A DNA stretch of 64,000 bases from Helianthus annuus (Eukaryota > Streptophyta > Magnoliopsida > Asterales > Asteraceae), in the NCBI RefSeq assembly GCF_002127325.2, contig NC_035433.2, forward strand, positions 80,604,079 to 80,668,078, in the 5' to 3' direction. The position numbers and the translations under genes are program-made. This document shows, one piece after another, positions 1 to 64,000 of this stretch. Under the pieces are notes generated by a model, which worked only from the letters and a program-made list of their open reading frames with translations, had not been told where the DNA came from and searched no databases. Positions within the stretch are counted from its first letter, which is position 1. Every line of letters begins with the position of its first letter.

Positions 1-4
1 CCTG

Positions 5-418
5 ATCGACGAAACCGAATTGAAGAATGATGTCGACGAAACTGAGTGATTGCTGAAGTGGACGAAACACAATTCCTGTTGACCAACGACAAAACCCAAT
101 TGTATATTTGTATTGCGACGGAACACTTGACTTTAATGCGACGAAGCAAGAATGAAGCCCAATTAAATGTGAAGCCCAATTCAGTTTTGTTGAGTGCGAT
201 GAAACGGTGAAGCCCAAAAGGTTTTGAAGCCCAAATCAATGTACGATGAAACTGGATTCTTATTGTTCGACGAAACAGACTGTTTTTAATCCTGGTCAAG
301 AAACAGAATGCTATCCTTTTGACTAATACGACGAAACTGGTGAGGTATCAGACGACGAAACAGATTGTGATGTTATTGTGGACGAAAATCAATTTTAATA
401 ATATGATCGACGAAACAG
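5..418. repeat. GACGAAAC word cluster
   Basis: About 13 exact or one-mismatch copies of GACGAAAC occur at irregular 20-50 base spacing, many followed by CAGA, TGG or CGAATT. The spacers are unrelated, so this is not a tandem array. The same word recurs in the LTRs at 949-1599 and 2668-3361. Confidence 0.75.
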
Positions 419-934
419 AAAGGATCCTTATCCTCTTCTGACAAGTTGGTGAGATGGTTAAATTTATCAAACTAGCCTTCTCCTATTCTGACAAAGTTGA
501 CACAATTTTCAAACTATACACTACTGTTGATCACAATTTTCAAGTAAACAACCATCATTTTATGTCACAAAATTCAAACCACTACAATATAATAATCACA
601 ATCACTTAAGTAATCTTTCAATAAAGATCAAACAGTGAGCTTCAGAAAGAACACTATGAAGATCAACTTGAATATCTGAAGAACTTGATGAAGATTTGAA
701 GATTCTGGTGACCGAACAATTTTCCGAAACCCGAATTCACTTAAAACTTTTACTAAAAACCCGGTTTAACACGTAAACAATCAACTTAACAAGGTTTTTG
801 ATAAAACTTTTGAGCAAAACAACCAAGATCTAACAGATTTTAGCCACTTTTTCCAAAAAAAAATATGAACTTTTCAAGAACAAACTTGATAAAAACCGAA
901 ACTTGTTTCGTTTTAAACAAGGATTAGAGCCAAA

Positions 935-946
935 GCACTGATACCA
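935..946 (-). other. Primer binding site of element A
   Basis: On the minus strand the sequence is TGGTATCAGTGC, two bases after the LTR end. It matches the tRNA-iMet type site TGGTATCAGAGC with one mismatch, and it fixes the element's orientation and the LTR boundary. Confidence 0.8.
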
Positions 947-948
947 AT

Positions 949-1599
949 TGTAGGTCCCGTTTTTCTGGTGGATCGATAACGAAAACCTATCCTTGTTTAT
1001 CACAAACACGGTAACGGGTGCGGAATCCCCGTGACGGTGCAAACCAAACAAAGTGTAAAATAAGAACACTCGTAACCAAAAGATTCAATATCTATTGATT
1101 AGGGATGAGAACGATACAAACATATACAAACAATGTTTACTGACTGTCTCATAGCTCTCGTCTCCTCCAAGTTTCACACAGAAACTATGAGATGCTATTT
1201 ATACAAGACACAGACACAAACTTGACGAAACAGAAAAGGACTCGGCGAAACACCTTTGGCCAAACATTGGGCCTGAAGAAGCCCAACAGGCGACGAAACA
1301 GGGGCAGCCATTAACAAAGTGATGAAACACATTGTGTTTCGTCATTTGATTTCACAATTTTCCAAAGTCAACAAATTCTATAACTATTACATCATCATGA
1401 CATCACAGAGATGATGTCATGGTGATGTGTCACCTGGTCTTGGTTCACGGCGCTTCGTGCTTCGCGTGTCGAACTCTGGGGCGCACGACGGAGGAATGTC
1501 GTGACGTGGGGCTTGAGCCGGACCTAACCGAGTCAAAACCAAGTCGAACCGAGCCGAGTCGAACCGAGCCAAGTCGCGTCCACACAAAGTGTATCAACA
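949..1599 (-). mobile_element. 5' LTR of copia element A
   Basis: On the plus strand it runs from TGTAGGTCCC to GTATCAACA, so on the minus strand it starts TGTTGATAC and ends GGGACCTACA next to the primer site. Length 651 bp. It shares with the LTR at 2668-3361 a block containing TCGAACTCTGGGGCGCACGA and a GAACCGAG-rich end. It carries GACGAAAC words and a near-palindrome at 1321-1343. The partner 3' LTR is outside the window. Confidence 0.8.
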
Positions 1600-1629
1600 A
1601 GTCTTCTGTTTAAAAATAACACAAGTATG

Positions 1630-1795
1630 TGACGAAAAATAGTGGTTTTCGTCGCTGATATGTTGATTTCGTTGCTTAAATGGTGATTTCGTCGCTTAAA
1701 TGGTGATTTCGTCGCTGAAAGGGTGATTTCGTCGCTGATGTGCCTTTTATGACGAAATCAGGGGTTGTTTTCGTCGCTGATGTGATGATGACGAA
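1630..1795. repeat. Short tandem GATTTCGTCGCT repeats
   Basis: Successive units of roughly 21 bases built on TGATTTCGTCGCTNAAA occur at about 1665-1740, with looser copies on both sides (GACGAAAA and its complement). It is the local, more tandem form of the GACGAAAC word. Confidence 0.65.
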
Positions 1796-1870
1796 AATAA
1801 AGTGGATTTGGTCCAGAATGAGTTAAGTTGCACAAGTGTTTTCGTCAAGGACTTGTAATTTCGTCCAGCT

Positions 1871-2144
1871 GGGCCGGCCCTGAGAATTCGTGTACCCTGT
1901 TCGAGCTCGAAAATATGTGCCCTCGGGCCTTAACGAAATTGGGTATTGGGCTCACTAAAGGTCTAAACCTAATACCAAGGGGGTTAATAACTAGTCTAAA
2001 CCATAAGCCTATGTGGTGTTTGTATGAGTGTACCCTATTAAAAAATATTTTACATATACATATCGGGTTTTTTCATAAAAAAACGTGCCCTCGAAATATC
2101 GGGCCCTGGCCGGTGGTCCTCCCCGCCCACCCCCAGGGCCGGCC
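1871..2144. mobile_element. Putative small inverted-repeat element (MITE-like)
   Basis: The ends are GGGCCGGCCCTGAG on the left and, on the opposite strand, GGCCGGCCCTGGGGG on the right. Both are GC-rich and unlike the AT-rich leader around them. An inner pair of similar words (GTGCCCTCG) lies near each end. I could not identify a convincing target site duplication, so the superfamily (hAT-like by end sequence) is uncertain. Confidence 0.4.
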
Positions 2145-2652
2145 TTGCTGGTAAGTGTCTGAGGGATTTCGTTGACAAAATGACCCGACAACAAGATATT
2201 ATCCAAACACAAATCTTATCTATTTCCTGACAAAGAGACTTCCTTTTCAAAGCAATCACCTTATCTTTATCAGACTTTTACCACCAACTACACATCATGC
2301 TTGTGTACACAAAATTCAAACATGCAATATTTTAATCAATAACACTTTAGGAACAATATCATCAAAGATCAAACACAAAAATATAGGAAGAACACTAAGA
2401 AAAATACCGGACAAATTTTCGGAACATGAATTTGCTTAAAAACACGACACAACTTGTACCTTTGATAATCTCCAACACTTTTAACAAGTTTTAAACCAAA
2501 CAACATCAAACAAACACAGATTTTTCGAGTTTTAAATCCAGAATTTTTTTTTATGAAATAGAACTGGGTTTTTGAAAAATATCGAAGAATAAATCAAAAC
2601 CCACTCGAAAAACACACCGGTAACTCGGTTTTCAACAAGAAATCAAGCCTTA

Positions 2653-2665
2653 GGCTCTGATACCA
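2653..2665 (-). other. Primer binding site of element B
   Basis: Minus-strand TGGTATCAGAGCC, the standard tRNA-iMet type copia primer site, two bases from the LTR end at 2668. Confidence 0.9.
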
Positions 2666-2667
2666 AT

Positions 2668-3361
2668 TGTAGGTCCGTTTACGGATCGTCGGACGACAAT
2701 GATTTCTTGTTTCGGGTGCCAAAACGAGTGCGGAATCCCCGTTACGACACAAACCGAGCAAGAGAGTGAACAATACGCAAAGATATCAACGATTAACAGT
2801 TACGTGTATTGATTACGACAAAGTTTCGGTACAATATTCGACAAATACAAAGCTTACCGGAACTTTCTCTCTCTACACTCTCTCTCTAGCTTATCCAAGC
2901 TCTGTGTTTCTATCTTAGCTTGCTGTATATATAGGATCAGCAACACAGCAATCGACGAAACGGAATTTGCATGACGAAACAGCATTAAAGTCTTCAAAGT
3001 CGACGAAACACATGTGTTTCGTCGAAATGCATGCACACACAAAAGGGTTTCGGCCCAATGAAAGTTTAAGCCCAAATGTAATGGCCCAACATGCATTCTG
3101 CATTGAAATTGATTGGCCTTAGCTTTACGTACATTCTGATACATCAACTTGTGAAGATTAACCAACTTATGACATCATCATGATGATGTCGTGATGATGT
3201 GTCAGCGGGAATTGGTCCGCGGCTCTCCGTGCTTCATGTGTCGAACTCTGGGGCGCACGACTGAGGAATGTCGTGACGTCGGGCTTGAGCCGAACCTAAC
3301 CGTGTCGAAACTGAGTCAAACCGAACCGAGTCGAGTCGCGTCAACAAAAGGTGTACCAACA
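2668..3361 (-). mobile_element. 5' LTR of copia element B
   Basis: On the plus strand it runs from TGTAGGTCCG to GTACCAACA; length 694 bp. It is a relative of LTR A but clearly diverged. It contains CT-rich and GACGAAAC-rich promoter-side sequence and a perfect 26-bp palindrome at 3000-3025. The 3' LTR is not in the window. Confidence 0.8.
3000..3025. repeat. Perfect 26-bp palindrome in LTR B
   Basis: Each arm is TCGACGAAACACA followed directly by its reverse complement. It is made of two GACGAAAC words head to head. LTR A has the same structure at 1321-1343 with one arm altered. Confidence 0.9.
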
Positions 3362-3767
3362 GGAAACAAAGAACCGGTTAACTCGTGGTTTACGAAACAA
3401 CTTACGATTTCCAAACAAACTGGTAAAACTGAACAACCAACTGTGAACTCGCTCAACTTTGTTGTTGACTCGTTGTTACATGCCTTGCAGGTCGTTAGGT
3501 GCTTAGCCGGAGCTTGCATGGGAGGTGTCGTTGTGGAGCATGGACATTGAGTGTTCATGATGAACTTAAATACTTTTAACTTATGATTTGGGTTTTGAAC
3601 TATTTGCTTCCGCTGATTACTTAAACTATGTTTGTTTGGACACCAATTATATTGTGTTTGGGTTTTATAATTATTTATTTGCTATGCTCAATATGATTGG
3701 TGGCTTGATCCTGGCAGTCACGCCTCTAAGCGGTGATACTCCGCGAGTGGATTTTGGGGTTGTGACA
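3362..3767 (+). mobile_element. Probable Ty3/gypsy LTR remnant
   Basis: The block ends in GGGGTTGTGACA after a CACGCCTCTAAGCGGTGATAC-type segment, the style of chromovirus (Tekay/Del) LTR 3' ends in plants. It has no coding frame, and its left part is cut by element B. The assignment rests on general resemblance, not on an alignment. Confidence 0.35.
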
Positions 3768-5029
3768 ATATGAGGGTTTGGGCCAAACGACAATGTAAAA
3801 AACAATGAGAAACCGAAAATGGCTAAAACCAGATGCATAAATGCAAACACAATTCCTTAAATGCCACACAAATATAACCAACTTAGTGAAAATGCTAATT
3901 GTAAAAGTTAAAGGGTTAAGGAAGCAAATTATAAAAGTTGAAAAGAGACAAATTAAAAGTTTTAATTGTGAAAGTGGAGGGGTGTTGGTGGGAAATCCCA
4001 CTGGCATTTATGTTTTTATTCCTTTTGATATGATAAGATATGATATTAAATGCTATGATACGATTGGATAGATACAATATGATATGATATATATATCTCT
4101 ACACATAACATTATATCATGTTATCAATACTTCCTAGACAAGTCTTATAAATAGAAAGCTATCGACCGTCTAGAAAACCAAAAATGAAAAACTATAATTT
4201 TTAGTTTTTGTTAGTTAACCTAACAGCTTATTCCTATATTAAATAAAAGAGTAAATTACTTACTAAATCCCCGTGTTTTAGTAGTTTTAAGTTTAACCAC
4301 TTATATGCAAAATCAAAAAGTTTAATGCTCTGAGTTCTTAAACACTCATATTTTATCGGGACAATTACCATGAAATCGAAAAGATAAAAAAAAAAATTAA
4401 TCTTCTTTTTCAATTTTTGTCACCAAGAGATTAAATAGAACTCCACCAGGTTTTTTTTATTATTTTTTCTTTTATTATATTTTCAAAAAATCTTATTTTG
4501 ATGTCTTAGTGTATTTATTGATTTTATTAGATAATTGGAAGTGTTCGTTAATTATTAGTTATTTGAAGCTTTTAATTTTGGTATTAACGATCAACTGGTT
4601 TTCAATCTAACAGACTAGGTAGGCCTTTTTTTAAGAATAAATCAACTCGAATCCAAGTCAAGCCCTTGGTCAAAAATTCAAATTGGTTTAGAATTTGGCT
4701 TAAGCTATATGTTTATCAATTTGTACCCAAATATTTTTATCACTCTTACTTCTTTCTTTATTATCACTTGTCAAAAAAATACAAGCATTCTACACGCGAA
4801 GCACATGTTAAACCCTTGAATAACTATTTATACAATAAATCTATTATAGGAATCTATTACAAGACATAAATTATAAAAGGTGTATCTTACGGAAAACTTC
4901 ATATCTTAATGATTCATCACAACCAACTCTCTGAACTGTCATTAAAACTAATCTTCACATCTTAATCAATCATCACAAGCTTCTCACCGTTCTGTGCCAA
5001 ACTAAAAATTTCCGATTCTTGAAGAACAC
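3768..5029. other. AT-rich DNA, no gene seen
   Basis: Short GATATGAT-like repeats occur at 4025-4095 and homopolymer runs elsewhere. I saw no coding, RNA gene or clear mobile element. It is the left flank of unit X. Confidence 0.6.
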
Positions 5030-5131
5030 CATCCATGGGAGTCCAAAAACGACGTCAACAAACCGCATTGTCAGGTCCACAACCACCCGTAGTTGCATAT
5101 TGTTATTATTTTCGTCCAGCCACACATCGGT

Positions 5132-5793
5132 TCATGACCACACCATATCGCCAAATGCGTCAAACAATTGTTCACCTAAGCTATCAGGGCGAGTGTTCGG
5201 ATGAAAGTGTTAACCGCTCTACGTTCACGCTCAGTTGAACTCAGACTAAACCACGTGAACAGTTTCCGTCTAAATTCTTTCGTGATGTGCCCTTCACGCT
5301 CAAGCTTCCGGAACACCACACAATATTCATAGTTCGGATCCAAGTTACCAGGCCCTTCCCTGTGGGCAGAAGGGTGTGATACGTACAAATGTACTATCAG
5401 AATCATGGGCCTCCATAGTACTAGCTGGCCTCTTTCTTGACATCCCAGCCTGGGAGTTAACAGCTGCCACTTCCACATTGGGCCCATGTTGAGCCGAATT
5501 TTCTGCTTCATCCCGAGGGATATCATTTGGAGCAGCTTCGTCATCTACATCAGGAACTATATATGACGATATTCGTGTCCAGCCCGTTTGACGTAGATGG
5601 TGACCCGTCAGCTTTCGAAGCTTGACCATATGACCAAGCCCACTAAATTCTGGACCTGATATATCATCCAAGCCTCTTCGATCTTCAACCCAAGTTAGTT
5701 GTGGCAGTTTCCCAGAGTCTCGGGCTTTAAGTATAGAGACTGGTTCAGCATCTTTGGCACCAGATGTTCCTTCAATTTGAGGAACAGAGCCTT
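5132..5793 (-). pseudogene. VIN3-like (VEL/VIL) protein, 3' end, copy 1
   Basis: The minus strand encodes the C-terminal end of a VERNALIZATION INSENSITIVE 3-like protein, a plant chromatin factor that works with PRC2. What is seen: a splice acceptor (CTTGCAG) at 5794-5800, then about 110 residues including [17 protein letters not shown], then in another frame [15 protein letters not shown] and [13 protein letters not shown], the VID domain pattern, and in a further frame the C-terminus SLGEQL...DMVWS with TGA at 5132-5134. Two frame changes (about 5345-5420 and near 5176-5190) break it. The PHD and fibronectin parts are absent. Family assignment is from memory of the VID pattern. Copy 2 has the same breaks, so they predate the duplication. 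Confidence 0.6.
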
Positions 5794-6125
5794 CTGCAAG
5801 GGGAAAAATAGAACATGCATAAGAATTGAAGGGTCAATTCAGGTCATGTAACAGAAAAAACTAGCTAGCAGACGTACAGGTCCCCTAAATCATTTTGTTC
5901 AAAAAACAAATTATTATATTGGAACAGTATGGTTTTTGTAATCTTAATTGATGTACTAATGATTTAAAAAAATGGGTACAATTTGGACATAAAACGTGCA
6001 CCCAATTCAGCCCAACCCGACCCATTAAGAAAGTATGTAATAATGATTTAAAAAAAAGTACAATTTAAAAAGTAAGATTAGGAAGCATTACAATTACAAC
6101 AATTGAAAATCAGATAATCACATAC

Positions 6126-6218
6126 CTTTTGAACCACATCAAAAATTAAATCTATGTCTGAATCTGGTGGGTTTCGCAACATATCGTCCACAATCACGGT
6201 GAATAATTGCTTGTCCAC
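6126..6218 (-). pseudogene. Exon-like fragment, unrecognised
   Basis: A minus-strand open stretch reading VDKQLFTVIVDDMLRN followed by PPDSDIDLIFDVVQK ends exactly at a good donor (AAAAG/GTATG). Joined to the VIN3-like exon below it, the frame hits a stop, so it is not shown to belong to that gene. Repeated in copy 2 at 27357-27449. Confidence 0.4.
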
Positions 6219-6223
6219 CGACA

Positions 6224-6534
6224 GGTAAGAGATGGTCGAATTCCTGTCAGCGTATACAAAGGGAAATGAAAAGATTCATTTAACAAATTAGAAACAAGGT
6301 AAAAAGTATTCGCTGCTTTAAAGGGGAGAGATCAAGTGACAGCTGAAGATATTGCTGTTGTGATACCAAACTGTTTGAGTATAACTTAAAATGGGTTAGC
6401 TCGGGCTCCATGATAATTTTGATTATGAAGTAAGGATTAAATTTTTGAAAGTTTGTATTTTTATTATAATTATAATGGTATTGTTTGAGAATAGCAGCAC
6501 GTAAAAGAATTGGAGAGATATGTAATTGATTGAT
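6224..6534. repeat. Internal direct repeat of unit X, left copy
   Basis: From GGTAAGAGATGG to GATTGAT this matches 8303-8667, which is longer because of a small internal duplication. The two copies flank a block of gene fragments. In copy 2 of X the pair lies at 27455-27765 and 29538-29902. Confidence 0.85.
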
Positions 6535-6546
6535 AAAGTGGGAATG

Positions 6547-6564
6547 CCCGCGCGTTGCAGCGGG
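6547..6564. repeat. GC-rich hairpin, Helitron-end-like
   Basis: CCCGC, an 8-base loop, then GCGGG, isolated in AT-rich DNA. Such a hairpin is typical near plant Helitron 3' ends, but no CTRR end follows, so this is only a hint. Copy 2: 27778-27795. Confidence 0.3.
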
Positions 6565-6673
6565 TGTTCCGAATGATATAAAATTCAATGATGTCTATTA
6601 TGAACCTAGTTGATTGGACAATCAACAAAATGGACCAAAACACCTACATCCAGCAATCATCAGTGTCACAGCC

Positions 6674-6846
6674 TCACAGCCGCTTGTTTCCTGTACGAAT
6701 TAGAGAAAATTTAATGTGAGACTGTTTCTTTGTCTTTCTAAAGGCATATGCCACTGCAAAGAAAAGTGGCACAACTGATGAAGTTATAAGCACCACTATA
6801 AGTGTTCTTTTCTCTTTGTTAAAGTTGGACCGGGAGTTTACAACAC
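6674..6846 (-). pseudogene. C-terminal exon of an unrecognised membrane protein, copy 1
   Basis: The minus strand reads NSRSNFNKEKRT, a hydrophobic segment LIVVLITSSVVPLFFAVAYAF, then the basic tail RKTKKQ, and ends in a TGA at 6674-6676. This looks like a single transmembrane helix with a short cytosolic tail. An acceptor (GGTAG) precedes it. The exon-like blocks at 7476-7557 and 7889-7953 may belong to the same gene, but phases do not join cleanly. I do not recognise the family. Copy 2: 27905-28077. Confidence 0.45.
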
Positions 6847-7475
6847 CTACCAATTAAGAAACAATAATAGTTTAGCACTTAGGCATATAAGATAAAAACA
6901 TCCAAATGTGTACCTTCTAACTCAGATTATAACATAAATATGAGAAAAAAAATATTCGATTTAGCATTTACTTTTTCTCGGTCCCGTGAAAAAACCAGAG
7001 AGGTGATAATGGGCATAGGGGTGTTAATCTTGACGGGCTGAACCCAAACACGACCCATATACTTATTCGTGTCAAAGGGACAATTCAAATCCTGTGCCCT
7101 GAACACGGACCCTTTTGACCCATTTATGTAAACAAGTCGAATGGGTTAGCCTGTTTAGGTAAACGGCTTGATGGGTCGACTTGTTTAATTGATGGAGTTG
7201 AACAACATGAACATGGCTCTTTAATTAAACCAGAACAACCTGAAACTTAAATATTTTCATTGTCATGTCAATAATTTCCCTTAAATAGGTCCCAATAGAT
7301 TACGTAAATAAAACATGGCCCACAAATATGTTAGTTATAACATTTGATATACTACTTCTTGTGAAGAATTAAGAGTCACTGTTGCTCTTGTTCAAACTCA
7401 TGCAATATGTCAGTTATAACATTTTGATATAAATTCTAATATTTTGGGCATGTGTTGCAAAGAGAATTAACTCAC

Positions 7476-7557
7476 CTCACAAAAGAACAGTTCCATTCAC
7501 GTACTGTAACGGCATGTCTTGTAAAACGCCAGTGGGTATGCGCCCACACTGGATATC
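7476..7557 (-). pseudogene. Exon-like fragment of unrecognised gene
   Basis: Bounded by an acceptor (AACAG) and a donor (GTGAG), it reads GYPVWAHTHWRFTRHAV then TVREWNCSFV. The composition looks like real protein. Not recognised. Copy 2 is offset by +21231. Confidence 0.4.
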
Positions 7558-7790
7558 CTGTTACAAAGTAACAAAAGTACATAAAGTTTAACCTAGTTGA
7601 TGAAAATCCAGTTGCAACATAGAAATATTAAACTTCTAAAAGTTTTACTACGAAAATTAAGCGATTAAACTTGTAATGAAGAGTACTAACAGTTAAAATC
7701 GAGTATGTTCTACGGTTATATGGATTTAAGTTCTCTGGAACATCATGAAAGATCTGCAAAATTTTAACACCCATCAAAACTTCGTTGGTG

Positions 7791-7794
7791 AATA

Positions 7795-7829
<35 letters not shown>
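7791..7829. repeat. (AT)n microsatellite
   Basis: An AT run that is 4 bases longer in copy 2 (about 29022-29064); the only length difference seen between the two copies of X apart from the insertions. Confidence 0.9.
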
Positions 7830-7832
<3 letters not shown>

Positions 7833-7888
7833 AAAATATAACCCAATCATCCCTAAACAAGAGGCCGCATATTGATTACATTTCCTAC

Positions 7889-7953
7889 CTCTTCCGTACC
7901 TCCAAATGTGAAGCCATCCTCAAACAGATTCAATGAGAATGACGGTCCAAGTG
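7889..7953 (-). pseudogene. Exon-like fragment
   Basis: Between an acceptor (TTACAG) and a donor (GAG/GTAGG) the minus strand reads LGPSFSLNLFEDGFTFGGTEE. It may belong with the neighbouring exon-like blocks. Not recognised. Confidence 0.35.
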
Positions 7954-8195
7954 CTGTAAGGTAGAAGATATATTAAACACAAATTTTCAAAAAAGGTTTA
8001 ACACCAGCATCATGATCATATCCATCACTCCAAAAAAGTAAAACAGATCATATCAGAACTGAAGTCAAAATGTAGCCTATTTGACCTATAAAGTCAAAGG
8101 CATTTCATTATCCTAGAGCATACGCATAAGGCCATTTCAAACACAAAGACCATACCAAAACTAAAGCAATATTATTTGGCAGCCAGATCTTTACT

Positions 8196-8297
8196 TTAAT
8201 ATTGAACTTCTTTCTCATCTTGGATCGGTGAATGCCCAAATACGCTCCAAGGGTGAGCTCAAAAGCGACCGCAGGATACAAGAAACAGGGCTTCTTG
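8196..8297 (-). pseudogene. PLAC8-like exon fragment, copy 1
   Basis: The minus strand reads PCFLYPAVAFELTLGAYLG followed by IHRSKMRKKFNIK and ends at a donor-like GTAAAG. The FELTLGAYLGIHR..KMRKKFNI pattern is that of plant PLAC8-family membrane proteins. The usual cysteine-rich continuation is missing, and the fragment stops abruptly where the internal repeat 8303-8667 begins. It is a truncated gene piece, not a working gene. Copy 2: 29431-29532. Confidence 0.45.
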
Positions 8298-8302
8298 GTG
8301 AT

Positions 8303-8667
8303 GGTAAGAGATGGTCGAATTCCTGTCAGCGTATACAAAGGGAAATGAAAAGATTCATTTAACAAATTAGAAACAAGGTAAAAAGTATTCGCTACTTTAA
8401 AGGGGAGAGATCAAGTGACAGCTGAAGATATTGTTGTTGTGATACCAAACTGTTTGAGTAAAAATCAAAATGGGTTAGCTCGGGCTCCATGATAATTTTG
8501 ATTTTGAGTATAAATCAAAATGGGTTAGCTCGGGCTCCATGATAATTTTGATTATGAAGTAAGCATTAAATTTTTGAAAGTTTGTATTATTATTATAATT
8601 ATAATGGTATTGTTTGAGAATAGCAGCAAGCAAGTAGAAGAATCAGAGAGATATGTAATTGATTGAT
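8303..8667. repeat. Internal direct repeat of unit X, right copy
   Basis: Partner of 6224-6534. It contains an extra tandem duplication of about 50 bases (8458-8560, around TGGGTTAGCTCGGGCTCC). A second short tandem repeat of about 50 bases lies at 8870-8960 (GCTTTACATGTTTGATAAAT-like). Confidence 0.85.
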
Positions 8668-9270
8668 GATATTTGAAATGAGAAATATCTAAATATTCAT
8701 CTAATAGTTCATTAATGGTAAAATAGTCATTTAATAAGAGTTTATAATGAAAAGGGGAAATATGTAATATATATGGGTTAGAGAGGGCTAATATGTAATT
8801 GTTTTATTTATTTGGTGAAATACGTAATAAGCAAGATTAGGAGGGGAAATATGTAAAAATCCCTTTTATTAACCCAATCATTCCGGGCTTACATGTTTGA
8901 TAAATGGGCTATTCTATAAACCCAATCGTGCCCGGCTTTACATGTTTGATAAATGGGCTATATTATGCAACCCCAAATCTAATTATTTAATTGATGTCCA
9001 CATGTTTTGGTGTTCACATGCCGACAGCTTATTGTTTAAACTACTGGTAACGGTTTTTGATTAAAAACAAAAACCTTGACATTTTTAACAGAACCATTAC
9101 TAATGGTGTGGTTCCAGTTTAGTTTTATAGTTTAGGCTTTATTGGCCCTTTATTTAAAATGAATAGTATATAAAATAAAAGTGCAAAAATTGAAGTTTGT
9201 TGGTGCACTTGTGTCTGTACTTTGTCTGTATTCGGTCTGTATGTAAACGATGTCCTAAATCAGTCTGTAA

Positions 9271-9285
9271 GTTGACCAAGTCAAC
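9271..9285. promoter_or_regulatory. Inverted W-box pair in LTR
   Basis: GTTGAC-CAA-GTCAAC: two TTGAC cores facing each other. TTGAC is the core of the WRKY factor site. The same pair is in Copia-2 LTRs, which add a second pair at 42127-42143. Confidence 0.5.
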
Positions 9286-9394
9286 TATCCTCCTAGTTTG
9301 ACTTGGACAACATGATGTTTGTCTGGATCGAAGGATAGCCTCGAAGGATACGCATCATCCTTCGAGGTGCTCGAAAGATATGGTTCGACCATTA

Positions 9395-9421
9395 GACATC
9401 GAAGGATGATCCTTCGATGTC
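9395..9421. promoter_or_regulatory. 13-bp-arm palindrome in LTR enhancer region
   Basis: GACATCGAAGGAT, one centre base, then the exact complement. Another inverted repeat with 11-bp arms (ATCGATAGATG) lies at 9448-9480. Copia-2 has the equivalent at 42235-42261 with both arms changed symmetrically. Confidence 0.85.
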
Positions 9422-9503
9422 CACGCTGATCGTTCGAGCTCCCTGTCATCGATAGATGATCCTTCGGACCATCTATCGATCCTTCGACCAAGACCTGCTA
9501 TGT

Positions 9504-9521
9504 ATGGGTATAAATACCCAT
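9504..9521 (+). promoter_or_regulatory. TATA box inside an 18-bp palindrome
   Basis: ATGGGTATAAATACCCAT: the TATAAATA is the centre of a near-perfect palindrome. It is followed by GTGTTAG, so transcription likely starts about 30 bases downstream. Copia-2 equivalent: 42345-42362. Confidence 0.7.
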
Positions 9522-9818
9522 GCAGTGTGTTAGTGTTAGGAGAGAGATGCACATTTGGAGAGTTAGTGAAACTCTGCTGGAAAACACACACACACACACT
9601 TTAGAGAGTTTGCAAACAAGATTGTAAACATTGTGCTTGTAACCGTAAACCTTCATACGTATTAATACAGTGGTGTTAATCGGTGAACTTTGTGTGTTCT
9701 TGTGTTTGTTCTTGCATCATCCCGGTTTGCCCGCTAGCTTGGATTCCGCACTCGCTAGTGGGTTAGTATAACAAGGTTTAGGTTTGTTCTCGATCCTCCG
9801 AGAAAAGGGACCTACAAG

Positions 9819-9830
9819 TGGTATCAGAGC
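9819..9830 (+). other. Copia-1 primer binding site
   Basis: TGGTATCAGAGC, two bases after the 5' LTR; the standard tRNA-iMet site for copia elements. Confidence 0.95.
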
Positions 9831-9832
9831 CT

Positions 9833-10638
9833 CGCTCTTTACCTTGTTTAAAACCGGTTTGTTCAAGTTCTTGGTGTGTTTGGACACTTGGTTTAGCACC
9901 CGTTTTTGGTAGTTTTCTGCATAAAAACGCGTACTAAACCTATCGGGAGTGTTCGGGGTCGGTTTGGGTAACATAAAAATCGTTTTTGTGAAACCTTGAT
10001 TTTTCCGGCTATATCTCCGGTGTGTTTCCGGTGACCAGTTCTTGAAGATAAGGTTGCTTATTTTGGCAAAAATTTTTGAAAGTCAATTGTTTGGTGAAAA
10101 GTTGTTGCAGAACCATCCTTTCTGCCGAAAGTTGGTACATCAACACATCACCTTTTTCACCAACCCGTCGTACTTTGTGTCAGTGTGTCAGAGCTGTCGA
10201 AAGATATCCTTCGACATCGAAAGATATCCTTCGACATCTTTCGATCAAAGGCAGCTCGAAAGATAAGCATCCTTCGAGTAGTCTTTCGAAGTCTAAGGGT
10301 TATCCTTCGTAGTTGGAATCTTTTCGAAAGTTGGTTGTCCGAAAGATAAGGATTCATCTCGAAAGATAAGGATCTTTCATTGTGAATCTTTCGAGATCAG
10401 TATTCGAAAGATATAGATCTTTCGAACTGTGAATCTTTCGTGATAATCAGTCGAAAGATAAGGATCTTTCATTGAGAATCTTTCGAAAGGCTTTGCTCGA
10501 AACTCAACAGTAATCTTTCGATCACTGTTGATCCTTCGAACAAGTCTTGATCTTTCGATCAGATTGTATCCTTCAATTGTTGTCTGTTTGCTGTTAACAG
10601 TTTGTGGTGTGTAGGTTATATATTAATTTTCGATCACA
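9833..10638 (+). repeat. Copia-1 leader with TCGAAAGAT words
   Basis: The leader has no gene. From about 10195 to 10570 it is filled with TCGAAAGATA, ATCTTTCGA and ATCCTTCGA words, direct and inverted, at 10-40 base spacing. The same words fill the LTR and the leaders of Copia-2 and the non-autonomous element. Confidence 0.85.
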
Positions 10639-13600
10639 ATGAGTTGCACAAGTCCTTGGGATTGGAGTACGGATCCACAACCAGATCTGAAACAGATGTC
10701 GATGGCTGAATATATGACGAGAGCCATTCCTAAACAACAACAATCAATAAGTTCATGTCAATGGGCTTTGGTATCCAATCAAAGTCAAAGTCTTCAGAAC
10801 CTTCTGATTAGTGAGAGTGAAGCAGGCAGTAGCAATCGTCCACCAAAGCTGAACCACATGAACGATTTTCCGTCATGGAAAGGCCGCTTTCACACATATG
10901 TTCAAGGACAAAGCACCGACCTTTGGATGTGTTTTGTCAATGCATTCAATGAAAGTCTTGAAAGTAGAGCATCCTCTTCAGAAGGTTACGCCAACATGCT
11001 TGAAAATGACAAGAAGGCTTATGAATTGGAGAAAAAGGCCTATGCCACACTTACTCAAGCACTCAACAAAGACATCTACCATCAGTTTTCGTATTGCAAG
11101 ACCACGAAAGCATTGTGGGATGCCTTAGTTGCTAGAGGAGAAGGCAATGCAGCTGCTCGAAAATCTCGGCATGATTTGTTGAAGAAAGAGTTTGAATCCT
11201 TTCAGTTTTTGGAAAACGAGACTCTGAATGATATGACCACACGTTTCTATCATTTGATTAGTGAAATGTGTGCTTATGGGGTGGCAGCTACTCAACAAGA
11301 CATGGTGAATAGGTTTGCTGACTCCCTACCCCCAAAATGGAGTTCGTTTATTGAGTTGTTGAAGCATACTAAAGCTCTAGATGAAATCAACATCTACGAG
11401 TTCATTCAGAAGCTGGAACATAAAAATGATGAAGAAATTAGGAAAGCAAGGCGTGCTCCAGCTCCTCAGAATACAGAAATGTATTTGCCTGGTTTTGGTC
11501 CTTCAGCTAGTTCTAGTTCTGTTCAGCAACCGAAGCTTCAAACTGCTTTTGTGTCCAATACGAGTTCCTTTCCATTTCCTCAATCAACAGCTGCTCCACC
11601 ACAACCTCAATTCGATCCGAGGTCTTACATTCCTGTTCCAACACAGCCACAACCACAACCTCAACAACAACAACAGCAAGCTCACTATACAAGCAATCCT
11701 CAACCTCAGCCTCAAAGTCATCACACAATCCGAGTCGACAACTCAAATCTTTCACACCTTAGCATTGAAGTTGCTAAGGAACATATGGAAATTATCAACA
11801 CCATGGTCAGTGCTTACTGTGGTTTGGTAGCTGGTCAGCTTGGAAACATCAACATGACCAATGAAGATTATGATCAGATCGACAAGGAAGAAATGGAGTT
11901 GATGGATATTAAATGGGCTTTTGCTAGTGCGGTTAGAAGGGCAAAAGATTTCATGGCACGAACTGGAAGAACTTCGTTGGAAGGAAAGAAAAACACGAAG
12001 TATGGGTTTGATATTAATGCCGTCACGTGCTTTAATTGTGGCGAGAAAGGGCACTTTAAACGTGAGTGCACTCGACCAACGAAACACGGCAATCACAACC
12101 CGTTCAGAAACCAGACTAATGCGAATGCCCAACAAGAAAACCGTGAACGGAGGATGGTGGCAGTGAATAACAATCAGGGACAGCCTGGAGCTACCAATCA
12201 CAATCGGGCTTTGGCTGTTCAAGCTGATGAAGGATGTGACTGGTCAGTGCAGTTTGGTGAAGGTGATCAAGGAAATGGAACTGCATTGTATGCTAAAGTC
12301 ATCGAGCAGGTTCAAAAAGAAGAATCTTCTGGGAGCGATGACAGTTCTGGTTATTCGGGCAGTTCTGATGAAGAAGGCTCTGTTTCTGGGGATAATCACT
12401 CAGAGCCTGATATGAATGAAGAAGGAGATGATGATATACAGGAGCTACTGAATGAAGCTGATGAGCTTCAATGTCAGAAATCAATTCTGATTAGGAAGGC
12501 TGCTGCTACATCAACGGAAATGGAAAAGCTATTCTCTGAAGATGGAGCTTTTTCTTTTCAAACTGCCTTTATGGCAAATGGTTCAGCCTCTACTAGTCAG
12601 GTAACTTCTGAACCTCCTGCTCCTAGTATTTGTAAATCATGTGCAGATATGAAGCTTGAATCAGAAAAGCTTCATAGTCATAATCAGAATTTGGTTATTG
12701 AACTGTCAAAATGCCAAGAGGCAAACATGGCTTTAACCCGGAATGAAAAAGAATTTAAATCTGTAATAGAAACATTAAAGAAAAATGTGTCCGAGGTTAA
12801 CAAAGTAGTTTACCACAAACAAGTAAGTATAAATGAATACATTAATCTTGTGGAAGAAACTAAGAAGCAATTAGCCATTGCCCAATGCAAGCATGATGCG
12901 ATCAAACAGAAATTGGATAGTTATTCTAACTCCCGATTTGTGCTTGATCACATCATAGACGTTCAACAACTGAAAGGTAACGTGAAAGGTGTAGGGTATA
13001 AGGCGTGTCCACCCCCTTTGATGGACAACTATACCAAGATGCCTGATGAAGAGGAAATGCCCCGGTATGAACCCAGTGTGCCTTTGAACTTTGAGGAATT
13101 TTCTACTGGCCTAGGGTTCAAACCGGAGAATTCTGAAAATACATCCACAGAGCAACAGGAAGCTTCAACATCCATGAAACAAAGTCCTCCAATCATCGAG
13201 GACTGTGAGTCATCGGATGATGAATCAGAAGTGGATGTGAGTGAACAGGATAACTCACTTAACAAGATGAAAGGAGTTGTCATTCCCATTGAGAATCACA
13301 TCCTTTGTGATCCTGATACTCCTGAGGCTTCATCTGTTGAGAAGCAAGTGATTGATCCTGTCAAGGTTGATAAGACAAGTGTGTCTACTGTTAAAAGCAG
13401 TAATGTGTTGTACACTTTGGTTGGAGATAATAAAATCTACTCAGATCATGTTTTTCCAATTAAAAATGTAAATAAATCTTTGATTGACAAAGTCTTTGAA
13501 GAAAATACAAACAAATTTTTGGGAAAAACACTTCCGGGAATTGTGGTAACACAATGTGATCCAATTCCTAAGGCTGAGATTAGGAAACAATTTGGTAATC

Positions 13601-14358
13601 AAAAATCTCCAACCACTCGACAACCTACTGCTTCTAAGGGTAAACAACCACAACGAGCTCCAAAGCCAAAGGCTAAAGTTGAAACAAAAGGAGCTCGTTA
13701 CATGAAGAAAGGAAAAGATGTTAAGTTTGTAGCATCAAAAGGTACAGATAAAATTGAGACTTTTGAAAACAAATCAAACACTGATTTTGTACAACAAGTC
13801 AAGATTTTGAAACGAAACAGTGATAACAATTACACCCAACACACAAACGGGTGTGATGAAAAAGCAAGTACCTCAGGTTCTACAAGCTCAACATCTGGTA
13901 GTCGATCAAGTTCTCCTAAGTCTGTTGAAAGGAGAACTTGTTTCAAATGTGGAGAAATTGGGCACATTATCAGAAATTGCCCAAACGCTCCAAAGAAGAA
14001 GTTTGTTGAAAAGGCTCCACCTGAAGCAGTTCACCCTCAACGTCGGTCAGTTTCACCTAAACAAGATAAACGAACTGTAAGAGAACAAGAAACTAAGCAA
14101 CGACGTAAGAACGTAAAAACTGTTGAAAAAGCTTTAAAATCTGAAGTTAAAACAGTTCAAAAGGAACCAAGAGTGTCACAACCTGTAAAACCAGAATCTT
14201 CAAAAACTGGTAGGCACAGACAAACTTGGTTACCTAAGTCGGGCGACAATTCAGGGGGAGCAGTTGTTCTTGAAAACCATCAAGAGATAGAGCTTACGTA
14301 TCGTGATGCCAAGGGACGACCCAAGACCACTAAGGCTTGGGTCCCCATTCTCAACTGA
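10639..14358 (+). CDS. gag: Copia-1 Gag, 1239 residues
   Basis: Structural capsid/nucleocapsid protein of the retrotransposon. It starts at ATG 10639, the first good ATG after the leader, and is open throughout. Residues about 75-270 hold the copia-type gag domain (UBN2-like; KKAYATLTQALNKDIYHQF, LKKEFESF). A Q/P-rich stretch follows (about 310-375). A first zinc knuckle CFNCGEKGHFKREC is at residue 464. An acidic Ser/Glu/Asp stretch (about 560-610) and a coiled-coil-like region (about 680-790) follow. A second zinc knuckle CFKCGEIGHIIRNC is at residue 1101, and the C-terminus is basic. Typical copia Gags are much shorter and carry one knuckle. It ends in TGA. Copia-2 Gag (43656-47504) is a clear homologue in the same order. 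Confidence 0.95.
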   Translation: MSCTSPWDWSTDPQPDLKQMSMAEYMTRAIPKQQQSISSCQWALVSNQSQSLQNLLISESEAGSSNRPPKLNHMNDFPSWKGRFHTYVQGQSTDLWMCFVNAFNESLESRASSSEGYANMLENDKKAYELEKKAYATLTQALNKDIYHQFSYCKTTKALWDALVARGEGNAAARKSRHDLLKKEFESFQFLENETLNDMTTRFYHLISEMCAYGVAATQQDMVNRFADSLPPKWSSFIELLKHTKALDEINIYEFIQKLEHKNDEEIRKARRAPAPQNTEMYLPGFGPSASSSSVQQPKLQTAFVSNTSSFPFPQSTAAPPQPQFDPRSYIPVPTQPQPQPQQQQQQAHYTSNPQPQPQSHHTIRVDNSNLSHLSIEVAKEHMEIINTMVSAYCGLVAGQLGNINMTNEDYDQIDKEEMELMDIKWAFASAVRRAKDFMARTGRTSLEGKKNTKYGFDINAVTCFNCGEKGHFKRECTRPTKHGNHNPFRNQTNANAQQENRERRMVAVNNNQGQPGATNHNRALAVQADEGCDWSVQFGEGDQGNGTALYAKVIEQVQKEESSGSDDSSGYSGSSDEEGSVSGDNHSEPDMNEEGDDDIQELLNEADELQCQKSILIRKAAATSTEMEKLFSEDGAFSFQTAFMANGSASTSQVTSEPPAPSICKSCADMKLESEKLHSHNQNLVIELSKCQEANMALTRNEKEFKSVIETLKKNVSEVNKVVYHKQVSINEYINLVEETKKQLAIAQCKHDAIKQKLDSYSNSRFVLDHIIDVQQLKGNVKGVGYKACPPPLMDNYTKMPDEEEMPRYEPSVPLNFEEFSTGLGFKPENSENTSTEQQEASTSMKQSPPIIEDCESSDDESEVDVSEQDNSLNKMKGVVIPIENHILCDPDTPEASSVEKQVIDPVKVDKTSVSTVKSSNVLYTLVGDNKIYSDHVFPIKNVNKSLIDKVFEENTNKFLGKTLPGIVVTQCDPIPKAEIRKQFGNQKSPTTRQPTASKGKQPQRAPKPKAKVETKGARYMKKGKDVKFVASKGTDKIETFENKSNTDFVQQVKILKRNSDNNYTQHTNGCDEKASTSGSTSSTSGSRSSSPKSVERRTCFKCGEIGHIIRNCPNAPKKKFVEKAPPEAVHPQRRSVSPKQDKRTVREQETKQRRKNVKTVEKALKSEVKTVQKEPRVSQPVKPESSKTGRHRQTWLPKSGDNSGGAVVLENHQEIELTYRDAKGRPKTTKAWVPILN

Positions 14359-14380
14359 TGTGTTTATTTGACATGTGCAG
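14356..14380 (+). other. gag/pol gap closed in both frames, ending in an acceptor-like CAG
   Basis: Gag stops at 14356-14358 (frame 1). The pol frame (frame 2) is blocked by TGA at 14369-14371 and opens right after. A pyrimidine-containing stretch ends in ATGTGCAG at 14373-14380, a splice-acceptor-like motif. There is no ATG at the pol start. Simple frameshifting within the shared open region is therefore not possible. Confidence 0.6.
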
Positions 14381-17300
14381 GATGTTCTAGGAGGAACTAT
14401 TAATAGTCATTGGATTGTTGATAGTGGAGCATCCAGGCACATGACTGGCGACTTACGGCTCCTGTATGACGTGAGAAATATTAGAGGAGGGTATGTTGCT
14501 TTTGCGGGTGATAAAGGAGGGTACATCACTGGAGAAGGAAGTATCTCCAATGGCATCGTGTGCTTTGATAAGATCAATTATGTGAAGCAAATTGATCACA
14601 ATCTTCTCAGTGTGTCGCAAATCTGCGATAAAAAGTTCTCAGTGATTTTTGATGATGCTGGCTGTTATGTGCTGAAGCCTGGTTTCAAAATTCCACAAGA
14701 ATGGGTTCTCTTATCGGCTCCGAGAGTTAATGATCTTTATATTCTCGACATGAGCCAGGCGATTACAACATCTGCACAAGTTACTTGTTTTGTCTCAAAA
14801 GCCACAGAAAAGGAGTCTATATCTTGGCACAGAAGAATGGGACACATTCACTTGAGAAAAATGAACCATTTGGTGAAAAATAATCTTGTGAATGGTGTGC
14901 CTGTAAGAAGTTTTCATCTACAAGATATCTGTGTCTCTTGCCAAAAGGGGAAGCAAACGAAGAAGTCTCACCCTTTGAAGAAAATCAACACTGTCAGCAT
15001 GCCTCTCGAACGTCTTCATATGGACCTTTTTGGACCTATGAAGCACAAGACAACGTTTGGTGATGCTTATTGTTTAGTAGTTACTGATGACTACTCTAGA
15101 TTTTCTTGGGTATCTTTTATGGCACACAAAAGTGAAACTCCTGGCATCCTCAAGGATCTTCTTACAATGTTGGAAAATCTCTATACGTTGAAAGTGAAAA
15201 GGATCCGAAGCGACAATGGAACAGAATTCAAGAATCAAGTTATGGATGAGTTTTGTACTTCTAAAGGCATTCTTCATGAGTACAGTTCTCGTTATACTCC
15301 ACAACAAAATGGTGTCGCTGAGAGGAAGAATCGAACTATTATTGAAACTGCAAGAACAATGTTAGTAGAGTCGGAACTCCCTATTCAATTCTGGGGAGAG
15401 GCTGTATCGGCTGCTTGCTACACGTTGAACAGAGTTCTTACAGTTAAGAGACATGGCAAGACTTGCTTCGAACTCCTTCAGAGAAGGAAACCGGATCTTT
15501 CTTACCTTGAACCGTTTGGTGCTCCTTGTACTATGATTGAGCCGGATGGAAAGTTTGGTGCACGAGCTATCGAGGGTTTCTTCCTTGGATATGTAACTCC
15601 GAATTTTCGTGTTTGGAATCTAGCTACCAAAAAGATTGAGCTATGGAGTGAAGTTAGGGTTCAAAGGTACACGAGTCCTGTTAGGGCTCCGGGTGATCCG
15701 TGGATGTTCGATTATGATGGATTATTTAACTCCTTCAATCTGCCAACCTTTGACGAAGAATCAGCAGCGGCTCGAATGTTGTTGGAAAGTGACAACGCTG
15801 CTGTCTCGCCATTGGTTAGACCTATTGTTGTTGATCCTCAAGCTTCTACGTCAGTCAACAATATGGTTCAAAATGAGGTTTATGAAGATGCTGCTGATTA
15901 TAATGACTCTTCTGAAGATGATGAATATCATGATGCAGCCGAAGGATCTTCAGCTCCAGCTGCTCCTGTTCAAGGTGCCTCTGGGGATACACCTCATACG
16001 CAGAATATAGATACTGCTGAAGGGAATGCATCCACTTCTAACCACATTCCTGGTGTGGAGTTGGTTGTTGATCTTAATCTGAATAATTTGGGTATCAATG
16101 CTCGTGTGCCAGATAATCCTGAAATGCGGATTCACGATACCCATCCCCAGCAGAATATCATAGGAGATGTCCATCGCGGTGTGCAGACGCGTAATCAGCT
16201 GAGAAACAACCGGAATGCTGGTTTGTATTCAGCTATAAGAGAGTCTGGTCAACAAAATGACTGGTCCTTCGCGTGTTATGTGTCACAAGAAGAACCAAAG
16301 TCGTGGAAGGAAGCATTGAAAGACAGTGCTTGGGTTGAAGCCATGCAGGAAGAATTACAGCAATTTCACAAGCTTGGTGTTTGGAAGCTTGTTGAAAAAC
16401 CCGAGAACTACAAGAAGATTGGCACTCGATGGGTCTTCAAGTGCAAGAAAGACGACCGTGGAGTAGTTATTCGGAACAAAGCTCGTTTAGTCGTTCAAGG
16501 TTTTCGTCAGATAGAAGGAATCGACTACAACGAAGTCTATGCACCAGTTGCACGTCTGGAAGCTATTCGGATCTTTCTGGCTTATGCCTCATTCAAAGGA
16601 TTCAAAGTTTACCAGATGGACGTCAAAAGTGCATTTTTACATGGTGTGGTTGAAGAAGAGGTATATGTCGAACAGCCTCCAGGTTTTGAAGATCCTGTTC
16701 ATCCCGATCGGGTTTGGTTGCTCAACAAAGCTCTCTATGGTCTTCATCAAGCGCCACGAGCTTGGTATGCAACCTTATCTACATATCTGTTGGAGAACGG
16801 TTTTCGAAGAGGTCTTATCGATTGTACTCTCTTCATCAAAGAACAAGATGGAGATCTTCTTCTGGTACAGGTATATGTTGATGATATTATTTTTGGTTCT
16901 ACTAATGATGTTTTGTGCAGGAATTTCGAGCGCATCATGCAGGATAAGTTCGAGATGAGTGCTATGGGGGAAATGAATTTCTTTTTGGGCCTACAAGTGC
17001 AACAAACGGAGTCTGGGATATTCATCCATCAGACTAAATATGTTGGAGACATCTTGAGCCGGTTCCAGATGTCCGATGCAACGCCCATTGGTACCCCATT
17101 GCCAACTAATCATGGAATTACTCCTGACTTGAAGGGTGAACCTGTTAGCCCTTCATACTATCGCGCGATGATTGGATCCCTTATGTACCTCACAGCATCA
17201 AGGCCAGATATAATGTACCCAACGTGCCTGCTTGCCAGATATCAAGTTAACCCGAAGGCCTCACATCTTGCAGCTGTCAAAAGGATTTTTCGTTATTTGA

Positions 17301-17821
17301 AGGCTTATCCAGACACCGGTCTGTGGTATCCTAGGGATAATAACTTTGACTTGGTCGCATTCAGTGATTCTGATTTTGGCGGATGTAAAATCGACGGCAA
17401 ATCCACAACGGCTGGATGTCAGTTTTTAGGAAATCGCCTAGTCACCTGGCAGTGCAAGAAGCAGACGTGTGTCGCTACATCAACATGCGAAGCTGAATAC
17501 ATTGCTGCCTCAAGTTGTTGTTCACAACTTCTTTGGATCCAACAACAATTGCGGGACTACGGTTTTGAATTCCTAACTACTCCTATTTACGTTGATAATT
17601 CTGCTGCTTTAGATATCACTAGAAATCCTGTGCAGCATTCAAAGACCAAACACATCGAAATCAAATATCACTTCATACGTGATTGCTTTGAGAAAAGGCT
17701 AATCGATGTTGTTAAGGTCCACACCGATGACCAACGTGCCGACTTATTTACCAAAGCTTTTGACAAATCTAGATTTGACTTCTTATTATTGGTAAATGGC
17801 ATTAAGGTCAAGCAAGAGTAA
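14375..17821 (+). CDS. pol: Copia-1 Pol: protease, integrase, reverse transcriptase, RNase H
   Basis: A complete Ty1/copia polyprotein of about 1148 residues with no stops. Order: aspartic protease ([13 protein letters not shown], catalytic D at residue 16); the pre-integrase HHCC zinc domain (about 150-195, WHRRMGH...CVSCQKGK); integrase core with D in MDLFGP, D in RSDNGTEF and E in NGVAERKNR; a variable acidic linker (about 480-620); copia-type reverse transcriptase (about 645-890, [21 protein letters not shown], and YVDDI at residue 834); RNase H (DSDFGG near 997, [17 protein letters not shown]). PR-IN-RT-RH order defines copia. The coordinate start is only where the frame becomes open: the first codon is GTG and the true start is probably made by splicing or another recoding. 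All catalytic residues seen are intact. Confidence 0.95.
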
Positions 17822-18348
17822 ACCAACATCGGAAAATCATTTTTGTAAATATCTTTGTGTGTTTTTAAATTTATCTTAGTTTGTTGATTTTAGGGGGAGT
17901 AAATCCAAAAATCGGAAAATACAAAAACATCGAAAAATTTCAAAAACACAAAAACAGTAGAAAATCAAAAATGAGTTTCCTGGAGAGCAAAAGAGAAAAT
18001 GATAGTACATCAGTGGTCTATCCAAACCTCTTTAAACCTTAAATGCAAAACGATAAGCAGCTCTATATAAGATGTATCGGTAGGCTCACAATCATTTTAA
18101 AGTGTGCAGGGTGATATAAATCTTAATCGACTGAAGATCAGGTGGGAACCATTCATTGGCATATGGTCTTAGTACCGAAATTTCGTTTGATAGATTGCCG
18201 AGGTTCTGAGATATTCGGTCTTTATGCTGCTTATCATCTGGGTATCATGGTTGTATCTTTTACCGAAAAATAACGGGGACGCAAGTCTAGATCTTCCATG
18301 ATACTATACATACGTGTACATATTGCATACTGCATTCGACCTCAATAA

Positions 18349-18556
18349 GTGATAAACAATCACATGTCCAAAACAAATAAGTGATAAAATATCACATTTA
18401 TCCGGGTGTCAAGTTCGTCTCTCTGCTGTACGGAAGTACTGACCTGTTCACGGACTTGCACCTGTGCCCTCATGCATACGAAAATCAAGTTCCTCATCAA
18501 TAAGTGATTATATCACAAAGGACTTGTTTTCAAATCAAAATAAGTGAGTATCTCAC
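18349..18556 (+). other. Four small AATAA-GTGAT hairpins in the 3' region
   Basis: 18349-18363 and 18381-18395 (GTGAT, 5-base loop, ATCAC), 18504-18516 (GTGAT-TAT-ATCAC) and 18544-18556 (GTGAG-TAT-CTCAC). Each is preceded by AATAA or AAATAA. The fourth stem changes both strands (T-A to G-C). Copia-2 has the same four at 48764-48778, 48796-48810, 48919-48931 and 48959-48971. Confidence 0.65.
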
Positions 18557-19478
18557 AATTTTATACGGTCAAACAGATGATAATCGGTATACTCACCGGT
18601 AAGATGAACTCTCGTGCATACCTTGATACGGGAATGTGTCGTGATGTGGATGAACACCGGTTGGTAAGTATAAACCATACATTAACGTATCCTCTAAACA
18701 TGATTACATCTGATAAGTTGAGCTTAAGTGGACAACAATACCGATAATTGTTATAGGATGCTTATCTTAATGTTAACTAACTGAACAACAAGAGTGTTTT
18801 GGCATGACCGTACACTGATATGATTCTCTTACCCTCGAAACTCGCAAAAAGAATGTCTGTATATATTTATTTACTGCTTAACTTTTATTGTTTTTCTTTT
18901 AAACAGTTTCGTCGTTTGGTGCATATCAGCACGACATTAGCGGTGATGTCGTTTGATAACACTCAAAGGATATTAAAATTGTTGTCTTTTAATTTCAAAA
19001 ACACACCTAAAATCTGTGTTTTAATATAAACTTTATAAAAGCCAAAAAGATTTTATTTCTACTTTATTTTCGATCGTACGATGTTGGAGCTCAAGTCTTC
19101 GTTGCCTGAAACCTGAACGAAAACCAAACTGACTAAATCTTCATAAACGGTCGAAATTTGCATGTTTTGAAAGTTAGAATTTAAAATTTGAAAAATTTAT
19201 TAAACTTTCAAACTGTCGGACGGTGCTTGATTGTGACATGGTCATTCGTGTGTCATTTGCTTATACTATGTTCCAAGCAGTTGTTCTCATTACGCGTTTA
19301 GATTTCTTGCATGTGCAGATTCTAAAGGCTAGGAGAACATGGTCGATGACAAGCTTTGGAATGAAGACACGACGAGAAGGCACTTAAAAGATGAAGATGA
19401 TCGAGTTGCCGCTGGCTATCATCAACACCACAAGGATCTCACTTCATAAAGTTAAAGTATTTCACGAGCATAACTCAA

Positions 19479-19717
19479 GGGGGAGCTTATGTTAAGGGGG
19501 AGTTTGTCAACACACTTCCTACATGATACGGGTAGTTTGTTGATACACTCTCTGCTTTCAAGACGTGAAGACTTTGAAGATCCTCCGACCATGAAGACTT
19601 GAAAGGACATCAGAGTTTTGGAAACTCGAAGACCAAAGACTGTCGAAGTTCGAGACAAGTCTACATCTATAGAAGATAAAGACAAGATAAAGACAAAGCT
19701 ACAGCCAAGGGGGAGTT
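19479..19717 (+). other. Multiple polypurine tracts before the 3' LTR
   Basis: AAGGGGGAG occurs at about 19477-19485, 19494-19502 and 19707-19715; the last directly precedes the LTR. The second is followed by TTTGTCAACAC and then, about 30 bases on, TTTGTTGATACAC, both like LTR starts. Repeated tracts are a known Sirevirus trait. Confidence 0.8.
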
Positions 19718-20336
19718 TGTTGGTGCACTTGTGTCTGTACTTTGTCTGTATTCGGTCTGTATGTAAACGATGTCCTAAATCAGTCTGTAAGTTGACCAAG
19801 TCAACTATCCTCCTAGTTTGACTTGGACAACATGATGTTTGTCTGGATCGAAGGATAGCCTCGAAGGATACGCATCATCCTTCGAGGTGCTCGAAAGATA
19901 TGGTTCGACCATTAGACATCGAAGGATGATCCTTCGATGTCCACGCTGATCGTTCGAGCTCCCTGTCATCGATAGATGATCCTTCGGACCATCTATCGAT
20001 CCTTCGACCAAGACCTGCTATGTATGGGTATAAATACCCATGCAGTGTGTTAGTGTTAGGAGAGAGATGCACATTTGGAGAGTTAGTGAAACTCTGCTGG
20101 AAAACACACACACACACACTTTAGAGAGTTTGCAAACAAGATTGTAAACATTGTGCTTGTAACCGTAAACCTTCATACGTATTAATACAGTGGTGTTAAT
20201 CGGTGAACTTTGTGTGTTCTTGTGTTTGTTCTTGCATCATCCCGGTTTGCCCGCTAGCTTGGATTCCGCACTCGCTAGTGGGTTAGTATAACAAGGTTTA
20301 GGTTTGTTCTCGATCCTCCGAGAAAAGGGACCTACA
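19718..20336 (+). mobile_element. Copia-1 3' LTR
   Basis: 619 bp, apparently identical to the 5' LTR; followed by TSD aagtt and the continuation of unit X. Confidence 0.95.
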
Positions 20337-20341
20337 AAGTT

Positions 20342-21207
20342 ATCCAAATTTAATAAAGTTGTTCGTTTTTTTCATAATACATACTTAAAATAGGATGCCA
20401 AAAAATAGAAGTTTAGAAATGGCTGTCCATCCAAAATAACCAGAATAAAAGGTTAATCTGAAATACCTAAACAAAGTTTTAAAAGTTGTATAGCATCCAA
20501 AGCTTAAGATAAAATACATACAAAGCCCAACAATTCCACTTCAAAGTTCAAATATAATAACCCCAGTCTTTTTATGACAACTAAACTTAAGATAAAATAC
20601 AAATATATTATTATATATATAATATGAAATAACAAAACCGATCTATAAAACCAAACTGATGACCGATTTGCACTTGTGATCTTTCATGGTTTATAACCGA
20701 ACTATGAACATTACTAGTTTAATTAAACCCAGTAAGAAATTGTCACGCAGATTTATACCATGGTTTTTTTTATAAAAATTAAAAAAAAACATATCTTATT
20801 CAGAATTGTACGTCATGACTCTCTTCTATTATTGAAGATGAAAAAATAAAATCCATTAATTGATAAACAAACTAATAAAAACATTACTCACCAGTGTAAC
20901 CTCTTTCCAGCATCGTTCCACCACCTTTTCAGCCACCATTTTATCTTTTTAGCAATAGAACCGAAGAGAAAAACACAAAAAGAATATCAGAAAAAATGCA
21001 CATTTGAGTGATTAAACAATAACAATTTATGATTCTTGACAATTAAACAACATAAACCCTAAATTACCGTCTACAAACAAATAATAAACAAGAAATTACT
21101 GACAAAAATACATCCAAAATCAAAAGATCTTTGTAAGATAATTACAGAGCATTTTAAATCTTTGTGTATTGCTATTTAATTAAAATATTACTTTTTAGAA
21201 AGATCCC
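20342..21207. other. Unit X copy 1, middle part, no intact gene
   Basis: AT-rich. On the minus strand one exon-like piece, 20892-20939, reads MVAEKVVERCWKEVTL and ends at a donor (GTGAG). Nothing else supported. The same in copy 2 at 30433-31298. Confidence 0.5.
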
Positions 21208-21871
21208 TGTAGGTCCAGTTTTCGGGATCCAACCCGTGATTTTCATGATAATGTTCAAAGACGGAAGAGATAAGAGAGGATAAACATAACAAACTTTGTA
21301 TTAATCCGGTAGTAAACATTACAAGTCGGCCCGGTTACATGACAACCGAACTAATACCAAAGAAGTATACATCCGGGGAGAAACCAAGTGGTGATTTCTC
21401 CCGGTGAGGTCTCAGACCTCCATTCTCTCTCTAGCACACACTTGTGCTCTCACTCTTGTGTTGCAAATGACAAAGTGTTGGTATTTATACCAAAACAAAC
21501 ACTGCAGGTCGAAGGATCAGACTGACTGGTCGAAACATCATCCTTCGATCAGACAGTCTTCGAAAGATACTCACATACCTCGAATGATATCCTTCGATAT
21601 CCTTCGAGGTCCATCCTACGATGGGTATCTTTCGAGCTCATCGAAGGATATTCATAATCCTTCGATGCCTTATCCTTCGACACCAATGACAACACAGCAA
21701 CTTTGTCTAGCAACACACACACACAGTCAAACCAACAACCCTCTCGTTTGACCACTTCAAACGAGCGGGTCTATACACGTTCGTTTGACCGTTTCACTAA
21801 CTATTACAAATTCAGCATAAAATAATAACTAATCTATTCGACAAGCATCGGACACAAAATCTGCATCAACA
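21208..21871 (-). mobile_element. 3' LTR of non-autonomous element
   Basis: TGTAGGTCCAG to CATCAACA on the plus strand. It contains CGAAGGAT palindromes, such as arms CATCGAAGGAT with a 7-base loop near 21638-21666. Minus-strand polypurine tracts (AAGGGGGAA type) follow inside at 21873-21882, about 21960 and about 22017. Confidence 0.93.
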
Positions 21872-22659
21872 AATTCCCCCTTGTCCGTTGCTGTCGAATG
21901 CTGAAAATACAATTGCAATCAATCTTCAGCCAAGTATTCATCTTCTCTGTGTAGACAAATTCCCCCTTGACCGATGATCCAGGTAAGTAGCATCCTGATG
22001 CTCATTGTATAAGATTTCCCCCTCAAAGTACGCGTATCCGTGTTGAGTGTTGTGCAATTTCCTCAAAAGGATAAATTGACCGATCTTCCGCTGATCTTCC
22101 AAAACTCCAACCGGCATATGATAAAGGTTCCATTCTTAAACAACTGCATCAAGTCTTGATCTTCAAGTGTCTGTGCAAAACATTCCACGCTGAACCGTTT
22201 GAATCACCAGAAGATCATAAACTCTACCACCTGAGATTGCGTTTAGAATTTTACCGAAGAAATTCAACAAATGAAAAAATTTTTATCCCCCCATTTCTTT
22301 GGCAAAATCTCTAAACCTTAACAGATTCTTTCCACTTCAAAGAAACTGTCGTCAAATATTCACCAATTCCCTCCACCAAGCGGAACTGTTGTGTTTGGCC
22401 CATAATAGTCACGTTACTATGTTTGTCATTGCATCGGTAACCGTGACTACCCCACATTTTCAAACATCAAGTCTTCATCATCTCTTGTGTTCATCATGCT
22501 GCATCACCCCGCGTGTTCCCAAAGCCCGTACGAATTTTGATGTTGAAACTTTGAAGCCCGGTATGAATAATCCTTGCGAACACCCGACCCGACTCCAAGT
22601 GAATTAAATGATTAACCCCAACACACTGTCTGAGTTCATAAAATTCCACAACACCTGGA

Positions 22660-23120
22660 TCCTTCGAAACATCTGCATCAAACGAAAGATAAACACCAAG
22701 ACAGCTTCGAAAGATGATCTTTCGAAGTCTTTCGAGCACATGTCACATATCTTTCGAGCATCTTTCGAGCACATGTCACAGATCTTTCGAACACCTTTCG
22801 AAGTTGGACATGGCTGATCCTTCGTACACCTCAGACTTGATCCTTCGAAGTCTTTTTGATCCTTCGAAGAACTGATGATCTTTCGAGCACTCCTGTTCAT
22901 CTTTCGAATCTCCTTGTTCGAAGGATGATCTTTCGAGATCGAAAGATATCTTTCGATGGTTCTGACACAAGGACAGAAAGTACGACAGGTTGGTGAAAAG
23001 TTGATGTGGTAGGTGACCAACTTTCGCACATTTCGAAGCATGAAAATTTGAATTTTGAATTTTGTTTCATCCTTCGAAAAACTGTTCAATCTTTCGAGGA
23101 CAAACAGCATCTTTCGAAAT
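22660..23120. repeat. TCGAAAGAT word field in leader of non-autonomous element
   Basis: More than twenty ATCTTTCGA/TCGAAAGAT/ATCCTTCGA words in 460 bases. The word set equals that of the Copia-1 leader although the rest of the sequence is different. Confidence 0.85.
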
Positions 23121-23396
23121 TTTAAGCTGTCAAGAACATCAAGAACACGGAGGACTGTTCATCTGCAGATCTGACCGAAAACACTTGTACACGTTGTTTT
23201 GATGAAGAAAACTTGAGTATTTTAGAGAAAAACATAAAACCCAACACCCGGTTTAGCACAGATCTGGATATCCGGGTCCAGATCTGGGTTTTTCTCATTT
23301 TCACCTTTTTACATCTTGAACAAAAACCCACAAAAATCACAGATCTAGAGCACATGTGACTTAGTAAACGGTTAGTTTTACTAAATCGGGCACCAT

Positions 23397-23409
23397 GGCT
23401 CTGATACCA
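23397..23409 (-). other. Primer binding site of non-autonomous element
   Basis: Minus-strand TGGTATCAGAGCC, two bases from the LTR end at 23412. Confidence 0.93.
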
Positions 23410-23411
23410 AT

Positions 23412-24075
23412 TGTAGGTCCAGTTTTCGGGATCCAACCCGTGATTTTCATGATAATGTTCAAAGACGGAAGAGATAAGAGAGGATAAACATAACAAACTT
23501 TGTATTAATCCGGTAGTAAACATTACAAGTCGGCCCGGTTACATGACAACCGAACTAATACCAAAGAAGTATACATCCGGGGAGAAACCAAGTGGTGATT
23601 TCTCCCGGTGAGGTCTCAGACCTCCATTCTCTCTCTAGCACACACTTGTGCTCTCACTCTTGTGTTGCAAATGACAAAGTGTTGGTATTTATACCAAAAC
23701 AAACACTGCAGGTCGAAGGATCAGACTGACTGGTCGAAACATCATCCTTCGATCAGACAGTCTTCGAAAGATACTCACATACCTCGAATGATATCCTTCG
23801 ATATCCTTCGAGGTCCATCCTACGATGGGTATCTTTCGAGCTCATCGAAGGATATTCATAATCCTTCGATGCCTTATCCTTCGACACCAATGACAACACA
23901 GCAACTTTGTCTAGCAACACACACACACAGTCAAACCAACAACCCTCTCGTTTGACCACTTCAAACGAGCGGGTCTATACACGTTCGTTTGACCGTTTCA
24001 CTAACTATTACAAATTCAGCATAAAATAATAACTAATCTATTCGACAAGCATCGGACACAAAATCTGCATCAACA
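23412..24075 (-). mobile_element. 5' LTR of non-autonomous element
   Basis: 664 bp, same as 21208-21871 with an offset of 2204. Confidence 0.93.
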
Positions 24076-24080
24076 ATCCC

Positions 24081-26260
24081 AATACAAAAAACACATGTTT
24101 TCACGTTTATTCATTGATTAAATAAGGATTCCAATACAAAAAAACATCTGCAGATATTTAAATAAGGTTAATCAGAAATGTCATTTTTTAGGTTAGTTAC
24201 CTGCATCACGTTCGCAGATCTCATCTTGGGCATGGTGATACATTCCTATGAACAATCACCATGCTATCAAGATTAATTAACACACATTCTTCAGTTCCCT
24301 GCCGCATCCGGAATTAGTCAGTATAATTATTAACAATATAAACCAAGAATTAAAGATAACTAACCATTCGTCTTAGGATCGGCAAGTGGAGGCAGAAATT
24401 GCGTCTGAAGCGGCAGAGGTGAACTAGGGTTTGCCGACAGTGGCAGTCAGAGGCGCTGAATAATATGGAGAATTAGGGTTTGATTTATAATGGGAGTTCA
24501 TGTGATATTTTGCATTTTAACCCCTCCTTTTACACTCTATGTATCTATTAATTACCCATCTAGCCCTTTCATATGTTTGCTAAGACTAAGAATTTATGTA
24601 GTTGTGCTTATGATATACTTCAAACTACACATGTTTACATTAGTTTTCACATTACATAGTGGTGTATCTCTATGTCACTTTTCATCCAATTAGGTTTGAA
24701 GCATTCATCCACATACATATACGAATTACATGGGTGGGTTGTATAGCCACTCTCATGACACGATTATGCATGTGCTTCAACATCACACAGCAATAAGTGA
24801 TTTGTTGGACATTTATATGACATGTGTGCTAAGTAGAGTTAGTGAAAATTTATTCTAGCAACTATAACACAAACGTGAATTTTTAGATGTTTCATAAATC
24901 TTAAGAATTCAACTTTAAATATACTCAAGATTCTTGCTTTCATTTAGGGATAAGGGAGGGGGCTATGATTGTATAGCCAAGTTTAGAGCGTTTCCATATA
25001 ATTAAGATTTTTTTGTACATTTTAATAGGCGAGTAATTTGCTCATGTGTGATTTAACGTTGCATTTATTTAATCTTAGATGTTTTATTAAACATATGATC
25101 ACATATCTTTAATAGTTTTGAAAACATATGAGCGATTACTTAGATTCTTCATAGATTTTAAGATTTCATTTTAGATCATGTCTGGTCTTTAGAGTGACAG
25201 CGAGTAAAGATTACAAAGCCAAGTTTGGCGCTTTCACTTTTGTTTAGATATGGAGGTTCATATTTAAAAGAATGAAATACAATCATGATGTTTTATATGT
25301 TGAGAAAGGAACACATATGTAAAATCAATATATTCTTGAAAAACAAACTAATAACGCTTCATTTGAAGTTCCTTGTGAAAAATGAGTGTCACTATATTGT
25401 ACACATGAAGTTTTTAAAGGGTTTGAGAAGGAGAAATCAAATATTTCCATGAAATCTATTCTCATTTTTCATATCACATAGTCGTCTACCTCTATGTCAC
25501 TTTTAACCAATTTCATTAAAACACACATCCACGTATATAAGGGAGTACATTGTTGTGACAACTGCTTCTTCCACACACGATTTTTGTTTCTAACCCACAT
25601 AGAAATATGTATCTTGTTGAGTAATAATATAACACATGCTAGGTGGAGATTGAGGCACTTTACTATTATCACGACCATGAAATTAAGAAGCGCACAAGCG
25701 ATTTCTTAGATTCTTCGTAGATTTGAAACTTGTAATTTAGATCCGATTAAGAAACGTGCTTTCAATTTTGGAGTGATAACATGTAAAGATCGCATAGCCA
25801 TGTTTGGAACTTTTAGCTTTTGTTTAGATTTCCAAAGTACATTTTTGCATAAAGGTAGTGTATATGTTTGTGATGTGTTTTAACAATGTGATAGAAAATC
25901 CTATGCACAATTAAGATGTTCTCGCGAAAAAATATAATAACATTTAATTTGAGGACTCCTTGTGAAAAATGAGTATCATGCCTTTATGTTGTACACTAAA
26001 CTTTATAATGGGCTAAGAATTCACAATACTGAACACAAATTGTGTCATGATTTCAATGAGTTTTGGTAAAAAGTTAACCCCAAATAAACTAAGTTATCCA
26101 CCTTCTTGATTTCAACATATAAACGACACTAATGAGTTTCATTAATGCTCGAGTTCAAGCAAACCCAATAAACCAAACAAATCAGGCAAACCCGGCAAAC
26201 CCACCTAGAAGGGGTAGAGGTTTCAACAACATCAATGCAAATCCATTAGAGGCTAACAAC
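24081..26260. repeat. Right part of unit X copy 1 with degenerate internal repeats
   Basis: No gene. At 24361-24480 the minus strand has AAACCCTAATTCTCC and AAACCCTAG pieces typical of a plant 5' UTR, and an exon-like piece with a donor at about 24205-24245. From 24650 on, related blocks recur: TCTATGTCACTTTT at 24670 and 25490, a block ending in ATAGCCAAGTTT/AAAGCCAAGTTT/ATAGCCATGTTTGG at about 24975, 25220 and 25795, and CCTTGTGAAAAATGAGT at 25371 and 25957. These are old, diverged tandem copies. Confidence 0.6.
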
Positions 26261-26323
26261 CATCCATGGGAGTCCAAAAACGACGTCAACAAACCGCATT
26301 GTCAGGTCCACAACCACCCGTAG
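26132..26323 (+). other. Short ORF across the X1/X2 join
   Basis: 63 codons, N/P-rich (INQTNQANPANPPRRGRG). It runs through the duplication join at 26260, so its second half is chimeric. In copy 2 the first half reads on into other sequence. I do not consider it a gene. Confidence 0.35.
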
Positions 26324-26362
26324 TTGCATATTGTTATTATTTTCGTCCAGCCACACATCGGT

Positions 26363-27024
26363 TCATGACCACACCATATCGCCAAATGCGTCAAACAATT
26401 GTTCACCTAAGCTATCAGGGCGAGTGTTCGGATGAAAGTGTTAACCGCTCTACGTTCACGCTCAGTTGAACTCAGACTAAACCACGTGAACAGTTTCCGT
26501 CTAAATTCTTTCGTGATGTGCCCTTCACGCTCAAGCTTCCAGAACACCACACAATATTCATAGTTCGGATCCAAGTTACCAGGCCCTTCCCTGTGGGCAG
26601 AAGGGTGTGATACGTACAAATGTACTATCAGAATCATGGGCCTCCATAGTACTAGCTGGCCTCTTTCTTGACATCCCAGCCTGGGAGTTAACAGCTGCCA
26701 CTTCCACATTGGGCCCATGTTGAGCCGAATTTTCTGCTTCATCCCGAGGGATATCATTTGGAGCAGCTTCGTCATCTACATCAGGAACTATATATGACGA
26801 TATTCGTGTCCAGCCCGTTTGACGTAGATGGTGACCCGTCAGCTTTCGAAGCTTGACCATATGACCAAGCCCACTAAATTCTGGACCTGATATATCATCC
26901 AAGCCTCTTCGATCTTCAACCCAAGTTAGTTGTGGCAGTTTCCCAGAGTCTCGGGCTTTAAGTATAGAGACTGGTTCAGCATCTTTGGCACCAGATGTTC
27001 CTTCAATTTGAGGAACAGAGCCTT
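26363..27024 (-). pseudogene. VIN3-like protein, 3' end, copy 2
   Basis: Same as 5132-5793 with a single codon difference seen (W for R in CVVFRKLE). It has the same acceptor and the same two frame breaks. The shared breaks show the gene piece was already dead before X was duplicated. See copy 1 for the domain reading. Confidence 0.6.
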
Positions 27025-27904
27025 CTGCAAGGGGAAAAATAGAACATGCATAAGAATTGAAGGGTCAATTCAGGTCATGTAACAGAAAAAACTAGCTAGC
27101 AGACGTACAGGTCCCCTAAATCATTTTGTTCAAAAAACAAATTATTATATTGGAACAGTATGGTTTTTGTAATCTTAATTGATGTACTAATGATTTAAAA
27201 AAATGGGTACAATTTGGACATAAAACGTGCACCCAATTCAGCCCAACCCGACCCATTAAGAAAGTATGTAATAATGATTTAAAAAAAAGTACAATTTAAA
27301 AAGTAAGATTAGGAAGCATTACAATTACAACAATTGAAAATCAGATAATCACATACCTTTTGAACCACATCAAAAATTAAATCTATGTCTGAATCTGGTG
27401 GGTTTCGCAACATATCGTCCACAATCACGGTGAATAATTGCTTGTCCACCGACAGGTAAGAGATGGTCGAATTCCTGTCAGCGTATACAAAGGGAAATGA
27501 AAAGATTCATTTAACAAATTAGAAACAAGGTAAAAAGTATTCGCTGCTTTAAAGGGGAGAGATCAAGTGACAGCTGAAGATATTGCTGTTGTGATACCAA
27601 ACTGTTTGAGTATAACTTAAAATGGGTTAGCTCGGGCTCCATGATAATTTTGATTATGAAGTAAGGATTAAATTTTTGAAAGTTTGTATTTTTATTATAA
27701 TTATAATGGTATTGTTTGAGAATAGCAGCACGTAAAAGAATTGGAGAGATATGTAATTGATTGATAAAGTGGGAATGCCCGCGCGTTGCAGCGGGTGTTC
27801 CGAATGATATAAAATTCAATGATGTCTATTATGAACCTAGTTGATTGGACAATCAACAAAATGGACCAAAACACCTACATCCAGCAATCATCAGTGTCAC
27901 AGCC

Positions 27905-28077
27905 TCACAGCCGCTTGTTTCCTGTACGAATTAGAGAAGCTTTAATGTGAGACTGTTTCTTTGTCTTTCTAAAGGCATATGCCACTGCAAAGAAAAGTGG
28001 CACAACTGATGAAGTTATAAGCACCACTATAAGTGTTCTTTTCTCTTTGTTAAAGTTGGACCGGGAGTTTACAACAC
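27905..28077 (-). pseudogene. C-terminal exon of unrecognised membrane protein, copy 2
   Basis: Copy of 6674-6846: one hydrophobic helix and a basic tail. A two-base difference from copy 1 (about 27937, AAGC against AAAT) falls in the tail region. Confidence 0.45.
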
Positions 28078-29023
28078 CTACCAATTAAGAAACAATAATA
28101 GTTTAGCACTTAGGCATATAAGATAAAAACATCCAAATGTGTACCTTCTAACTCAGATTATAACATAAATATGAGAAAAAAAATATTCGATTTAGCATTT
28201 ACTTTTTCTCGGTCCCGTGAAAAAACCAGAGAGGTGATAATGGGCATAGGGGTGTTAATCTTGACGGGCTGAACCCAAACACGACCCATATACTTATTCG
28301 TGTCAAAGGGACAATTCAAATCCTGTGCCCTGAACACGGACCCTTTTGACCCATTTATGTAAACAAGTCGAATGGGTTAGCCTGTTTAGGTAAACGGCTT
28401 GATGGGTCGACTTGTTTAATTGATGGAGTTGAACAACATGAACATGGCTCTTTAATTAAACCAGAACAACCCGAAACTTAAATATTTTCATTGTCATGTC
28501 AATAATTTCCCTTAAATAGGTCCCAATAGATTACGTAAATAAAACATGGCCCACAAATATGTTAGTTATAACATTTGATATACTACTTCTTTTGAAGAAT
28601 TAAGAGTCACTGTTGCTCTTGTTCAAACTCATGCAATATGTCAGTTATAACATTTTGATATAAATTCTAATATTTTGGGCATGTGTTGCAAAGAGAATTA
28701 ACTCACCTCACAAAAGAACAGTTCCATTCACGTACTGTAACGGCATGTCTTGTAAAACGCCAGTGGGTATGCGCCCACACTGGATATCCTGTTACAAAGT
28801 AACAAAAGTACATAAAGTTTAACCTAGTTGATGAAAATCCAGTTGCAACATAGAAATATTAAACTTCTAAAAGTTTTACTACGAAAATTAAGCGATTAAA
28901 CTTGTAATGAAGAGTACTAACAGTTAAAATCGAGTATGTTCTACGGTTATATGGATTTAAGTTCTCTGGAACATCATGAAAGATCTGCAAAATTTTAACA
29001 CCCATCAAAACTTCGTTGGTGAA

Positions 29024-29067
<44 letters not shown>

Positions 29068-29430
29068 AAAATATAACCCAATCATCCCTAAACAAGAGGC
29101 CGCATATTGATTACATTTCCTACCTCTTCCGTACCTCCAAATGTGAAGCCATCCTCAAACAGATTCAATGAGAATGACGGTCCAAGTGCTGTAAGGTAGA
29201 AGATATATTAAACACAAATTTTCAAAAAAGGTTTAACACCAGCATCATGATCATATCCATCACTCCAAAAAAGTAAAACAGATCATATCAGAACTGAAGT
29301 CAAAATGTAGCCTATTTGACCTATAAAGTCAAAGGCATTTCATTATCCTAGAGCATACGCATAAGGCCATTTCAAACACAAAGACCATACCAAAACTAAA
29401 GCAATATTATTTGGCAGCCAGATCTTTACT

Positions 29431-29532
29431 TTAATATTGAACTTCTTTCTCATCTTGGATCGGTGAATGCCCAAATACGCTCCAAGGGTGAGCTCAAAAG
29501 CGACCGCAGGATACAAGAAACAGGGCTTCTTG
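29431..29532 (-). pseudogene. PLAC8-like exon fragment, copy 2
   Basis: Copy of 8196-8297, unchanged in translation. Confidence 0.45.
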
Positions 29533-32500
29533 GTGATGGTAAGAGATGGTCGAATTCCTGTCAGCGTATACAAAGGGAAATGAAAAGATTCATTTAACAA
29601 ATTAGAAACAAGGTAAAAAGTATTCGCTACTTTAAAGGGGAGAGATCAAGTGACAGCTGAAGATATTGTTGTTGTGATACCAAACTGTTTGAGTAAAAAT
29701 CAAAATGGGTTAGCTCGGGCTCCATGATAATTTTGATTTTGAGTATAAATCAAAATGGGTTAGCTCGGGCTCCATGATAATTTTGATTATGAAGTAAGCA
29801 TTAAATTTTTGAAAGTTTGTATTATTATTATAATTATAATGGTATTGTTTGAGAATAGCAGCAAGCAAGTAGAAGAATCAGAGAGATATGTAATTGATTG
29901 ATGATATTTGAAATGAGAAATATCTAAATATTCATCTAATAGTTCATTAATGGTAAAATAGTCATTTAATAAGAGTTTATAATGAAAAGGGGAAATATGT
30001 AATATATATGGGTTAGAGAGGGCTAATATGTAATTGTTTTATTTATTTGGTGAAATACGTAATAAGCAAGATTAGGAGGGGAAATATGTAAAAATCCCTT
30101 TTATTAACCCAATCATTCCGGGCTTACATGTTTGATAAATGGGCTATTCTATAAACCCAATCGTGCCCGGCTTTACATGTTTGATAAATGGGCTATATTA
30201 TGCAACCCCAAATCTAATTATTTAATTGATGTCCACATGTTTTGGTGTTCACATGCCGACAGCTTATTGTTTAAACTACTGGTAACGGTTTTTGATTAAA
30301 AACAAAAACCTTGACATTTTTAACAGAACCATTACTAATGGTGTGGTTCCAGTTTAGTTTTATAGTTTAGGCTTTATTGGCCCTTTATTTAAAATGAATA
30401 GTATATAAAATAAAAGTGCAAAAATTGAAGTTATCCAAATTTAATAAAGTTGTTCGTTTTTTTCATAATACATACTTAAAATAGGATGCCAAAAAATAGA
30501 AGTTTAGAAATGGCTGTCCATCCAAAATAACCAGAATAAAAGGTTAATCTGAAATACCTAAACAAAGTTTTAAAAGTTGTATAGCATCCAAAGCTTAAGA
30601 TAAAATACATACAAAGCCCAACAATTCCACTTCAAAGTTCAAATATAATAACCCCAGTCTTTTTATGACAACTAAACTTAAGATAAAATACAAATATATT
30701 ATTATATATATAATATGAAATAACAAAACCGATCTATAAAACCAAACTGATGACCGATTTGCACTTGTGATCTTTCATGGTTTATAACCGAACTATGAAC
30801 ATTACTAGTTTAATTAAACCCAGTAAGAAATTGTCACGCAGATTTATACCATGGTTTTTTTTATAAAAATTAAAAAAAAACATATCTTATTCAGAATTGT
30901 ACGTCATGACTCTCTTCTATTATTGAAGATGAAAAAATAAAATCCATTAATTGATAAACAAACTAATAAAAACATTACTCACCAGTGTAACCTCTTTCCA
31001 GCATCGTTCCACCACCTTTTCAGCCACCATTTTATCTTTTTAGCAATAGAACCGAAGAGAAAAACACAAAAAGAATATCAGAAAAAATGCACATTTGAGT
31101 GATTAAACAATAACAATTTATGATTCTTGACAATTAAACAACATAAACCCTAAATTACCGTCTACAAACAAATAATAAACAAGAAATTACTGACAAAAAT
31201 ACATCCAAAATCAAAAGATCTTTGTAAGATAATTACAGAGCATTTTAAATCTTTGTGTATTGCTATTTAATTAAAATATTACTTTTTAGAAAGATCCCAA
31301 TACAAAAAACACATGTTTTCACGTTTATTCATTGATTAAATAAGGATTCCAATACAAAAAAACATCTGCAGATATTTAAATAAGGTTAATCAGAAATGTC
31401 ATTTTTTAGGTTAGTTACCTGCATCACGTTCGCAGATCTCATCTTGGGCATGGTGATACATTCCTATGAACAATCACCATGCTATCAAGATTAATTAACA
31501 CACATTCTTCAGTTCCCTGCCGCATCCGGAATTAGTCAGTATAATTATTAACAATATAAACCAAGAATTAAAGATAACTAACCATTCGTCTTAGGATCGG
31601 CAAGTGGAGGCAGAAATTGCGTCTGAAGCGGCAGAGGTGAACTAGGGTTTGCCGACAGTGGCAGTCAGAGGCGCTGAATAATATGGAGAATTAGGGTTTG
31701 ATTTATAATGGGAGTTCATGTGATATTTTGCATTTTAACCCCTCCTTTTACACTCTATGTATCTATTAATTACCCATCTAGCCCTTTCATATGTTTGCTA
31801 AGACTAAGAATTTATGTAGTTGTGCTTATGATATACTTCAAACTACACATGTTTACATTAGTTTTCACATTACATAGTGGTGTATCTCTATGTCACTTTT
31901 CATCCAATTAGGTTTGAAGCATTCATCCACATACATATACGAATTACATGGGTGGGTTGTATAGCCACTCTCATGACACGATTATGCATGTGCTTCAACA
32001 TCACACAGCAATAAGTGATTTGTTGGACATTTATATGACATGTGTGCTAAGTAGAGTTAGTGAAAATTTATTCTAGCAACTATAACACAAACGTGAATTT
32101 TTAGATGTTTCATAAATCTTAAGAATTCAACTTTAAATATACTCAAGATTCTTGCTTTCATTTAGGGATAAGGGAGGGGGCTATGATTGTATAGCCAAGT
32201 TTAGAGCGTTTCCATATAATTAAGATTTTTTTGTACATTTTAATAGGCGAGTAATTTGCTCATGTGTGATTTAACGTTGCATTAATTTAATCTTAGATGT
32301 TTTATTAAACATATGATCACATATCTTTAATAGTTTTGAAAACATATGAGCGATTACTTAGATTCTTCATAGATTTTAAGATTTCATTTTAGATCATGTC
32401 TGGTCTTTAGAGTGACAGCGAGTAAAGATTACAAAGCCAAGTTTGGCGCTTTCACTTTTGTTTAGATATGGAGGTTCATATTTAAAAGAATGAAATACAA

Positions 32501-33478
32501 TCATGATGTTTTATATGTTGAGAAAGGAACACATATGTAAAATCAATATATTCTTGAAAAACAAACTAATAACGCTTCATTTGAAGTTCCTTGTGAAAAA
32601 TGAGTGTCACTATATTGTACACATGAAGTTTTTAAAGGGTTTGAGAAGGAGAAATCAAATATTTCCATGAAATCTATTCTCATTTTTCATATCACATAGT
32701 CGTCTACCTCTATGTCACTTTTAACCAATTTCATTAAAACACACATCCACGTATATAAGGGAGTACATTGTTGTGACAACTGCTTCTTCCACACACGATT
32801 TTTGTTTCTAACCCACATAGAAATATGTATCTTGTTGAGTAATAATATAACACATGCTAGGTGGAGATTGAGGCACTTTACTATTATCACGACCATGAAA
32901 TTAAGAAGCGCACAAGCGATTTCTTAGATTCTTCGTAGATTTGAAACTTGTAATTTAGATCCGATTAAGAAACGTGCTTTCAATTTTGGAGTGATAACAT
33001 GTAAAGATCGCATAGCCATGTTTGGAACTTTTAGCTTTTGTTTAGATTTCCAAAGTACATTTTTGCATAAAGGTAGTGTATATGTTTGTGATGTGTTTTA
33101 ACAATGTGATAGAAAATCCTATGCACAATTAAGATGTTCTCGCGAAAAAATATAATAACATTTAATTTGAGGACTCCTTGTGAAAAATGAGTATCATGCC
33201 TTTATGTTGTACACTAAACTTTATAATGGGCTAAGAATTCACAATACTGAACACAAATTGTGTCATGATTTCAATGAGTTTTGGTAAAAAGTTAACCCCA
33301 AATAAACTAAGTTATCCACCTTCTTGATTTCAACATATAAACGACACTAATGAGTTTCATTAATGCTCGAGTTCAAGCAAACCCAATAAACCAAACAAAT
33401 CAGGCAAACCCGGCAAACCCACCTAGAAGGGGTAGAGGTTTCAACAACATCAATGCAAATCCATTAGAGGCTAACAAC

Positions 33479-34280
33479 AATGATGTGAACAGATAGCTTA
33501 GTAGACCCTTTCACGGTGGAAGTTTTGGTTTGGAGGTACTACTTGTTATGGGCGGTTTTCTGAACATATATCCTGACTAATATTCTAGCTTTGATTGTTT
33601 ATTTGTGATCAGGATACCGGATCAGGATATTGGTAACATCCTGATGCGATATCCTGGTAGTGACTAATTTAACCACGTGCAGATTAGAAGGTGCAAGTCT
33701 CTAATGTTCAAAAAGACTTCTTCTCCTTAAGACTCGGGCAAACCAGTTATATAAAAGACGTTGAACCCAGAAGAAGTGGACTACAACGTTCACTTGAGGA
33801 ATATTCGAAGCATCCCGGTTTAATAGGATAGTTAGTTAGTTTCTTTTTAGTATAAATAGATTGATCGGATTCGATTAAGTCACACACTCTCTTTCGCACA
33901 CTTTGCTCTCTAGCTACTAGAAATCACTACACATCAACACTTGTACTCGAATCACATTGTAACACCTAGTTGATCCGCATCATATCCTGCACTGTATCCT
34001 AATATTTGAAGTAATAGAAGAACAAGGCAGCTGCGATTGTCAGCTCCCGAGGTTTTGTGCCGGCGATCTAGATTGATCAAGGGCTTTCCTCGTACATCCT
34101 GTGTCATCCTTTACATTTTTGCTCATTGTTTGATCATAGATACAGCTCTATATCCTGAGCCATATCCTGAAACTATTTTTGCAAGTAACTTAACTAGCAT
34201 ATTTTCAACACACATTTCTAGCACACTACCTCAGTTAACTAATTTGATTACTAAATTGCTTCGGTAATTATTGACCAACA
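33479..34280 (+). mobile_element. Tat-like gypsy LTR/5' end, copy 1
   Basis: Promoter-like sequence with TATAAATA at about 33850, CT-rich sequence after it, and many ATCCTG/CAGGAT words, up to the primer site. The exact LTR start is unknown because the 3' LTR is outside the window. Copies 2 and 3 are about 35428-36229 and 37377-38178. Confidence 0.6.
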
Positions 34281-34285
34281 CAATT

Positions 34286-34303
34286 TGGCGCCCATCGTGG
34301 GGC
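34286..34303 (+). other. Tat-like primer binding site, copy 1
   Basis: TGGCGCCCATCGTGGGGC, the TGGCGCC-type site of Tat/Athila gypsy elements. Copies at 36235-36252 and 38184-38201. Confidence 0.75.
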
Positions 34304-34386
34304 AAGTGGTGCTATTTCTACTAAAAGATTTTGCAAAATCATTGCTTGGTTTTCTGTTTTCAAAACTTTTTGCTACACTATTTTCA

Positions 34387-35019
34387 ATGGCCTCGATATC
34401 AAACATGAGCTCTTCCACTCTGTCTGCTACAACCTCTGCAACAATTGGTTCGGTGCTTCCACCACCTCCTCCGATATCTCGAGCTTCTTCCCAAGGAACT
34501 GAAATTCATGTGGCCCGAGATGTTATCCCCGCTCGCAATATCCAGAGATCTGGTCCTGTTTTAGCTTATAATGAGGAAATTCTAAATTTATTTGGTAGTG
34601 TACAGGAACAGATGAGGCAGCAGCAGGAAACTAATCAAATGCTGATGAGAGAGATACAACTCTTGAAATTCGGCTCGAGCAGGCCTGCTGAAGATACTAT
34701 CACTCCCTTGCAGCCCAGGGCTTTGAACTTCAGTTCTGCAGTTTACACTGAGGATAACCGGGGAAATATTGTGCCTAGCCATTCCCAGAATCATGCTCCT
34801 GAGATACCCTCTTCGGTTAGAGTGTCGACTGTGAAAAGCTCAGGATATGCTTCAGGATATGGCCAGAATCCTCAAACCGGTAATGCATCTAATAATAATA
34901 ATACTCTTACCACTAAGAAACGTGCTTTCAATTTTGGAGTGATAACATGTAACGATCGCATAGCCATGTTTGGAACTTTTAGCTTTTGTTTAGATTTCCA
35001 AAGTACATTTTTTGCATAA
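34387..35019 (+). pseudogene. Truncated Tat-like Gag N-terminus, copy 1
   Basis: Starts at the ATG of MASISNMSSSTLS. The open frame can be extended back to the primer site only without an ATG. About 175 residues of Gag N-terminus (MRQQQETNQMLMREIQLLK looks helical) end in NNNNTLTT, then the frame crosses the tandem join and reads unit X sequence (KKRAFNFGVITC) to a chance stop. It lacks the gag core domain. Confidence 0.8.
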
Positions 35020-36335
35020 AGGTAGTGTATATGTTTGTGATGTGTTTTAACAATGTGATAGAAAATCCTATGCACAATTAAGATGTTCTCGCGAAAAAAT
35101 ATAATAACATTTAATTTGAGGACTCCTTGTGAAAAATGAGTATCATGCCTTTATGTTGTACACTAAACTTTATAATGGGTTAAGAATTCACAATACTGAA
35201 CACAAATTGTGTCATGATTTCAATGAGTTTTGGTAAAAAGTTAACCCCAAATAAACTAAGTTATCCACCTTCTTGATTTCAACATATAAACGACACTAAT
35301 GAGTTTCATTAATGCTCGAGTTCAAGCAAACCCAATAAACCAAACAAATCAGGCAAACCCGGCAAACCCACCTAGAAGGGGTAGAGGTTTCAACAACATC
35401 AATGCAAATCCATTAGAGGCCAACAACAATGATGTGAACAGATAGCTTAGTAGACCCTTTCACCGTGGAAGTTTTGGTTTGGAGGTACTACTTGTTATGG
35501 GCGGTTTTCTGAACATATATCCTGACTAATATTCTAGCTTTGATTGTTTATTTGTGATCAGGATACCGGATCAGGATATTGGTAACATCCTGATGCGATA
35601 TCCTGGTAGTGACTAATTTAACCACGTGCAGATTAAAAGGTGCAAGTCTCTAATGTTCAAAAAGACTTCTTCTCCTTAAGACTCGGGCAAACCAGTTATA
35701 TAAAAGACGTTGAACCCAGAAGAAGTGGACTACAACGTTCACTTGAGGAATATTCGAAGCATCCCGGTTTAATAGGATAGTTAGTTAGTTTCTTTTTACT
35801 ATAAATAGATTGATCGGATTCGATTAAGTCACACACTCTCTTTCGCACACTTTGCTCTCTAGCTACTAGAAATCACTACACACCAACACTTGTACTCGAA
35901 TCACATTGTAACACCTAGTTGATCCGCATCATATCATGCACTGTATCCTAATATTTGAAGTAATAGAAGAACAAGGCAGCTGCGATTGTCAGCTCCCGAG
36001 GTTTTGTGCCGGCGATCTAGATTGATCAAGGGCTTTCCTCGTACATCCTGTGTCATCCTTTACATTTTTGCTCATTGTTTGATCATAGATACAGCTCTAT
36101 ATCCTGAGCCATATCCTGAAACTATTTTTGCAAGTAACTTAACTAGCATATTTTCAACACACATTTCTAGCACACTACCTCAGTTAACTAATTTGATTAC
36201 TAAATTGCTTCGGTAATTTTTGACCAAAACAATTTGGCGCCCATCGTGGGGCAAGTGGTGCTATTTCTACTAAAAGATTTTGCAAAATCATTGCTTGGTT
36301 TTCTGTTTTCAAAACTTTTTGCTACACTATTTTCA

Positions 36336-36968
36336 ATGGCCTCGATATCAAACATGAGCTCTTCCACTGTGTCTGCTACAACCTCTGCAACAATTGGTTC
36401 GGTGCTTCCACCACCTCCTCCGAGATCTCGAGCTTCTTCCCAAAGAACTGAAATTCATGTGGCCCGAGATGTTATCCCCGCTCGCAATATCCAGAGATCT
36501 GGTCCTGTTTTAGCTTATAATGAGGAAATTCTAAATTTATTTGGTAGTGTACAGGAACAGATGAGGCAGCAGCAGGAAACTAATCAAATGCTAATGAGAG
36601 AGATACAACTCTTGAAATCCGGCTCGAGCAGGCCTGCTGAAGATACTATCACTCCCTTGCAGCCCAGCGCTTTGAACTTCAGTTCTGCAGTTTACACTGA
36701 GGATAACCGGGGAAATATTGTGCCTAGCCATTCTCAGAATCATGCTCCTGAGATACCCTCTTCGGTTAGAGTGTCGACTGTGAAAAGCTCAGGATATGCT
36801 TCAGGATATGCCCAAAATCCTCAAACCGGTAATGCATCTAATAATAATAATACTCTTACCACTAAGAAACGTGCTTTCAATTTTGGAGTGATAACATGTA
36901 AAGATCGCATAGCCATGTTTGGAACTTTTAGCTTTTGTTTAGATTTCCAAAGTACATTTTTTGCATAA
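36336..36968 (+). pseudogene. Truncated Tat-like Gag N-terminus, copy 2
   Basis: Same structure as 34387-35019 with substitutions (V for L after SSST, R for G before TEIH, S for R in LQPSAL, A for G in YAQNPQ). It also ends in the unit X tail after the join at 36863. Confidence 0.8.
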
Positions 36969-38284
36969 AGGTAGTGTATATGTTTGTGATGTGTTTTAAC
37001 AATGTGATAGAAAATCCTATGCACAATTAAGATGTTCTCGCGAAAAAATATAATAACATTTAATTTGAGGACTCCTTGTGAAAAATGAGTATCATGCCTT
37101 TATGTTGTACACTAAACTTTATAATGGGTTAAGAATTCACAATACTGAACACAAATTGTGTCATGATTTCAATGAGTTTTGGTAAAAAGTTAACCCCAAA
37201 TAAACTAAGTTATCCACCTTCTTGATTTCAACATATAAACGACACTAATGAGTTTCATTAATGCTCGAGTTCAAGCAAACCCAATAAACCAAACAAATCA
37301 GGCAAACCCGGCAAACCCACCTAGAAGGGGTAGAGGTTTCAACAACATCAATGCAAATCCATTAGAGGCTAACAATAATGATGTGAACAGATAGCTTAGT
37401 AGACCCTTTCACGGTGGAAGTTTTGGTTTGGAGGTACTACTTGTTATGGGCGGTTTTCTGAACATATATCCTGACTAATATTCTAGCTTTGATTGTTTAT
37501 TTGTGATCAGGATACCGGATCAGGATATTGGTAACATCCTGATGCGATATCCTGGTAGTGACTAATTTAACCACGTGCAGATTAGAAGGTGCAAGTCTCT
37601 AATGTTCAAAAAGACTTCTTCTCCTTAAGACTCGGGCAAACCAGTTATATAAAAGACGTTGAACCCAGAAGAAGTGGACTACAACGTTCACTTGAGGAAT
37701 ATTCGAAGCATCCCGGTTTAATAGGATAGTTAGTTAGTTTCTTTTTACTATAAATAGATTGATCGGATTCGATTAAGTCACACACTCTCTTTCGCACACT
37801 TTGCTCTCTAGCTACTAGAAATCACTACACACCAACACTTGTACTCGAATCACATTGTAACACCTAGTTGATCCGCATCATATCCTGCACTGTATCCTAA
37901 TATTTGAAGTAATAGAAGAACAAGGCAGCTGCGATTGTCAGCTCCCGAGGTTTTGTGCCGGCGATCTAGATTGATCAAGGGCTTTCCTCGTACATCCTGT
38001 GTCATCCTTTACATTTTTGCTCATTGTTTGATCATAGATACAGCTCTATATCCTGAGCCATATCCTGAAACTATTTTTGCAAGTAACTTAACTAGCATAT
38101 TTTCAACACACATTTCTAGCACACTACCTCAGTTAACTAATTTGATTACTAAATTGCTTCGGTAATTTTTGACCAAAACAATTTGGCGCCCATCGTGGGG
38201 CAAGTGGTGCTATTTCTACTAAAAGATTTTGCAAAATCATTGCTTGGTTTTTTGTTTTCAAAACTTTTTGCTGCACTATTTTCA

Positions 38285-39019
38285 ATGGCCTCGATATCAA
38301 ACATGAGCTCTTCCACTCTGTCTGCTACAACCTCTGCAACAATTGGTTCGGTGCTTCCACCACCTCCTCCGAGATCTCGAGCTTCTTCCCAAGGAACTGA
38401 AATTCATGTGGCCCGAGATGTTATCCCCGCTCGCAATATCCAGAGATCTGGTCCTGTTTTAGCTTATAATGAGGAAATTCTAAATTTATTTGGTAGTGTA
38501 CAGGAACAGATGAGGCAGCAGCAGGAAACTAATCAAATGCTGATGAGAGAGATACAACTCTTGAAATCCGGCTCGAGCAGGCCTGCTGAAGATACTATCA
38601 CTCCCTTGCAGCCCAGGGCTTTGAACTTCAGTTCTGCAGTTTACACTGAGGATAACCGGGGAAATATTGTGCCTAGCCATTCCCAGAATCATGCTCCTGA
38701 GATACCCTCTTCGGTTAGAGTGTCGACTGTGAAAAGCTCAGGATATGCTTCAGGATATGGCCAGAATCCTCAAACCGGTAATGCATCTAATAATAATAAT
38801 ACTCTTACCACTAACAGTGTTGGATCTTTGCAGGATGCAGGTGTGACATCGGCATTATATAGGGAGCTTCAGAAGCTAAAGGACATGATATCCAGTGTAG
38901 TGTGCCTGGAGTGGTCCAGCCAATTCCAGAAGTGTCCTAGGACAGTCACAGGATATCCCGGGTTGCGTATCCTATTTGTGATGCTGAAATCCCAAAAAGA
39001 TTTCAGACCCCCAACATGA
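38285..39019 (+). pseudogene. gag: Tat-like Gag N-terminus, copy 3, continuous with the rest of gag
   Basis: The only copy that goes on past NNNNTLTT into real gag (NSVGSLQDAGVTSALYREL). It ends at TGA 39017-39019 because of a frame change near an A5 run at about 38993-38998. The next frame (39016 on) carries the gag core domain. So even the longest copy is broken. Confidence 0.8.
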
Positions 39020-39308
39020 AGCTCTATGACGGAACCACGGATCCTGAGGAGCATATTGCCCAGTATAGGGAAAGGATGGAAATCAACCCTATTCCTCCGG
39101 ATCTCAAGGAAGCATGCCTGTGCAAGGGTTTTGGTTCTACCTTAACAGGATCAGCCTTAAAATGGCTCTTAAACGTTCCTCCTCACTCAATTACTTCATT
39201 TGCTCATTTGGTTAATTTATTTAATAGCCAATTCTCTTGCAGCCGAAGCTTTGAGAAACTAACCAGTGATCTTTATAACTCAAGGACCCCAGGAATCCTT
39301 GAGGGATT
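39016..39308 (+). pseudogene. gag: Tat-like Gag core domain, split by the Athila element
   Basis: Reads YDGTTDPEEHIAQYRERM, ALKWLLNVPPHSI and FNSQFSCSRSFEKLTSDLY: the retrotransposon gag core of Tat-lineage gypsy elements. A further frame change lies near 39275-39285, just before the insertion at 39308. The domain continues at 62510 after the Athila element and its duplicated ggatt. Confidence 0.85.
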
Positions 39309-40695
39309 TGATACGTGGTTGTAAACCGGTGCTTGTTATTGTTTAACTTAACGTTTTTACGTAAGTTTTAGTTTCGAATAGCCTACTTTTAATCAAGAAT
39401 GTGTTTTGCAGGTTTGATGAAGTTTAAGGAGCTTTTCGGGAGCTTTACGGGTCACCGGGTTGAAAACCGGAGCACCGGAACGCAGTACGGATCAAACGGG
39501 AGCGAAACAAGGAAAATCTGAAAATGAAGTTTCAAGAACCCGTCGCCGACTGGCTTGGGGCCCGTCGGCGACGCCCTCCGGAAATGCCCGTAGGCTTCTT
39601 TTTCCCGTAACTAGTCAATTAACGCGTCGGAGCAGGAGACCAAACCAAGGCCCGTCGCCGACGGGTTGAGGGCCGTCGGCGACGGCCTGTCAAAACCAGA
39701 AACACGCATTTTGTTGATTTGGGGGTTAATCTCGATTGTGATTGGTTCTCATTCATTGAAGACGGGGGTTACACTAAAAATTGAGTTTTGAACTTGATTT
39801 TGGAGCCTAATTGATCTATCACTTCATCTCTATTCTAGCTATCTTCATCTCTACAATCCGAATCAACAATCAATCCATCCACCCAAACCCTAGTTCTTCA
39901 TATCATCAATCATCAATCCTACCACCATCATCATTCACCAAACCTTCATCATTCCTTCATCCTTCAAGATTCGAGATGACCTCATCCGCATTCCAAACAT
40001 CCGGTGATCAAGCTTCTTCAACCATGAGCCGCTAATCATACCGGTTTCACCCCGGTGTAGGTAGTTGTTAATTCTAGGGTTTTGAATTGTTCTTGTTTTA
40101 ACTTAGTGACAATTTGTATTTGGTTTTTGAAACTCTTGACAATAGTATTACATTTGTTACGAATTCGTGAATTGTCGAGCGATGTTAAAAGTTATGACTT
40201 TGCGAAACGGTGATATGTAATTGTACATTGTCATTGTTAGGATTTACTTGTGTTGATTACAAAGTGTCTTTTTGTCCGTTCTTCGGGGCGTTGATAGTTA
40301 GTAGCACCTAAGTCACGGTACACTAAATCCGTTAATCAAATGCATTTGAGTTGAAACTAAAACTTGTAGAAATCCTAGGTTAACAATTACCGAAACCGGG
40401 TGTGATTCCTTTTTATTATTATTGTTCTCCTATAAAAATTTCTTGCAATCATTAAGTAGTAGTTGTTAATTAAGCAATTCATTTCCAGTAGTTCAAATTC
40501 ACATCTTTTTATTAAACAAAAATACAAAAATACTTTAGCAAGCTTCATAAATTGTGACAATCGTTTTAATTCATTCGAATCCATACACAAACCACATACT
40601 CTTCGTGGATCGACCCCTTACTACCACTAACACATTGTTAAGGGTAATTTGGGCTTATAAATATTATCTTTGACCGGAGCGCGACACTCCGATCA
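39309..40695 (+). mobile_element. Athila 5' LTR
   Basis: TGATACGTGG to CTCCGATCA. It contains a cluster of GTCGCCGAC/GTCGGCGAC words (39541-39690) and, at 39551-39563, a hairpin loop in the opposite orientation to the 3' LTR. Confidence 0.93.
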
Positions 40696-40700
40696 AATTT

Positions 40701-40718
40701 TGGCGCCGTTGCCGGGGA
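40701..40718 (+). other. Athila primer binding site
   Basis: TGGCGCCGTTGCCGGGGA, complementary to the 3' end of plant tRNA-Asp, five bases after the LTR. Confidence 0.9.
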
Positions 40719-40850
40719 GTGCGTGCGCTTTGTGTTTGGATATTGTTTGAATTTGCGTGATTAACTGTTTAAATTGCTTAGCTTTCTTTCTGTATTGTCT
40801 TTTTTCTTTGTTACGCGGGGTGTGTTACTTGTGCAGGTTACAGGTAGTGC

Positions 40851-41954
40851 ATGCGTACACGAAATTCCGGGAGGACTTCACCTCTAGTCTACGAACCGGA
40901 AATTGAAAGACTCGCAAGAAGAAACCTATCAAGCCGGTTAGAAGCAACTCTTGCTTCTAATCAAACCAACCAAACACCACCACTCACACCGACCATTGAA
41001 ACCGATTCAATGGCAAACCACAATTCCAACCAAGACTTTAACCCCAACCAAAAACTCAACTCAAATCAATTCCAATCCCGAGGAACCTTTTATCCCGCTC
41101 AAGAACAACCGGGTGGTAACACCAACGCAAGACCACCCACTCCACCTTTCCGAAACCAAAACACCAACAACACCCAACGAACACCTCAACAACAACCTCT
41201 TCACCGACAAGCATCGTTACCTATTAACCTTGATGATCGGAATGTCAACTCCGATCGAAGAGGTAACCGTGATCGCGGCAATCCCGCAAATGAAGACCCG
41301 TTTTTCAACATCGAAGATTTAAGGAATGCAATCCCCGATGATGAACCGTATAGTGTTCCCGGTTATCAATCACCGGAACACGTAAGCATCCATATGGAAA
41401 ATTCGGACGATGGGGGGTATTACGATGATCGAGCTAATGATGATGAAGATTGGGGCTACGTGAATAGGGGAAACGTCTACAATGCTCGAAGGTACGACGA
41501 TGAGGAGTTTGGTTATCAAAACGCCAATTATGTTGGGGAAGATGAATACGGGTACGGAGGTGGAAGAAACGATGGTTATGGGAACAACCGTCAACCACAA
41601 AACAATAACCAAAGGAACCGGAATGATGGGTTTTACAACAACAATAACAACAATAACAATGTAAACCCTAACCGGATTCCTCATTTCGTGGGAGGTGGTA
41701 ACCCAAGGGATAATCGAAGGGGGGATCAAAGAGGTGAGAGACGGGATAATCGAAGACCGGTCGACCAAGAAGTTAATGGGCCACAACGTCGTCAACAACC
41801 TCCACGGGGAGTAAATGACCGTTTCCGACCGATAGTGACCGAGAATAATTCTCCGATAGTGTGCGAAAGGAGGATGTTTGATTGTAAGCCGCATTACATC
41901 AACATACTTCCTCATTTCAACGGGAGGTCCAATGATGACCGTACACGCATTTAA
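40851..41954 (+). pseudogene. gag: Athila Gag, N-terminal part
   Basis: Starts at ATG 40851 shortly after an acceptor-like TTGTGCAG (about 40828-40837). The 367 residues are rich in N, Q, R and G. The end reads PHFNGRSNDD, where the gag core begins, then stops at 41952-41954 because of a one-base frame change near 41940. The next frame continues gag-like sequence up to the Copia-2 insertion at 42033, and the core resumes at 50769. Confidence 0.85.
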
Positions 41955-42033
41955 CGGAGTTTTCTTCCATTTGTGATACTATTGGAGGGCATAATTTCGC
42001 ACTAGAGGAAGTGAAGCTTCGGTTATTTCAATT

Positions 42034-42677
42034 TGTTGGTGCACTTGTGTCTGTACTTTGTCTGTATTCGGTCTGTATATAAACGATGTTCTAAGTCTGT
42101 AAGTTGACCAAGTCAACCATCCTCCGGTTTGACTTGGTCAAACAGTTAGAAAGTAATTGTCTGTCTCGAAGGATAGCTCCTCGAAGGATACTGTTGATCC
42201 TTCGAGGTTCTCGAAAGATATGCTTCGGTTATTAGACCTCGAAGGATCATCCTTCGAGGTCATTGCTGATCATTCGAACATATTGTCATCGATAGATGAT
42301 CCTTCGGACCATCTATCGGATCCTTCGGACATGACCTGCTGTGTATGGGTATATATACCCATGCACTGTGTTGAGTTCATTAGACTTGTTAGAGAGAGAC
42401 AGACAGAAAGATACCGAGAGATAGAGAGGTTCTTGAGAGCATTCTGTCCGGAACTCACACACACACTTTGAGAGTTTACATGTTAGATTTGTAAACATTG
42501 TGCTTGTAACCGAAACCTTCATTTGCATTAATACAAGTTGTGTTAATCGGTGAACCCGTGTGTGTTTGTTCTTTTACTTGTCTCATCCTGGTTTGCTCGC
42601 TAGCTTGGATTCCGCACTCGCTAGTGGGTTAGTATAACAAGGTTTGAGGTTCGTCATCCGACAAAAAGGGACCTACA
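42034..42677 (+). mobile_element. Copia-2 5' LTR
   Basis: TGTTGGTGCAC to GGGACCTACA. Palindromes at 42235-42261 and at the TATA box 42345-42362; inverted W-box pairs at about 42103-42117 and 42127-42143. Primer site TGGTATCAGAGC at 42680-42691. Confidence 0.95.
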
Positions 42678-42691
42678 AGTGGTATCAGAGC

Positions 42692-43655
42692 TTGGCTCTT
42701 TACCTTGTTTAAAACCGGGTTTTTCAAGTTCTTGGTGTGTGTTTGAACACTTGGTTTAACACCCGTTTTTGTTGGTTTTTCTTCACTTTTAAACTGGAAA
42801 ACGTGTTTTTAAACTTACCGGGAGTGTTCATAACTGGGTTGGGTAACTTGAAAACTTGTTTTTGAGTGATTTGGTGAATTCCGGCAATATTCCGGTTAAG
42901 GTTCCGGTCACCGGTTTCTGGGTTAAATTTACCATTTTGGGTAAGTTCTTGTTTGAAAATCGTGGTTGGTAAGATAGTACAGTCTGCCATACCCTTTTGC
43001 CGAAAGTTGACTTACCAACCCATCACCTTTTCACCTACCCGTCACATCTGTGTCAGTGTGTCAGTGAGCATTCGAAAGATATCCTTCGACATCGAAAGAT
43101 ATCTTTCAACATCGAAAGACCATCCTTCGTTCAGAGACAGCTCGATAGATAAATATCTTTCGAGTAGTCCTCCTGAGTCCGAAACATATCTTTCGATAAG
43201 GGAATCTTTTCGAAAGATAGTTGTTCGAAAGATAGTTGTTCGAAAGATAAGGATTTATCTCGAAAGATAAGGATCTTTCAAGTGTGAATCTTTCGAGATT
43301 TTGAATCTTTCGAAGCCATTGCTCGAAAGTCAACAGTGATCTTTCGAACACTGTTGATCATTCGAACAAGTGTGATCCTTCGAAAGACAGATATACGAAA
43401 GACAAGGATATTTAACTCGAAAGATAAGGATCTTTCAAAAAGGGAATCCTTCGAGTTCTTGAATCTTTCGAAATTATTGTTCAAGACTCAACAGTAATCT
43501 TTCGAGTACTGTTGATCCTTCGAACAATAGTTGATCTTTCGATTGTGGTCAGTTTATTGCTAACAAGTTTCTGTGATCTCAGATCTTTCGACCAGGATTC
43601 TTCGGCTGTGTGATCTTTCGGAGTATTCAGTTAGCTTTTATTTTGCTTATTAATC
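42692..43655 (+). repeat. Copia-2 leader with TCGAAAGAT words
   Basis: No gene. Dense TCGAAAGATA/ATCTTTCGA/ATCCTTCGA words from about 43070 to 43630, including a direct doublet TCGAAAGATAGTTG at 43212-43240. Confidence 0.85.
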
Positions 43656-46600
43656 ATGAATCCGAGTTGGTGGAATCCTGCTCCAGATAGTGGTAAATAT
43701 ACAAGTTCAGGAGTTACTCCTTCATGGTGGTGTACACCGGCTCCTGATAGTGGAAAATACACGTGTACAAGTCTATCACCATCATGGGCCGAATCTCCAG
43801 TATCTACATCTTCACAAGTAAATGCTTTACCATCAAATCAATGGGCATTAGTAACGGGTCAAACTCCGAGTGTACAAAGTATCTTATTAAGCGAAAGCGA
43901 AACAGGAAGTTTGAATCGACCCCCAAAACTGATGAGTTTGAATGAATATCCAGGATGGGCTGAGAGGTTTAAAACATATGTTCTTGGTCAAAATACGGAA
44001 CTGTGGATACGTTTCACCACAGATTTCGATCAAGCCATAGAGGTTGCTGCTTCAGAGACTGCGTCATTTGCTGATCTTCCCGAAGATAAAAAGAAAACGT
44101 ATGATCTGGAAAAGAAAGCATACGCCATTCTCACCCAGGCTTTGAGCAAGGATATTTATCACCAGTTTGTCAGCTTCAAGACAACTAAGAAGTTGTGGGA
44201 CGGGTTGAAAACAAGAGGAGTAGGGAATGAAGCAACACGTCAGTTGCGTCATGATCTGCTCAAGAAAGAATTTGACAGCTTCGCTTGCATGGATAAGGAG
44301 TCTCTGGGAGACATGACAAGTCATTTCTATCACCTGCTTACTGAGTTGAACAATTTTGGAGTTACAATAACTCAAGCAGAGGTGGTAAAGAAGTTTGCTG
44401 ATGCCTTACCTCCTCAATGGAGTAGTTTCTTGGAAATCCTTAAGTATAACGGAGCGTTGAGAACTACAAGTTTTAACGACTTCGTGCAGCTTTTGGAAAA
44501 CAAGGATCAGGAGGAAACATTGAAGGCGAAGAGAGTTCCATTGCCACAGAATCCAGAAATGTATTATGGAACTTCCAGCTCTTCGTCTGCAAGAACTGGT
44601 TCACATGCTCCAATTCAAACGGCGTTTGTCACAAGTACAGATTGTTTTGGCAATCCAATACAAGTTCCTGTTAAGCCGCCTCCCACCACAGACATATTTG
44701 GAAATCCAATCCAACCACCTCCTCCTCCGCCTCCTGCTCAACAACAACGTGCATGTTATGGAGGAACATCATCTGCTAGTCAACAATCAAAGCCAGGTAC
44801 AGTACAGCTCGACACGTCAAGCTTCTCTAAAATCAGTGTGGAAGTAGCTAAGGAACACATGGAGCTGCTTAACACTGTAGTGAGTGCATACTGTGGGTTA
44901 ATTGAAGGTCAGATTGGCAACATTAATCTGACACAAGAAGATTACAGGCAGATTGATAAAGAAGAGATGGACTTGATGGATATCAAGTGGGCCTTTGCTA
45001 GTGCTGTGAGAAGAGCAAAGGATTGGATGGAGAGTACTGGCAGAACCAGCTTGGAAAGTAAGCGAGACACCAAGTATGGGTTCGATAAGCAAGTTGTAAA
45101 GTGCTTCAACTGTGGTGAACGGGGTCACTTCAAGAGGGAATGTGCAAAGCCAGCACAGCATGGAAACCAGAACCCCTTCAGAAACCAGGGCAACCAGCAG
45201 AACCAGAACAGAAATAATGAACGTACTTTAGTGCCTGTCAACAATCAAGCCAACCGGGCACTTGTAGTTCAGATGGATGAAGGTTGCGACTGGTCAATCC
45301 AGTTTGGTGGTGATGCTCCTAATGGTACAGCTTGCTTTGCTCAAGTTGTGAAGGATGTAGTTAACACCAGTGGTGGAGAATCTTCCGCCAGTGGTGGTGA
45401 ATCTTCTGAGGATGAAGACTCTTCTGGGTACAGCAGGAGTGTTGATGAAGATTCATCTAGGTCAGGCGATGAGAATGTGAGTGAGACATCTGGTGTCTCG
45501 GCTGATGCTGATATTGATGAACGTTTGGATGAAGCTGCAGCACTAAGTGTTGGAAGATCTATTCTAGTGGACCAAGCTGCTTGTACTTCGTCTTCTCTCC
45601 ATTCAGCCTTTATGGCTAATGTCGACAGTTCTTCAAGTCAGGTATGTGTCGATGAACCCATTGCTGTAAACTGTGATAACTGTGATAGCTTGCAGGCTAA
45701 ATGTGCTGAGTTAGAGGCAAGCATGTCTGAGTTGCAAGCCAAACATGATGCTTTACAAGCTAGTTTGTTTGACTTGCAAGACAAACATGGTTCCTTGAAT
45801 GATGAGTGGTGTACATTGCAAAGCAAACACGAGGCTTTGCAAGAAAAATATGATGTGACATTCATCCACAATCAGAAGTTGACTGTGGATCTTTCAAAAT
45901 GCACAGAAGCCAATATGTTTTATGAAAACCATGAAAAAGAATTTAAGTCAATGATTGAGACATTAAAGAAAGATAAAACGGAATTGACTAAAATGGTTTC
46001 CAGAAAACAAACGGACATTAATTTGTATATATCTCGCCTTGAGATGATGCAAAAGGAAATGGCTTGTGTCAAAACTGAAAGTGATGCGATCCAGCTTAAG
46101 CTAGACAGTTATTTGAGCTCTAGTTATGTGTTGGATCACATCATTGACGTTCAGAAAGAAAAACGGGATGTCACATGCATAGGATACAAAAAATGTCCAC
46201 CACCAGTCAGACACAATTATGATGCCATGCCTGATGAGGAGGATAGAGTGTTCTTCGAACCATCTGTTCCTCTTGATGTGAAGGAGTTTGCAGCAGGACT
46301 CGGATACCAGAAAGAAGTATCCTCAGATTCAAATATGTCAGCAGATACATCTGTAACTGCTGAACAGAAACAGGATCCTCCAGTTGAGGTTGAGGATGCT
46401 GATTCTTCAGATGATGAATCTGATGATGCTGCTCCAGCAAAGTCTGATGCGGTAGTCAAAAATGAGGACATACCTCTTGAGAATCACATTCTATGTGATC
46501 CCCCTGCCACACCCGCTAAGACTGTTGCAACTGAGTCCTCGTCTGAGAAGGAGTCGGAGAGTGTGACCTTGCTGTACACTTTGGTTGGTGATGATAAAAT

Positions 46601-47504
46601 TTACTCAGACAAAGATTTTCCTATTAAGAACGTTAATCAATCCTTAATCGATAAAGTCTTTGAAAATTCGACAAGTAAGTTTTTGGGGAAGAAAGGACCA
46701 CATGTTACAGTTACACAGTGTCCTCCAATCCCAAAGGCTGAAGTTCGAAAACAATTTGGCAACAAGAAAGTACCAGCAATGCCAAAACAGCAAAATCACA
46801 CCAAGCCCAAAGGAAAGGCACCGGCTCAAGTCCAGAAGAAGCCGAATCAAAAGAAGAAGAAAAATGTTAACTTTGTGAGATCGACGGGAACGGATAAAAT
46901 TGAAACGTTTGAAAATAAATCTAACTTAGATTTTGTCAAGAAAGCTACTGTTTTGAAAAGAAATGAACAAAACAGTTCACAGCCTAGTACCTCGGGTTCA
47001 CAAAGTTCAACATCATCGGCTAAGAGAACACATGATTCTTCGAGGTATGTTGAACGAAGATCATGTTTTGAGTGTGGAACCATTGGGCATTTAATTCGAA
47101 ATTGCCCTTATCTTCATAAGCAAAAAGGAAAGGTTGATGATCCCCGTGGCAAGACTGACCGTAAGCCATCTGTTTCCACAAAACAAGATCCCCGACTTGT
47201 AAAAGAAAGGGAGAAGAAGCAGAAACGCCAACAGGTCAAAAGGATTGAAAAAGCAATTAAAACCGATGTGGTTCAAAAACAATCTGTTTCTGTAAAATCA
47301 GCAAATTCAAAAACTTCAAACTGTAATGAAATTAAAATTTTAAAGAATGACACTGATAAAACAAAACAGAACTGGAAACCAAAAACGGTTAATGCATCAG
47401 GGGGACCATCACAATTTACAAACCATCAAAGACAAGAAGTTATTGTCATTGATGAAAATGGAAGACCCAAGACCACAATGGCTTGGGTCCCACTCTCCAA
47501 CTAA
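43656..47504 (+). CDS. gag: Copia-2 Gag, 1282 residues
   Basis: Complete Gag from ATG 43656 to TAA. It starts with an internal repeat (PSWWNPAPDSGKYT / PSWWCTPAPDSGKYT). The copia gag domain follows at about 95-290 (KKAYAILTQALSKDIYHQF). A P-rich segment, a first zinc knuckle CFNCGERGHFKREC (residue 483), an acidic Ser-rich region, and a heptad-like repeat region at about 680-740 with repeated LQAKHDALQ, LQDKHGSLN and LQSKHEALQ units come next. A second knuckle CFECGTIGHLIRNC is at residue 1137. It is homologous to Copia-1 Gag over the whole length. It remains fully open although pol is gone, so either the loss is recent or Gag is still under selection. Confidence 0.95.
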   Translation: MNPSWWNPAPDSGKYTSSGVTPSWWCTPAPDSGKYTCTSLSPSWAESPVSTSSQVNALPSNQWALVTGQTPSVQSILLSESETGSLNRPPKLMSLNEYPGWAERFKTYVLGQNTELWIRFTTDFDQAIEVAASETASFADLPEDKKKTYDLEKKAYAILTQALSKDIYHQFVSFKTTKKLWDGLKTRGVGNEATRQLRHDLLKKEFDSFACMDKESLGDMTSHFYHLLTELNNFGVTITQAEVVKKFADALPPQWSSFLEILKYNGALRTTSFNDFVQLLENKDQEETLKAKRVPLPQNPEMYYGTSSSSSARTGSHAPIQTAFVTSTDCFGNPIQVPVKPPPTTDIFGNPIQPPPPPPPAQQQRACYGGTSSASQQSKPGTVQLDTSSFSKISVEVAKEHMELLNTVVSAYCGLIEGQIGNINLTQEDYRQIDKEEMDLMDIKWAFASAVRRAKDWMESTGRTSLESKRDTKYGFDKQVVKCFNCGERGHFKRECAKPAQHGNQNPFRNQGNQQNQNRNNERTLVPVNNQANRALVVQMDEGCDWSIQFGGDAPNGTACFAQVVKDVVNTSGGESSASGGESSEDEDSSGYSRSVDEDSSRSGDENVSETSGVSADADIDERLDEAAALSVGRSILVDQAACTSSSLHSAFMANVDSSSSQVCVDEPIAVNCDNCDSLQAKCAELEASMSELQAKHDALQASLFDLQDKHGSLNDEWCTLQSKHEALQEKYDVTFIHNQKLTVDLSKCTEANMFYENHEKEFKSMIETLKKDKTELTKMVSRKQTDINLYISRLEMMQKEMACVKTESDAIQLKLDSYLSSSYVLDHIIDVQKEKRDVTCIGYKKCPPPVRHNYDAMPDEEDRVFFEPSVPLDVKEFAAGLGYQKEVSSDSNMSADTSVTAEQKQDPPVEVEDADSSDDESDDAAPAKSDAVVKNEDIPLENHILCDPPATPAKTVATESSSEKESESVTLLYTLVGDDKIYSDKDFPIKNVNQSLIDKVFENSTSKFLGKKGPHVTVTQCPPIPKAEVRKQFGNKKVPAMPKQQNHTKPKGKAPAQVQKKPNQKKKKNVNFVRSTGTDKIETFENKSNLDFVKKATVLKRNEQNSSQPSTSGSQSSTSSAKRTHDSSRYVERRSCFECGTIGHLIRNCPYLHKQKGKVDDPRGKTDRKPSVSTKQDPRLVKEREKKQKRQQVKRIEKAIKTDVVQKQSVSVKSANSKTSNCNEIKILKNDTDKTKQNWKPKTVNASGGPSQFTNHQRQEVIVIDENGRPKTTMAWVPLSN

Positions 47505-48235
47505 TCTCTGAGTGAGTGTGCAGGAAGTTCCAGGAGGAACTATTGATAGTCTTAGGATTGTTGATAGTGGAATGTCCTTGCACAAGATAGGCGACAGAAG
47601 AAATTGTTGCCTTTGATGGAGAGAGAGAAAAGAAAAAGAAAATTTGGATGAATGAAGTTGCAAAATTCGACCAAATGGAGAACGTGTCAAATTTGGTCAT
47701 TATGGTTTTTGATCGAGTCCACAGGAATGAATGAAGTGAAATGTGTGTCGATGCCTTGGCGTGGATTGAACATCCGCACACCATTTCTGAAAGAGAAAGT
47801 CAAGACCTTCGCTGGTACAATGTGGAAGACCAGCCGGACCCGGAGGTTTATGATTTTATTGCTGTCAAGAGACTTTTCAGTAGTTGCAAATTCGACCTTG
47901 AAGTCCACACCGGGTGGATATCCAGTTGGGAGAGTGCTTAGATTCCTTGCAATGCACGGAACAGTTGCAGGATACGCCTTTAAATTCTTAATCTCTCCTA
48001 TACTTGTCGATATTTAAGCTACTTTGTGAATTATTATTATCTCGTACAGCACTCTTTGACATGACACGTTGATCTCGGATATCACCTTACACGTGATTGT
48101 TTCAATATGAAACTCATCAATGTTGTCATGGTCCGCACCGCTTACCGACATGCCAACTCATTTTTTCAAAATTTGTTAAATCTTTTCTGATAAAACTTAA
48201 TTTTGGTAAACGGCATTAAGGTCAAGCACAAGAGT
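47505..48235 (+). pseudogene. pol: Copia-2 pol remnant
   Basis: After the gag stop, GAGTGTGCAG (47514-47523) mirrors the Copia-1 gap. The protease start survives as TIDSLRIVDSG with the next residues altered. About 47600-48040 is unrecognised sequence with no copia motifs. About 48040-48235 is a degenerate copy of the RNase H end (compare 17600-17821). Integrase, reverse transcriptase and most of RNase H, about 3 kb, are missing. Confidence 0.8.
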
Positions 48236-50119
48236 AAAACCAACATCGGAAAATCATTTTTGAAAATATCTTTGTGTGTTTTAAATTTATCTTAGTTTAT
48301 TGATTTTAGGGGGAGTATATCCAAAAATCAGAAAATCCAAAAACATTGAAAAATTCAAAAACACAAAAACAATAGAAAAACAAAAATGAGTTTCCTGGCG
48401 AGCAAAAGAGAAAGTGATAGTACATCAGTGGTCTATCCAAGCCTCTTTAAACCTTAAATGAAAAACGATAAGCAGCTCTATATAAGATGTATCGGTAGGC
48501 TCACAATCATTTTAAAGTGTGCAGGGTGATATAAATCTTAATAGACTGAAGACCAGGTGGGAACCATTCATTGGCATATGGTCTTAGTACCGAAATTTCG
48601 TTTGATAGATTGCCGAGGTTCTGAGATATTCGGTCTTTATGCTGCTTATCATCTGGGTATCATGGTTGTATCTTTTACCGAAAAATAACGGGGACGCAAG
48701 TCTAGATCTTCCATGATACTGTACATACGTGTACATATTACATACTGCATTCGACCTCAATAAGTGATAAACAATCACATGTCCATATCAAATAAGTGAT
48801 AATATATCACATCTATCCGGGTGTCAAGTTCGTCTCTCTGCTGTACGGAAGTACTGACCTGTTCACGGACTTGCACCTGTGCCCTCATGCATATGAAAAT
48901 CAAGTTCCTCATCAATAAGTGATTATATCACATAGGGCTTGTTTTCAAATCAAAATAAGTGAGTATCTCACAATTTATACGGTCAAACAGATGATAATCG
49001 GTATACTCACCGGTAAGATGAACCCTCGTGCATACCTTGATACGGGAATGTGTCGTGATGTGGATGAACACCGATCGGTAAGTATAAATCATACCTTAAC
49101 GTATCCCCTCGCCATGATTACATCTGATAAGTTGAGCTTAAGTGGACAACAATACCGATAATAGTTATAGGATGCTTATCTTAATGTTAACTAACTGAAC
49201 AACAAGAGTGTTTTGGCATGACCGTACACTGATATGATTCTCTTACCCTCGAAACTCGCAAAAGGAATGTCTGTATATAGTTATTTACTGCTTAACTTTT
49301 ATTGTTTTTCCTTTTAAACAGTTTCGTCGTTTGGTGCATATCAGCACGACATTAGCGGTGATGTCGTTTGATAACACTCAAAGGATTCTAAAATTGTTGT
49401 CTTTTAATTTCAAAAACACGCCTAAAATCCGTGTTTTAATATAAACTTTATAAAAGCCAAAAAGATTTTATTTCTGCTTTATTTTTGATCGTACGATGTT
49501 GGAGCTCAAGTCTTCGTTACCTGAAACCTGATTGAAAACCGAACTGACTAAATCTTCATAAACGGTCAAAATTTGCAGATTTTGAAAGTTAGAATTTAAA
49601 ATTGATAAATTTATTAAACTTTCAAACTGTCGGACGGTGTTTGATTTTGACATGGTCACTCGTGTGTCATTTGTTTATACTATTCCAAGCAGTTGTTCTC
49701 ATTACGCGTTTAGATTTCTTGCATGTGCAGATTCTAAAGGCTAGGAGAACATGGTCGATGACAAGCATTGGAATGAAGACACGACGAGAAGGCGCTCAAA
49801 AGATGAAGATGATCGAGTTGCCGCTGGCCATCATCAACACCACAAGGATCTCACTTCATAAAGATAAAGTCTTTTCACGAGCATAACTCAAGGGGGAGCT
49901 TATGTTAAGGGGGAGTTTGTCAACACCCTTCCTACATGATACGGGTAGTTTGTTGATACACTCTCTGCTTTCAAGACGTGAAGACTTTGAAGATCCTCCG
50001 ACAATGAAGACTTGAAAGGACATCAGAGTTTTGAGAACTCGAAGACCAAAGACCGTCGAAGTTCGAGACGAGTCTACAACTATAGAAGATAAAGACAAAG
50101 CTACAGCCAAGGGGGAATT
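48236..50119 (+). other. Copia-2 non-coding 3' region
   Basis: Homologous to 17822-19717, with the four hairpins at 48764-48971 and GGGGGAG/GGGGGAA tracts at about 48310, 49890, 49908 and 50111. No coding frame. Confidence 0.8.
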
Positions 50120-50763
50120 TGTTGGTGCACTTGTGTCTGTACTTTGTCTGTATTCGGTCTGTATATATACGATGTTCTAAGTCTGTAAGTTGACCAAGTC
50201 AACCATCCTCCGGTTTGACTTGGTCAAACAGTTAGAAAGTAATTGTCTGTCTCGAAGGATAGCTCCTCGAAGGATACTGTTGATCCTTCGAGGTTCTCGA
50301 AAGATATGCTTCGGTTATTAGACCTCGAAGGATCATCCTTCGAGGTCATTGCTGATCATTCGAACATATTGTCATCGATAGATGATCCTTCGGACCATCT
50401 ATCGGATCCTTCGGACATGACCTGCTGTGTATGGGTATATATACCCATGCACTGTGTTGAGTTCATTAGACTTGTTAGAGAGAGACAGACAGAAAGATAC
50501 CGAGAGATAGAGAGGTTCTTGAGAGCATTCTGTCCGGAACTCACACACACACTTTGAGAGTTTACATGTTAGATTTGTAAACATTGTGCTTGTAACCGAA
50601 ACCTTCATTTGCATTAATACAAGTTGTGTTAATCGGTGAACCCGTGTGTGTTTGTTCTTTTACTTGTCTCATCCCGGTTTGCTCGCTAGCTTGGATTCCG
50701 CACTCGCTAGTGGGTTAGTATAACAAGGTTTGAGGTTCGTCATCCGACAAAAAGGGACCTACA
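50120..50763 (+). mobile_element. Copia-2 3' LTR
   Basis: 644 bp, almost identical to the 5' LTR; followed by caatt and the resumed Athila gag. Confidence 0.95.
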
Positions 50764-50768
50764 CAATT

Positions 50769-52755
50769 TTCGTTGAAAGATAAGGCAAAACAATGGTTCC
50801 TTACACTTCCGGCCAATAGTATTCGAACTTGGGAACAAATGCAACAAGCATTTTTGGATGAATACTATTCCATGGCCAAGACCGACGATGCTAGAGATGA
50901 AATTCGGTCATTTCGTCAACTTTCGAGTGAGCCTCTACATGAAGCATTCACCCGATTCAAAGAGCTAATGAGGAGATGCCTACATCACCAAATAGAAAAA
51001 TGGGAGTTGGTGAAATGTTTCGTACGGGGTTTGGATGATGCAACTTGGAATCGACTTGAGACGACAAGCAATGGTACACTTTTGAGCAATCATGAGGATG
51101 ATGATTGGGAATTCTTAGAAAGGATGAGCAAACGATCCAAGGAGAAAGAATCGGCCGATAGAGCCAAAAGGCATTCGGTTTCCCGGTCACTTCCCGATCT
51201 CGATTCCAAAGACCGGATTTCCACCTTAGAACGGGAAATAGCTCAATTGAAAAAGAAGAAAGAGGTGAATGCGGTTCAATTTGCGGTTTGTGAAGAATGT
51301 GGGGATATTGGGCATGCAACCGAGCAATGTTCAATGGGTTCGAGTGGTTACACCGAAGAAGTCAATCAAGTGTATGGAGATAGAAAACAATATGACATGA
51401 ACTCCAACACTTACCATCCGGGTTTGAGAAATCACCCCAACTTTCGGTATGGCAATGCTTCAAATCAAATGAACCCGAATTTCCAATCGGGTAATCAAGG
51501 AGGAAGCGGGTCATCATACCAAAACCGCCAAGGTGGTAACCAAGGAGGCTACCAACGGAATTACAACCAAGGGTACCAAGGTGGGTACCAAAAGAATTAC
51601 AACAACCAAGGCGGTAACGGAAGTGGGTCAAACAACCAAACCGGTGGTAATGATTTGAATGCAAAGATGGATGCGATGCTTTCGATGATGCAAGAATCCA
51701 AAAAGGAGAATGAGATTCGAGACAAAGCACATGAGGCATTAGCAAAACAAGTAGGCCAACTAGCGGAAGAAGTGGCCCAAATAAAGGGAGGCACGGGGAA
51801 ACTTCCAAGTGACACCACCATAAACCCTAAGCATCAAGGGTCGAGCTCGAGGAACACACGTGAGGTACCAATTAATAAAGTTACTTTACGTAGTGGTCGA
51901 GTTGTTGATAATGGTGTCAAAACACCACCACCCCAATTTGTCGAAGGGGTGGTGGAAGATGCTAGTGATGATGAGCTTGTGGATGGCCAAACGGGTCAAA
52001 ATAAAAATGACTTGAAAAAGAATAATTTTACTCCCGTTGTGGCCATTCCCGTCCCCAAGGCTAAGGAAAAGGGTGTGGAGGTTAATACCGCCCCTTATCC
52101 CGAAGCATTGAAGGGACCGACGAAAAAGGTTGTAAACAAAAGAGGTCCACAACAAGAGGAGTTGTTGGAAATTTTCAAACAAGTAAAAATCAATTTACCT
52201 CTTTTGGATGCAATTAAACAAGTACCGTCTTATGCTAAGTACTTGAAAGATTTGTGTACCCAAAAACGCACTCACAAATTTCCAAAAAAGTTAGATTTAA
52301 CCGAAAACGTGAGTTCGATTCTTTCGGGTGCACTTCCACCTAAGCTCCAAGATCCGGGTGCGCCTATCATTTCAATTCAAGTGGGCGATTTTAAAATCAA
52401 CCGGGCACTTCTAGATCTTGGTGCTAGTGTAAGCATTCTACCGGGTAGTTTGTATGACCAATATGAGTTTGGTCCACTTCAATCGTCAAACACCACCGTG
52501 GTGTTAGCCGATTTGACACCTAAACTACCCCGTGTAATTGTTTCGGATGTGATAGTGAAAATCGAGGATTTTTACTATCCAGTGGACTTTCTTGTACTTG
52601 ATTATGTGGCCAAGGACCCAACCAAACAACCTACGGTGATTTTGGGTCGACCGTTCTTAGCAACTGCAAATGCTCAAATTGATTGCAGAACGGGAACGGT
52701 TGACATGACATTTGGAAACCGGAGGTTGAGTTGCATGTTTTTTCCGGACTTATAA
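50769..52755 (+). pseudogene. gag: Athila Gag C-terminal part and protease
   Basis: Continues the gag core right after Copia-2 (KDKAKQWFLTLPANSI, WEQMQQAFLDEYY). A zinc knuckle CEECGDIGHATEQC is near 51292-51333. A Gly/Asn/Gln-rich stretch and a Lys-rich linker follow. The aspartic protease part reads ALLDLGASVSILPGSLYDQ and VILGRPFLATANAQID; DLGA in place of DSGA is usual in Athila. The frame is lost at a T6 run (about 52737-52742), and a stop follows at 52753-52755. Confidence 0.88.
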
Positions 52756-54782
52756 GCCCTCCAGTTGATGATGAATGCTTTATGGCAGACATTGTTGACA
52801 CGTGTATACCTCTTTGCGACACAGTCGTTTATGGGGAAAACACAATGGAGGATTGTTATGTGTTTGACAGGTCACAGGTGGAGGTGGAACAAAGCATGGA
52901 CGAGGAAGTGAGGAGTTTGGAGGTGCTTGCGGTTAGAGAAGGAAAACCGACATGGACGCACCAAGTTGAGAGCTTACCGGAGAGCATTGATACTAAATTG
53001 AAGCCGTCTTTAGTGGAGCCTCCGGAAGTGGAGTTGAAAGCATTGCCGAAGCATCTCAAGTATGCTTATGTTGGAGAGGGCAACACTCTCCCGGTTATCA
53101 TCGCATCCAATTTAACCGGAGATCAAGAGAAAAAGTTGATGGAGGTATTGGTCACCAATCGGGCGGCGATTGGGTGGACCATTGCGGACTTGAAGGGTAT
53201 TAGTCCCTCGGTGGTGATGCACAAAATCATCACGGAAGAGAATGTGACTCCCGTTAGAGATGCACAAAGACGGTTAAATCCGAACATGCGGGAGGTAGTG
53301 AAGAAAGAGGTGTTGAAGTGGCTTGATGCGGGTATCATTTACCCGATCTCGGATAGCCAATGGGTGAGCCCAACACAGACGGTTCCCAAGAAAGCCGGCA
53401 TACAAGTCGTCAAAAATGACGCAGGTGAAGAGGTAGCTACCCGGCCGGTAACCGGGTGGCGAATTTGTATTGATTATAGGAAGTTGAATACCGCAACTTC
53501 CAAAGATCATTTTCCTTTACCTTTTATTGATCAAATAGTTGAGAAGTTATCGGGGCAAAAATTTTATTGCTTCCTAGATGGTTATTCCGGTTATAACCAA
53601 ATTGCCATCCATCCGGAAGATCAAGCAAAGACTACATTTACATGTCCCTACGGTACCTTCGCATTTAGGCGGATGCCGTTTGGATTATGTAACGCTCCCG
53701 CCACCTTCCAAAGGTGCATGATGAGTATTTTTTCCGACATGGTGGGAAAGTCTTTGGAAATCTTCATGGATGATTTCTCAATTTTTGGGTCATCATTCGA
53801 GACTTGTTTGGACCAATTAGATAAAGTCTTAAAAATGTGCGTTGAAACTAGTTTGGTCCTAAGTTGGGAAAAGAGCCATTTTATGGTTCAAGAGGGAATC
53901 GTGTTGGGGCACGTGGTGTCAAGTCGGGGGATAGAGGTTGATCGTGCTAAGGTACAAGTCATATCCACTTTACCGTATCCCACGACTGTTAAAGGTGTTA
54001 GGTCATTTTTAGGTCATGCGGGGTTTTACCGGCGGTTTATTAAGGGTTTTAGTGATATAACGAAGCCTTTATGTAATTTGTTGTTAAAAGACCAACCGTT
54101 TGATTTTAATGAAAATTGCCAAAATGCTTTTAAGAATTTAAAAGAGAAGTTAGTGGAGGCCCCAATCTTGCAATCGCCAAATTGGTCTTTACCTTTTGAG
54201 ATTATGTGCGATGCAAGCGACTATGCGGTGGGGGCCGTGTTGGGACAACGGGTTGACAAGAAACCCGTTGCCATATACTACGCAAGTAAGACTCTTTCGG
54301 ATGCACAATTGAACTACACAACCACCGAAAAAGAGCTACTTGCGGTGGTATATGCATTGGATAAATTTCGGTCTTACATATGGGGTAGTAAAGTGATTAT
54401 TTACTCTGATCACACTGTAGTTAGGTACCTCATGGAGAAGAAAGATGCGAAGCCGAGGTTGATCCGATGGGTGTTGTTGCTCCAAGAGTTTGATTTGGAG
54501 ATACGGGACAAGAAGGGTATTGAGAATGTGGTAGCGGACCACTTGTCCCGGTTGATGGTAGAAGATGATCCGAGAGCCTTTGAGATCAATGAGTCTTTCC
54601 CGGATGAGCACATAATGAAACTAGATAAATTGCCATGGTATGCTAACATTGTCAATTATCTTGTTACAGGTGATATGCCGGCGCATTGGGATAGACGGAA
54701 AAGGCAACACTTCATGTCCCAATCAAGTACTATCGGTTGGAAGAACCGCATTTGTGGAAAGAGTGTGCGGATCAAGTCATAA
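52731..54782 (+). pseudogene. pol: Athila reverse transcriptase and RNase H
   Basis: Open for about 683 codons after the T6-run frame change. Reverse transcriptase: [50 protein letters not shown] and FMDDFSIFG (catalytic DD at residues 347-348). RNase [46 protein letters not shown] and ADHLSRL. Gypsy-type order. It lacks its own ATG start. A one-base frame change near 54720 separates it from integrase. The catalytic residues seen are intact, so inactivation is recent or partial. Confidence 0.92.
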
Positions 54783-55945
54783 GGAGATGCATTGATGATG
54801 AAGAGATTCCGAGCGTGTTGCAACATCTACACTCGTTTGCATGTGGTGGTCACTTTAGTGGTCACAAAACGGGTCACAAAGTGTTGAATAGTGGCCTTTA
54901 TTGGCCTACCATTTTCAAAGATGCAAACGAGTTTGCCCGAAATTGCATAGAGTGTCAAAAGTTAGGGGGTATCTCAAAAAGGGATGAGATGCCCATGCAA
55001 CCAATCCTTGTAGTCGATGTTTTCGATGTATGGGGTATTGATTTCATGGGCCCATTCCCCAATTCTTATGGCAATTTGTATATCTTGGTGGCCGTTGACT
55101 ATGTGTCAAAATGGGTCGAAGCAATAGCCACCAAGACAAACGACCATTCCGTAGTATGCAACTTTGTCCAAACCAATATTTTCTCAAGGTTTGGGATTCC
55201 TCGTGTCATCATAAGTGATGGAGGGTCTCATTTTAAAAAATTTCGGTTTGGCAAACTTTTAAAACGGTTTGGTGTTGACCATAGGATTGCTACCCCCTAT
55301 CACCCGCAAGCAAGCGGGCAAGTTGAGGTGTCAAATAGGCAAATCAAACAGATTTTGCAAAAGACCGTGCGGGCGGACCGTAAGGATTGGTCAAGTAAAT
55401 TGAACGATGCTTTATGGGCCTACCGAACAGCACATAAGACACCCATAGGCACTACACCTTACCGGTTGGTTTACGGTAAAAACTGTTATTTACCGGTTGA
55501 ACTTGTGCACAAATCATTATGGGCTATTAAAGAGGTTAATGTGCAATATGATAATGCAGGTAAGGAACGGAAGCTCAAGTTGTGTGAATTGGAGGAGCTA
55601 CGGGAGACGGCATATGAATACACATCTCAATACAAGGACGGAATGAAGAGAGCGCATGATGCCAAGTTGAGGAAGAAAGAATTTGAAGTGGGTCAAAAGG
55701 TGTGGCTCTACAATTCAAAGCTCAAATTCTTTCCCGGAAAGCTCCGAAGCAAGTGGATGGGACCCTATGTTGTCACCCGGGTCGGACAATTAGGTGATGT
55801 TACTATCCAGGACCCGAAGGATGGGGTGCGGCAAACGGTAAATGGTCATCGGCTAAAACCGTTTCTCGAGGGTAACGAGAAAGTGGATGCAAACAAGGAA
55901 TCGGTAAGCTTCGTGGTAAGTTTTCCGGTTTACGAGGTCGAATGA
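54737..55945 (+). pseudogene. pol: Athila integrase
   Basis: Zinc-binding HHCC region ([16 protein letters not shown] ... CIECQKLG), then the catalytic core with D in [10 protein letters not shown] in [10 protein letters not shown] and E in [13 protein letters not shown], and a C-terminal domain with [20 protein letters not shown] and GPYVVTRV. All three acidic residues are present. It is in a different frame from reverse transcriptase because of the frame change near 54720. It ends at TGA 55943-55945. Confidence 0.92.
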
Positions 55946-57309
55946 AAAGGACCGGTAACACTTTTTGTAAAGTTATGTATAATTGTTTAATTGTTTGTGT
56001 GTTTCCCGGATTATCGTTTCAATTCCTACTAATCCTTCTTGATTGTGTGAAGTCTAGACATTACGAACGGGTCGTGAAGATACAAGGTATGTTCTTAGAC
56101 TTGTTTATGTGTATTGCGGACAATACACGTTTTTTTTGGGGGGTGGTAGGGTCGTTAACGACGTCCGTGCCTTGCGTAAGTTTTGTTTTTAACTTATAAA
56201 AAATTACAAAAAGATTTTTAATATTTTTTAGGATTTTTATATGTGCATAGCCTCTTAATAAAAATTAATTAAAATTCTCTTTTCTTAAAAAAAAAAAAAA
56301 AGCCTTACCCGTCGGCGACGGGGTGATGACCGTCGGCGACGGGTCCTCAATAACCCCGTCGGCACATGTTTCCCGTATCCAGGTGATTAGCCCGTCGCCA
56401 CCATTGCCAAAATCCCTTGTCGGCGACGGGGTGGGACCCGTCGGCGACGGGTTGTCAAATGTTGTCCGACGCAGGTTGGGTTTAAGATGTTAAAAACGAT
56501 TTAAAACTTTTTTTCACTTAACCAAACATCACCCAAACTCAATATTCACCACATATTCGGTCTCACATCATCCCAACTCATTCTTTACCACACAAATCTC
56601 TGAATTCTCTCTCCTAACATAACCTTTTCTCTTCATCTCCTTCATCTTTTCTCCAAGAACCCTAAACCTTCAAGCTTTCATAACTTCCTCAATTCTCCAC
56701 CAAATCCACCGATTTTCGGGTCCATCTTGGGTAATTTTTCAAGACGAACAAAACCCCCAACACGGTTTTCGTCAATTCTTGCTATTGTGCGAGATTTCTG
56801 GGCGTGTTCTTTAGGGTTTTTGAAAGGGTGTTCATCAAGTTGCTTATTTGCCATCTTTTCTTAGTTCTTCTTGTTTAACAACAACAAAGGTATGGATTCT
56901 TCTTAAATTTATGCTTGATTATCATATGTTAGTGTTTTTCTTCCGAAATTTTAAACTTTTTGGTTTAAGAGTAGGTTGTTTAGACAATGTATGTTATGCT
57001 AGCATGATTTTGAGTAAAATTAGTTGTTTTGAATGGAATTTGAGCATATCATAACCATAGTGAAGTGATTACACTGTTATGAACATGATTGAACATGAAG
57101 GTGATGTTGACTTTTGTTGAAATTATAAGAGTATGTAAGATTAGCAAGAAAATTAATAAGTACATGATAAAGTGAGCGACTTTGGAAGTTTAAAGAGGCG
57201 ACTTTACATTCACTTGTTAATTTAAATGTCAACATCATACCTCATGTTCAAAGTTTGGGAGTTAATGAAGGTTGAATCTATATTGATGTTTGCTTGTTTG
57301 TGATTGTAG
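55946..57309 (+). other. Athila spacer between integrase and env-like ORF
   Basis: No gene. An A-run is at 56287-56301, then GTCGGCGACGG words at 56311-56450. At 56889/56890 there is a donor AAAG/GTATGG and at 57301-57309 an acceptor TGATTGTAG, which would define a 420-base intron just before the env-like ORF. Confidence 0.55.
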
Positions 57310-59216
57310 TCACGGCGGGAAGCAAGAGACAAAAGACTACGGGCCAAGCTTCATCATCCGGGGTTGGTTCTTCTTCCGGTTTAATACCGAAGAACTGGGA
57401 GCAACTAAGCTCCGTGGAGGAGAATGATGCAAGATTATACCGACAAGATTGGGAGTGGGCAAAGTTCAGGGATAGCCAAAGTGCTAGAATTTGGGATGAC
57501 GAGAAGAACAAACAGTTGTCGAGCTATCAAGATAGAAAGTTAGAAGCTAAGTTGTGGAAGTGGAAGATGGTGAATGGGGTGAACACGTCGGTTCCAACAA
57601 GAGTGATATGTGAACGGGTCGTGAATGTAGAAGAATTCCGGAACATCGGGATTGTGCAAATGTTTGAGCGTTTAGGATGGGAAAGCGTTCTTGATTGGTG
57701 CGAAGATAATACCTCCAGGATTTACTTATCGGAGGTATGTGAATGGTTGTCCACATTGAGGCTCGTAAACAAGAATGAATCCCCTTCATAGTGGAAGTTA
57801 GTGGGGAAGACTACTCGAGGGAGCACGACGATGTCTTTCGAGACCATGAATCGTATTGCTCGTTTTGACTCTTTGGGAGCACAAGCATATGACTACCCAA
57901 CCATCGAGCAGTTTTTGGATAATCATTTGAACATCAATGATGGTGAGCAGTTGATAGATGTTATTTTACCGACCCACCAAGGGGGAGAAATGAAACGGAA
58001 GCAAATGTCGCTTGAGGGAAAGATTCTTCAAGGGATCTCGGTTGAAAACATCTTGGCAAGGTTTGGTGACCGTGGAGGAGTAAGAGTGAGTGATTGTAGG
58101 GTGGTGCATGCCTTACTGTATGGGACCCCGACACTATCGTGGAGACACATAGTGATGATGAACACATGGGCTACCAGGGAGTCGTCCCAGAGGCGGTTTA
58201 TTCCGTATGCACGACTGATTAGCACCATGATTGTGCAACAAAATTGTTTACCCCCGGAATCACTATGGGTTTCTAAGTCGGTGGAGGAATTTAATGTGGC
58301 TTACATGCGGAAGAATTGGAAGATAGAAGTCAAGTTCTCGGGAAACAAGTACGTTGTGACTGATGATTTGGGGAACAAGTATGAGATCCGTGCTGCTGGA
58401 GCACCACCCATCGTGGAAGAAGACGTGAAAATGGGTGAAGAAGGGGAGGAAGCTGAACCCTCCGGTGCACAAAGGCCGAGGCAACGATATATGCGGCCAC
58501 ATAGGGAAATTAACGCAGAGGTGGCAGGTTTTGTGACCAGGAGGCGGGTGCCCTCCTATAAAAATTTTGATCGGGGGCAACAGGAGATATATGACAACGT
58601 CTCCGCGTGTATCGGTGAAGGACGGGAATACAGTCAAAGAAGAGAAGCTTGGGAAGGGTCGCATGGATCCGCAATGCAAGAATATTGGGCGGCTCAAGAA
58701 GCCCAACGTGAAAGAATGAACAAGTTTATAGAAGAACAAGAACTGTTCCAAGCCATGCAAAGATCACACATGGAACAGTTGGCAAAGATGCAGGAGGATG
58801 AGGCAGCCCGAAGACGGGCATGGGAAGAAGCAGAGGCAGCGCGTCGACAGGAAGAAGAACAATTGAACCGACGCCGGTGGAGTGCCATGTACGTCTCTCA
58901 ACAAATGGCGATGAATAACGCTAAAGTGCTGCATGATCAGGAGCGGCACCATAGAGACTACCAAGCCGGCCTCCCCTACGCCGAGCACTCGGGGTGGACA
59001 AATTACTCCGATCTTCCCTATCCTCAAGGCCCATCCGACCCGACTCCACATTGGCCCGAAGCGGTAGGGTCTAGCTTCATCCCAATCCCATACCAACCAC
59101 CGCCCCAAGGGGAGCAAAGCCCCTTAGATAACTATAGGGAGATGTTCGAGGCCCTCACTGGTTATCCATACCAACCCAACCCGCCAATGGATCCAAACGA
59201 GCGATATCAGCGGTAG
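57310..59216 (+). pseudogene. Athila env-like ORF, one in-frame stop
   Basis: A single frame of about 635 codons, open apart from TAG at 57789-57791. Readable blocks: a Ser/Gly-rich start (TTGQASSSGVGSSSG), NWEQLSSVEENDARLYRQDW, then after the stop FETMNRIARFDSLGAQAYDYP, VSDCRVVHALLYGTPTLSW and RRFIPYARLISTMIVQQN. A strongly charged helical region follows (ARRRAWEEAEAARRQEEEQL), then a Pro-rich end. Position and pattern match the extra ORF that Athila elements carry after pol. No clear signal peptide or membrane helix was seen, so envelope function is by position only. No ATG near the start; splicing is likely. Confidence 0.75.
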
Positions 59217-61118
59217 AGGTATGGTATGTTTTATGTTGTTGTTGTTGTATATTTTGTTCCGTTATTTCTTTTCGTTTTTTTATTTATTTTAATTTTTGCC
59301 TAGTTAAATGAACTTTGTGGGTGTGTTCCCTATATAACCCTCACGAGACCGACTCGTCCTCCCGAGCTATCGGGAGGTTTAAAGGGCTTGCGTGCATACG
59401 CTAAATGCTGTCGTGATTCCTACGAAAGTGAGTTAGGTTTGTTGTTGTTGTAAAATATTTTCCACATAAAATCAAAGTAAAATAATGCATGGTTTGGTAA
59501 TAATTTCATAAAAGTGGTAGAACTAGGTAACTAACAAATTTTGATGGTTGTGAGAAGCATGCTTCTACACAAGGGTTAAGATTTGTAGGTACATTATGTT
59601 CGTGAGACGACCGCTTTGTTAAAAAGATGAAGAGCACACGAGGAACTAGCGAAAAACCAGGTGCATACATTTCTTTTTATCTTTGATTTTTAGTTAGCAA
59701 ATAAGTGGATTGTAAATTGTATTTTAATTTCCGGGGTGAAAAGTTGGGAAGGTAGTCGTGTCACATCCCTTGTGCATTTTTAAAACTCTAGTTCCTACAC
59801 ATTGAGGACAATATGTACCTCAAGTGTGGGGATGGGGGAGTAGTAAAAATTTTCGATTTTGACCCGTTCCTTTAAGCACTACACATTGAGGACAATGTTT
59901 ACCTCAAGTGTGGGGATGGGGGAAAATTTCAAAATTTTTTCAAAAATATCTTGTTTTCGAAGCAATCTCAAAAGCACAAGTAACCAAGTCAACGAGGGAT
60001 ATCACAAACCATTTGGTCTTTTGTCATGGTCAAGTTCAAATTAATAAGCATAGCGGGTATTTATTGGGTGGTTATTTGGGAATAATTCGCCTAAGGAACT
60101 AGCAATTTATGCATATCACATATCATACCCTTATACGTGAGGTTTGAGCCACTTATATATCATAGATTTACATTCACATGTTTCTTTGTTTGAGTGGACC
60201 ATTAGTCGCGTATTGTAGAACTTGCAACTTTTGATGCGTTTGAGACTATAAACCAAATACAAGCACGAGAATGATTAAGGCATTAGGTAAACCTTTTTCT
60301 CTTAAAACCATTTTTATATCCCTACCCGAACAAACTCCTTAGTTGCCCACTTTGAGCCTAAACCTTTCGTTTGACCACCCTATAGCCCACAAACCTTAAA
60401 CCTTTTCGTTTAAACCCGTGTGATGAAAATTCGATTGTAGGAGCTTAAGTTGTATAATTGCCATGGTTCAAAAAAAAAAAGAAAAGAGAGAAAAGAAAAA
60501 TTGTTGTGAAAAAGAATTGAAAATCGTTGAATAGAAACACAAAAAGAAGTGTTCGTAGTTGTCGAATAAAAGGGTAAAAGATTATTGCCCATAGTTGATG
60601 TTTATAGATTACTTTTGTTTAAGATAGTCTTTTGTAATAAAAAGTCGAATTTTCATCACTTTAGCCACTTTAAAAATATCCTATTTCCTACCCTTCGCCT
60701 AGCCCCGTTACAACCCTTCAAAGACCTTTTGACTTGTGCTTAGTGTTTGTGTTCGATAGTGGAGAATGATTGAGTTGCAAGCCTATGCGGGTACGTGTTC
60801 TAATTGGTGTTGAGCGATTAATTGTTGAAATGCTAATGCATTATACATGTTAGCAAATTTTAAGCCGAGTGGAGAGCACATTGTGAGGGGTATGCATGAG
60901 TTGTTAGTTTTACGGGCGAGTTAATCTTGGATAACCATTAGTATATGTGATTATTCACTTGAACGGTAAATATGTGAAATGTGTAAAGAGTTTGAACATT
61001 TGTATGACAATAGACCTTAACTTCTGTCTCGGGAATGGGATGTGCATTTGTTGTTCGACCCACGTGAAAGTGAAAAACAGATTTGCTTGAGGGCAAGCAA
61101 AAGACAAGTGTGGGGATG
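59217..61118 (+). other. Athila 3' region with repeated purine tracts
   Basis: No gene. A block CACATTGAGGACAATRTNTACC followed by TCAAGTGTGGGGATGGGG occurs at 59798-59837 and 59881-59922. CAAGTGTGGGGATG also forms the polypurine tract at 61105-61118, directly before the 3' LTR. Confidence 0.75.
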
Positions 61119-62504
61119 TGATACGTGGTTGTAAACCGGTGCTTGTTATTGTTTAACTTAATGTTTTTACGTAAGTTTTAGTTTCGAATAGCCTACTTTT
61201 AATCAAGAATGTGTTTTGCAGGTTTGATGAAGTTTAAGGAGCTTTTCGGGAGCTTTACGGGTCACCGGGTTGAAAACCGGAGCACCGGAACGCAGTACGG
61301 ATCAAACGGGAGCGAAACAAGGAAAATCTGAAAATGAAGTTTCAAGAACCCGTCGCCGACGGGCCCCAAGCCGTCGGCGATGCCCTCCGGAAATGCCCGT
61401 AGGCTTCTTTTTCCCGTAACCAGTCAATTAACGCGTCGGAGCAGGAGACCAAACCAAGGCCTGTCGCCGACGGGTTGAGGGCCGTCGGCGACGGCCTGTC
61501 AAAACCAGAAACGCGCATTTTGTTGATTTGGGGGTTAATCTCGATTGTGATTGGTTCTCATTCATTGAAGACGGGGGTTACACTAAAAATTGAGTTTTGA
61601 ACTTGATTTTGGAGCCTAATTGATCTATCACTTCATCTCTATTCTAGCTATCTTCATCTTTACAATCCGAATCAACAATCAATCCATCCACCCAAACCCT
61701 AGTTCTTCATATCATCAATCATCAATCCTACCACCATCATCATTCACCAAACCTTCATCATTCCTTCATCCTTCAAGATTCGAGATGACCTCATCCGCAT
61801 TCCAAACATCCGGTGATCAAGCTTCTTCAACCATGAGCGGCTAATCATCCCGGTTTCACCCCGGTGTAGGGAGTTGTTAATTCTAGGGTTTTGAATTGTT
61901 CTTGTTTTAACTTAGTGACAATTTGTATTTGGTTTTTGAAACTCTTGACAATAGTATTACATTTGTTACGAATTCGTGAATTGTCGAGCGATGTTAAAAG
62001 TTATGACTTTGCGAAACGGTGATATGTAATTGTACATTGTCATTGTTAGGATTTACTTGTGTTGATAAAAAAGTGTCTTTTTGTCCGTTCTTCTGGGCGT
62101 TGATAGTTAGTAGCACCTAAGTCACGGTACACTAAATCCGTTAATCAAATGCATTTGAGTTGAAACTAAAACTTGTAGAAATCCTAGGTTAACAATTACC
62201 GAAACCGGGTGTGATTCCTTTTTATTATTATTGTTCTCCTATAAAAATTTCTTGCAATCATTAAGTAGTAGTTGTTAATTAAGCAATTCATTTCCAGTAG
62301 TTCAAATTCACATCTTTTTATTAAACAAAAATACAAAAACACTTTAGCAAGCTTCATAAATTGTGACAATCGTTTTAATTCATTCGAATCCATACACAAA
62401 CCACATACTCTTCGTGGATCGACCCCTTACTACCACTAACACATTGTTAAGGGTAATTTGGGCTTATAAATATTATCTTTGACCGGAGCGCGACACTCCG
62501 ATCA
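61119..62504 (+). mobile_element. Athila 3' LTR
   Basis: 1386 bp, followed by TSD ggatt (62505-62509). It differs from the 5' LTR by about a dozen substitutions and an inverted hairpin loop (61361-61372). Confidence 0.93.
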
Positions 62505-62509
62505 GGATT

Positions 62510-63130
62510 ATGTGAATAAATTTAGTCGGGAATCCTTAGATATCCCGCATCTTGATGTTGCAACAGCTGTGCAGGCTTTCAAGATGGGGTTGTAAAAAGA
62601 TTCTCAGTTTTACCAAGATCTTGTAATGAATCTCTGCAGGAATTTGGATGAAGCTCGCAACAGGGCTCTAGATATATCCGGTTTGAGGATGATAAAAAAA
62701 TGCAAGAAAGGATGAATTCATCCACAACCTACGAGTCAACCAACAGGAAATCAGAATCCTCGTATAAACCGTATCGCTCTAAGCCATATGGCAGAAATAA
62801 CAACAAGAAAGTGAATGTTGTTGAAGACGAGGATCCTGAGGAGTATCCTGAATTATCTGAATACTGTTTTTCTGTTAATATACCTGAACTGATGTATGCT
62901 ATGTAGGGTTGAGGAGACAAAGCCAGGGGGCCTCAGAAGAATCAACAAAAAGCTGATTGGAAGGATAAGTCCAAATGGTGTGCCTTCCAGGAGGATTTCG
63001 GACATGTCACTAAGGATTGCATCGCTCTAAGGAAAGAAATAAGCTACCTCCTGAGCAAGGGGTATCTGAAGGATCTACTGGGAAGAAAGAAGAATAAAGG
63101 ACAAGATCCTTCTATCCTGAGAAGGATCCT
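62510..63130 (+). pseudogene. gag: Tat-like Gag C-terminal part
   Basis: Resumes the gag core after the Athila element (VNKFSRESLDIPHLDV, VQAFKMGL), then a stop at 62595-62597. Another frame holds QERMNSSTTYESTNRK ... EEYPELSEYCFSVN, then stops at 62904. A zinc-binding-like motif CAFQEDFGHVTKDC with the usual IALRKEI lies at about 62980-63040. Several stops and frame changes make it a clear pseudogene. Confidence 0.8.
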
Positions 63131-63271
63131 GATCGAGCAGCATCACCTCCTGCGGATGCCAAGATAATTAACTTTATTTCAGGAGGACCCGACATTTGTG
63201 GGACTTCATATTCTGCGGCCAAGAGACATGCAAAGGAGGCTAAAGCCGAAAGAGGAGAAAAGCCGACTAGG

Positions 63272-63787
63272 ATGACGACCCTTACAACTGACAAAGTGAT
63301 CACTTTTGATAGTGATGACATGGATACTGTTCAGGATCCTCACCATGATGCTCTAGTAATCAAATTATATGTCACTAACCATTTTGTACGCAGGATACTA
63401 GTAGATAACGGCAACTCCGACAATATAATTCAACTGGAAACGTTGAAGAGGATGAATGTATCCCCGATGGATATTACATCGAAATCTACTGTGCTCGTCG
63501 GTTTCAGTGGAGAAGCCAGGAAAACCGTAGGGGAGATAAAATTGCCTGTATATGTTGAAGGGGTCAATTCAACGCAGCGCTTCTGTGTCATGGACTCCCT
63601 ATCCTGCTATAATATTATATTAGGAAGGCCATGGATCCATGATATGAAAGCTGTGTCGTCAACCTATCATCAATGCATCAAGATACCTACCCCTTGGGGA
63701 GTAGTAAAAGTGGGAAGTGACCAGCAGGAAGCAAAAGAGTGCTATTCTTCTTCGATGAAGTCCTCGACGAAGCCTAGTGTAGCATAG
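63272..63787 (+). pseudogene. pol: Tat-like protease region
   Basis: Retropepsin-like domain: VRRILVDNGNSDNIIQLETL, VGFSGEARKTVGEIKLP and YNIILGRPWIHDMKAVSSTY. The catalytic motif reads DNG where DSG or DGG is usual, so activity is doubtful. The frame closes at TAG 63785-63787, and the same frame stays open afterwards to the window end. Confidence 0.85.
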
Positions 63788-64000
63788 CAATTAAAGATGC
63801 GGGCCCAGGTTATTATGGAGGCTTCTGAGCAGGATGTAAAGAAAATTATCCTGGATCAGGATAACCCAGATATGTCAGTGCTTGTAGGAACCAATATCCC
63901 TCAGGATATTGAAAATCAATTGACTAACTTTTTGAAATGCAGGATGTCAACATTCGCATGGAAGCATCAGGATATGACAGGTATTTCCAAGGATATTATA
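63788..64000 (+). pseudogene. pol: Tat-like pol, start of reverse transcriptase region (cut by window edge)
   Basis: In frame with 63272-63787 after the TAG. It reads NPDMSVLVGTNIPQDIENQL and LKCRMSTFAWKHQDMTGIS, the usual lead-in to the Tat reverse transcriptase, and is open to the last base. The stop context is TAG-CAA-TTA. Confidence 0.8.

Follow-up and report, generated by a model that had tools for sequence, protein, structure and literature searches.

Retroelements of the window

The window, 64,000 bp of Helianthus annuus contig NC_035433.2, contains LTR retroelements of several lineages. Copia-1 (C1, 9198..20336, forward strand) has two identical LTRs (9198-9816 and 19718-20336) flanked by the TSD AAGTT, and its frames (gag 10639-14358, pol 14375-17821) give Retrotran_gag_2, zf-CCHC, rve and RVT_2 domains (Pfam). 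Copia-2 (C2, 42034..50763, forward strand; LTRs 42034-42677 and 50120-50763; TSD CAATT) and a non-autonomous copia element (NA, 21208..24075, reverse strand; 5' LTR 23412-24075, 3' LTR 21208-21871; TSD ATCCC) are, like C1, Sirevirus-like. Elements A (1..1599; 5' LTR about 949-1599, PBS 946, leader 1-946) and B (1600..3361; 5' LTR about 2668-3361, PBS 2665), both on the reverse strand, meet at about 1600. C2 is nested inside Athila (39309..62504, forward strand; TSD GGATT), which is itself inserted in a Tat element, seen as a Tat/Retand-like LTR plus gag start (32966..39308, forward strand, three 1949-bp tandem units) and a coding part (62505..64000, forward strand). The TSDs of NA and Athila were read by eye from the flanks. 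The name Athila comes from the original prediction; the element shows a Ty3/gypsy order of gag, RT, RNase H and integrase (Pfam, three frames) with an extra 3' frame, as in Athila. One or two copies per element family stand behind all comparisons.

Family-specific words are enriched in LTRs and leaders

The original prediction held that each family repeats a short word of its own. We counted those words, 6-9 letters in length, on both strands, with dinucleotide shuffles as the expectation (500 for the main regions), and the claim was borne out: 0/500 shuffles reached the counts in the words' own regions. GACGAAAC occurs seven times in the A leader (1-946; eight GACGAAA; shuffled mean 0.08), three times in the A LTR and four times in the B LTR (0.06 each). 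The B leader lacks exact copies of GACGAAAC but carries ten GACGAAA at 1631-1865 (mean 0.19, 0/500). CGAAGGAT is present seven times in the 5' LTR of each of C1, C2 and NA (0.01-0.03), and their leaders hold 12, 16 and 12 copies of TCGAAAGAT and 5, 5 and 6 of CGAAGGAT, respectively (0.04-0.05 for both). The Athila word GTCGGCGAC was found four times in the 5' LTR, three times in the 3' LTR and four times at 55946-57308 (0.00), and the Tat word ATCCTG 15 times per one LTR+gag unit and 13 times at 62505-64000 (1.3-1.4).

Each word is almost confined to its own family, with counts near zero elsewhere. A higher density in LTR and leader than in coding parts held for the copia and Athila words, which are absent or rare in gag-pol; the Tat word is enriched in coding sequence as well. 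Specifically, C1 gag-pol has no TCGAAAGAT and one CGAAGGAT (16/100 shuffles reach one), C2 43656-48300 has no TCGAAAGAT, and Athila gag-pol has no copy of the Athila word. As a foreign word, ATCCTG occurs eight times in C1 gag-pol (5/100 shuffles reach this).

In a stricter test, the commonest k-mer of any kind (6-mers and 8-mers) was compared with that of 200 shuffles. The LTRs of C1, C2 and NA, with their leader or internal part, passed (6-mers 0/200; 8-mers 0 or 1/200). The A leader gave 3/200 for 8-mers and 63/200 for 6-mers. For the two k-mer sizes, the B LTR gave 3/200 and 0/200 and the Tat coding part 1/200 and 0/200; the A LTR (24/200 and 54/200) and the Athila LTR (28/200 and 109/200) failed. 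The B leader slice was 1850-2679, and most B leader words lie outside it.

The Tat word had been placed throughout the coding part. This stood for 62505-64000, and the other stretch named, 36775-36812, falls within the gag start of the triplicated LTR+gag unit, which also carries ATCCTG words. The first of these units has five words at -281 to -200 of the TATA box and four beyond it. In the coding part, 13 ATCCTG/CAGGAT words (14 from 62503) lie in three frames and on both strands. Amino-acid repeats were ruled out as their source: 2000 synonymous-codon shuffles gave a mean of 6.2 and a maximum of 13 against the observed 14, in an approximate test on a broken gene, with frames picked by eye and four stops in the stretches used.

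Layout of the arrays and retention of the copia words

Words stand at two sites, U3 and the untranslated leader, in C1, C2, NA, A and B; elements A and B have the same layout as the other three with a different word. The C1 U3 array (9329..9486; 3' LTR copy 19849..20006) comprises eight words, seven CGAAGGAT and one CGAAAGAT, at -180 to -30 relative to the TATA box, the C2 array (42167..42327; 3' LTR copy 50253-50413) comprises eight, and the NA array (23714..23883; 3' LTR copy 21510-21679) nine, at -190 to -28. Despite the different A/B word, the TATA box follows the start of the last U3 word by 27-30 bp in 5/5 copia LTRs. Irregular spacing, which had been predicted, was not found in U3 of C1, C2 and NA, where spacing is regular and common; nor do the words always run in both directions, since the seven exact words of the A leader share one. 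The first five U3 words agree in strand and class across C1, C2 and NA and are spaced by 13 (C1) or 15 bp (C2, NA), then by 15, 15 and 28 bp; a sixth follows 9-10 bp on, on the opposite strand in NA. A spacing of 15, 15, 15 and 28 within 1 bp arose in 26/200000 random placements of nine words in 215 bp. Because the arrays are homologous, the agreement of C1, C2 and NA is one case, not three.

The copia words persist amid different surroundings, as had been claimed. From C1 to NA, 6/8 U3 words are intact against 0/67 non-word 8-mers of the same stretch; the corresponding fractions are 6/9 against 0/61 (NA to C1), 5/8 against 0/68 (C2 to NA), 8/8 against 14/67 (C1 to C2) and 8/8 against 13/68 (C2 to C1), all from alignments that the words themselves attract. 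In an ungapped comparison of C2 and NA, 40/40 word bases are identical versus 20/41 spacer bases (14/33 if not word-adjacent). Retention of the words while U3 spacers change points to selection on DNA sites. It also speaks against a functionless by-product of local duplication, with words spread by slippage, as does the rarity of word pairs with similar flanks (at least 12/20 flanking bases shared; U3 pairs less than 28 bp apart left out): there are 0/23, 0/23 and 0/31 in the copia U3 arrays, that is 0/77. The leaders, by contrast, contain tandem repeats, and 5/153, 5/219 and 5/154 of their word pairs have similar flanks (three clusters; expected 0.2-0.4). Local copying, raised in the original prediction, thus accounts for part of the leader clusters only; for the words as a whole, we consider it highly improbable.

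The C1 leader array (10198..10557) lies between the PBS and the gag ATG and contains 19 words on both strands, 14 CGAAAGAT and five CGAAGGAT; the C2 (43073..43620) and NA (22659..23116) leader arrays contain 22 and 19. Here the conservation contrast is weaker than in U3 (NA to C1, 6/19 words versus 15/220 non-word). Words at this position could be signals in the genomic RNA that pair mutually or bind nucleocapsid in packaging or dimerisation. Consistent with this, the C1 leader RNA is far more stable than shuffles (z -7.1), and the C2 and NA leaders likewise. With words fixed and spacers shuffled, only 0/60 (C1), 0/60 (C2) and 2/60 (NA) folds were equally stable, a loss of leader stability that counts against a DNA-site reading. 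When near-words (at most two mismatches) were also fixed, 2/60, 6/60 and 15/60 folds were equally stable, which implies some remaining spacer pairing in C1 and C2. However, randomising the order or the strands of the words left stability unchanged (z -0.6 to 0.4), hence the arrangement is untuned for pairing; the A leader, with one-way words, is no more stable than shuffles (z +1.0); and the U3 words are located 5' of the TATA box. RNA hairpins were thus rejected as a common purpose, and we regard RNA-level signals as very unlikely.

In Athila, the predicted clusters in the LTR and at 56311-56450 are real, but the second precedes an env-like frame and lies outside the leader. The 5' LTR block (39542..39683) contains four GTCG[GC]CGAC, the 3' LTR block (61352-61492) three exact words and one altered, and the internal block (56311..56448) four GTCGGCGAC. 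The internal block resembles the LTR block (similarity score 58, against at most 23 in shuffles; masking the words lowers it to 17.5, a value attained in 1/500 shuffles), and a G-poor tract follows both; judged by these alignments, it is a diverged copy of the LTR block. Downstream are a putative GT..AG intron (56889-57308) and the env-like frame (57309..59213, forward strand) in two pieces (57309-57788 and 57792-59213). This frame has no Pfam match over the cut-off, and its second piece has homologues in Helianthus.

Candidate regulatory sites and related systems

We propose that a regulatory protein most likely docks at the words. More specifically, we assign a probability of roughly 0.64 to sequence-specific nuclear regulators binding them as double-stranded DNA, with the sites putatively arrayed at retroelement promoters. 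Transcription-factor-like sites had been suggested in the original prediction, and are favored indirectly by position (before the TATA box and, in Athila, before the internal gene) and by words outlasting spacers. In the copia elements, putative sites would occupy both the TATA-proximal part of U3 and the leader, the latter as a downstream enhancer; in Athila, they would serve the LTR and an internal promoter ahead of the env-like frame. Rows of many sites may constitute a strong switch private to the element, and sites and reader may change together in related families, where the layout is kept and the word changed. We infer that protein binds the words, that it would activate (or un-silence) rather than repress, and that the reader is probably a host factor. 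Promoter sites leave the Tat coding-sequence words unaccounted for. The copia word is not known as the site of any plant factor. Elsewhere, a regulatory protein binds the untranslated leader of gypsy, an animal LTR element with other sequences, at its Su(Hw) sites. Regulatory proteins that contact the leader are also described, in part of PMC2443393, for Drosophila copia, likewise an animal element with other sequences. In plants, the U3 boxes (BII) of the copia element Tnt1 bind induced factors (excerpts of PMC3316501) and Tnt1 subfamilies differ chiefly in U3 (excerpts of PMC1838419), although the boxes are of another sequence.

The layout is already known in plant retroelements; the version here is unusual. 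According to the consulted part of PMC2829016, most Sirevirus elements with RM boxes have their own short motif in at least eight copies 5' of the TATA box, with extra copies ahead of the ENV gene, CpG-rich clusters and several AGGGGGAG polypurine tracts. C1, C2 and NA have this position and copy number (8, 8 and 9 per LTR); A and B have too few copies (3 and 4). ENV-less elements lack RM copies in the linker, and the C1 and C2 linkers have 0 words and no ORF of at least 200 aa. C1 carries a AGGGGGAG tract from 10 bp before the 3' LTR (AGGGGGAGTT then TG), as in Sirevirus; C2 and NA have AGGGGGAA, one base off AGGGGGAG, at the same place. Linker tracts number four in C1 including the terminal one, three in C2 plus the terminal variant, and three of AGGGGGAA form in NA including the terminal one. 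The Sirevirus inverted repeat of ~28 bp at the terminal tract was not seen in C1, C2 or NA (best ungapped arm 11-12 nt, shuffled range); three elements in that same part of PMC2829016 also miss it. The source describes RMs as palindromic, nearly all with CGG-CCG, and as Sirevirus-specific within its Ty1/copia set. In contrast, the copia words CGAA[AG]GAT and GACGAAAC are not palindromes, and the near-palindromic GTCG[GC]CGAC, with LTR and pre-env blocks, belongs to Athila, a Ty3/gypsy element. The second cluster of the copia elements lies in the untranslated leader, where the consulted RM description (PMC2829016) mentions none.

The C1 and C2 LTRs match a sunflower Copia LTR family published in PMC2805666. 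Among 6/8 listed primers compared with C1 and C2, two matched fully (20/20 and 21/21), a third at 24/27 in both, and the remaining ones at 13-24 bases; one contains the entire CGAAGGAT. The consulted part of PMC2805666 lists generic PLACE elements and leaves the repeated word undescribed, and we found no prior description of these words in the open-licence literature searched. On viral contigs, a pol search and an LTR/PBS junction scan found no relatives; candidates from a word-pair scan were rejected as chance, the densest of the 80 listed among 100 stretches having at most 9 words/10 kb and being mostly GC-rich.

Small-RNA hotspots are reported at clusters of LTR palindromes in maize Sirevirus elements (parts of PMC10760457 and PMC5311732), in line with a host that steers small RNAs and methylation to word clusters. 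Silencing by itself, we reason, gives no advantage to word retention; moreover, spacers differ and words of 8-9 nt look too short, which would leave no shared 21-24 nt RNA targets. We give this explanation, also named in the original prediction, the least credence.

Alternatively, the words may be anti-silencing addresses, at which an element-encoded or co-opted protein binds, removes or blocks methylation, and changes together with its word. Arabidopsis VANDAL elements with VANC have a similar layout of short, repeated, family-specific non-coding motifs that differ among relatives (excerpts of PMC5735166 and PMC10398659). Every copia, A/B and Athila word contains CpG, and most arrays are CpG-rich (o/e 1.22-1.57 in C1, C2 and NA, versus 0.48 for gag and 0.70 for C1 pol; 0.78 in A U3), a contrast that is partly circular because every array word contains CpG. 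The high values in C1, C2 and NA equally favor the regulatory-site reading, and the low one in A U3 counts against it. Sunflower SIRE elements show a marked drop in CG methylation between the LTRs, but local CG decreases in nine lineages make this unspecific (part of PMC12844716). The Tat word lacks CpG. VANC targets are tandem repeats, and a tandem array over the U3 words is not reported here. VANDALs are DNA transposons whose motif-binding protein is known, whereas none was found here: gag matches only Retrotran_gag_2 and a zinc knuckle in Pfam, and the env-like frame has no match over the cut-off. The model of the gag extension is largely coiled coil and disorder, at a mean pLDDT of 50, and that of an intact env-like homologue, P0124, reaches pLDDT 43; both are too poor to reveal a DNA-binding fold. 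Anti-silencing addresses are unlikely in our view.

A bolder version of the regulatory-site reading seems rather improbable. In it, LTR retroelements of several lineages would each have a private, mostly CpG-holding address with a co-evolving, possibly element-encoded reader that activates and un-silences in a VANC-like manner; the copia address would switch at the same positions, the Athila address block would have been cloned to a second promoter, and the Tat address would have spread through coding sequence under DNA selection. If the regulatory-site reading itself were right, a plant genome would hold many element families, each having its own regulatory code word. Two questions would then become testable: what proteins switch on individual retroelements, and whether sequence-specific anti-silencing of the VANDAL type exists among LTR elements. 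The words can serve as short probes in ChIP, EMSA and reporter assays, and allow the change of a switch to be traced between related families.

Nested elements and their private words

Copia-1 (9198-20336, +) and Copia-2 (42034-50763, +), both Sirevirus-like, and a non-autonomous copia element (21208-24075, -) carry the repeated word CGAA[AG]GAT. Copia-1 gag is 96% identical over its full length to a Helianthus annuus protein, on which basis the window is taken as DNA of the sunflower genus; its very long gag frame (10639-14358, 1239 aa) contains two zinc-knuckle stretches and an extension predicted, with low confidence, to be mostly coiled coil and disorder. The Copia-2 gag frame (43656-47504) encodes 1282 aa. 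Copia-1 and the non-autonomous element are inserted in one copy of a ~7.2 kb tandem duplication (5028-9197, 20337-21207 and 24076-26263 versus 26259-33481), the second copy of which presents the empty sites of both. LTR pairs differ at 0/619 (Copia-1), 2/644 (Copia-2) and 0/661 (non-autonomous) compared positions, hence these insertions are recent. Copia-2 lies within Athila, a Ty3/gypsy-type element (39309-62504, +), and Athila within a Tat-like element (32966-39308 and 62505-64000) that includes three head-to-tail units of 1949 bp (32966-38814), each with an LTR, PBS and gag start. Lastly, two minus-strand 5' ends at 1-3361, A (1-1599) and B (1600-3361), each have an LTR, PBS and leader; no coding part of either was found within the window.

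Six of the eight sunflower Copia LTR primers listed in PMC2805666 were compared with the copia elements. FC and r-rt1 matched Copia-1 and Copia-2 fully (20/20 and 21/21) and P1FCo matched both at 24/27, followed by P2FCo (21/27 and 24/27, respectively), FA (13/21 and 19/21) and FF (15/24 and 16/24); the best match of the non-autonomous element was 20/27. According to the available text of that report, a screen of 64 embryos with the LTR primers detected a single new Copia insertion, and family C211, assayed with RNase H primers and not equated there with LTRs of the Copia-1/Copia-2 type, is transcribed in root, leaf, flower and embryo.

The original prediction that each family has its own word was borne out by dinucleotide shuffling of the words as first named: 0/500 shuffles reached the count in the LTRs and leaders of the copia-type elements, in the Athila LTR and internal block, or in the LTR unit and coding part of Tat. 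For the B leader it held only in a shortened form, the 8-mer GACGAAAC being absent and the 7-mer GACGAAA present in 10 copies. No own-word enrichment was found by this test in Copia-1 gag-pol, Copia-2 43656-48300 or Athila gag-pol. A stricter test, in which any 8-mer was admitted, was failed by the LTRs of A and Athila; with any 6-mer admitted, the A leader failed as well. Privacy was also upheld, with 110 copies of CGAA[AG]GAT in the copia LTRs and leaders versus 2 in the remaining window (29 regions). A tandem repeat with a 20-bp unit based on a variant of the B word occupies 1647-1738.

Placement and conservation of copia-type words

In U3, words start at -180 to -30 (Copia-1), -183 to -30 (Copia-2), -190 to -28 (non-autonomous), -140 to -27 (A) and -90 to -27 (B) relative to the TATA box. 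Leader words begin about 300-1030 bp downstream of the PBS, and the last ends 81 bp (Copia-1) or 35 bp (Copia-2) upstream of the gag ATG. In the three copia elements, 21/25 LTR words (counting a single LTR for each) have the G form, CGAAGGAT, and 44/60 leader words have the A form, CGAAAGAT; therefore there are two site classes, differently placed, a distinction not made in the original prediction.

A and B share this layout, but have GACGAAAC instead of CGAA[AG]GAT. Across the LTR end and PBS stretch, A is 79% identical to Copia-1 over 120 bp and 74% to Copia-2 over 137 bp, while the likeness of B was judged by eye only, from the alignment; A and B are 81% identical over 203 bp. Since CGAA is common to both words, the difference may reflect drift of the word, not its replacement.

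The Copia-1 and non-autonomous LTRs are barely alignable: 229/499 aligned non-word bases are equal, and Copia-1 against 40 shuffled non-autonomous LTRs gave a mean of 43% and a maximum of 46%. Five consecutive U3 words of this pair agree in strand, class and almost in spacing. From Copia-1 to the non-autonomous element, 6/8 U3 words are intact versus 0/67 non-word 8-mers in the cluster and 7/500 in the whole LTR; from Copia-1 to Copia-2, 8/8 versus 14/67 and 174/500. Between leaders, identical words numbered 12/19 from Copia-1 to Copia-2 (16 still a word; non-word 8-mers, 26/124) and 12/22 in the reverse direction (16; 15/249), 6/19 from Copia-1 to the non-autonomous element (8; 0/124) and 6/19 in reverse (8; 15/220). 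Gapped alignments of word clusters are biased, as the aligner is drawn to words. An ungapped comparison of Copia-2 with the non-autonomous element escapes this bias, within one register, and showed 40/40 word bases versus 20/41 spacer bases equal. The three arrays are related, and thus represent a single instance of constraint, observed in each of them.

Athila blocks and Tat coding words

The Athila LTR block contains four GTCG[GC]CGAC at distances of 22, 90 and 21 bp, and the internal block (56311-56448) four GTCGGCGAC at 21, 87 and 21 bp. The blocks are alike even with words masked (score 17.5; shuffle mean 9.9; 1/500 as high), hence one block probably arose by copying of the other. A tract of 2-3% G follows directly after the internal copy and ~150 bp after the LTR block. 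The internal block lies upstream of a putative GT..AG intron, behind which is an env-like frame (57309-59213); all 35 homologues listed for the second piece of this frame are from Helianthus. The arrangement resembles that of Sireviruses, in which, in the accessible text of PMC2829016, extra copies of the repeated LTR motif precede ENV. We infer a possible internal promoter at the pre-env block, a reading weakened by the absence of a TATA box near either Athila block (LTR TATAAA at 40431 and 40656 only).

ATCCTG/CAGGAT is dense in the Tat LTR and also occurs within coding sequence. Tat 62503-63999 has 14 copies, in three frames and on both strands; synonymous-codon shuffles of this broken gene, with frames picked by eye, gave a mean of 6.2 and a maximum of 13, and 0/2000 reached 14. 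Other coding parts have 8 per 7183 bp (Copia-1), 4 per 4645 bp (Copia-2), 0 per 5182 bp (Athila gag-pol) and 1 per 3807 bp (Athila 3' part). Promoter sites alone do not explain the Tat coding words.

Proposed DNA-level sites and leader RNA

Judged from sequence, the words would fit best as DNA-level sites, because most clusters use both strands, leader RNA is equally stable whatever the order and strand of its words, and the copia sites adjoin promoters. What speaks against a purely DNA-based reading is that spacers contribute to pairing in the leader: with spacers shuffled and exact words kept, only 0, 0 and 2 of 60 controls fold as well (Copia-1, Copia-2 and non-autonomous leaders, respectively). 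Keeping near-words of ≤2 mismatches as well raised this to 2, 6 and 15 of 60; a large part of the spacer pairing, but not the whole, is therefore due to degenerate words. The leader RNAs at 10180-10638 (Copia-1) and 43050-43655 (Copia-2) outfold word-keeping, spacer-shuffled controls.

Both a host transcription factor and an element-encoded anti-silencer are candidate readers of the proposed DNA-level sites. Among the element products examined (env-like frame and gag extension), no candidate reader was found; the env-like frame had no Pfam match above cut-off and one below it (E 0.048), and models of the gag extension and of an env-like homologue were of low confidence.

For Sireviruses, repeated boxes upstream of the TATA box are established, in most cases one per element (PMC2829016), and cis-regulatory repeat arrays in transposable elements are reported from several organisms (PMC10760457), as described in the available portions of both papers. 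Relative to these portions of the literature compared, what is new is that the copia words are non-palindromic and also form a cluster in the leader, that the array is kept in a non-autonomous partner, that related families use a different word, and that Athila has paired blocks and Tat has words in coding sequence.
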